34,026 nt of DNA from Bacteroidota bacterium (GTDB lineage: Bacteria > Bacteroidota > Bacteroidia > Bacteroidales > WCHB1-69). Numbering within the stretch: the stretch's first letter is position 1; the number at the start of each line of letters is the position of its first letter. Positions 1-34,026 of the stretch are shown one piece after another. The notes below the pieces were generated by a model. It saw only the letters and a program-made list of their open reading frames with translations. It did no database searches and was not told the origin of the DNA. Made by a program: the position numbers and the translations under genes. The DNA lies in NCBI GenBank assembly GCA_029570835.1, contig JAKPTX010000102.1, positions 1 to 34,026 on the forward strand, given 5' to 3'.

Positions 1-22
1 AAAAAAAAAAAAAAAAAAAAAA
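1..22. repeat. poly-A run at window edge
   Basis: The window opens with 22 consecutive A residues. It may be a real homopolymer in the AT-rich spacer or a contig-end artefact; the sequence cannot decide. No gene is visible between it and the first CDS at 307. Confidence 0.6.
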
Positions 23-107
23 TCAATTGAAAAGTAGAAACTTTACGGTCCAATTAACCGCAATACAGTTCCTATCAGAAGCACTCAATATCAAACAGTT
101 TCGATTT

Positions 108-187
108 CCAGAGTGGGGAAATAAAATGACTATAAAGCGAATTATGATCTGCCCCCCTTTTTTTTTATTTCAAAAAGAAGAAAAAAA
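108..187 (+). repeat. dispersed ~85 bp element, copy A
   Basis: CCAGAGTGGGG at 108-118, a 30-nt AT-rich middle, CTGCCCCCC at 149-157, then a T-run and an A/G-rich tail (TTTATTTCAAAAAGAA). Three further copies lie at 6083-6168 (-), 29560-29641 (+) and 32080-32160 (-). The ends and the 30-31 nt spacing are conserved while the middle drifts, as expected of a dispersed non-coding element. The tail is almost identical to that of the copy at 32080-32160. Confidence 0.8.
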
Positions 188-193
188 TTAAAT

Positions 194-277
194 AAGTCGA
201 AAGTCGAAAAAAATAATTCTAAATTCTAAATTCTAAACTCTAAATTTAGGAATCGTAATTCGTAATTCGTAATTTTT
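194..277 (+). repeat. three consecutive heptamer tandem arrays
   Basis: AAGTCGA x2 plus a partial unit (194-210), TTCTAAA x4 (217-244, last unit CTCTAAA) and ATTCGTA x3 (251-271, first unit AATCGTA). Each unit is 7 bp. The same three arrays in the same order and orientation occur upstream of the ABC-F gene at 32227-32365. Confidence 0.85.
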
Positions 278-279
278 CA

Positions 280-287
280 TATCTTTG
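280..287 (+). promoter_or_regulatory. Bacteroidota -7 element for the VWA gene
   Basis: TATCTTTG matches TAnnTTTG and ends 19 bases before the ATG at 307. The 19 bases at 273-291 are identical to 12423-12441, the promoter of the cDPGS-like gene. Confidence 0.75.
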
Positions 288-306
288 CGGGTTAATTGAT
301 GACGAG

Positions 307-2394
307 ATGACTATTATCACTGAGTATCCTTTGTGGCTGATTATCTTTTGTTTACTGTTGGGAGGAGTCTATGCAGCTATTCTATACTATAAAAACAGAG
401 AGATCGATTTTGGAAAAAATTACAGAATTGCGTTGATTATACTGCGCTGGAGTGCCATCTCATTGGTCTCTTTTTTGCTTTTAGGACCATTAACCAAATT
501 AACCGTTAAAGAGTCTGAAAAACCGGTTATCGTGATTGGAGTTGATAATTCCGAATCGGTCATCTTATCAAAGGATTCTGCGTTTTATAAAACGGAATTG
601 ATTACTCAGCTCAAAAAATTGGAGGATCAATTGGATGGAAAGTATGAAGTAGTACCCTATCTGATTGGAAATCAATCCCGAAGAGGCAGCTTTGATGAAC
701 TCGATTATCAGGATAAGGCGACCAATATTTCCGATTTTTTTGATCAAATTGAACTGTTGTACACACATCGCAACTTAGGTGCTGTACTCCTGGTCAGTGA
801 TGGAATCTACAATCGCGGTTCTAATCCTTATTATCAAACACAAAAGATCAAATCTCCGATTTATACTGTAGGATTAGGCAATCCTGAAGCAGAACCGGAT
901 CTTTTTATTGCGCAAATTATACATAACAGACAGACCTTTAAAGGAAATCATTTCCCGGTAGAGATTAAGCTGGCAGCCAATAAGTTAAAGGGACAAAAAT
1001 TTAGTTTAACCATATCAGAAAACGGGAAAGAGTTAGTCAGGGAGAACTTTTCCATTAACTCAAATCAATACTATGAAACCTTCCGAACCACCCTGGAAAC
1101 CAAGGAAAAAGGGATCAAACGATATCAGGTGGAAGTAACTCCGCTGGAGGGTGAATTAACGCATAAAAACAACAAAAGCAACCTATATATTGAGGTGGTG
1201 GATCAGAAGGAGAAAATCGCCATTGTTTACAATGCGCCTCACCCTGATGTGGCTGCCATCAAGTCTGCACTGGATGTCGTTGAAAAATATGAAACGGAAG
1301 TCTATTCCATCGATAATTTTAATAAAAAGATTGACCCTTATTCACTGGTCATTCTTCATCAATTACCTTCTGTACGTAAGCCTGTGCAAGATTTAACTCA
1401 GGAACTTCAAAAACAAAAAAGATCTGTTCTCTATATCTTGGGACATAAAAGCGATTATGGCCGCATCAACAACCTTCAAACCGGGGTTACAATCAATCAG
1501 AACAAAAAACTAACCAATGAAGCGGCAGCACTTCACAACGATAATTTTATTCTTTTCTCTTACTCTGAAGAGCTAAAACAGTTTTTGCAAAGGGTTCCAC
1601 CGTTGATCACTCCTTTTGGAGAGTATAAAACTAGCGTTTCTGCTTCTACCTTTTTATATCAAAAAATTGGTGGCGTTGAAACCCCCTACCCTCTTATTCT
1701 GTTCAATGAAAATGTGGGGGTTAAGAATGGTGTGATTGTCGGGAGTGGTATCGCAGACTGGAAGAGATACAACTATCTTTATGAGCAGAATCATGAAGCA
1801 TTTAACGAGTTGATACAGAAGATGGTACTCTTTTTGTCCGTTAAAGGAGATCGTGACTTTTTCAGGGTTGAAGCCAAGAGTGGTTATGATGAATCTGAGC
1901 CGATTCAATTCTATGCTGACCTTTATAATGAGGCTTATGAACTTCAAAATGAGGCAGATGTGGAGCTAATCATTGAGTCTGAGGATGGCAAGAAATTCAG
2001 TTATCAATTCTCCAAACAGAATCGCAATTATAGCTTGTCTGTGGGGCATTTTCCTCCCGGAGAGTACCGTTGGCAGGCACAAGCTCAGTGGGGAAGCAAA
2101 AACTACCAGAAATCAGGACATTTTACCGTGAAGGAGATGATGCTGGAATCTCAAAACTTAGTTGCAGACCATGCATTGCTGCAAGGAATTGCCGATAATT
2201 CAAAGGGACAAATGATTTCTAAAGAGCAACTGTCAGAATTTGAAAAACTGATTAAAAAGGATGATCAAATCAAAACAGTAGCGACATATTCCAAGAAATT
2301 CTCACTATTACTCAACTCCACCATCTATTTTGTGATACTTATTTTATTATTTAGCGCTGAATGGTTTATCAGAAAATGGCGTGGTAGTTATTAG
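307..2394 (+). CDS. VWA-like membrane protein, 695 aa
   Basis: Two N-terminal membrane helices (about residues 8-28 and 40-62) lead into a von Willebrand A-like fold starting at VIVIGVDNSES, where DNSES resembles the DxSxS MIDAS metal site. A long extracytoplasmic region follows, and a C-terminal helix (about 665-685) ends in a basic tail. This architecture is seen in Bacteroidota and Planctomycetes membrane proteins encoded in MoxR/DUF58/BatA/DUF4159 clusters; the molecular function is not established. The next gene, 11 bp downstream, encodes a DUF4159 protein, which fits such a cluster, and a DUF58 gene occurs separately at 17776-18702. The start at 307 is the first in-frame ATG after the -7 element; an out-of-frame ATG at 299 opens only a 3-codon ORF. 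Product class is fairly sure, role unknown. Confidence 0.8.
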   Translation: MTIITEYPLWLIIFCLLLGGVYAAILYYKNREIDFGKNYRIALIILRWSAISLVSFLLLGPLTKLTVKESEKPVIVIGVDNSESVILSKDSAFYKTELITQLKKLEDQLDGKYEVVPYLIGNQSRRGSFDELDYQDKATNISDFFDQIELLYTHRNLGAVLLVSDGIYNRGSNPYYQTQKIKSPIYTVGLGNPEAEPDLFIAQIIHNRQTFKGNHFPVEIKLAANKLKGQKFSLTISENGKELVRENFSINSNQYYETFRTTLETKEKGIKRYQVEVTPLEGELTHKNNKSNLYIEVVDQKEKIAIVYNAPHPDVAAIKSALDVVEKYETEVYSIDNFNKKIDPYSLVILHQLPSVRKPVQDLTQELQKQKRSVLYILGHKSDYGRINNLQTGVTINQNKKLTNEAAALHNDNFILFSYSEELKQFLQRVPPLITPFGEYKTSVSASTFLYQKIGGVETPYPLILFNENVGVKNGVIVGSGIADWKRYNYLYEQNHEAFNELIQKMVLFLSVKGDRDFFRVEAKSGYDESEPIQFYADLYNEAYELQNEADVELIIESEDGKKFSYQFSKQNRNYSLSVGHFPPGEYRWQAQAQWGSKNYQKSGHFTVKEMMLESQNLVADHALLQGIADNSKGQMISKEQLSEFEKLIKKDDQIKTVATYSKKFSLLLNSTIYFVILILLFSAEWFIRKWRGSY

Positions 2395-2405
2395 GAACGT
2401 TTTTT

Positions 2406-3059
2406 ATGAAAAGTAGAGTTTTTTTATTTTTGTTTTTATTCATATTGGGGGGTGGACTGTGGCTCCAGGCTCAAACCATCGCTCTGTTAAAATATCGTGG
2501 CGGCGGGGACTGGTACGCGAATCCTACCTCATTGACCAATTTAATTGCCTTTTGCAACACTAACCTGGATATGAGCTTGAACCCTAACTATGAAACTGTA
2601 GAAGTGGGCAGTGTTGAGTTGTATCGCTATCCCTTTATCCACATGACCGGACATGGAAATGTGGTTTTTTCTGAAGATGAACTGAAGAATTTACGCAACT
2701 ACCTGATTGGGGGAGGATTTTTACATATTGACGACAACTATGGAATGAGTCCCTTTATTCTTCCGCAATTAAAAGCGCTTTTCCCGGAACTGGAGTTGGT
2801 AGAGCTGCCGTACAATCACCCTATTTTTAATCAGAAATATCAATTCAGGAACGGATTGCCCAAGATTCATGAGCATGACAACAAGCCTCCGCAAGCCTTC
2901 GGATTGATATGGGAAGGTCGGTTGGTTTGTCTGTTTACTTACGAATGTGACCTTGGAGACGGATGGGAGGATTATGAAGTTCACAAAGATTCACAAGAGA
3001 TCAGAACAAAAGCACTTCAAATGGGTGCAAATATTTTACAATATGTGTTTACACAATAA
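2406..3059 (+). CDS. DUF4159 domain protein, exported, 217 aa
   Basis: A hydrophobic signal peptide (residues 1-23, ending LQAQ) is followed by a full DUF4159 domain with the recognisable stretches LKYRGGGDWYANP, HMTGHGNVVFS, GGGFLHIDDNYG and ECDLGDGWEDYEV. The family is common in Bacteroidota, usually beside VWA, DUF58 and MoxR genes. Its fold is thought to resemble class I glutamine amidotransferases, but no enzymatic activity is known to me. It lies 11 bp after the VWA membrane protein and is surely cotranscribed with it. The rnf genes downstream have their own promoter at 3070-3077, so the pair is probably a functional unit separate from rnf. Confidence 0.85.
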   Translation: MKSRVFLFLFLFILGGGLWLQAQTIALLKYRGGGDWYANPTSLTNLIAFCNTNLDMSLNPNYETVEVGSVELYRYPFIHMTGHGNVVFSEDELKNLRNYLIGGGFLHIDDNYGMSPFILPQLKALFPELELVELPYNHPIFNQKYQFRNGLPKIHEHDNKPPQAFGLIWEGRLVCLFTYECDLGDGWEDYEVHKDSQEIRTKALQMGANILQYVFTQ

Positions 3060-3069
3060 TTTTTTTTTA

Positions 3070-3077
3070 TACTTTTG
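3070..3077 (+). promoter_or_regulatory. -7 element for rnfDGEA
   Basis: TACTTTTG matches TAnnTTTG in the 80 bp gap between the DUF4159 stop and rnfD. It shows that rnfD probably starts a transcript rather than following rnfC. Confidence 0.65.
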
Positions 3078-3139
3078 CAATCCTTAGTTAGTAAATTGGC
3101 TTAGAGTTTTATTTTTTAAAAAGATTTAAAAATAAATAT

Positions 3140-4135
3140 ATGAGTAATCGATTATTACAAATTTCAGGTTCTCCCCACATTCATAGCGGTGAAACTGTAA
3201 GAAAGATTATGTGGTCTGTTGTGATCGCTTTAATTCCTGCTTTTTTAGCCTCTGTCTTCTATTTCGGAGTACCTGTTATTATCGTGACCCTGGTTTCTGT
3301 CGGAAGTTGTTTATTGTTTGAGTATCTCATCCAACGCTTCTTACTCAAGGGAAAGAGTACTATTAGGGATGGATCAGCAGTCATCACAGGAGTACTGCTA
3401 GCTTTTAACCTTCCTTCCAATCTGCCCTTACACTGGGTTGTTTTGGGAGCCTTTGTAGCGATTGGTATAGGGAAAATGACCTTCGGGGGATTGGGAAAGA
3501 ATCCCTTCAATCCGGCATTGGTGGGACGTGTATTTTTATTGATTTCCAGACCAGTAGAAATGACCAACTGGCCTCTTCCGCAAGCCGGAAAACTGTTAGT
3601 GAGTCCTGATATGGCTACCACAGGAGCCACTATTTTGAGTGCTCTTAAAGAGGGTGTCAAAAGTGGTGAAAAAATGTCTGACCTCACAGCTAACTTACCC
3701 ACTTATGCTGAAATGTTATTAGGACAAAGAGGCGGTTCCATCGGAGAAATCTCCATTATTGCTCTGTTAATCGGTGCTCTGTTTTTATTAGCCAGAAAGG
3801 TTATTACCTGGCATATTCCTGTTGCCTTTTTAGGATCTGCTTACGTCTTAGCGGCCATTTTGTATGCTGTTAATCCGGAAATTTACATTCATCCGATATT
3901 ACACATGCTCAGTGGTGGTCTCATTTTAGGTGCATTCTTCATGGCTACCGATATGGCAACATCGCCGTCAACACCTTTAGGGATGATTATCTTTGGAGTC
4001 GGTTGTGGATTGCTGACGATTATAATCCGAGTCTTTGGAGCTTACCCGGAAGGAGTTTCATTTGCAATCCTACTCATGAATGCAGTGACACCTTTGATTA
4101 ACAGAGGGATCAAAACGAGTAAGTTCGGGAAGTAA
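3140..4135 (+). CDS. rnfD: Rnf complex subunit D
   Basis: Polytopic inner-membrane subunit of the Rnf ferredoxin:NAD+ oxidoreductase, which couples electron transfer to Na+ or H+ transport. Markers: N-terminal SPHIHSGETVRKIM, the conserved GLGKNPFNPALVGR stretch, about ten hydrophobic segments and the flavinylation motif TGAT at 161-164, where Thr164 should carry covalent FMN. Length 331 aa is normal for RnfD and shorter than the homologous NqrB, and the N-terminal motif is of the Rnf type. rnfG follows 42 bp downstream. The usual upstream neighbours rnfB and rnfC are missing; the gene before this one encodes a DUF4159 protein. Confidence 0.95.
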   Translation: MSNRLLQISGSPHIHSGETVRKIMWSVVIALIPAFLASVFYFGVPVIIVTLVSVGSCLLFEYLIQRFLLKGKSTIRDGSAVITGVLLAFNLPSNLPLHWVVLGAFVAIGIGKMTFGGLGKNPFNPALVGRVFLLISRPVEMTNWPLPQAGKLLVSPDMATTGATILSALKEGVKSGEKMSDLTANLPTYAEMLLGQRGGSIGEISIIALLIGALFLLARKVITWHIPVAFLGSAYVLAAILYAVNPEIYIHPILHMLSGGLILGAFFMATDMATSPSTPLGMIIFGVGCGLLTIIIRVFGAYPEGVSFAILLMNAVTPLINRGIKTSKFGK

Positions 4136-4177
4136 TCCCCCCATTTGACATTAACAAAATATTGTAAATCATAAAAC

Positions 4178-4828
4178 ATGGCAGCAAAAGAATCATCATT
4201 ACTAAAATTAGTGCTTACCTTAACGTTGGTATCACTATTTGCAGCAGCAGCCTTAGCGTCGGTGTATGTGATCACCAAAGAGCCGATTGCACAATCGTCT
4301 CAAAAGAAAAAATCTAATGCTATTCAGGCTATTATTCAATCATACAATCCTGAAACCGGGCATATTCAATCCGAAACTGTTAACATTGAAGGAGAAGAGG
4401 AGCCTGTAACGGTTCATATTGCTTATCAAGATGAAACAGTACTTGGAATTGCCGTTGAAACCTTTACCAACAAGGCTTTTGGAGGTCGTTTTGACATCAT
4501 GGTTGGATTTGATGTAGAAAACGATGTTGTTACCGGGACTGAAGTATTAAGTCATGGTGAAACCCCCGGTTTAGGTGATAAAATTGACAAAAAGAAAAGT
4601 GATTTTCCCACTCAATTCAACGGTAAAAACTTAGCCGAAATGAATTTAAAAGTAAAAAAAGAGGGAGGTGAAGTGGATGCTATTACTGCTGCAACCATCT
4701 CATCAAAAGCTTTTTGTGATGCCTTGGAAAGAGGACAAAAAGCTTATCTTTTAATCAAAGAAAAACTGAATTTGAATCCGGAGCAAGCAGCTTCAGAACC
4801 CAATAAAAATGAGGAGGCAGCATTATGA
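4178..4828 (+). CDS. rnfG: Rnf complex subunit G
   Basis: A single N-terminal membrane helix (about residues 9-32) anchors a periplasmic FMN-binding domain. GGRFDIMVGFD and SHGETPGLGDKI are typical of RnfG/NqrC, and the flavin attachment motif is DAITAATISS near residues 167-176, with Thr173 as the predicted covalent FMN site. A flexible Glu/Asn/Ala-rich tail follows. It accepts electrons within the Rnf chain. The stop overlaps the rnfE start in an ATGA arrangement, indicating translational coupling. Flavinylation would need an ApbE transferase, which is not in this window. Confidence 0.95.
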   Translation: MAAKESSLLKLVLTLTLVSLFAAAALASVYVITKEPIAQSSQKKKSNAIQAIIQSYNPETGHIQSETVNIEGEEEPVTVHIAYQDETVLGIAVETFTNKAFGGRFDIMVGFDVENDVVTGTEVLSHGETPGLGDKIDKKKSDFPTQFNGKNLAEMNLKVKKEGGEVDAITAATISSKAFCDALERGQKAYLLIKEKLNLNPEQAASEPNKNEEAAL

Positions 4829-5412
4829 GTAAATTATCCATTGTAACAAAAGGTTTTATTAAGGAAAACCCTGTATTGGTACTGGTTTTAGGAACCTGTC
4901 CCACCTTAGCTGTAACCACCTCGGTTGAAAATGGAATCGGGATGGGATTAGCAACCACATTTGTTCTTGTCTTATCCAATATGTTTATCTCATTGTTAAG
5001 AAAGATCACTCCTAACGAGGTAAGAATCCCTATTTTTATTGTGGTTATTGCTACATTTGTTTCGATTGTTGACCTGCTTATTCAGGGTTTTGTTCCTGCC
5101 TTAGCGGAAAGTTTGGGGCTTTTCATCCCGTTGATTGTGGTAAACTGTATTGTATTGGGTAGAGCCGAAGCTTTTGCCAGCAAAAATGGTGTTTTTGATT
5201 CGATGTTAGATGGTTTGGGAATGGGAATCGGTTTTACTATTGCCCTCGTAATCATTGGTACAGTAAGAGAGATTTTGGGTAGTGGTGCCATTTTAGGTTA
5301 TGAGATTCCTTTTATGAAAGGAAATGAGATACTCATTTTCGTTTTAGCTCCGGGAGCATTTTTCGTATTTGGTTATGTTATGGCTTTGGTCAGATTTCTT
5401 CAAAAAAAGTAA
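4825..5412 (+). CDS. rnfE: Rnf complex subunit E
   Basis: An integral membrane protein of 195 aa with six predicted helices and the family signatures NPVLVLVLGTCPTLAVTTS near the N-terminus and NCIVLGRAEAFASKN in mid-protein. The conserved Cys residues in these two stretches are those thought to bind the intramembrane iron-sulfur centre shared by RnfA and RnfE (NqrD/NqrE). It overlaps rnfG by 4 bp and is followed after 13 bp by rnfA. The adjacent RnfA paralog has FLGTCPFVGVS in place of LGTCPTLAVTTS, which separates the two names. Confidence 0.95.
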   Translation: MSKLSIVTKGFIKENPVLVLVLGTCPTLAVTTSVENGIGMGLATTFVLVLSNMFISLLRKITPNEVRIPIFIVVIATFVSIVDLLIQGFVPALAESLGLFIPLIVVNCIVLGRAEAFASKNGVFDSMLDGLGMGIGFTIALVIIGTVREILGSGAILGYEIPFMKGNEILIFVLAPGAFFVFGYVMALVRFLQKK

Positions 5413-5425
5413 AATATAGCGCGTT

Positions 5426-5998
5426 ATGTATTATATAATCATGATTATCGGTGCCGTTTTTGTGAACAACATTATTCTGGCACAATTTTTAGGAACCTGC
5501 CCCTTTGTTGGGGTTTCTAATAAGGTTTCTACTGCATCAGGAATGGGAGTAGCGGTGTTATTTGTGATGACCATTGCCACCCTGTTCACTTCTACCATCA
5601 ACTATTATATTTTGATGCCATTTGGTTTACAATTTCTCCAAACCATCACTTATATCTTAGTGATTGCAGCATTAGTACAAATGGTAGAGATGATATTAAA
5701 GAAAATCAGTCCCCCGCTATATCAGGCTTTAGGAGTATATTTACCTTTAATCACCACCAACTGTGCTGTTTTAGGGGTAGCCATTTTAGTTACCATGAAA
5801 GGCTACTCTATCATTGATTCCACATTGTACACCATGTTCAGCGCAGCCGGTTTCGCTATGGCAATCATTATTTTCGCCGGTATCAGAGAGCAGTTGGATC
5901 TGGTTGGTATTCCCAAAGGAATTCAGGGAGTTCCCAGTGCTTTAATTTTAGCAGGTATTTTAGCTTTGGCATTTATGGGATTCGCGAACCTCGTTTAG
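5426..5998 (+). CDS. rnfA: Rnf complex subunit A
   Basis: A 190 aa six-helix membrane subunit, paralogous and topologically inverted relative to RnfE. Signatures are NNIILAQFLGTCPFVGVS at the N-terminus and PLITTNCAVLGVAI in the middle, again with paired Cys residues for the intramembrane iron-sulfur cluster. It is the last gene of the D-G-E-A order, the normal rnf order in Bacteroidota and clostridia. No clear intrinsic terminator follows; the spacer after it is a repeat cluster. Confidence 0.95.
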   Translation: MYYIIMIIGAVFVNNIILAQFLGTCPFVGVSNKVSTASGMGVAVLFVMTIATLFTSTINYYILMPFGLQFLQTITYILVIAALVQMVEMILKKISPPLYQALGVYLPLITTNCAVLGVAILVTMKGYSIIDSTLYTMFSAAGFAMAIIIFAGIREQLDLVGIPKGIQGVPSALILAGILALAFMGFANLV

Positions 5999-6002
5999 AT
6001 GG

Positions 6003-6024
6003 CGGATTTCGGATTTCGGAATTT
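6003..6024. repeat. heptamer array CGGATTT
   Basis: Two exact copies of CGGATTT at 6003-6016 and a degenerate third, just after the rnfA stop. The same unit recurs at 31991-32004 just after the subtilase gene. Confidence 0.7.
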
Positions 6025-6082
6025 GAGTAGGATTTTATGATTTTAGGATATATCCTATTGAAATTCAATTACTTCCAACTTT

Positions 6083-6168
6083 TTATTTCTTATTTCTTAT
6101 TTGGTATTTAAAATAAATGGGGGGCAGCATGGCGGTTGCTCCTTTTTTATTTCATTTCCCCACTCTGG
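6083..6168 (-). repeat. dispersed ~85 bp element, copy B
   Basis: Reverse orientation. On the minus strand it reads CCAGAGTGGGG (6168-6158), a 30-nt middle, CTGCCCCCC (6127-6119), then an AT-rich tail ending in three heptamers of TTATTTC type (6083-6103 on plus). The tail matches copy C at 29608-29641 better than copies A and D. With copy A it forms an inverted pair around the VWA-to-rnfA block. Confidence 0.8.
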
Positions 6169-6170
6169 AA

Positions 6171-6241
6171 AGGGGCTGCCCCTACAACCATGCGCTTTTT
6201 ATTAATTATTTTCAGGACAGGTCGCGACCTATCCCTACAAC
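6171..6241. repeat. two palindromic interspersed repeats
   Basis: AGGGG-CTG-CCCCT at 6171-6183 and a 12-bp perfect palindrome AGGTCGCGACCT at 6219-6230. On the minus strand both are entered by GTTGTAGGG, giving related units about 50 bp apart. The palindrome at 32032-32059 begins with the similar TGTAGAGA. Units of this type are, from memory, common between genes in Bacteroidota and cyanobacteria. Confidence 0.65.
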
Positions 6242-6268
6242 AACCGCATTCAATTCAAATTTTTCACC

Positions 6269-6359
6269 CGTAATTCGTAATTCGTAATTAATTTATTCCG
6301 CCTTCCGCCCTCCGCCTTCCGCCTTTTAATTCTACCTTCTACCTTCTTCCTTCTTCCTT
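6269..6359. repeat. three heptamer arrays: CGTAATT, CCGCCTT, CTACCTT
   Basis: CGTAATT x3 (6269-6289), CCGCCTT x4 (6298-6325, one unit CCGCCCT) and CTACCTT/CTTCCTT x4 (6332-6359). The last array stops just before the stop codon of the DUF2795 gene. All units are 7 bp, and all recur elsewhere in the window. Confidence 0.85.
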
Positions 6360-6361
6360 TG

Positions 6362-6586
6362 TTAGTATTCGTCTTCGTGGAAAAAGTAATCCTCTTTACT
6401 GGGATAATCCGGCCAGATGTCCAGTATCGAATCGTATATTTCTCCTTCTTCGGATTCAATCTTTTCTAAATTTTCAACCACTTCCATGGGAAGTCCTGAA
6501 CGAATTGCATAATCTATCAACTCCTCTTTAGTGGCAGGCCATGGAGCATCATCCAATTTTGAAGCTAATTCTAAAGTCCAATACAT
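6362..6586 (-). CDS. DUF2795 small acidic protein, copy 1
   Basis: A 74 aa acidic protein matching the widespread Bacteroidota DUF2795-type family: MYWTLELASKLDDAPWPATK, then ELIDYAIRSGLPMEVVENL, DIWPDYPSKEDYFF and the terminal HEDEY. The start is placed at the Met of MYWTLEL because the neighbouring paralog (6703-6924) begins exactly there; an in-frame ATG 39 bp upstream would add 13 residues of unrelated sequence. Function is unknown. It is probably cytoplasmic, with no signal or membrane segment. A heptamer array abuts its stop codon. The two copies look like a tandem duplication, this one being less like the family consensus. Confidence 0.85.
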   Translation of the reverse strand: MYWTLELASKLDDAPWPATKEELIDYAIRSGLPMEVVENLEKIESEEGEIYDSILDIWPDYPSKEDYFFHEDEY

Positions 6587-6618
6587 ATTAAATTCTGTTT
6601 TGTTACTATCTTCATGCA

Positions 6619-6641
6619 GCAACAACTAAATTATTTGTTGC
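6619..6641 (-). other. 7-bp inverted repeat upstream of DUF2795 copy 1
   Basis: GCAACAA, 9 nt, TTGTTGC, a perfect hairpin in the gap between the two DUF2795 genes. It lies upstream of the start of copy 1 and is separate from the terminator at 6673-6701. It could be an operator or a leader hairpin; no T-run follows on either strand. Confidence 0.45.
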
Positions 6642-6672
6642 CTGTTAATTTAATTTTAAAAAAAGTAATTAG

Positions 6673-6701
6673 AAAAAAAGGATCCGATGGATCCCTTTTT
6701 T
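6673..6701 (-). terminator. intrinsic terminator after DUF2795 copy 2
   Basis: On the minus strand GGGATCC-ATC-GGATCC followed by a T-run, starting just after the stop codon of the 6703-6924 gene. A-runs on the other side make it plausibly bidirectional. Confidence 0.8.
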
Positions 6702-6702
6702 G

Positions 6703-6924
6703 TTAATATTCATCTTCGTGAAAAAAGAAATCATCTTTGGTAGGATAATCAGGCCAGATATCTTCTATGGTATCATAAACCTCACCTTCATCCTCAATCT
6801 CTTTTAAGTTTTCAATCACTTCCAAAGGAGCGCCTGAACGAAGTGCATAATCGATTAACTCCTCTTTTGTAGCGGGCCAAGGAGCATCCTCTAATTTTGA
6901 AGCTAATTCTAATGTCCAATACAT
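6703..6924 (-). CDS. DUF2795 small acidic protein, copy 2
   Basis: A 73 aa acidic protein, close paralog of the gene at 6362-6586: MYWTLELASKLEDAPWPATK, ELIDYALRSGAPLEVIENLK, DIWPDYPTKDDFFF and terminal HEDEY. This form is the one seen across Bacteroidota genomes, often as a single strongly conserved gene of unknown function. A terminator follows at once and a promoter-like element lies 39 bp upstream, so it seems to be a monocistronic unit. The high conservation of such a short protein suggests binding to a conserved partner, but nothing in the sequence names it. Confidence 0.9.
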   Translation of the reverse strand: MYWTLELASKLEDAPWPATKEELIDYALRSGAPLEVIENLKEIEDEGEVYDTIEDIWPDYPTKDDFFFHEDEY

Positions 6925-6962
6925 ATAAACTTCTGTATTTAATTATGACTTGTTTAACGGCG

Positions 6963-6970
6963 CGAAGGTA
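6963..6970 (-). promoter_or_regulatory. probable -7 element for DUF2795 copy 2
   Basis: On the minus strand TACCTTCG, one base off TAnnTTTG, 38 bases before the ATG. It stands between the adenosyltransferase stop and the DUF2795 start. Confidence 0.45.
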
Positions 6971-7008
6971 CTATTTATTATTTAAAAAATCAACTACTAT
7001 TGAAACTT

Positions 7009-7548
7009 TTAATCACCTAATATACAGTTAGTTACGTCAATATTTTCAATTTTATGAAAATATCTCGCCAAAATATAGAAAAAATCCGACAATCTATTGA
7101 TATAACTACAGGACAATTGTAGCTGTTGATCTTCTTGAGCCAACTGAATCAACTCTCTCTCAGTTCTGCGGCAGATAGTGCGACACACGTGTGCGTAAGC
7201 TATAGCATGGGAGCCTTGTGGCAGAATAAAACTCCTCAAAGGTTCCAATTGTGCAGAAATCTGATCAATCTCCTCTTCAACCTGTTGAGTCATAACCTTT
7301 GGATCCAAACCTTTCCAATGGCGTTCTCTCAATTCAGGTTCGGTAGCAATCAGACCACCAATTTTAAAAAGATCTTGTTGAATCTTTGTTAAGAAGGGAT
7401 AATTTTGATAGGCAATCAGCACGCCTATAAATGAATTCAGCTCATCCAATGTTCCATACACATGAAGCAAAGGATTATTTTTGGGTACTCTTGTACCACC
7501 AACCAGAGAAGTATAACCTTGATCTCCTTTTTTTGTATAAATTTTCAT
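7009..7548 (-). CDS. PduO-type corrinoid adenosyltransferase
   Basis: A 179 aa protein of the PduO/MMAB adenosyltransferase family, which transfers adenosyl from ATP to cob(I)alamin or cob(I)yrinic acid diamide to make coenzyme B12. The N-terminal ATP-binding motif TKKGDQGYTSLVGG is present, as are DELNSFIGV, FILPQG (often FILPGG), the helix with CRTICRRTER carrying the Arg/Glu pair, and YINRLSDFFYILAR near the C-terminus. Length is normal. It lies 12 bp after a methyltransferase gene and is likely the last gene of the operon that begins with parC. No other B12 gene is in the window, so the link is metabolic rather than by locus. Confidence 0.92.
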   Translation of the reverse strand: MKIYTKKGDQGYTSLVGGTRVPKNNPLLHVYGTLDELNSFIGVLIAYQNYPFLTKIQQDLFKIGGLIATEPELRERHWKGLDPKVMTQQVEEEIDQISAQLEPLRSFILPQGSHAIAYAHVCRTICRRTERELIQLAQEDQQLQLSCSYINRLSDFFYILARYFHKIENIDVTNCILGD

Positions 7549-7560
7549 AGTATCAATATT

Positions 7561-8337
7561 TTACTCAATCGGTTTAACTACAGCATAATAAGCTGTCGTA
7601 TAAAAGTTTCGCAAATGGGATATCCATCTAAATGGAGGTATTACCTTTTTAGGTTTTAAACGGAACTTTATTTCATAATTAGGATTAAATAAGTAGTAAT
7701 CCCTTTTTAAAATCTCATATTTCTCTTTCCTTAAAATCCGATGAAACCGCTCAATAGAGATTCCTGTGGCTTTAATATCCATTAACCCTGCAGGAATTTC
7801 TCCAAACCACGTAATAAGTCGGCGGTAAAGTGCAGTGGGAAGTAAGTGAACATAAGGCAATTTAGATAGTTTAGTTTGAGAAATTTGCTGATGTCCTCCA
7901 AAAGGATTTTGCCATGGTGGAAAGCCAAAAAAAATAACACCATTGGGTTTCAGGAACTTTTTTACATATTGCATAAAAAACTCCTGATTGGGAATATGCT
8001 CAATCACATCCCGCATCATAATCAGGTCAAAGCGCAAATCTTCTCTATCTACCTTATAGATGTCGGAACTAATAAACTCTATCTTATCTTTATGCGGATG
8101 ATCCTCATAAAAGAGTCTTGCATTCGCGATCTGTTGTTCATTAATATCAATACCGACACAGCGGCACTTCAAATCCAGGAAAGCCTGTAGATTACCTCCC
8201 TCACCACAGCCAATTTCCAACACTTCAGTATTTTCAGTAATAGGAAAAACTTCGTTAATATAAGGAATAACATATTTTTCAGTGGTAAAAACCTGTTCTT
8301 TAAAATAGAGTTGCCTATTGGTGTAACGTTCGTGCAT
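7561..8337 (-). CDS. class I SAM-dependent methyltransferase
   Basis: A 258 aa protein with SAM-binding motif I VLEIGCGEGG at residues 39-48, the acidic loop VGIDINEQQ (motif II), motif IV region FDLIMMRDVIEHI and LKPNGVIFFGFPPW (motif VI). This is the Methyltransf_11/23 pattern. The C-terminal half is basic and hydrophobic-aromatic, with no recognisable substrate domain. The substrate is unknown; relatives in Bacteroidota act on small molecules, lipids or glycans. It sits 40 bp after the cytochrome c peroxidase gene and 12 bp before the adenosyltransferase. No promoter-like element lies in the 40 bp gap, so cotranscription is likely. Confidence 0.85.
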   Translation of the reverse strand: MHERYTNRQLYFKEQVFTTEKYVIPYINEVFPITENTEVLEIGCGEGGNLQAFLDLKCRCVGIDINEQQIANARLFYEDHPHKDKIEFISSDIYKVDREDLRFDLIMMRDVIEHIPNQEFFMQYVKKFLKPNGVIFFGFPPWQNPFGGHQQISQTKLSKLPYVHLLPTALYRRLITWFGEIPAGLMDIKATGISIERFHRILRKEKYEILKRDYYLFNPNYEIKFRLKPKKVIPPFRWISHLRNFYTTAYYAVVKPIE

Positions 8338-8377
8338 GGTATTCCTTTTTTATCGGTAAATTTTTATGCTCTATGCA

Positions 8378-9544
8378 TTAAGGTTTTGAATGTTTTGGAT
8401 TGGTCAAAAACTCTTCATCTGTTAATGTATGCAAGAATGCTTTGAGTTGATTAATTTGGATAGGAGTTAACATCATCCCTCCCTGATCTATTTTATGCAT
8501 CAATGGACTGATATAGGGGGAATACACTAATCCTGCATTATAAAACTCCAACACCTCATCAATAGTTTTAAAATGACCATCGTGCATATAAGGTCCGGAG
8601 ACCATCACATTACGTAACGAAGGCGCGCGGTATGCCCCATGATCCCAATCATTACCGGTTACGCTAAAACGGTCCATGGGATCATTAAAAACATCAGTTC
8701 GACCGTTATTGTAGAAGAGATTAGTAGTAAACAGCGGGGTTCCTGCACCACCATGACAGTGGAAGCAATCTGCTCCCTCCTCAGTACTAAAAAGGATATA
8801 GCCTTGCATTTCATCCGGAGTCAAAGTTTCCAATCCTTTCAGATAGCGGTCAAATTTGGAGTTTCCACTCACTAATGTTCGGATAAATTGTGCAATAGCC
8901 TTTTTTATACGATCCATAGTGATCTCCGGTGTACCAAATGCTTTTTCGAACATTTCAGGATAGTTGGAATCCGTTTGCAATGCTGCAATTGTTTTTGCAG
9001 CAGTACTATTCATCTCATCCGGTGCTAATATGGCCATCAAGACAATATCTTCAATATTTCGGGCATTCACATTAGGATTATTTTTATACACAGAACCATT
9101 CCAGAAATATCCTTCATGATTAAAGACCAAATTCACCAAAGGCATCACAGCATGATGCGTATATTGTCCTGTTAAGCCGTAGGCATCACCTCCAGGGAAA
9201 CGGGGATCATCTGTTCCAATTCTAAAGTTCTTTTCCTGTTTATGGCAGGTTGCACAACTCATCATGGAATCCGGATCAAGTCCTGTATAGCCACACACTC
9301 GTGTGTCATAAAAAAGACGGCGTCCCAATGCTATTCCTTCCACTGTCAGCGGATTATCTTCCGGTATGTTCAAATAAGTCGGGAAAAAAGAGGGAATCTC
9401 GAGCGAGAAGGGCGTCGGTTCGTAAGGTTCCGGTTTGTCTACGCAGCCCCCTAATAATATTAAAAACCAAAAAAAAGAAAAAAACAAGAAAACCCGTGTA
9501 CAGGATTTCCTTAGTGCAACTAAAAAAGTGTTAATTGTTCCCAT
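8378..9544 (-). CDS. di-heme cytochrome c peroxidase lipoprotein
   Basis: A 388 aa protein of the CcpA/MauG family. An N-terminal lipobox LLGGC puts the lipidated Cys at residue 34, so the enzyme is probably anchored in the periplasm. Two heme c sites are present: CATCH at 97-101 and CFHCH at 260-264. The C-terminal region has the typical APSLRNVMVSGPYMHDG followed by the T/L-rich closing helices. Such enzymes reduce periplasmic H2O2 with electrons from cytochromes, or oxidise proteins in MauG-like roles. The only plausible start, the ATG at 9544, lies 25 bp inside parC, so the two genes overlap and are probably translationally coupled. No cytochrome c maturation gene is nearby. Confidence 0.93.
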   Translation of the reverse strand: MGTINTFLVALRKSCTRVFLFFSFFWFLILLGGCVDKPEPYEPTPFSLEIPSFFPTYLNIPEDNPLTVEGIALGRRLFYDTRVCGYTGLDPDSMMSCATCHKQEKNFRIGTDDPRFPGGDAYGLTGQYTHHAVMPLVNLVFNHEGYFWNGSVYKNNPNVNARNIEDIVLMAILAPDEMNSTAAKTIAALQTDSNYPEMFEKAFGTPEITMDRIKKAIAQFIRTLVSGNSKFDRYLKGLETLTPDEMQGYILFSTEEGADCFHCHGGAGTPLFTTNLFYNNGRTDVFNDPMDRFSVTGNDWDHGAYRAPSLRNVMVSGPYMHDGHFKTIDEVLEFYNAGLVYSPYISPLMHKIDQGGMMLTPIQINQLKAFLHTLTDEEFLTNPKHSKP

Positions 9545-12306
9545 TCGTCCTGATCATTATGATTATTACTATTATTTTTCTTCGATTGAGTTTTTTTAGG
9601 AGGCGTTTTTTCTTTCACCGGCTTACTTTCTACTTTAGGCTCCGGAATATCCGAATTTTCTTCCTGCTGCTCCGGCTCTAAATCTGTTGTTTTTATAATA
9701 ATCTCCTCTGAATCAACTTCTTCTACCTCAATTTCATCCAGTTCATCCGGATCATCCGAATCTGATTCCTCTTCTTCCTCAGGTGAATCCAACAGTTTAA
9801 TCTCCACTACCGGATACCTATGCAGGCGTTTCCCTTTGGCTCTAATTCCCATCACATCAATAAAATCGGAGCATGATATCTCTTCCGTTTCTATCTCTTT
9901 GCCTTTAGGAGGCTGAACAGAGATTTCAATCATCGGTGCCAAATCATACATCACATGGAGCACTTCATTCTGCTTCATATCAGGCAGAAACTCCATGATT
10001 TTATCCGTATTTTCGGGCAAGAATCGTTTCATATAAATCCGATCCTCCTTCAAATGTTTATAGATTACCGTAATCGGTTTTTCTTCATCTAATTTTTGAA
10101 TCACCATCAAAGAGTCATCAAAATGGGTCGAAAGATCAAATCCTGTAACCCTATAATGTCCTGATTTATAAATAGATACTATTTTATCATCCTCTTTAAA
10201 CTTACCCAATTTCACACCTCTCTCATCGCTATTCAACCTCATCACTGTTTCGTCGAAGTAGATATTCATGGCACTTAAAGTGGAGACTCCCTTTTGGTAC
10301 AATTCAATCTTTCTCACAGTGTGTTTCGACAAAATATTTCCTCCGGCACTTCTTCCTTTGATTGCCAGGTCGCTAAAGTCATATTCAAACTGTAATTTCT
10401 TAAGCTTAGGTTTAGGTCTTAGAAATACTTTAATAATTTCTGCTTCACCGTTAGGATTTGATGTAAAGTACAACACTTTAGAGCCCTCTTTCCCTTTTGT
10501 CAAATCGTACTCTCTATCACGAGTAACTCCACCGATATTGAATCTTTTCACCATGGCAGTTCCGTAAGGACCGTTGGAATAGACCATATTGTATATAGTA
10601 CGATCATCATTTCGTTTAAAAATCTCAACATGAATAATCCCTTTTCCAAAGAACTGTTTATCACTCACCTTACTCACCATAAAGGTTCCGTTTTCCCTAA
10701 AAACAATCACCTCGTCAATATCGGAACAATCTTCAACATACTCTACCCCATCCTCTCGCTTCAATCCTGTTCCCACAAACCCTTCTTTTGCATTAACATA
10801 CAATTTTTGGTTGGCAACGGCAACGGCTGCTGCGTCAATAGTATCAAAACTTTTGATTTCTGTTTGCCGTTCAAACTGAGCACCATATTTCTCTTTCAGG
10901 TGAGTAAAATATTCAATTGCGTAGTCAATCAGATGTTCCAGGTGGTGTAACACCTCTTGAATCATTTTTTCAATATTGGCAATCTGATCTTCTGCTTTTT
11001 TGATATCAAATTTTGAAATTTTCCTTACCGGTTTTTCACACAATTTCAACACATCTTCGCGTGTAATCTCCCGTTTAAAGAGCGGACGGTACGGATTAAA
11101 TGCTTTTTCAATATTGTCGATCTGTTTTTCCCAAGTGGCAGTCTCCTTTTCTAACTCTTTATAAATCCGTTTTTCAAAGAATATTTTCTCCAATGACCAG
11201 CGATGCCAATCCTCTTCCAATTCTGCCAGTTGAATCTCCAACTCTTTTTTCAATAGGGAAACAGTATGTTCCGTATTGATTTTAAGAATCTCTTTCACCG
11301 ACATGAAATGGGGTTTATTTTCGTACAATACACAAGCATTGGGAGAGTGTGGTACCTCACATTTGGTAAAAGCGTAAAGTGCATCAATAGTTTGGTCGGG
11401 AGAAACTCCCTGGTGCAGATGGAGTAAAATCTCAACTGACGCGGCAGTATTATCATCAATCTTACGAATTTTCAGTTTTCCTCTTTCAATAGCCGGTGCA
11501 ATAGACTCGTTTATCAACGCAGTTGTAGTCGTTCCAAAGGGAATTTCTGTAATCACCAGAGTTCGTTTATCCAGGATCGATATTTTGGCACGTACTCGCA
11601 CTCTTCCCCCTCTCATTCCATCGTTATAGCGACTTACATCAATGGAGCCGCCGGTTTGAAAATCTGGATAGATTTCAAAATCCTCACCTTTTAAAACTGC
11701 AATCGATGCATCTATCAACTCATTAAAGTTATGCGGTAAGATTTTAGTATTCAGTCCTACGGCAATCCCCTCAACTCCTTGAGTCAGAAGCAAAGGAAAC
11801 TTAATCGGAAGGCTAATCGGTTCTTTATTTCTCCCATCGTAAGAAAGTTTCCACTCTGTTGTTTTATGATTAAAGCAGACCTCTTTTGCAAATGGAGAGA
11901 GTCTTGCTTCAATATAACGCGGTGCAGCAGCGGAATCTCCGGTATAAATATTTCCCCAGTTTCCCTGCGTATCGATAGTGAGTAGTTTTTGTCCCAACTG
12001 TACAATCGCATCCCCAATAGATTGATCTCCATGAGGGTGATATTTCATGGTATTACCGATAATATTCGCCACTTTATTATACCTTCCATCCTCCAACTCA
12101 TCCATAGAGTGCAGAATGCGGCGTTGTACCGGTTTTAATCCATCCAACAGATCCGGTATAGCACGATCCAAAATAACATACGAGGCATAATCGATGAACC
12201 AATCCTCAAACATGGATTGTACATGTTTAACCTGGTGTAAATCAGAATCTTGCTCTTGTAATTCTATTGGATCCAAATCTTCATTTTGAAGGGTATCATC
12301 ACTCAT
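9520..12306 (-). CDS. parC: DNA topoisomerase IV subunit A
   Basis: A 928 aa type IIA topoisomerase A subunit that decatenates sister chromosomes with ParE. The breakage-reunion domain starts near residue 30 (DYASYVILDRAIPDLLDGLK). The quinolone region is KYHPHGDQSIGDA at 88-100, and the catalytic Tyr is 131 in AAAPRYIEARL. Then follow a coiled-coil region (about 355-450) and a C-terminal domain without a canonical GyrA box, which favours ParC over GyrA. The last ~95 residues are a very acidic, then Lys/Asn-rich linker ending in EWEQLTLF. QLTLF fits the beta-clamp pentapeptide QLxLF. Gln95 stands where E. coli ParC has Ser80. parE is not adjacent. The start follows a good -7 element at 12340-12347. 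Confidence 0.93.
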   Translation of the reverse strand: MSDDTLQNEDLDPIELQEQDSDLHQVKHVQSMFEDWFIDYASYVILDRAIPDLLDGLKPVQRRILHSMDELEDGRYNKVANIIGNTMKYHPHGDQSIGDAIVQLGQKLLTIDTQGNWGNIYTGDSAAAPRYIEARLSPFAKEVCFNHKTTEWKLSYDGRNKEPISLPIKFPLLLTQGVEGIAVGLNTKILPHNFNELIDASIAVLKGEDFEIYPDFQTGGSIDVSRYNDGMRGGRVRVRAKISILDKRTLVITEIPFGTTTTALINESIAPAIERGKLKIRKIDDNTAASVEILLHLHQGVSPDQTIDALYAFTKCEVPHSPNACVLYENKPHFMSVKEILKINTEHTVSLLKKELEIQLAELEEDWHRWSLEKIFFEKRIYKELEKETATWEKQIDNIEKAFNPYRPLFKREITREDVLKLCEKPVRKISKFDIKKAEDQIANIEKMIQEVLHHLEHLIDYAIEYFTHLKEKYGAQFERQTEIKSFDTIDAAAVAVANQKLYVNAKEGFVGTGLKREDGVEYVEDCSDIDEVIVFRENGTFMVSKVSDKQFFGKGIIHVEIFKRNDDRTIYNMVYSNGPYGTAMVKRFNIGGVTRDREYDLTKGKEGSKVLYFTSNPNGEAEIIKVFLRPKPKLKKLQFEYDFSDLAIKGRSAGGNILSKHTVRKIELYQKGVSTLSAMNIYFDETVMRLNSDERGVKLGKFKEDDKIVSIYKSGHYRVTGFDLSTHFDDSLMVIQKLDEEKPITVIYKHLKEDRIYMKRFLPENTDKIMEFLPDMKQNEVLHVMYDLAPMIEISVQPPKGKEIETEEISCSDFIDVMGIRAKGKRLHRYPVVEIKLLDSPEEEEESDSDDPDELDEIEVEEVDSEEIIIKTTDLEPEQQEENSDIPEPKVESKPVKEKTPPKKTQSKKNNSNNHNDQDEWEQLTLF

Positions 12307-12339
12307 ATTTTCCTACTGCTTTCATATCAATTAATCGGG

Positions 12340-12347
12340 CAAAGATA
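12340..12347 (-). promoter_or_regulatory. -7 element for the parC operon
   Basis: TATCTTTG on the minus strand, 33 bases before the parC ATG. It is divergent from the element at 12430-12437. Confidence 0.75.
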
Positions 12348-12429
12348 CAATAAAATCCTCAAATTCTTTTTTATGAATTTTATTTTTTATCAAAAAAAAT
12401 AAAGAGTCAATTTTGTCGTTTTTTTTTCA

Positions 12430-12437
12430 TATCTTTG
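12430..12437 (+). promoter_or_regulatory. -7 element for the cDPGS-like gene
   Basis: TATCTTTG followed by CGGG. The surrounding 19 bases equal those before the VWA gene. The leader to the ATG is about 55 nt and AT-rich. Confidence 0.8.
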
Positions 12438-12496
12438 CGGGATGTTTAAAACATGACTAAACTTATTTTATATATTAACCTAAATCTAAATTATTT

Positions 12497-13846
12497 ATGA
12501 AAAGAAACGTAATTATCATTGGTGCTGCAGGTAGAGATTTTCACAACTTCAATACCTTTTTCAGACACAATCCTAACTACAACGTGGTGGCTTTTACTGC
12601 TGAGCAAATTCCCGGAATTGACAACAGACCTTATCCAAAAGAACTAGCAGGTGAAGATTTATATCCTAACGGTATTCCAATTTACAAAGAGTCTGATCTT
12701 CCCGAATTGATCAAAAAATATAATGTTGACGAGTGTGTTCTAGCTTATAGTGATATCACTTATGAATATGCAATGGGTGTAAGTGCCATCGTTAATGCTG
12801 CAGGTGCTGACTTCAAATTGATGGGACCTAATTCTACCATGCTTAAATCCAATAAACCTGTGATCGCTGTTGGTGCTACCAGAACCGGTACAGGAAAATC
12901 TCAAACATCCAGAAGAATTATCGAGTATTTAGTAGATATGGGATTAAAAGTTGTTGCTGTTCGTCACCCCATGCCTTATGATCCGGATTTAAATAAACAA
13001 AGAGTTCAAAGATTTGCTACAGTTGAAGACCTTAAAAAGCACAACTGTACTATCGAGGAAATGGAAGAGTATGAACCACACGTTGTTACAAAGAGAAACG
13101 TAATTTATTCAGGTGTTGACTATGAGGCTATCCTTCGCGAAGCTGAAAATGATCCTGATGGCTGCGACGTTATCCTTTGGGATGGTGGGAACAACGACTT
13201 TGCTTTCTACAAGCCAGACCTTATGGTAGGAGTTCTTGACCCATTACGTCCGGGACATGAAATCAGATATTATCCGGGAGAAGTTGTTGCCAGAACAGCT
13301 GACGTTATTGTACTTAATAAGATTGACTCAGCTTCTTTAGCAGACATCAACACTGTTAGAAGAAATGTTGCTAGAATCAATCCAAAAGCTATCGTTGTTG
13401 ATGCCGCTTCTGTTCTAACCGTTGACAAACCTGAACAAATCAGAGGAAAACGTGTATTGGTAGTAGAAGATGGTCCAACATTAACTCACGGAAACATGAC
13501 TATTGGAGCCGGTTCTGTTGCTGCTATGAAATATGGTGCTGCTGAATTAGTTGACCCAAGACCTTATGCAGTAGGTAGTATCGTTGATACATTCAAAAAA
13601 TATTCACACCTTGAAAATATCCTTCCAGCTATGGGATATGGTGAGGCTCAAATGAGAGACTTAGAAAAAACTATTGCTAATGTTCCTTGTGATTTAGTTG
13701 TTATCGGTACTCCTATTGACCTTCCACGTTTCGTGAAAGTAAACCAACCTTACGTGAAGATTGGTTATGAACTTCAAGAAATTGGAACTCCAACTTTTGA
13801 AACTATCTTACAAGATTTCGTTAAAAAACATAACTTAATCAAATAA
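12497..13846 (+). CDS. cyclic-2,3-diphosphoglycerate synthetase-like GTPase
   Basis: A 449 aa cytoplasmic protein of the family annotated as predicted GTPase or cyclic 2,3-diphosphoglycerate synthetase, the archaeal thermoprotectant enzyme. An N-terminal Rossmann-like half starts at VIIIGAAGRDFHNF. The P-loop GATRTGTGKSQTSR begins at residue 126 and is followed by VVAVRHPMPYD, an LWDGGNNDFAFYKPD segment and VLNKIDSA, which looks like an NKxD guanine-recognition motif. Bacteroidota homologs are common but their reaction is unproven. Codon use is strongly restricted (AGA for Arg, GCT, GTT), suggesting high expression. It stands alone between a strong promoter and a strong terminator. Confidence 0.82.
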   Translation: MKRNVIIIGAAGRDFHNFNTFFRHNPNYNVVAFTAEQIPGIDNRPYPKELAGEDLYPNGIPIYKESDLPELIKKYNVDECVLAYSDITYEYAMGVSAIVNAAGADFKLMGPNSTMLKSNKPVIAVGATRTGTGKSQTSRRIIEYLVDMGLKVVAVRHPMPYDPDLNKQRVQRFATVEDLKKHNCTIEEMEEYEPHVVTKRNVIYSGVDYEAILREAENDPDGCDVILWDGGNNDFAFYKPDLMVGVLDPLRPGHEIRYYPGEVVARTADVIVLNKIDSASLADINTVRRNVARINPKAIVVDAASVLTVDKPEQIRGKRVLVVEDGPTLTHGNMTIGAGSVAAMKYGAAELVDPRPYAVGSIVDTFKKYSHLENILPAMGYGEAQMRDLEKTIANVPCDLVVIGTPIDLPRFVKVNQPYVKIGYELQEIGTPTFETILQDFVKKHNLIK

Positions 13847-13860
13847 GATCTGAATATTCT

Positions 13861-13905
13861 ACACTAAAAAAGCCGGCTCTAAATGAGGCGGCTTTTTTTT
13901 AGTGT
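13861..13905. terminator. bidirectional intrinsic terminator
   Basis: A 15-17 base inverted repeat (ACACTAAAAAAGCCG pairing with CGGCTTTTTTTTAGTGT) with GGCTC/GAGG in the inner stem. T-runs appear on both strands, as expected between the convergent cDPGS-like and WG-repeat genes. Confidence 0.9.
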
Positions 13906-13976
13906 TTCAACAATTTAGAAAAATAGTTTGAGGTGACCCATATTATTCTCGCATCCACCCACTTTGTGACCTGTAC

Positions 13977-15575
13977 TTATAATATATCTTCTAACACTGC
14001 TTCATTTTGGTTGCTTGTTATTCCTATAACAATTGAAGATGAACTACTGACATATAGTATGACTGTTTGCTTTTCATTTTTAAAAACACTCATAGCCTCA
14101 GTAGATCGAATGTTGTCTTTCTTGTACCCTGATAACGATCTTTCCATTGCATCTTTCAAATCCTTTGCTTTACCGTTACCTCTTCCGGAAAGATCAATCC
14201 TATATGCATAGCCTTGAATATCTGCATTCGGATTAAATATCATATCTCCGTCAACTTCCTCATAAGCATTTGCAAAAACAGAAAAAGTAAACTCTGCATC
14301 ATACGTAATTTGTCTATCATTGATTAAAGTATGCCTATTCCAATATTTACTAAAGTTATGTTCTCCTAAATAAAGCTCGGTAGTAATGTCAGATATTTTG
14401 CTATATAATGATAAACCTTCCGGTGTATTAACATTAATACGCTTCACTATTGGTATAACATTAAAAAGATCAGTTTGTACACTTTCATAATCGGAACAAC
14501 TACCATGAAACATGTACAACATTAGCTCTTCTGTGATACCATCAAATTGAGGATTTTCTTCATAATTACCATCGGCATCGATAAGTCCATACTTACCATC
14601 GCTTTTAACTAAAGCCAGTTTCCCAACGTATGGTAGTGCCTTATCGAATTGAGGATTAATGACAATTTTACCTTTACTATCAATGTAACCCCATTTTTCA
14701 CCCAATCGTACAGCGGCTAATTTTCCTCCTCTAAAAGGGAAAGCTTCTTCAAACTGAGGATTGATGATTATTTTCCCTTTTTTATCACACCAGCCAAATT
14801 TTCGATTTTGTCTAATTAGATATTTATCACCATCCTTTACCATAAATGAAAATTGAGGTTTAATTACATATTTACCTTTTTTATTAATTACACCCGCCCC
14901 TCCATCTGAAAAAACAACGGCTTTTCCATCAATAAATTCTTTTGCATCTATAAACTGAGGGTCAATGATTGTTTTTCCCTTTTTATCAATATATCCCCAT
15001 CCACCATTTTCAAATTCAACCGCACATTTTCCATCAGAAAAATTACCTGTATTTAAAAATTGCGGGTCAATTTTAACCTGACCGGTTTTATCAACAAAGC
15101 CCCATCTTAATTTGGTGCCCCATTTTGATACATTAGTATCCATTATACAAAATGCAGCTAAGCCTTCCTTAAAAACATTTACTATTTCTGCATTTTGTAA
15201 AGTAAACTGAATTTTCCCTTTAGTATTAATTGCTGTGGGAGGAGCATTATCAGAAATGACCCAAGCTAAACCATCACCAAAAACAGTAGCATCCTTATAA
15301 TTGGCAGCAATTGCATACAGCCCATCTTCTGAGATAAAACCCCATTTGGGTTCATCATAAGATGATCTTACTAATGCTAAGCCATCGCGAAAAATTGTAA
15401 CTCTACTAAACTGTGGATTAATTGCAATTTTACCCTCCCTATCAATATACTGATAATAGTCCCCACTTTCCACAGGAATTAATTTGATTTCTGAAACACC
15501 TTTACTCCCACCACCACATGATGAGATAAAGCAAATAGCAATCAAAATTGCAAAAAAATGTAATCTTCTCTTCAT
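13977..15575 (-). CDS. WG-repeat lipoprotein, 532 aa
   Basis: A signal peptide with lipobox ISSC (Cys at residue 20, followed by GGGSKG) predicts a lipoprotein. About ten WG repeats fill residues 35-350, with the pattern WGYIDKKGKxxINPQF and an FxDGLAxV strand. The C-terminal ~180 residues lack the repeat and show a mixed alpha/beta pattern with no family I recognise. WG proteins are common in Bacteroidota and probably bind ligands or partners at the envelope; no enzyme activity is evident. The gene is more AT-rich than its neighbours and stands alone, with its stop facing the terminator at 13861-13905. Upstream is a ~150 nt leader from a promoter at 15733-15740. Confidence 0.85.
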   Translation of the reverse strand: MKRRLHFFAILIAICFISSCGGGSKGVSEIKLIPVESGDYYQYIDREGKIAINPQFSRVTIFRDGLALVRSSYDEPKWGFISEDGLYAIAANYKDATVFGDGLAWVISDNAPPTAINTKGKIQFTLQNAEIVNVFKEGLAAFCIMDTNVSKWGTKLRWGFVDKTGQVKIDPQFLNTGNFSDGKCAVEFENGGWGYIDKKGKTIIDPQFIDAKEFIDGKAVVFSDGGAGVINKKGKYVIKPQFSFMVKDGDKYLIRQNRKFGWCDKKGKIIINPQFEEAFPFRGGKLAAVRLGEKWGYIDSKGKIVINPQFDKALPYVGKLALVKSDGKYGLIDADGNYEENPQFDGITEELMLYMFHGSCSDYESVQTDLFNVIPIVKRINVNTPEGLSLYSKISDITTELYLGEHNFSKYWNRHTLINDRQITYDAEFTFSVFANAYEEVDGDMIFNPNADIQGYAYRIDLSGRGNGKAKDLKDAMERSLSGYKKDNIRSTEAMSVFKNEKQTVILYVSSSSSIVIGITSNQNEAVLEDIL

Positions 15576-15732
15576 TTTCGTTTATTTTAGATAATCCTAC
15601 TCATATGGCTTTTCGGAATACGCCCGTTTTTTTAGTGGTTCTGACTCCACCTTACAAGTTAATAATACCCGTCTTGAACATATAATAAGTAAAATTCCTT
15701 AAGAATATCCACCTAATTAGCAACATGAGTGG

Positions 15733-15740
15733 CAAAGATA
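15733..15740 (-). promoter_or_regulatory. -7 element for the WG-repeat gene
   Basis: TATCTTTG on the minus strand, 157 bases before the ATG of the WG gene. No closer match to TAnnTTTG is visible. Confidence 0.55.
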
Positions 15741-15887
15741 CAATATTTTTAGATTCTACCGTCCATTATGACACAAAAGAACATATTTTTTACTTATAAT
15801 GTTGATTATCATTAATATAAATCAAAAAATAGTAAATTCAACACATAAATGCAACTTTTCGAGTTTGCAGTTGTTAATTGTGTCAAT

Positions 15888-15910
15888 GCTTTCTTCAATT
15901 ATTAGAAAGC
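15888..15910 (-). terminator. hairpin after the epimerase gene
   Basis: GCTTTCT, 9 nt, AGAAAGC is a perfect 7-bp inverted repeat 9 bases after the epimerase stop codon. It has no T-run on the minus strand, so it is a weak terminator or a 3'-end stabiliser. Confidence 0.35.
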
Positions 15911-15919
15911 TTTTATTTA

Positions 15920-17065
15920 TTATTCAAATCGTTTTTCCAACAGTGCATTAATAATCTCTTTAGCAGCTTCCCCATCACCAAACAGAGGAGGAAAATAGGT
16001 CGGTGGCGACTGCAAATAGTAATGAAAACCATCCAAAATAACCTTGGGATCTGCATCGGTTAGCTTTGCTGCTCCCACTTCTACAATTTCGACCCATTCC
16101 GTTTCTGCACGCAGAATTAAAGCCGGTTTTTTGAAGAAATAAGACTCTTTTTGCACTCCACCCGAATCTGTGATAATCATTTGTGCATGCTGCTCCAACA
16201 ACGTCATTTCCAGAAATGAAAGCGGTTCCGTGATGATCAAATTTTCAGTTTCTACTATTTTTTCAATTTTCTCCTCCGAAAAATGATTCTCTATCGCATT
16301 CAATGTTCTGGGATGCAAAGGCAAAACCACCTGCATCTCTTCACTAATCATCAACAGAGCATCCAAAATCGACTGCAAACGTTCCGGATTATCCGTATTA
16401 AAATTACGATGAATAGTTGTCAATACAAAACGTTTTGGATTGATTTTCAACTCTTTAAATATATAATCTTGAGATTGTGCCAACTCCGCAAAGTAGAGTG
16501 AATTATCATACATGATATCTCCTGTAGGAATTATAAAAAAAGGGGGGGGGCCATCCTCTCCTCCTCGCCCACTCTCCGCACGCTCTCTTTCCAGATTTTC
16601 CACCGCCGTAGCGGTTGGGGCAAAAAGCAACTGCGCCCACTGATCGGTTTGTATCCGGATCTGTTCTTCGGGCATCGCATTATTAAATGATCGCAAACCG
16701 GCTTCTACATGCGCCAAATGTGTACGTGTCTCATGAGCAGCCTGTGCACCGGCCAAAGTGGAATAAGTATCCCCATAAACCAAAACCCAATTCGGACTCT
16801 CCTGCTGAATAATCTGTTTGATCTCAGTTACCATCTCGTTAAAGCTACCCTCATGCCGCGAAGGATCAAATCCCTCCAAATGATAGTCGGGTTGCGGTAT
16901 ATTTAACTCCTCAAAAAAGAGTTCCGACATATTTTCATCATAATGCTGACCCGTATGCACAATCACTTCTTTGATCAAATCAGAGTAATACGCACGAATA
17001 TTTCTGCTGATGGCAGCAGCTTTAATGAATTGAGGTCTCGCCCCTATAACGGTAACTATTTTCAT
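15920..17065 (-). CDS. wecB: UDP-GlcNAc 2-epimerase (non-hydrolysing)
   Basis: A 381 aa GT-B fold enzyme that interconverts UDP-GlcNAc and UDP-ManNAc for surface polysaccharide synthesis. Landmarks: IVTVIGARPQFIKAAAISR at the N-terminus, HTGQHYDENMS, VYGDTYSTLAGA, HVEAGLRSF with the catalytic Glu, MPEEQIR, TIHRNFNTDN with the catalytic His, and the UDP site ITDSGGVQKES. Between ENL and TGDIMYDN it carries about 22 residues (including RGGEDGPPPFFIIP) where homologs normally have about 11-12. This stretch includes an uninterrupted run of nine C then seven T on the coding strand. The frame is intact here. The start ATG abuts the radC stop codon directly. Confidence 0.92.
   Translation of the reverse strand: MKIVTVIGARPQFIKAAAISRNIRAYYSDLIKEVIVHTGQHYDENMSELFFEELNIPQPDYHLEGFDPSRHEGSFNEMVTEIKQIIQQESPNWVLVYGDTYSTLAGAQAAHETRTHLAHVEAGLRSFNNAMPEEQIRIQTDQWAQLLFAPTATAVENLERERAESGRGGEDGPPPFFIIPTGDIMYDNSLYFAELAQSQDYIFKELKINPKRFVLTTIHRNFNTDNPERLQSILDALLMISEEMQVVLPLHPRTLNAIENHFSEEKIEKIVETENLIITEPLSFLEMTLLEQHAQMIITDSGGVQKESYFFKKPALILRAETEWVEIVEVGAAKLTDADPKVILDGFHYYLQSPPTYFPPLFGDGEAAKEIINALLEKRFE
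16535..16576 (-). repeat. C9-T7 tract; possible degenerate element copy in wecB
   Basis: On plus, seven A then nine G at 16535-16550, and CCCACTCTC at 16568-16576. On the coding strand this is GAGAGTGGG, 17 nt, C9, T7. The order and sequence of the ends match the dispersed element (GAGAGTGGGG then CTGCCCCCC then T-run), but with a shorter middle. The tract itself is certain; its kinship to the element is a hypothesis. Confidence 0.45.
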
Positions 17066-17752
17066 TTACAATAAATTATTTTCATAAAAACTAAAAAAAC
17101 GATCCTTAAATACAATCACATGATCCAACAGTTGGAGATTCATCAATCGTGTAGCTTGTTGCAGTTGAAAGGTGAGCATCTTATCCGACTCACTCGGCTT
17201 CATTTGTCCGGAAGGATGGTTATGAACGACAAAAATACCGGTTGCTGAAAGTTCCAATGCGCCTTTAATAATCAGACGAATATCGACAGTTGTGGCCGTT
17301 ATTCCCCCCTTACCGATCCGCTGCGATCCCAAAATTTTAGAGCCTTGATTGACATATATCGCCCAAAACTCTTCATGAAGCAATGACGCATTTTTGTCCT
17401 GCATATAATCCCGTACATGCTCCGGACTATTAATTCTGGATTCCACCTTAACCGTCTCTGAAGATTTACGCCTTCCCAACTCAAAAGCCGCTAATATCGT
17501 TATCGCCTTCACTTTTCCAACCCCTTTATACTTAGTCAATTGAGCAACAGTCATGTCGGCTAATCTATCAAGACTAAAGTCCAAATCTGCTAAAATCATC
17601 TTTGATAATTCCACTGCCGAACTGGTCGAAGTGCCACTTCTCAACAAAATAGCCAGCAATTCGGCATCGGAAAGGTAGGTAAACCCTCCGGTGAGGTATT
17701 TTTCACGTGGTCTGTCAGAAAGATCCCATTGAGTAATTGTAAGTTTTGACAT
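17066..17752 (-). CDS. radC: RadC family JAB/JAMM protein
   Basis: A 228 aa protein with the N-terminal helix-hairpin-helix-like part (LSDAELLAILLRSG, then YKGVGKVKAITILAAFELGRR split by a short loop). A C-terminal JAMM metalloprotease-like domain carries HNHPSG followed by S and D (HxH...D zinc site). The family was named for a repair phenotype now doubted, and the biochemical role is open. Length is normal. It lies 23 bp after the DUF58 gene, and its stop touches the epimerase start, so all three are probably one transcript. Confidence 0.95.
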   Translation of the reverse strand: MSKLTITQWDLSDRPREKYLTGGFTYLSDAELLAILLRSGTSTSSAVELSKMILADLDFSLDRLADMTVAQLTKYKGVGKVKAITILAAFELGRRKSSETVKVESRINSPEHVRDYMQDKNASLLHEEFWAIYVNQGSKILGSQRIGKGGITATTVDIRLIIKGALELSATGIFVVHNHPSGQMKPSESDKMLTFQLQQATRLMNLQLLDHVIVFKDRFFSFYENNLL

Positions 17753-17775
17753 AGTTCCATTAGATTTATATTGAG

Positions 17776-18702
17776 TTATTTTCGTTTCAAGAGATAGGGT
17801 AACAGTACCTGATCCAACCCTTTATTGATATCGACCGGAATCAGATCAAACTGATATTGTCCACATTTGAGGTTTAATTCCTTAAAGTAATCTTCTATAG
17901 CATTTTGATAATATTCCCGGATATAGTTTGCATGCAGTTTAATTTCTGCACCCGTTTCCATATCTACAAATTTATAGAGTCTGTTCTGATAGGCAAAATC
18001 AAACTCATACTTTTTATCGTAGGTATGAAACAAAATCACTTCGTGTTTGTTGTGTCTTAAGTGTTGTAATGCCAACATCAACTCATCCACATCGCTGTTC
18101 GACTCAAACATATCACTAAAAATGATGACCATGGAACGCCTATGAATTTGATCCGCAATACGATGCAATGTATCGGTAACCATAGATTGTTTTCTCACTT
18201 CCGTACCAATTGGCTGGAGTATTTTTTCCAACTCTCGGTAAATCATTTTTTGATGCGCTTCGCTTCCTCTGGCTCGGGTATGAAGTTCCAACGTGTCTGA
18301 GAAAACACTTAATCCGATAGCATCACGTTGTCCCTTTAAGATTTGGATCAATGCGGCAGCAGCATAGATAGCCCAAAATATCTTGTTGGGAGCCGCCAAT
18401 GAATACTCTTTTTGGATTGGAAAATACATTGAAGATGAATTATCAATCACGATCTGACAACGCAAATTGGTCTCCTCTTCAAATCTTTTGACAAAGAGTT
18501 TATCGGTTTTGGCGTAGAGTTTCCAGTCGATATGCTTGGTTGGTTCACCGGTGTTGTACTGTCTGTGTTCGGCAAACTCTACTGAAAAACCATGCATCGG
18601 ACTTTTATGAATTCCTGTAATAAAACCTTCAACTACTTGTTTGGCAGCCAATTCTAAATTAACAAATTGAGTCAGTTTAGTAAAATCAATAGTATAACTC
18701 AT
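17776..18702 (-). CDS. DUF58 domain protein, 308 aa
   Basis: A soluble DUF58 protein. The conserved core GFSVEFAEHRQYNTGEPTKHIDWKLYAKTDKLFVKRFEEE leads into a VWA-like segment IVIDNSSSMYFP with a DxSxS metal site. The family works with MoxR-type AAA ATPases, often in clusters with BatA-like and DUF4159 proteins. Here no moxR is adjacent, while VWA and DUF4159 genes lie at 307-3059. The start at 18702 (MSYTIDF) is chosen because the promoter -7 element at 18741-18748 lies upstream of it; an in-frame start at 18774 would precede the promoter and add a non-conserved hydrophobic stretch. Confidence 0.9.
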   Translation of the reverse strand: MSYTIDFTKLTQFVNLELAAKQVVEGFITGIHKSPMHGFSVEFAEHRQYNTGEPTKHIDWKLYAKTDKLFVKRFEEETNLRCQIVIDNSSSMYFPIQKEYSLAAPNKIFWAIYAAAALIQILKGQRDAIGLSVFSDTLELHTRARGSEAHQKMIYRELEKILQPIGTEVRKQSMVTDTLHRIADQIHRRSMVIIFSDMFESNSDVDELMLALQHLRHNKHEVILFHTYDKKYEFDFAYQNRLYKFVDMETGAEIKLHANYIREYYQNAIEDYFKELNLKCGQYQFDLIPVDINKGLDQVLLPYLLKRK

Positions 18703-18740
18703 CTTTTTAATCTTTCTTTTAATAGTCTGTAAATCGGCTA

Positions 18741-18748
18741 CAAATATA
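18741..18748 (-). promoter_or_regulatory. -7 element for DUF58-radC-wecB
   Basis: TATATTTG on the minus strand, 38 bases before the ATG at 18702, with TTTG at 18765-18768 as a possible -33 element. Confidence 0.7.
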
Positions 18749-18798
18749 TAAAAAAAGGAAATAGCAAAAGTCACACTATTTATGTTTATTTTTTTTCG

Positions 18799-18806
18799 TA
18801 ACTTTG
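18799..18806 (+). promoter_or_regulatory. -7 element for the aldolase gene
   Basis: TAACTTTG, 39 bases before the aldolase ATG, divergent from the DUF58 promoter. Confidence 0.75.
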
Positions 18807-18845
18807 CAAGTTAAATGAAATATTAATCAACACATTATAATAATT

Positions 18846-19925
18846 ATGAGCACAAAACTTTCAACTTTAGTTAAACCGGGCGTAGTTTCCGGAAATGATC
18901 TTAAACAAATTTTTGATGATGCCAGAAAATTACATTATGCTTTACCCGCAGTGAATGTAGTAGGGACCAACTCTATCAATGGAGTTTTAGAAGCAGCAAA
19001 ATTGGTTAACTCGCCTGTCATCATACAGCTTTCCAATGGTGGGGCTCACTTTTATGCCGGCAAATCTTTGAATAATGATCAGGAAAAAGCAGCGATTCAA
19101 GGAGCTGTTGCTGCGGCCAAGCATGTACACCAAATCGCTGAGTTGTACGGTGTACCGGTAGTATTGCATACTGACCACGCTGCCAAAAAACTGCTCCCTT
19201 GGGTTGATGGTCTCTTAGATGAGGGGGAAAAGTTTTTTGCTGAAACAGGAAAACCACTCTTCAGTTCTCATATGTTGGATCTTTCTGAAGAAAGTTTGCA
19301 AGAAAACATTGCCATTTCAAAAAAATATTTAGCCCGCATGTCCAAAATGGGAATGACTTTAGAGATAGAATTGGGAATCACCGGTGGTGAAGAGGATGGA
19401 GTGGATAATACAGGCGTTGACAGTTCCAGATTGTACACCCAACCCACAGAAGTTGCTTACGCTTACAAAGAACTGATGGAAGTTTCACCCAACTTTACCA
19501 TTGCTGCTTCTTTCGGTAATGTGCATGGTGTGTATAAACCGGGTAATGTTAAGTTGGAGCCCATTATTTTGAAAAACTCACAAGAGTATATTGAGAAAAA
19601 TCTCAATACAGAACCTTATCCTGTTAATTTTGTATTCCATGGCGGTAGTGGTTCAGCACCTGAAGAGATTACCGAAGCAATCCAATATGGTGTAGTGAAA
19701 ATGAATATCGACACAGATACTCAATGGGCTTTCTGGGAAGGCATCATGAATTACTATAAAGATAAAAAAGACTACTTGCAAGGACAAATTGGAAATCCTG
19801 AGGGAGATGATAAACCCAACAAGAAATATTACGATCCAAGAGCCTCTTTAAGAAAAGGTGAGCTTTCACTCATTGAACGCTTAAAGGTAGCCTTCCAGGA
19901 TTTGAATTGTATTGACAGATACTAA
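18846..19925 (+). CDS. fbaA: fructose-bisphosphate aldolase class II
   Basis: A 359 aa zinc-dependent aldolase (class IIA, E. coli FbaA type) that cleaves fructose 1,6-bisphosphate to DHAP and glyceraldehyde 3-phosphate. Seen: ALPAVNVVGTNSINGVLEAA at the N-terminus, VVLHTDHAAKK with the catalytic Asp and zinc His, LEIELGITGGEEDGVDN, FGNVHGVYKPGNVKL with the second zinc His, FHGGSGS with the third, and KMNIDTDTQWAFW for phosphate binding. Length and collinearity are normal. It is monocistronic, and the ispE gene converges on it. Confidence 0.97.
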   Translation: MSTKLSTLVKPGVVSGNDLKQIFDDARKLHYALPAVNVVGTNSINGVLEAAKLVNSPVIIQLSNGGAHFYAGKSLNNDQEKAAIQGAVAAAKHVHQIAELYGVPVVLHTDHAAKKLLPWVDGLLDEGEKFFAETGKPLFSSHMLDLSEESLQENIAISKKYLARMSKMGMTLEIELGITGGEEDGVDNTGVDSSRLYTQPTEVAYAYKELMEVSPNFTIAASFGNVHGVYKPGNVKLEPIILKNSQEYIEKNLNTEPYPVNFVFHGGSGSAPEEITEAIQYGVVKMNIDTDTQWAFWEGIMNYYKDKKDYLQGQIGNPEGDDKPNKKYYDPRASLRKGELSLIERLKVAFQDLNCIDRY

Positions 19926-19959
19926 TTGATCTTTTTGCGACAAACCAGTTGGAGCCCCA

Positions 19960-20715
19960 CTATCTGTTAAAAATAGCAAAAACAGAGGATCCACTGCCAC
20001 TCATCGCACTATAGAGCGCCCCCTTTTTATAAAAATTTTCTTTAGTTAACTCTAACTGAGGATAACGAAGAAAGATTGGTTTTTCAAAATCATTAACCAA
20101 AACAGAACGCCACTCCTGAATCGGTCTTTGAATTAATTCAGATAGTGGAATTGGTGGAATTTTTGGGGTAACCCACGAATAAGCCTCCGCTGTTGAGATT
20201 CGGATATCGGAAAAGGCAACTTCAATACGGTAAGCGGAAAGGTCTAATGCAATAGGCTGTAGTTGATCACCCACTCCGGTAGCCCAACAGGGATAATCTC
20301 TCAGAAAAAAGGGCACATCGCTACCCAATTGGGCAGCATAGCAATGTAATTGCTCGGTAGTCAACCGCAAATCAAAGAGTGAGTTTAAAAGTTTCAAGGT
20401 TAGAGCGCCATTTGCTGATCCGCCTCCAATACCTGCACCGGATGGAATATTTTTAACTAAACGAATAGAAACAGGAGGAAGATCGTAGTTTTTCTCCAAT
20501 AAACGATACGCCTTAACGACTATGTTTTTCTCTTGCTCAATCTCAAAATCTTGATTCTCTATTTGAAATTTAAAATGATCCGATCTAACTATTTCAACTC
20601 TATCCCTCTGACTATAAACAGGATAGAGAACTGTTTCAACTTGGTGATATCCTGATTCCATTTTTTTTAAAACATGGAGCCCTAAATTGATTTTAAAGTG
20701 AGTTTCAATAATCAT
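19960..20715 (-). CDS. ispE: 4-diphosphocytidyl-2-C-methyl-D-erythritol kinase
   Basis: A 251 aa GHMP kinase of the MEP isoprenoid pathway, phosphorylating CDP-methylerythritol at the 2-OH. The ATP-binding glycine motif is PSGAGIGGGSANGALTL, the substrate segment is QLGSDVPFFL, and the C-terminal GHMP motif SAMSGSGSSVFAIF is present. It is slightly shorter than E. coli IspE (about 283 aa), as usual in Bacteroidota. A -7 element lies 23 bases upstream. The gene stands alone and diverges from the GH3 gene with only 47 bp between the start codons. Confidence 0.95.
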   Translation of the reverse strand: MIIETHFKINLGLHVLKKMESGYHQVETVLYPVYSQRDRVEIVRSDHFKFQIENQDFEIEQEKNIVVKAYRLLEKNYDLPPVSIRLVKNIPSGAGIGGGSANGALTLKLLNSLFDLRLTTEQLHCYAAQLGSDVPFFLRDYPCWATGVGDQLQPIALDLSAYRIEVAFSDIRISTAEAYSWVTPKIPPIPLSELIQRPIQEWRSVLVNDFEKPIFLRYPQLELTKENFYKKGALYSAMSGSGSSVFAIFNR

Positions 20716-20723
20716 ATTTTTAT

Positions 20724-20731
20724 TAATTTTG
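20724..20731 (+). promoter_or_regulatory. -7 element for the GH3 gene
   Basis: TAATTTTG, 31 bases before the GH3 ATG. It sits on the ispE side of the minus-strand element at 20738-20745, so the two promoters face across each other. Confidence 0.5.
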
Positions 20732-20737
20732 GACCTT

Positions 20738-20745
20738 CAAAAATA
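20738..20745 (-). promoter_or_regulatory. -7 element for ispE
   Basis: TATTTTTG on the minus strand, 22 bases before the ispE ATG. It lies in the presumed GH3 transcript start region. Confidence 0.55.
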
Positions 20746-20762
20746 GCATTAATTTATTTGTC

Positions 20763-22307
20763 ATGCAGCAATTTTTCAATTTTCCTATCCGAGCTTTCTT
20801 TGCGTACCGTGAAGAACGCATCGTTATACTCCACACACTGGCGATAGAATCCCAGGAACGCTGGTTTACCTATTTGATGAAAATGGGCTCTAAAACCCTA
20901 TTTGGTGAAAAACATGGTATCACCGCTAAAACTACTTATGGAGAGTTTACTCAAAAAATACCCGTACAAGATTATAACACGCTATTTCCCTACATTGACC
21001 GGATTGTTAGTGGAGAAACCGATGTCTTATGGTCCACTCCTATTGATTGGTTGGCTAAATCTTCCGGGACCAGTCAAGGGAAGAGTAAATTTATTCCTGT
21101 AAGCGATGAATCTCTGAAAGAGAACAACATTATGTCAGCCATGGATTGTTTAACCATCTACACCAATCTCTTTCCGGACACAGAACTTTTTTCCGGCAAA
21201 ACGATTACTTTAGGGGGAAGTATGCAAGAATTGTATAAGGAATCACCTCTTCGATGCGGGGATGTTTCAGCCATTTTAATGGAAAATATGCCGGCTATCG
21301 GTTTATATCTCAATGCCCCTCAAAATAAAAGAATTTTACTCCATTCCAACTGGGAGTATAAACTCAAATTAATGGCTAAAAGTACTATCAAGGAAAATGT
21401 TACGGGTCTTTCCGGTGTTCCTTCCTGGATGCTGTTGGTTTTGAAAGAAGTATTAGCCAAGTCCGGGAAGGAGAGCTTGGCAGAAGTATGGCCAAACATA
21501 GAGGTTTTCTTCCATGGTGGCGTCTCTTTTGACCCTTACCGTGCAGAATATGAAAAAATTTTTGCACCTAAGAAACTCTTTTACATGAACATTTACAATG
21601 CATCTGAAGGTTTTTTTGGAATCCAAAATGAGCGTGATTCAGATGATATGTTGTTGCTGACCGACAATGGTGTTTTCTATGAATTTCGTGAATTAAACGA
21701 GGAAAGTGGAGATCAAGAAATAGTGATTCCACTCTCAGAAATTAAAGTTGGACCCATTTACGCTATGATTGTTACTACGGTAGCCGGTCTATGGCGCTAT
21801 GAGATTGGCGACACCATCCAGTTCACATCCATTCATCCCTATAAATTCAGAATTGCCGGAAGAACTACCCATTTCATCAATGCTTTTGGCGAGGAGTTGA
21901 TTGTAAACAATGCTGAAAAGGCGATCAGTGAAGCAGCTCTCATTTCCGATGCTATTATTACCAATTATAGTGCTGCTCCTCTTTTTTTAGATGAAAATAA
22001 GAAAAAGGGGGGACACCAATGGGTGGTGGAGTTTTCAAAATCTCCCTCATCACTTGAACTATTTGCGTCAAGCCTGGACGCTGCCTTACAGAGACTCAAT
22101 TCAGACTACGAAGCCAAAAGAAGTGGCGACCTGTTAATGGCACCTCCAAAAATAGAAGTAGTTCAAGAGGGTACTTTCATCAAATGGCTGGAACTTCGTA
22201 ACAGACTGGGTGGACAGTACAAAATACCCCGTCTTCAAAATGATCGTAAAATCGTCGAAGAATTACTGATGATTTCTGATATCATCTCTCATCCTGATCG
22301 CTTCTAA
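20763..22307 (+). CDS. GH3 family acyl-adenylate enzyme
   Basis: A 514 aa protein of the GH3 auxin-responsive promoter family, the ANL-superfamily branch whose plant members adenylate carboxylic acids and join them to amino acids. All three nucleotide motifs are visible: SSGTSQGKSK at 100-109, YNASEGFFGIQ in mid-protein and LWRYEIGDTIQF after it. A C-terminal lid domain with NAFGEELIVNN follows. Bacterial homologs are widespread in Bacteroidota, but the substrate is unknown. The gene runs 45 bp into the 3' end of the convergent pyrF. It has no partner enzyme beside it that would suggest a pathway. Confidence 0.93.
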   Translation: MQQFFNFPIRAFFAYREERIVILHTLAIESQERWFTYLMKMGSKTLFGEKHGITAKTTYGEFTQKIPVQDYNTLFPYIDRIVSGETDVLWSTPIDWLAKSSGTSQGKSKFIPVSDESLKENNIMSAMDCLTIYTNLFPDTELFSGKTITLGGSMQELYKESPLRCGDVSAILMENMPAIGLYLNAPQNKRILLHSNWEYKLKLMAKSTIKENVTGLSGVPSWMLLVLKEVLAKSGKESLAEVWPNIEVFFHGGVSFDPYRAEYEKIFAPKKLFYMNIYNASEGFFGIQNERDSDDMLLLTDNGVFYEFRELNEESGDQEIVIPLSEIKVGPIYAMIVTTVAGLWRYEIGDTIQFTSIHPYKFRIAGRTTHFINAFGEELIVNNAEKAISEAALISDAIITNYSAAPLFLDENKKKGGHQWVVEFSKSPSSLELFASSLDAALQRLNSDYEAKRSGDLLMAPPKIEVVQEGTFIKWLELRNRLGGQYKIPRLQNDRKIVEELLMISDIISHPDRF

Positions 22308-23123
22308 TCGGGATAATTGCGCAAAATCAGCTTCGCCGTTTTCCACTTTTCTGTAGGCTAACAAAATCGACCTGGAGGCGTTCACAATACCCCCATTACC
22401 TTCTTTCAAATAGAGTGCAATATCTTCCGCTCTCCCTCCCTGAGCACCATAGCCCGGAATCAAAAAGAAGGTAGAGTTCAACATTTTACGCACCTCTCTT
22501 GCCTCATCAGCATGGGTACATCCCATCACTCCTCCAATTGGAGAATAACCATATTTCCCGATAAAGGGTTCTCCTAGTTGCTGAATTTTCTTACCCACCT
22601 CATGATATACAGAACCACCTGCTTCAAGGGGTAAATACTCAATATCTTTAGCTCCCTCATTAGAAGTACGAATGAGCACAAAAACTCCTTTTTTTCCCGA
22701 TTCAATATAGGGCAGATAAGGAGTGATTGTATCCATTCCCATGTAGGGATTTATAGTGATAAAATCCGCTTCAAAATCGCCGGAAAAATGCGCTTGAGCG
22801 TACATTTCCGCTGTTTTGGCAATATCTCCTCTTTTTACATCCGCTATGGTGATCAACTCTTTTGATCTCAAATAGGCTAATGTATTTTTATACGCCATTA
22901 AACCTTCCATTCCCAGCGCTTCATAATAAGCAATTTGTACTTTAAAGCAGGCTGCCACATCCAGGGTCGCATCAATAATCTCACGATTAAATTGAAATAA
23001 CTGTTCAGAAATGGTAGAAAATTTTGCTTTAAAAGAGGACGGCAGATAAGAAAGATCTGTATCCAAGCCCACACAGACATGTCCCTTTTGGGTAACAGTT
23101 TCAAAAAGTTTGTCAATAATCAT
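22263..23123 (-). CDS. pyrF: orotidine-5'-phosphate decarboxylase
   Basis: A 286 aa decarboxylase of the longer bacterial class (type 2), making UMP from OMP. The substrate motif VCVGLDTDLSYLP is near residue 16. The catalytic cluster ADVKRGDIAKTAEMY has Asp95, Lys97 and Asp100, and TINPYMGMDTITPYL and PGYGAQGG for phosphate binding follow. It lies 20 bp after the response regulator gene and is likely cotranscribed with it. Its last 45 bp, including the stop codon, overlap antisense with the end of the GH3 gene, so the two C-termini are encoded on opposite strands of the same DNA. Confidence 0.95.
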   Translation of the reverse strand: MIIDKLFETVTQKGHVCVGLDTDLSYLPSSFKAKFSTISEQLFQFNREIIDATLDVAACFKVQIAYYEALGMEGLMAYKNTLAYLRSKELITIADVKRGDIAKTAEMYAQAHFSGDFEADFITINPYMGMDTITPYLPYIESGKKGVFVLIRTSNEGAKDIEYLPLEAGGSVYHEVGKKIQQLGEPFIGKYGYSPIGGVMGCTHADEAREVRKMLNSTFFLIPGYGAQGGRAEDIALYLKEGNGGIVNASRSILLAYRKVENGEADFAQLSRLEAIRMRDDIRNHQ

Positions 23124-23143
23124 ATCCTGGAGATTAGTATAAA

Positions 23144-23917
23144 TTAGTTTTCTACTTTGAGCATAAAACCGGTTCCATGAATATTAACCAGTTGTACCTT
23201 AGACATTTGTGTTAATTTCCTTTTTGTCAATTGTCCAACTTTAGCCTTATCGGCAAAGAACTGATAATTCAAATATTTTCGAAGTTTAGTGATGTAAACA
23301 TCCATACTTCTTCCGGCATCCTTCCTCCCTTCTCCCCATACCTCACGCAATATAGTCTCCCGTGGCATGATCGTATTGACGTTTTTGACGAGCAAATAGA
23401 GGAGATCAGACTCTTTACGTGTCAAAGTATGACTGTAATTAAAACAGGTCAACTGTGCTGTTGAAAAATTAAAAGTAAACTGTCCGAATTCAACCACAAT
23501 ATCTTCTCTAGTTTTGGTCGCAAGAGGTGATTGTAACTTAAACAATCTTTTAAGAATCACATTAACACGCAATGAAAGTTCTTCTATAGAGAAAGGTTTT
23601 GTCAAAAAATCCTCACACCCCTCTTTAAAAGTCTCTATTTTAGCTAATTTATCTGAATTATCCGATAGAATAATAATCGGCATATTCGGATCCAATTTGA
23701 GAATAGCACGCATCATATTGATTCCTTCCCCTATATCATCACCCACATCCAGTATCGTGATATCATAAAAATCTTTTTTCAAAGCTTTTGTAGCAGTGGA
23801 AATATCTGCACATTCTTTAACTTGATATTTTAATAATTCAAAATAATCTCTAAGAACAGTTCTTAAATTGTTGCTCTTTTCGATTAACAAAATGGAATTT
23901 TTTTCTTGAAGAGCCAT
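23144..23917 (-). CDS. orphan OmpR-type response regulator
   Basis: A 257 aa protein: receiver domain (residues 8-120), winged-helix DNA-binding domain (about 145-255). Asp57 in ITILDVGDD, Ser85 in IIILSDNS and Lys107 in FLTKPFS match phosphoacceptor, switch and Lys positions. The N-terminal acidic pair reads E13-K14 (LLIEKSNN) instead of two acids, so Mg2+ binding is doubtful. The DNA-binding part has TRKESDLLYLLVKN, MDVYITKLRKYL (recognition helix) and the closing hairpin NIHGTGFML. An insert of about 25 residues rich in Lys separates the last two. No histidine kinase is near. The leader carries an 8-bp inverted repeat at 23953-23972. Confidence 0.9.
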   Translation of the reverse strand: MALQEKNSILLIEKSNNLRTVLRDYFELLKYQVKECADISTATKALKKDFYDITILDVGDDIGEGINMMRAILKLDPNMPIIILSDNSDKLAKIETFKEGCEDFLTKPFSIEELSLRVNVILKRLFKLQSPLATKTREDIVVEFGQFTFNFSTAQLTCFNYSHTLTRKESDLLYLLVKNVNTIMPRETILREVWGEGRKDAGRSMDVYITKLRKYLNYQFFADKAKVGQLTKRKLTQMSKVQLVNIHGTGFMLKVEN

Positions 23918-23952
23918 GTTAACTTAATTTTAAAAATTTATTTATCATTTGA

Positions 23953-23972
23953 TGATAATTCATTAATTATCA
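23953..23972 (-). promoter_or_regulatory. 8-bp inverted repeat in the response-regulator leader
   Basis: TGATAATT-CATT-AATTATCA, perfect. It lies just downstream of the -7 element at 23978-23985 and would cover the start of the transcript. It could be an operator for autoregulation or an RNA hairpin. Confidence 0.5.
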
Positions 23973-23977
23973 GATTG

Positions 23978-23985
23978 CAAATATA
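23978..23985 (-). promoter_or_regulatory. -7 element for the response regulator-pyrF unit
   Basis: TATATTTG on the minus strand, 60 bases before the ATG of the response regulator. Confidence 0.7.
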
Positions 23986-24017
23986 CGTTAATTTTTTCAA
24001 GAATATGTTTTTTTTTG

Positions 24018-24025
24018 TACTTTTG
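24018..24025 (+). promoter_or_regulatory. -7 element for the RNA methyltransferase
   Basis: TACTTTTG followed by CC, 73 bases before the ATG at 24099, divergent from the response-regulator promoter. Confidence 0.7.
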
Positions 24026-24098
24026 CCAAACTTTTTTTTAAAAAAATTATATATAATTAACAACAAACTTCTAACGTAATCACTCTTATTTTTATTTT

Positions 24099-25271
24099 AT
24101 GAACAATCTCTCTTTTATTGCTAAAACATTTGCAGGAATGGAGCCTCTTTTAGCTGAAGAGCTAACTTCGATTGGCGCTGCTCATATTAAAACCCTCAAT
24201 CGTTCAGTTTATTTTGAAGGGGGATTGGATACTTTATACCGTGCCAATTACTATTGCAGAACGGCATTACGCATATTATGGCGTGTCAAAATGTTTCAAT
24301 TCGACAATAATGATCAATTCTATCAAGAAATCTATCAATTTGAAGCTGATCGTTACCTGAATTCCAATGAGTCATTGGCTTTCAGTGCACAAATTCATAA
24401 CTCCATTTTTAAAACACCTCTTTTTGCTTCAATGCTGGCTAAAGATGCTGTTTGTGACCGTTTTAGAGATCGATACAATGAACGTCCCGATGTGGATAAA
24501 GAGAATCCTCATGTTCTGTTTCATTTGCATATTTTCAACAACGAATGTCATCTCTTTTTGGATAGTTCGGTCGAATCCTTACACAAAAGAGGATATCGCA
24601 CAGGATACCACCCCGCCCCCATCAACGAAGTAGTGGCTGCCGGAATGATTATGTTATCCGGATGGAAGGGAGAAACCGACCTAATCGACTTTATGTGTGG
24701 TAGCGGGACTATTCTAGTGGAAGCAGCGATGATCGCACTCCGAATCCCTGCCGGTTTTTATCGCAATCAGTGGGGTTTTATGAGATGGAAAAACTTTGAT
24801 TCACAGCTTTGGAAAAAAGTCAAAGAGGAGGAAAAGATTCTAGAGGATATCAAAATTGAGTTGTATGGTTCAGATATCTCTGCGGACTCTATTCGTGTTG
24901 CAAAGAACCAAAGCAGAGAAGCCGGATTAGAAGACTTTATCCACTTTAAAGTCAGCAACTTAATAGATACTCGTCCCACCCGTAAACCGGCGATGGTAAT
25001 TATTAATCCACCTTATGGAGAACGTTTAAAATCAGACAACCTGCTCTCCTTATACAAACAGATTGGAGATACACTTAAACAGCAATACACCGGTTGTAAA
25101 GCATTTATCATCAGTTCCGATTTGGAAGCAATGAAAAGTATCGGATTAAAAACGAGTGCTCGCCATCAACTCTACAATGGTGCATTAGAGTGTAAATATT
25201 GGGGTTACGATCTCTACGATGGTACTAAAAAGGGTGAAAAAGAGCCTCACACTCCTAAAAAAGAAAGATAA
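24099..25271 (+). CDS. THUMP-domain RNA methyltransferase (RlmL-like)
   Basis: A 390 aa SAM-dependent RNA methyltransferase. A ferredoxin-like N-terminal part and THUMP domain (about residues 1-155) precede the UPF0020 catalytic domain. DFMCGSGTILVEAAMIA (from 197) is the SAM motif, YGSDIS the acidic loop and INPPYGERL (Asn303-Tyr306) the N2-guanine catalytic motif. This corresponds to the N-terminal half of E. coli RlmL, which makes m2G2445 in 23S rRNA; the RlmK half is absent, as usual in Bacteroidota. The stop codon is 5 bp from that of the convergent permease gene. Confidence 0.93.
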   Translation: MNNLSFIAKTFAGMEPLLAEELTSIGAAHIKTLNRSVYFEGGLDTLYRANYYCRTALRILWRVKMFQFDNNDQFYQEIYQFEADRYLNSNESLAFSAQIHNSIFKTPLFASMLAKDAVCDRFRDRYNERPDVDKENPHVLFHLHIFNNECHLFLDSSVESLHKRGYRTGYHPAPINEVVAAGMIMLSGWKGETDLIDFMCGSGTILVEAAMIALRIPAGFYRNQWGFMRWKNFDSQLWKKVKEEEKILEDIKIELYGSDISADSIRVAKNQSREAGLEDFIHFKVSNLIDTRPTRKPAMVIINPPYGERLKSDNLLSLYKQIGDTLKQQYTGCKAFIISSDLEAMKSIGLKTSARHQLYNGALECKYWGYDLYDGTKKGEKEPHTPKKER

Positions 25272-25276
25272 AGCGG

Positions 25277-26386
25277 TTACTTGCTTCTCACATCCATTGC
25301 ATTTCGCAAAGCACTGCCTGTTAGCATAAATGCCAACACCAGCAGCATGATGGCAATACCCGGAACAATCGCCAAATAAGCGTGATCCAGCACAATGTAG
25401 GCATAATTTTCCTTCATCATCATCCCCCAGGAGGGTGTTGGAGGTTGGATACCCAATCCCAAAAAACTCAACCCGGCCTCCATTAAGATAGCGGAAGAGA
25501 AGTTGGAAGCTGACAAAACAATCAATGTTCCCGTCAGATTGGGTAAAATATGCTTAAAAATGATATGTAAACCTGAATAGCCTAGCGCTTTTCCTGCCTC
25601 AACAAATTCTTGTTCCTTGTACGCCAATACCTGTCCCCGCACTACCCGTGCCACATCCACCCACATGGTTAATCCCATGGCTATAAAAATCTGCCAAAAC
25701 CCCTTACCCAAAGCAAAACTGATCGCTATCACAAGTAAAAGTGTGGGTATTGACCACACCACATTAATAAACCAAACAATCAACTGATCTACTTTTCCTC
25801 CATAATAACCGGCTATAGAGCCTAAAAAGACGCCAATTGTCAAGGCGATCAAGACAGAAATAGCACCGACGGCCAGACTGATCCGTGTACCCATCAACAG
25901 TTGACTGACCACATCTCGTCCATAGCGGTCGGTTCCTAAATGATAGGTTCTATTTAAAATAGGATTTTTGGCATCCAACTCCGCGAGGGAAATCGATTCA
26001 GTTTTTGTTTCGCCGTAAAATAACACACGCACTGAATCAGCAATAAGTTCATAACTTTGAACAGGAATAATACGATTTTCTATCTGTTTTCCATAGAGCA
26101 TAATATGGGACCAATGCTGTTTCTTTTCAGCCTTTTCATTTTTAAACTGAAGAAAAGCAGATTTGAATCCCGGTTTTTGAAGTGAGATCTCCAGGTGTTG
26201 TTCATTACAGTAGGGAGTTTGATCAGGCGTAATCAAATAACCTAAAACTGCGATCAGTATAGTTAAGAGAATAAAAGCCAGTGAGATAACCCCCATTTTC
26301 TGTTTCAAAAAGCGTTTCCAGGTCAAACTACCCAGCGAGAGTGGTTTCTCTTCCTTATATTTTTTGCGAAACAGGATTCTCGTCAT
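25277..26386 (-). CDS. DppC/OppC-type ABC transporter permease
   Basis: A 369 aa inner-membrane permease of a peptide/nickel-type ABC importer. The first helix (about 33-53) is followed by an extended periplasmic insert of about 105 residues, then LGTDRYGRDVVSQLLMGTRISL opening the core. Five more helices follow, with the ATPase-coupling EAA loop EAGKALGYSGLHIIFKHILPN. The TPSWGMMMKENYAYI segment is typical of DppC. The start at 26386 (MTRILFRKK) is preferred over a TTG at 26401 because the -7 element lies at 26406-26413. DppB, ATPase and binding-protein genes are not adjacent, so it is a lone subunit here. Confidence 0.92.
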   Translation of the reverse strand: MTRILFRKKYKEEKPLSLGSLTWKRFLKQKMGVISLAFILLTILIAVLGYLITPDQTPYCNEQHLEISLQKPGFKSAFLQFKNEKAEKKQHWSHIMLYGKQIENRIIPVQSYELIADSVRVLFYGETKTESISLAELDAKNPILNRTYHLGTDRYGRDVVSQLLMGTRISLAVGAISVLIALTIGVFLGSIAGYYGGKVDQLIVWFINVVWSIPTLLLVIAISFALGKGFWQIFIAMGLTMWVDVARVVRGQVLAYKEQEFVEAGKALGYSGLHIIFKHILPNLTGTLIVLSASNFSSAILMEAGLSFLGLGIQPPTPSWGMMMKENYAYIVLDHAYLAIVPGIAIMLLVLAFMLTGSALRNAMDVRSK

Positions 26387-26405
26387 ATACTTTTGAATCA
26401 ATTGG

Positions 26406-26413
26406 CAAAGATA
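26406..26413 (-). promoter_or_regulatory. -7 element for the permease gene
   Basis: TATCTTTG on the minus strand, 19 bases before the ATG at 26386. It argues against the upstream TTG at 26401 as start. Confidence 0.7.
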
Positions 26414-26426
26414 TGTTATTAAAATG

Positions 26427-26454
26427 AAAAAAGACGCACTGAGTACGTCTTTTT
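26427..26454. terminator. terminator after tRNA-Ala
   Basis: AAAAAAGACG and CGTCTTTTT form the stem around a 9-nt loop, with T-runs on both strands. It separates the tRNA from the permease gene. Confidence 0.85.
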
Positions 26455-26477
26455 ATGGAAAAAATCATCTTTTTAAG

Positions 26478-26551
26478 TGGAGCGTACGGGAGTCGAACCC
26501 GTGGCCTTTAGACTGCCAGTCTAACGCTCTAGCCAACTGAGCTAACGCCCC
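26478..26551 (-). tRNA. tRNA-Ala (anticodon GGC)
   Basis: A 74-nt minus-strand cloverleaf. The acceptor is GGGGCGT pairing with ACGCTCC, with the G3-U70 wobble that identifies alanine tRNAs. The D-arm contains AGCTCAGTTGGCTAGAGC. The anticodon stem is TTAGA/TCTAA around loop CTGGCAG, which reads anticodon GGC. The T-arm has GGTTCGACTCC. The discriminator base is A, and CCA is not encoded. Confidence 0.97.
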
Positions 26552-26566
26552 AACTTTTTTGAGCGG

Positions 26567-26574
26567 CAAAGATA
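26567..26574 (-). promoter_or_regulatory. -7 element for tRNA-Ala
   Basis: TATCTTTG on the minus strand, 15 bases before the mature tRNA 5' end and just after the FKBP stop codon. Confidence 0.75.
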
Positions 26575-26580
26575 CAAAAA

Positions 26581-27453
26581 TTATTCTACATCCAACACCT
26601 CTACTTCAAAAACAATTGTAGTATAGGGAGGAATAACCCCACCGGCACCTCTTTCTCCGTATGCTAACTTGGAAGGAATGATAAATCTGGCTTTTTCTCC
26701 CTCTTGCATTAATTGTAAACCTTCTTCCCAACCGGCAATCACTTGTCCTTTACCTACCTCTAACTCAATAGGCTCATCTCTGGAATAAGAACTATCAAAA
26801 ACAGTTCCATCCAAAAGTGTTCCTGTATAATGTACGGTTACATGAGACCCATTTTTAATTTTCTTTCCTTTTCCGGAAGCTAATTTAATATAGTATAAAC
26901 CGCTGGATGTTGGTTTTACAGTTACTTTATTGTCGGTTAAATAATTTGTCAATAAAGAATCTTCACTATTTTTAAAGGTTTCCAACATCTCCTCATATTC
27001 TCTTCTGCGTTCTGCTTGCTCCTTTTCAACCTCTTCCATACTCATAATTTTATCCAATTTGATATCGAAATAAAGAGGCTCTTCACCAAACGGATATTCC
27101 TGACCAAAGAAATAGTGGAAAATAGAATCGCCATTTAAAATAAAAGTAGCACTATCACCCACATGCATTTTTTTAATTGCAGCATAAAAGTCACCTTTAA
27201 ATGCGGACTCAACAATTTGATCACGTGTTGGAATGGTAGGAATAATGGTTGAATCTGTAGTTCTTACAGTCAATTTTAACTCTACAATATCCCCCTCTTC
27301 AGGTTGGTCTGCTTTTTTATTTTCAATGTGAAATTTGTAATAAAAATCCTCTTTTTTGTCTCTTTTAAAACCTTTGTATTTTGAACAAGAGATAGCACTC
27401 ACAACCATGATTGCGATCAGTGCAATGGATACAATTTTTGAATAATTTTTCAT
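26581..27453 (-). CDS. FKBP-type peptidyl-prolyl isomerase lipoprotein
   Basis: A 290 aa protein with a lipoprotein signal (lipobox SAISC, Cys at 23). The N-terminal domain (about 35-150) looks like a degenerate FKBP fold with KKMHVGDSATFIL. A charged helical linker follows. The C-terminal canonical FKBP domain (about 185-290) includes VTVHYTGTLLDGTVFDSSY, GQVIAGWEEGLQLMQEGEKA, IPSKLAYGERGAGGVIPP and the closing FEVEVLDVE strand, all with the usual active-site aromatic residues. It is likely a periplasmic or outer-membrane folding factor. It follows the GldI-like gene by 8 bp and ends the nrnA operon. Confidence 0.94.
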   Translation of the reverse strand: MKNYSKIVSIALIAIMVVSAISCSKYKGFKRDKKEDFYYKFHIENKKADQPEEGDIVELKLTVRTTDSTIIPTIPTRDQIVESAFKGDFYAAIKKMHVGDSATFILNGDSIFHYFFGQEYPFGEEPLYFDIKLDKIMSMEEVEKEQAERRREYEEMLETFKNSEDSLLTNYLTDNKVTVKPTSSGLYYIKLASGKGKKIKNGSHVTVHYTGTLLDGTVFDSSYSRDEPIELEVGKGQVIAGWEEGLQLMQEGEKARFIIPSKLAYGERGAGGVIPPYTTIVFEVEVLDVE

Positions 27454-27461
27454 TTTTTGAT

Positions 27462-28010
27462 TTAATTTAGGTTATTTGATTTATTTTTATTAACTGTTAT
27501 AAAATAGACGATTGATTGTTGTCCTGTTACCTTATATCCATCGCCTGCTATCCCATAAGCCAGGTATGAAGGAACAATTAAGCGCACCTGATCTCCATAT
27601 CTGAGATAGGTCATCGCCTCATGCAATCCGGTAATAGCATCACTTTTATTCACTTTAAAGATAATCGGTCCATCCTGTTTTGAAGAATAGAGCGAATCTC
27701 CATTTAAGAGCATCGACTGATATTCGAGAGAGACTTCATCTCCTTCTTGAATAGTTTCACCACTCCCCTTTTTAGTTACCTGATATCTCAATCCTGTTCC
27801 GGTTTTAATCATATCCCAACCATATCTTTGAATAAAAAGCTCTATCTCTTCCGCTTCTAATAGAATCATTTTTTGATTTCCTCTTTCCAGGGGGGTGCCA
27901 ACCTGTTTCTCCTTGGTTTCGACTTTAGCAATCTCTCCCGAAGGAGCCGACTCCTTGCAAGCATATCCAAAAAAAAGGAATAACAGCAATATAATCCCAA
28001 CTATTCTCAT
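27462..28010 (-). CDS. GldI-like FKBP lipoprotein
   Basis: A 182 aa lipoprotein (lipobox FGYAC, Cys at 18) with one FKBP domain: YGWDMIKTGTGLRYQV, GDEVSLEYQSMLLNGDSLYSS, SDAITGLHEAMTYLRYGDQ and VPSYLAYGIAGDGYK. The pattern, especially the WDMIKTGTGLRY lead-in and the nrnA-FKBP-FKBP gene order, resembles GldI, the gliding-associated isomerase of Flavobacteriia. GldI-type proteins also occur in non-gliding Bacteroidota, and no other gld gene is in the window, so gliding is not implied. Its start overlaps the nrnA stop in an ATGA arrangement. Confidence 0.87.
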   Translation of the reverse strand: MRIVGIILLLFLFFGYACKESAPSGEIAKVETKEKQVGTPLERGNQKMILLEAEEIELFIQRYGWDMIKTGTGLRYQVTKKGSGETIQEGDEVSLEYQSMLLNGDSLYSSKQDGPIIFKVNKSDAITGLHEAMTYLRYGDQVRLIVPSYLAYGIAGDGYKVTGQQSIVYFITVNKNKSNNLN

Positions 28011-29029
28011 ACCTTAAACTTCTTCAATTCGGGATGATTTCTAACTACTTCCTGGAAGTAGAGAATTGTATTTTCCAATGTATCGTAGTGATATGCCGCA
28101 GCAGCATTTTTATGTCCTCCTCCATCAAAATAGCGTGATGCAAACTGATTTACATCAAATTGATCTTTAGATCTGAAAGAGATCCTTATTCTGTTGCGTT
28201 TTTCGGTAAAAAAGGCAGTAAACTGGGCACAGCTCAATGACAACCCATAGTTAACAAAACCTTCGGTATCTCCAATTTTATAGTCGTTTTCAAATAAATC
28301 ATCCCTGGTTAGAAAGAGATAAGTGGTGCCATAATCTCTCATCACAACCATATTCTTAAGGGCTACTCCCAGCAATCTCAATCTGCTTTCCGAATAGTTG
28401 TCGTATACCAATCTGTGGATCAACTCACCATCTACACCAATCTCCATCAACTCCTTTAAAATTTCGTAAATTAAGGGCCTGTTACAAGAATAACTCAATG
28501 AACCCGTATCGGTAATCATTCCGGTATAGATGCAATTGGCGTACTCTAACGACAACGGAGCATCCGGATAAAGTTCTTTAAAAAAGCGGAACACCAATTC
28601 TGAAGCTGAAGTAGATTCAATCGTTGAGTATAACAAGCCTGCTTCACATATTGGATTGGGATGATGATCTATCATTATTTTATAGGCACCGGTATTTTTC
28701 ACAATCGATTCCAATTCTCTTCCTGCACGGTGTGCAGCATTCATATCTGCAATAAAAAGAATGTCAGCCGACTCAATAATTTCACGTGCTTTATCAAACT
28801 CCGTAGCTGCAATCACAATCTCATCACTGTTAGGCATCCAGGTCAAATAAGAAGGAAAAACATTAGGCACAACTACATCCACATGGTGCCCTTTTGCTCT
28901 CATTAGGAGCGAAATTGCCAAAGAAGAACCTAATGCATCCCCATCGGGATTATAGTGCGTAGTAACTGCAATCTTCTTATTACCAGAAAGTTGTAAGATC
29001 AAATCCGCTTTTTGTCGTTCTGTCAGCAT
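28007..29029 (-). CDS. nrnA: DHH-family phosphoesterase NrnA
   Basis: A 340 aa bifunctional oligoribonuclease and pAp phosphatase. DHH domain motifs: THYNPDGDALGSS (His25, Asn27, Asp29, Asp31), IADMNAAHR, IDHHPNP and TDTGSLSYS. The DHHA1 domain ends with RYFDGGGHKNAAAA. It degrades nanoRNA and recycles pAp from sulfur and CoA metabolism in the cytoplasm. It is the first gene of the unit with two FKBP lipoproteins, overlapping the next by 4 bp, and has a -7 element 18 bp upstream. Length is typical. Confidence 0.94.
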   Translation of the reverse strand: MLTERQKADLILQLSGNKKIAVTTHYNPDGDALGSSLAISLLMRAKGHHVDVVVPNVFPSYLTWMPNSDEIVIAATEFDKAREIIESADILFIADMNAAHRAGRELESIVKNTGAYKIMIDHHPNPICEAGLLYSTIESTSASELVFRFFKELYPDAPLSLEYANCIYTGMITDTGSLSYSCNRPLIYEILKELMEIGVDGELIHRLVYDNYSESRLRLLGVALKNMVVMRDYGTTYLFLTRDDLFENDYKIGDTEGFVNYGLSLSCAQFTAFFTEKRNRIRISFRSKDQFDVNQFASRYFDGGGHKNAAAAYHYDTLENTILYFQEVVRNHPELKKFKV

Positions 29030-29046
29030 ACAATGAATTTAACCTG

Positions 29047-29054
29047 CAAACATA
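29047..29054 (-). promoter_or_regulatory. -7 element for the nrnA operon
   Basis: TATGTTTG on the minus strand, 17 bases before the nrnA ATG. A heptamer array begins 6 bp further upstream. Confidence 0.7.
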
Positions 29055-29060
29055 CAAAAA

Positions 29061-29116
29061 AATTACGAATTACGAATTACGAGGTCGTAAATTGAAAATT
29101 GAAAGTTGAAAATTGG
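29061..29116. repeat. heptamer arrays AATTACG and ATTGAAA
   Basis: AATTACG x3 at 29061-29081, the reverse complement of the ATTCGTA family at 251 and 32335. ATTGAAA x3 at 29091-29111 (third unit GTTGAAA) is a family seen only here. Confidence 0.8.
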
Positions 29117-29155
29117 CAAATACTTCATATATCTCATTGATAATCATATCAATAA

Positions 29156-29419
29156 CCACGTCCTTTAGGGCGTGGATTAGAATACCCCCAAGATACCCAG
29201 GGCTTTAGCCCAAATTTACAATAATATCAAATGTGAAGTGAGAAATTTAAAATAAGATAAAACAAATCATAACACGCTAATAATCAAATATATAATTCCA
29301 TAATCCAAAATTTGCCCTCCAAAATCAAAATAACCCCAAAAAGGGGAACATTATAATAAATTTGGGCTAAAGCCCTATATCGCGATGGGCAATTTTCCTC
29401 CCCAACCTAAAGGTTGGGG
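29156..29419. repeat. REP-like palindrome cluster, MITE-like
   Basis: Four hairpins share a TTTA or TAAA loop: CCACGTCC-TTTA-GGGCGTGG (29156-29175), GGGC-TTTA-GCCC (29200-29211), GGGC-TAAA-GCCC (29364-29375) and CCCCAACC-TAAA-GGTTGGGG (29400-29419). The inner two lie in perfect 20-bp inverted repeats, AGGGCTTTAGCCCAAATTTA at 29199-29218 and its complement at 29357-29376, bounding 178 bp without a gene. This is like REP sequences moved by RAYT-type transposases; no transposase is in the window. Confidence 0.7.
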
Positions 29420-29475
29420 CTATTGATGAGCTTGATTTTCAGGGAGTTATGCTTAACATTACCTCAACCCAAAAA

Positions 29476-29528
29476 TTTCGACTTTCGACTTTCGACTTTC
29501 GACTTTTTTAGGTTCGTAATTCGTAATT
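29476..29528. repeat. heptamer arrays TTTCGAC and TTCGTAA
   Basis: TTTCGAC x4 at 29476-29503, the reverse complement of the AAGTCGA family, then TTCGTAA x2 at 29513-29526. They lie between the REP-like cluster and element copy C. Confidence 0.85.
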
Positions 29529-29559
29529 AACACTACCTTTCTAAAAAGCTTTAATGTTT

Positions 29560-29641
29560 GAGAGTGGGGAAATAGCATAACAATAAAGGGAAACATAATC
29601 TGCCCCCATTTATTTAAATTTCCAAATAAGAAAGAAGAAAT
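29560..29641 (+). repeat. dispersed ~85 bp element, copy C
   Basis: GAGAGTGGGG at 29560-29569, a 30-nt middle, CTGCCCCC at 29600-29607, then an AT-rich tail with heptamer-like AAATAAG/AAAGAAG units. It has one C fewer than the other copies. The tail is nearest to copy B. With copy D it forms an inverted pair around the subtilase gene. Confidence 0.8.
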
Positions 29642-29678
29642 ATGAAGTAAAGGAGAACAGACTTACCAAAAAAATCTA

Positions 29679-29686
29679 TACTTTTG
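29679..29686 (+). promoter_or_regulatory. -7 element for the subtilase gene
   Basis: TACTTTTG followed by C, 20 bases before the ATG at 29707. Confidence 0.7.
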
Positions 29687-29706
29687 CATACATAAAAATC
29701 AACAAC

Positions 29707-31959
29707 ATGAAACGTATAATTTTAGCTTTTTTAACTTTAGTGCTGGTAAATGGTCTTTTTTCGCAAAACATTTATTGGGTCTATTTTACAGATAAAAATG
29801 AAACCACTTTTGATCCTTACTCTTATTTCGATACCAAGGCGATTGAAAGACGGGTGCAGCAGAATATTTCTCTTTTCGATATGACAGATTTTCCTTTGAA
29901 TAATAATTACAAAGAACAGGTGATCAATTTATCGGAAGAGTTTGTTGGAGAAACACGCTGGTTTAACGCCGTTGCCGTTGCCATTACGGATGAGAATTTA
30001 CCCTTGGTTCAAGAATTACCTTTTGTAAAAGATGTTGAACGAATCGAAACGGAAGGGAAATTGGCAACCTACAAGGATCATTTCTCAGATTCGTTTGAAA
30101 TGAGTCATGATACCGGTGAAAAAGTTGGAATTTTACCGCAACTTGAACGTTTTGAAGGAGATCTGTTTGTTCAAAATCAGATCGATGGAAAAGGAATACG
30201 GATTGCTGTTTTCGATGGCGGATTTCCCGGAGTGGATAAACACGAAGCTTTTACTCATTTGCGTGAGAATAATCGGATTATTAAAACCTGGAATTTCCCA
30301 TTAAAAAAAGAGGATGTTTACGGTTGGAACTCGCATGGAACGATGGTTTTGAGTTGTATTGCCGGCATCCAAAATGGGAAAAAGATGGGATTAGCCACCG
30401 GAGCAGAGTTTTTATTGGCTCGTACGGAAATCAACACGGAACCTGCCAAGGAAGAAGTTTGGTGGATGCAAGCTGTCGAATGGGCGGATAAAAATGGAGC
30501 CAATGTCATCAATAGTTCGCTGGGATACGGAAAATCACGCTACTACGTAGAAGATATGGATGGAAAGCAGTCGTTGGTTAGCAAAGCAGCCAATATGGCG
30601 GCAGCAAAAGGAATGTTAGTCTGCAACGCTATGGGTAATGAAGGGGATGACAAAGCATGGCGCACATTGATTACTCCTGCTGATGCCGACAGTATTTTAT
30701 CCGTTGGCGGTCTTAACCCTGCAACAGATAAACGCATCTATTTTAGCTCTTTTGGTCCTACTGCAGACGGAAGACTCAAACCCAATGTAGTGGCTTTCGG
30801 TACTGCTGATGTGGCTAAACCCCGAGGCGGCTATACTAACGCACCCGGAACTTCGTTTTCCAGTCCGTTGGTAGCCGGTTTTGTGGCTTGTGCATGGCAA
30901 ACTCGTCCGCAACTTACAGCTATGGAATTGAAAGCCGAAATTGAAAAATCGGCAGATCTTTATCCCTATTTTGATTATCAATATGGCTACGGAGTTCCAC
31001 AAGCCAGCTACTTTATCAACCAAACAGCTCAAACGATGGAGTCATCCCGGATTACTTTTACACAAAGTGAAAGCTCCATATTTGTTACCATAACTCCTGA
31101 TGAAAACGGCAAGAACAATACTACCCTATTGCTTCATGTTCAAAAACCGGACGGACAACTGAGACAATATTGGGATGTTGAATTCTCCGATTTATCTTCA
31201 ATGGTTTATCCTCTCGATAAATCCAAAATTGAGAATGGTGATATCTTGCGCGTTTATTATCAAAAAGAAGTTAAAGAGTTACGTTACGGGACAGATATTA
31301 TACCCAAAGATGAAACTAATAAATCCGATACATATAACTATTCTGTGAAATATATTCCTCAGAAAAACGAAAAACTTTCTGCTTTTGGGGTATTGTCCAA
31401 ATATTACCTCTATCCATACATATCGTGGGGATTTATAACTCCTCCTTTTCATGGATCGGATTATCAAATGAGGTATGGCAAATCGCAATCATTCATGTTT
31501 GGTGTACGCTTTAAAGGGAATGTTTGCAAATGGTACAATCTCGGGTTCAGTGCAGAAATTGGATACAACAAGTTCCATGTCAAAAACTTTGAGGGCAGTC
31601 AGTCGTTCCACACTGAGTACCTTCGAACATCGCTGTTGAATCTGGAGTTCTATCAACGTTTCAGGTTAGTACCTGATGAAGGATTGGGCGTCTATTTTGA
31701 CACCGGTATTTACGGATCCTGGGTGTTTGCCAATAAACATTTCATGAAAGAGAAATTAGATCCTAAGATTATCAGAACTGAAACACGGGGTAACATTCAA
31801 GGATTTAATCCTTTGCAATGGGGAGTCCGCGCCCGATTCGGATACAATTTCATTGCCCTATACGGACAGTATCGTTTTTCGGATCTGTTTAATGACAAAA
31901 TGGGCAAAACAGAATTACCCAAATTAGAAGTTGGAATGGAGTTGGCTTTCCCCTTCTAA
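29707..31959 (+). CDS. S8 subtilisin-like protease with C-terminal barrel-like domain
   Basis: A 750 aa exported protein with signal peptide residues 1-20 (LVNGLFSQ), an N-terminal prodomain-like region to about 150 and a peptidase S8 catalytic domain to about 440. The triad is Asp170 (AVFDGG), His210 (NSHGTMV) and Ser383 (GTSFSSP), with Asn311 in GNEG for the oxyanion hole. A beta-rich spacer (about 450-550) precedes some 190 residues with alternating strands, many aromatic residues and the terminal LEVGMELAFPF. This resembles a small outer-membrane beta-barrel rather than the type IX secretion tail often seen on Bacteroidota proteases. It may be a surface-anchored, autotransporter-like protease. 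It stands alone, bracketed by inverted repeat elements. Confidence 0.9.
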   Translation: MKRIILAFLTLVLVNGLFSQNIYWVYFTDKNETTFDPYSYFDTKAIERRVQQNISLFDMTDFPLNNNYKEQVINLSEEFVGETRWFNAVAVAITDENLPLVQELPFVKDVERIETEGKLATYKDHFSDSFEMSHDTGEKVGILPQLERFEGDLFVQNQIDGKGIRIAVFDGGFPGVDKHEAFTHLRENNRIIKTWNFPLKKEDVYGWNSHGTMVLSCIAGIQNGKKMGLATGAEFLLARTEINTEPAKEEVWWMQAVEWADKNGANVINSSLGYGKSRYYVEDMDGKQSLVSKAANMAAAKGMLVCNAMGNEGDDKAWRTLITPADADSILSVGGLNPATDKRIYFSSFGPTADGRLKPNVVAFGTADVAKPRGGYTNAPGTSFSSPLVAGFVACAWQTRPQLTAMELKAEIEKSADLYPYFDYQYGYGVPQASYFINQTAQTMESSRITFTQSESSIFVTITPDENGKNNTTLLLHVQKPDGQLRQYWDVEFSDLSSMVYPLDKSKIENGDILRVYYQKEVKELRYGTDIIPKDETNKSDTYNYSVKYIPQKNEKLSAFGVLSKYYLYPYISWGFITPPFHGSDYQMRYGKSQSFMFGVRFKGNVCKWYNLGFSAEIGYNKFHVKNFEGSQSFHTEYLRTSLLNLEFYQRFRLVPDEGLGVYFDTGIYGSWVFANKHFMKEKLDPKIIRTETRGNIQGFNPLQWGVRARFGYNFIALYGQYRFSDLFNDKMGKTELPKLEVGMELAFPF

Positions 31960-32004
31960 AGGTAGAAGGTAGAAGGTAGAAGGATAAATTGATTTCGGAT
32001 TTCG
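31960..32004. repeat. heptamer arrays AGGTAGA and GATTTCG
   Basis: AGGTAGA x3 plus AGG (31960-31983) begins at the very base after the subtilase stop codon. It is the reverse complement of the array at 6332. GATTTCG x2 follows at 31991-32004, the family of 6003-6016. Confidence 0.8.
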
Positions 32005-32031
32005 GGTTATAAATTAAAATTGAACGTGGCT

Positions 32032-32059
32032 GTAGAGACGCAATGCATTGCGTCTTTAC
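32032..32059. repeat. palindromic interspersed repeat
   Basis: A perfect 18-bp palindrome GACGCAATGCATTGCGTC at 32037-32054, extended on both sides to GTAGA...TTTAC with one mismatch. It is a type of repeat common between genes in Bacteroidota and related in its TGTAG entry to the units at 6171-6241. Confidence 0.75.
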
Positions 32060-32079
32060 GGCAATTTCTGATTTTATAT

Positions 32080-32160
32080 TTTTGTTTTTCTTTTTGAAAT
32101 AAAAAAAATGGGGGGCAGAATAATGTTTTCCATTTTTGTCATTTTATTACCCCACTCTGG
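32080..32160 (-). repeat. dispersed ~85 bp element, copy D
   Basis: On the minus strand CCAGAGTGGGG (32160-32150), a 31-nt middle, CTGCCCCCC (32118-32110), then a T-run and TTTATTTCAAAAAGAA tail. It is closest to copy A, including the middle (TAATAAAATGAC against AAATAAAATGAC). Confidence 0.8.
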
Positions 32161-32190
32161 AATTTTAGACCTTTTGGAATATGCAGAGCA

Positions 32191-32400
32191 ATTACGAATT
32201 ACGAATTACGAATTACGAACCTAAAAAAGTCGAAAGGTGAAAGTCGAAAGTCGAAATGGTTTGAGGTAAAAATGCAAATATCTAATAATCAATCAAATAA
32301 ATCTAAATTCTAAATTCTAAATTCTAAATTTAAGAATCGTAATTCGTAATTCGTAATTCGTAATTGGATTTCATTCCGCCTTCCGCCTTCCGTCTTCCGC
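32191..32400. repeat. five heptamer arrays in one spacer
   Basis: ATTACGA x4 (32191-32218), AAGTCGA x4 (32227-32254, one unit AAGGTGA), TTCTAAA x4 (32301-32328), ATTCGTA x4 (32335-32362) and CCGCCTT x3 (32376-32396, one unit CCGTCTT). All are 7 bp. Three repeat the order found at 194-277. Nothing else was recognised in this spacer. Confidence 0.85.
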
Positions 32401-32409
32401 ATTTTTTTA

Positions 32410-32417
32410 TATTTTTG
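32410..32417 (+). promoter_or_regulatory. -7 element for the ABC-F gene
   Basis: TATTTTTG followed by CGG, 20 bases before the ATG at 32438. The CGG continuation is shared with the promoters at 280 and 12430. Confidence 0.7.
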
Positions 32418-32437
32418 CGGTTTGATGAATCTGAACG

Positions 32438-34026
32438 ATGAATTACCTGACTGTTGAAAATGTTACTAAATCTTACGGGGAGAAAATACTCTTTGATCAG
32501 ATTAGTTTTGGGATTGAAAAGGGGCAAAAAATAGCACTGATAGCCAAAAATGGTGTGGGGAAAAGTACACTGCTCAACATTATCGCAGGGATTGAGACTC
32601 CGGATAGCGGACTGGTTACTACCCGTAAGGATATCACTATAGCATACTTACCACAATTGAATACTCTTGAAGCGGAACAATCGGTACTGGACCTCATTTT
32701 GGATTCTCAAAATCCAAGTATTGTGGCGGTAAAGGAGTATGAGGTGTGTCTGGCGTTAATTAAGAAACAACAGGATCAACAACTGCCTGTTCCCAAAGAG
32801 CTTTCCGAACGAATGGAGAAGAGTTTGCTAGAAGTAGAACGTCTCCATGCCTGGGATATTGAAAGTCGCGTTAAAGAGGTGCTTTCCAAGTTCGGAATTG
32901 ACAATATCTTTCAGGATATCAATGAGTTGTCCGGAGGACAAAAAAAGAAGGTAGCACTGGCTAAAACATTGATCCACGACAGTGACCTCCTGATCCTAGA
33001 TGAGCCGACCAACCACCTGGATATCGACATGATCGAATGGTTGGAAGAGTACCTCTCCAACAACAATATCACGCTGTTGATGGTTACGCACGACCGTTAC
33101 TTCTTAGATCAGGTGTGCAACTATATCATTGAGCTGGATCGAAGCAAACTCTACCAGTACAAGGGAAAATATGACTATTATTTGGAGAAAAAAGCGGAAA
33201 GATTAGCCAATGAAGCGGTTACATTAGAGCGGATCAGACAGCTGTACCGTAATGAGTTGGCGTGGGTCAAAACTTCACCTCAAGCCAGAACTACCAAAGC
33301 GAAAGCCAGGATCAAGTCGTTTGAAGTGCTCAAAGAGGAGGCTCACCAAAAGGTGGAGAAACAGCAGGAAGGGTTCTTTATTCAAAGCGAACGGCTGGGA
33401 AATAAAATATTGGAAATTAACAATTTACACTTCTCCTATCCCGACAAAGAACTGATCAGAGATTTCTCTTACACCTTCAAAAAGGGAGAAAAGTGTGGCA
33501 TTGTCGGGAAGAATGGATCCGGGAAAAGTACTTTGCTCAAACTGATTATGGAAGAGCTTAAACCTGATGCCGGGAAAATCACTCCGGGATTGACCGTTCA
33601 GTTTGGTTATTTCTCACAAGATAATCTCAAAGTTGAGGGTAACAAGCGCATGATTGACATTGTGAAGGAGCATGCCGAAGTGGTTCGCCTTCAAAGTGGA
33701 AACTATGTGGGTGCATCGCAGTTTTTGAGCTATTTCGGGTTCAGTTACGAACAACAATACACCTATTTTGAAGACCTGAGCGGAGGAGAAAAGAGAAAGT
33801 TGCACCTGCTCATCACACTGATTAAAAACCCCAACTTTTTGCTACTGGATGAGCCCACTAACGATTTTGATATCGACACATTGAATCTGTTGGAAGAGTT
33901 TTTGGATCACTTTCAGGGCGTGGTGTTAGTGGTATCTCACGACCGTTGGTTTATGAACAAGTTGGTGGATCATATCTTTGTTTTTGAGGGAGAAGGAAAG
34001 ATCAAGGATTACTACGGCAATTACAC
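32438..34026 (+). CDS. ABC-F family ATPase (partial, Uup-like)
   Basis: The open frame begins MNYLTVENVTKSYG and runs to the window end without a stop (about 529 codons), so the 3' end is missing. Two ABC domains lie in tandem without membrane segments. The first has Walker A AKNGVGKST, LSGGQKKK and Walker B LLILDEPTNHLD; the second has GKNGSGKST, LSGGEKRK and LLLDEPTNDFD. A charged linker with KTSPQARTTKAKAR lies between them, as in ribosome-associated ABC-F proteins of the Uup type. These bind near the ribosomal E site or act in DNA repair and precise excision. An out-of-frame ATG at 32425 opens a 10-codon ORF overlapping the start. Confidence 0.92.
   Translation, partial: MNYLTVENVTKSYGEKILFDQISFGIEKGQKIALIAKNGVGKSTLLNIIAGIETPDSGLVTTRKDITIAYLPQLNTLEAEQSVLDLILDSQNPSIVAVKEYEVCLALIKKQQDQQLPVPKELSERMEKSLLEVERLHAWDIESRVKEVLSKFGIDNIFQDINELSGGQKKKVALAKTLIHDSDLLILDEPTNHLDIDMIEWLEEYLSNNNITLLMVTHDRYFLDQVCNYIIELDRSKLYQYKGKYDYYLEKKAERLANEAVTLERIRQLYRNELAWVKTSPQARTTKAKARIKSFEVLKEEAHQKVEKQQEGFFIQSERLGNKILEINNLHFSYPDKELIRDFSYTFKKGEKCGIVGKNGSGKSTLLKLIMEELKPDAGKITPGLTVQFGYFSQDNLKVEGNKRMIDIVKEHAEVVRLQSGNYVGASQFLSYFGFSYEQQYTYFEDLSGGEKRKLHLLITLIKNPNFLLLDEPTNDFDIDTLNLLEEFLDHFQGVVLVVSHDRWFMNKLVDHIFVFEGEGKIKDYYGNY

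What the first reader, a model, noticed from the sequence alone, without database searches (positions are those of the whole stretch)
108..32160. Four copies of an undescribed-looking ~85 bp element with fixed G/C ends
Copies at 108-187 (+), 6083-6168 (-), 29560-29641 (+) and 32080-32160 (-) share GAGTGGGG, a middle of 30, 30, 30 and 31 nt, CTGCCCCC(C) and an A/T-rich tail. The ends and spacing are held while the middle drifts. In three copies the 3' side reads CCCCATTT, which can pair with GAGUGGGG as RNA using G-U wobbles, so a folded RNA or a protein-bound DNA hairpin is possible. Tail sequence divides them into A/D and B/C subfamilies. No coding potential is evident.
Basis: partly seen in the sequence, partly recalled or inferred. 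Interest (0 to 1): 0.7.

Follow-up and report, generated by a model that had tools for sequence, protein, structure and literature searches.

The report
Shuffling intergenic repeat with fixed octamers
Two related Bacteroidales genomes each carry more than a hundred copies of a short spacer-DNA element whose two 8-letter ends hardly ever change, while the pieces between and around them have been exchanged from place to place, so that each copy is a patchwork.

Summary
The four copies are real and belong to a large family: 125 exact copies in the window's genome, 154 in a same-genus genome (UBA5429 by contig match), one in another genus, none in the other 57 of 60 genomes searched. The ends are nearly frozen: in 698 kb of contiguous sequence 58 copies are exact and five intergenic near-variants were seen, while middles average 63% identity. 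The element is modular: head (U), cassette middle (M) between the octamers, tail (T). At 33 orthologous loci U, M and T were retained 8, 14 and 11 times, in patterns not distinguishable from independence; similarity is linked within modules, weakly across the left octamer, not across the right one. Near-identical middles occur at different loci of one genome with flanks that change within six bases of the octamers (13 of 16 pairs). Copies sharing an intergenic region lay head to head, tails towards the genes, in 18 of 18 pairs. Folding and covariation give no support for a structured RNA. Best reading: a new modular interspersed repeat, like BIME or BOX in spirit, that evolves by short-tract copying between loci with switch points at the octamers. 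Mechanism and function are inferred; no enzyme was found.

The parts
111..156 (+). copy A, cassette GAGTGGGG-N30-CTGCCCCC
   Evidence: exact match; orthologue L168:16581 keeps the upstream part, middle and tail differ
85..110 (+). copy A, head side (U, proximal 26 nt)
   Evidence: alignment A1; U identity 0.97 with the orthologue
157..198 (+). copy A, A/T-rich tail (T)
   Evidence: alignment A1
6120..6165 (-). copy B, cassette GAGTGGGG-N30-CTGCCCCC
   Evidence: middle and tail retained, upstream part different in orthologue L168:10599
6078..6119 (-). copy B, tail (T) running into GAANNNN heptads
6166..6191 (-). copy B, head side: a G/C hairpin module (gtaggggcagcccc)
29562..29607 (+). copy C, cassette GAGTGGGG-N30-CTGCCCCC
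   Evidence: only the middle is retained in orthologue L175:13664, both flanks differ
29536..29561 (+). copy C, head side (U)
29608..29649 (+). copy C, tail (T)
32111..32157 (-). copy D, cassette GAGTGGGG-N31-CTGCCCCC
   Evidence: only the tail is retained in orthologue L175:16290, whose near head and middle equal those of another locus of G000, L150:16853
32069..32110 (-). copy D, tail (T)
32158..32183 (-). copy D, head side (U)
32190..32219 (+). heptad array (AATTACG) on the head side of copy D
   Evidence: such arrays beside many copies, and genome-wide
29476..29506 (+). heptad array (TTTCGAC) upstream of copy C

Best explanation
It is a high-copy modular intergenic repeat confined, as far as searched, to one genus: head module U, a cassette bounded by GAGTGGGG and CTGCCCCC with a middle M of 28-32 nt (30 in 134 of 198 copies), and an A/T-rich tail T. 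Shown: where synteny could be read, nearly all loci have a copy in the same place and orientation in both species, while U, M and T differ piecemeal; similarity between copies is linked within modules, weakly across the left octamer and not across the right one. Inferred: pieces are copied non-reciprocally between dispersed copies (gene conversion or template switching), and the copy is switched at the octamers, the only stretches shared by all. Inferred further: the octamers stay frozen because something still recognises each copy (a DNA-binding protein or the exchange process itself). The rule 'heads together, tails to the genes' suggests that the element marks the edges of intergenic DNA, perhaps as a boundary against transcription running into the next gene; this last step is a guess.
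For: Copy number 125 and 154, zero in the reversed control. Synteny readable for 37 of 101 G000 copies and 37 of 102 G001 copies: 34 and 33 have a copy in the same orientation (with stricter anchors 27 of 29). Of 34 orthologous pairs 33 were scored: U/M/T retained 8/14/11; patterns xxx 11, xRx 7, xxR 5, RRx 3, xRR 2, RxR 2, RRR 2, Rxx 1, against 9.6, 7.1, 4.8, 2.3, 3.5, 1.5, 1.1, 3.1 expected for independence; no pair of modules is associated (Fisher p 0.24, 0.72, 0.39). Mantel r within U 0.27-0.36, within T 0.20-0.35, within M 0.17; across the left octamer 0.15 and 0.11; across the right octamer -0.04 and 0.06 (p 0.86, 0.07); orthologous pairs: Spearman 0.50, 0.61, 0.47 within modules, 0.19 and -0.12 across octamers (p 0.28, 0.51). 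16 pairs of loci within one genome share a middle at 96% or more; in 13 the unbroken identity ends within 6 nt of both octamers, and the tail is alike (0.90 or more) in only 1, a tandem duplication. Octamer constancy. Head-to-head rule, 18 of 18; tail side nearer a gene in 120 of 165, median 140 against 273 bp.
Against: The left octamer is a leaky boundary: linkage across it is weak but significant (p 0.001 and 0.008), and heads are alike in 3 of 16 within-genome pairs with the same middle, against 1.2% of all pairs. At least one orthologous pair (L148/L261) differs by a patch inside M. Thirty-three pairs are few, so modest linkage would be missed. Switch points must fall where copies are alike, so finding them at the octamers does not show that the octamers cause the switch. 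Only copy D's partner has a recognisable donor with a shared flank. Both genomes are draft assemblies. A profile search gave 39 inexact hits besides 76 exact ones; 8 with E below 1e-5 (5 intergenic, 3 in ORFs), and 10 of the 31 weaker ones are intergenic, so distant relatives without intact ends may exist.
Confidence: 0.58

Rival explanations
1. A dedicated exchange system: the octamers are recognition sites of a recombinase, or of a single-strand- or RNA-templated copying process, that moves the 46-bp cassette between loci.
For: Near-constancy of all 16 end bases against about 63% identity of the middle; near-identical cassettes at separate loci of one genome, with flanks that change within 6 nt in 13 of 16 pairs; a few middles of quite different sequence lie between the same octamers (C92:88353 and C104:6481, C25:137).
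Against: No enzyme stands out: the Y1 transposase search (PF01797) found none in G001, which has 154 copies; reverse transcriptases (PF00078) occur in 6 of 12 genomes searched, also in genomes without the element, and the three that I read look like two group II intron enzymes and one defence-type enzyme (recognised from memory, not by a search; a second G000 one was not read). Other recombinase families were not searched.
Confidence: 0.17
2. A functional boundary element (terminator-like or protein-binding site) under purifying selection at each locus; the shuffling is a by-product of many similar copies.
For: Frozen ends and near-fixed spacing; tails lie nearer the gene in 120 of 165 and pairs are always head to head; a C-run followed by T-rich sequence resembles an intrinsic terminator in the sense direction; the pneumococcal SPRITE repeat is terminator-like and gene-proximal (PMC3049150, passages seen).
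Against: Folding is no better than shuffles. The terminator scan of 29300-32500 reported sites on the antisense strand at copies C and D and none on the sense strand, but it allows loops of 3-8 only and so could not see the sense stem. The gene beside the tail points along the element in 74 cases and against it in 91.
Confidence: 0.16
3. A transposing miniature element (MITE, or REPIN moved by a RAYT transposase): head-to-head pairs are its inverted ends.
For: Inverted pairs, intergenic, high copy; REPINs are inverted REP doublets (PMC3116915, passages seen).
Against: No palindromic fold of the unit is supported; pair spacing varies from 80 to 625 bp; no Y1 transposase found in G001; loci are mostly shared between the two species; the two loci without a counterpart show other module chains, not a clean empty site.
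Confidence: 0.06
4. Assembly artefact: repeats joined wrongly in draft genomes.
For: Several G001 contigs begin or end close to a copy (for example C1:99, C3:76, C25:137).
Against: Both flanks of the swapped pieces are syntenic in both genomes, so two compensating misjoins per locus would be needed; shared middles with different flanks also occur within G001, rated 1% contaminated.
Confidence: 0.03

Closest known systems
BIME / REP / REPIN (Enterobacteria, Pseudomonas)
   Same: short, intergenic, high copy, mosaic, often as inverted pairs (93% of 430 doublets, PMC3116915, passage seen); gene conversion has been suggested for REP (title of a 1988 review, seen in that paper's reference list)
   Different: no palindromic fold, no Y1 transposase found in G001, modules bounded by two fixed octamers about 30 nt apart, pair spacing variable
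BOX elements of Streptococcus pneumoniae
   Same: modular, 125 in one genome, nearly confined to close relatives (PMC3049150, passages seen)
   Different: BOX varies by the number of boxB units and has terminal inverted repeats, target duplications and predicted folds; here one middle module of near-fixed length is exchanged and no fold is supported
SPRITE repeats of Streptococcus pneumoniae
   Same: A/T-rich, gene-proximal, terminator-like outline
   Different: SPRITE has an 18-bp duplex; here four G-C pairs around a loop of over 30 nt
vls and pilin cassette conversion (recalled; of vls only a listing was seen)
   Same: works by copying cassettes; constant short repeats at the cassette ends are recalled
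   Different: no coding cassette, no single expression site, copies dispersed over the genome

Membership tests
REP/REPIN with RAYT | palindromic core that folds | tested here: not met
   four pairs, no covariation; z between 0.14 and -1.47
REP/REPIN with RAYT | Y1 (RAYT) transposase in the genome | tested here: not met
   0 matches in G001 (98% complete, 154 copies); 2 in G000
REP/REPIN with RAYT | inverted doublets | tested here: met
   20 of 20 adjacent pairs (18 of 18 without two that involve an in-gene match) are head to head; most of the 203 fetched copies are single
BOX | A-B-C modules with a variable number of B units | tested here: not met
BOX | strong RNA secondary structure | tested here: not met
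MITE | terminal inverted repeats and target-site duplication | tested here: inconclusive
   the two ends of a unit share only GGGG/CCCC as inverted sequence; two loci lacking a counterpart show different module chains
any Rfam family | score above the gathering threshold | tested here: not met
   window: only a tRNA and a DUF805 RNA elsewhere; three loci with further copies; one sub-threshold hit away from the copy
BIME-like mosaic repeat (works like) | independently combined modules in intergenic DNA | tested here: met

The most novel reading that the evidence does not exclude
The octamers are the recognition sites of an active, dedicated cassette-copying system: 46-bp cassettes are written from locus to locus across more than a hundred intergenic sites, copies that lose an octamer drop out, and the head-to-head rule reflects how the machinery reads an intergenic region. 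I know of no described genome-wide exchange system of this kind for non-coding cassettes.
Probability: 0.2. Interest if true: 0.87.

Novelty: new variant of a known kind. Interest (0 to 1): 0.62.

Why it matters
How bacterial interspersed repeats arise, stay alike and spread is a long-standing question. Here one family lets it be read directly: dozens of orthologous loci in two species, three modules each, sharp boundaries and few decayed copies. It is a measurable case of intergenic DNA that evolves largely by exchange of short modules rather than by point mutation alone, and it names the 16 bases whose partner should be looked for.

Tried and rejected
RNA hypothesis: folding, consensus folding, pair extension and Rfam gave little or no support. 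Promoter reading of the head (a TATAAT-like stretch shortly before GAGTGGGG): weak in the column counts and absent from copies whose head is a hairpin or heptad module; not pursued. Chi-like motif: 40 of 48 GAGTGGGG and 40 of 52 CTGCCCCC in 0.4 Mb (both strands) belong to exact elements; eight scrambled octamers occur 0-8 times, so there is no excess elsewhere. Y1 transposase and reverse transcriptase as drivers. Viral contigs: none for the longer pattern; plasmids: no match for one 321-base stretch. Profile search over 41 genomes: besides G000, G001 and G003, five genomes have one match each with E 3e-4 to 9e-4, not inspected; at most 91 candidates per genome were scored. Inexact profile hits in ORFs were treated as chance, except that three (L144, L147, L176) score better and were left open. 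The exact match inside an 874-aa ORF in both species (L158:4291, L173:9790) reads as ordinary protein (judged by eye) and is taken as chance; it is still in the counts, was dropped, and leaving it out together with the poorly anchored pairs does not change the picture (29 pairs, retained 7, 13, 10).

Rows dropped and choices: 5 of 203 copies with short or N-containing flanks; one of 34 orthologous pairs (L158:18977/L174:4022, Ns). Thresholds for 'retained' (0.82/0.86/0.88) were set by eye near the 98.5th percentiles of non-orthologous pairs (0.875/0.839/0.90); with those percentiles the head is retained in only 4 of 29. Two G000 loci were matched to one G001 copy (L253:3678). G001 stretches outside C1, C2, C7, C12 and C15 were fetched around known copies, so the same-orientation rates are upper estimates. 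Of the 30 pairs the 14 between genomes may include orthologues that the synteny step missed, so I rest on the 16 within genomes. The lists of copies are capped; the totals 125 and 154 are the tool's counts, and 101 and 102 copies were fetched and analysed.
Full report
OBSERVATION. In the whole genome G000 (2.92 Mb, 277 contigs) the pattern GAGTGGGG-N20-45-CTGCCCCC occurs 125 times, the reversed control never. A same-genus genome, G001, has 154. Its contig C1 has the same length (59,853) and the same pair of matches 243 bases apart as a record of 'Bacteroidales bacterium UBA5429', so I take it to be that genome. A second same-genus genome, G002 (65% complete), has none, G003 (another genus of the family) has one, and the other 56 of the 60 genomes searched have none. 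A sequence profile of 80 copies adds only weak single matches in five further genomes (E 3e-4 to 9e-4, not inspected) and confirms one good copy in G003 (E 1.2e-18). That copy sits on a 10-kb contig that also carries heptad arrays of the kind found in the window's genus, among them the only GAATTAC triple found in G003; the contig may be mis-binned or transferred.

ANATOMY. Conservation covers a head (about 25 nt, consensus ..CnAAAAnGnnTAATATTCCA), GAGTGGGG, a middle of 30 nt in 134 of 198 copies (range 28-32), CTGCCCCC, and an A/T-rich tail of about 45 nt that often runs into GAANNNN heptads. In part of the copies the head is another intergenic module, such as a G/C hairpin or heptads. With ORFs of at least 110 aa, 165 of the 203 fetched copies lie between two ORFs, 33 at the end of a stretch and 5 inside an ORF: two in one 119-aa ORF, one in a 134-aa ORF, and the two orthologous matches in an 874-aa ORF that reads as ordinary protein.

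ORIENTATION RULE. Where two copies share an intergenic region in the fetched stretches, all 20 pairs are in the order minus, plus: heads towards each other, tails towards the genes. Without the two pairs that involve the in-gene match, 18 of 18 remain, 8 in G000 and 10 in G001, some of them orthologous. The tail side is nearer to an ORF in 120 of 165 copies (median 140 against 273 bp); that ORF points along the element in 74 and against it in 91.

FROZEN ENDS. Counting copies without demanding exact ends, in contiguous stretches only (314 kb of G000, 384 kb of G001), gives 22 and 36 exact copies. Intergenic near-copies with at most two mismatches are few: one with CTCCCCCC (L166), one with AAGCGGGG (L148), and three of a GAGGAGGGG type that carry an extra hairpin. 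Three more near-matches lie in ORFs (L144, L147, L176), and three listed rows are exact copies read two bases out of register. At three control spacings no pair has fewer than two mismatches (over all fetched stretches one such pair appears at a control spacing). The middle averages 63% identity between copies. Against a clean picture: a profile search of 0.79 Mb gave 39 inexact hits besides 76 exact ones; 8 have E below 1e-5 (5 intergenic, 3 in ORFs), and of the 31 weaker ones 10 are intergenic. These share mainly the C-run and the tail and may be distant relatives or chance.

MODULES ASSORT INDEPENDENTLY. For 198 copies with complete flanks the pairwise similarities of head, middle and tail are almost uncorrelated (r 0.08, 0.04, 0.00). 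With 12-nt windows anchored on the octamers, similarity is linked within the head (0.27-0.36), the tail (0.20-0.35) and the middle (0.17), weakly across the left octamer (0.15, p 0.001; 0.11, p 0.008) and not across the right one (-0.04, p 0.86; 0.06, p 0.07), in each genome separately.

EXCHANGE AT ORTHOLOGOUS LOCI. In the window itself, compared with G001: copy A keeps its head but has a different middle and tail; copy B keeps middle and tail but has a different upstream part; copy C keeps only the middle; copy D keeps only the tail. D's partner in G001 has 44 nt of head and the middle identical to another locus of G000 (L150:16853), with identity ending 4 nt after the right octamer. Over all stretches 33 of 34 orthologous pairs could be scored: head retained 8, middle 14, tail 11, in patterns not distinguishable from independence, though with so few pairs modest linkage would be missed. 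Half-modules are concordant (Spearman 0.50, 0.61, 0.47) and neighbours across octamers are not (0.19, -0.12). Synteny could be read for 37 of 101 G000 copies and 37 of 102 G001 copies; 34 and 33 have a copy in the same orientation, 2 and 3 only an opposite one, 1 and 1 none (with stricter anchors 27 same and 2 opposite of 29). The two 'none' loci show different chains of modules rather than a clean empty site.

CASSETTES AT DIFFERENT LOCI. Thirty pairs not scored as orthologous share a middle at 96% or more; 16 are within one genome. In 13 of these 16 the unbroken identity ends within 6 nt of both octamers; the tail is alike (0.90 or more) in 1, a tandem duplication in L250, and the head in 3. 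One example: two copies 3.2 kb apart on one contig (L155:9897 and 13099) have identical middles, and identity ends at once on the left and after two bases on the right. Over all 30 pairs, tail similarity beside the shared middle is near background (0.75 against 0.72) and head similarity is raised (0.67 against 0.48). So M is uncoupled from T and partly coupled to U.

RNA OR NOT. Five copies fold about as well as their shuffles; the alignment gives four G-C pairs and no covariation. Because copies were chosen by exact octamers, the invariance of those pairs says nothing for or against pairing. Short tail hairpins are slightly better than mononucleotide shuffles (mean z -1.14, 100 of 198 copies), which is weak for such composition. 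No Rfam match falls on a copy.

MECHANISM. The simplest account is copying of short tracts between dispersed copies. The octamers are the only stretches common to all copies, so switches there are expected of any homology-dependent process; what such a process does not explain by itself is why the octamers stay frozen. Either each copy is functional, or copying depends on them. I found no enzyme: no Y1 transposase match in G001, reverse transcriptases not special to the two genomes; other recombinases were not searched. Misassembly would need two compensating errors per locus.

COMPARISON. It works like a mosaic interspersed repeat. REPINs are inverted doublets of REPs tied to RAYTs (PMC3116915, passages); BOX is modular and as numerous (PMC3049150, passages). 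It fails defining features tested for each. Searches for related descriptions: (listings), with passages read; the string GAGTGGGGAAAT was found in two human-disease papers only, and three heptad-derived strings in none. The library lacks most subscription papers and holds no preprints, so an earlier description cannot be excluded.

Noticed in passing
window 190-274, 6269-6359, 29061-29115, 29476-29506, 31959-31983, 32190-32400 and throughout L142-L261: Tandem 7-mers that nearly always contain GAA (GAANNNN): 139 arrays of three or more exact units in 0.70 Mb of G000 and 111 in 0.73 Mb of G001, against at most 13 for any other period from 4 to 12; 236 of 246 and 181 of 190 arrays of 17 nt or more contain GAA. 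A different heptamer, TAACTGA, is described from Beggiatoaceae, Cyanobacteria and five Bacteroidetes (PMC4679880, passages seen).
   Followed up: partly
L271-L279 (G035), L284-L285 (G010); 27 stretches of viral contigs (L292-L318): AATTACG heptad arrays occur in another genus of the family and in viral contigs; the exact octamer pattern is absent from G035 and G010. One array (L273) seems to lie in a reading frame, judged by eye.
   Followed up: partly
L280 (G003:C74): One 10-kb contig of another genus carries a copy of the element and heptads like those of the window's genus; mis-binned or transferred.
   Followed up: partly
L145:3620-3990 and L259:7200-7650; L206:3050-4100 and L249:3250-3760: Whole intergenic regions between orthologous genes are different chains of the same repeated words (heptads, G/C hairpins, octamer elements), while the flanking sequence aligns.
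   Followed up: partly
L155:10200-10330, L164:16840-16970, L177:1930-2065: Three copies have GAGGAGGGG preceded by a hairpin CCACCCCGCCCTTCGGGCACCCCTCC, as if another repeat had entered the left octamer region.
   Followed up: no
L144:16540-16605, L147:12647-12724, L176:5562-5618: Three near-copies lie on the sense strand of ORFs; insertion or chance was not settled.
   Followed up: no
L054, L082, L093: Clostridia bacterium RGIG5350 has an unrelated dispersed hairpin repeat that happens to fit the pattern.
   Followed up: no
window 15590-15655 (-): DUF805 RNA (RF03081), listed by Rfam as cis-regulatory, upstream of the ORF 13977-15575(-).
   Followed up: no
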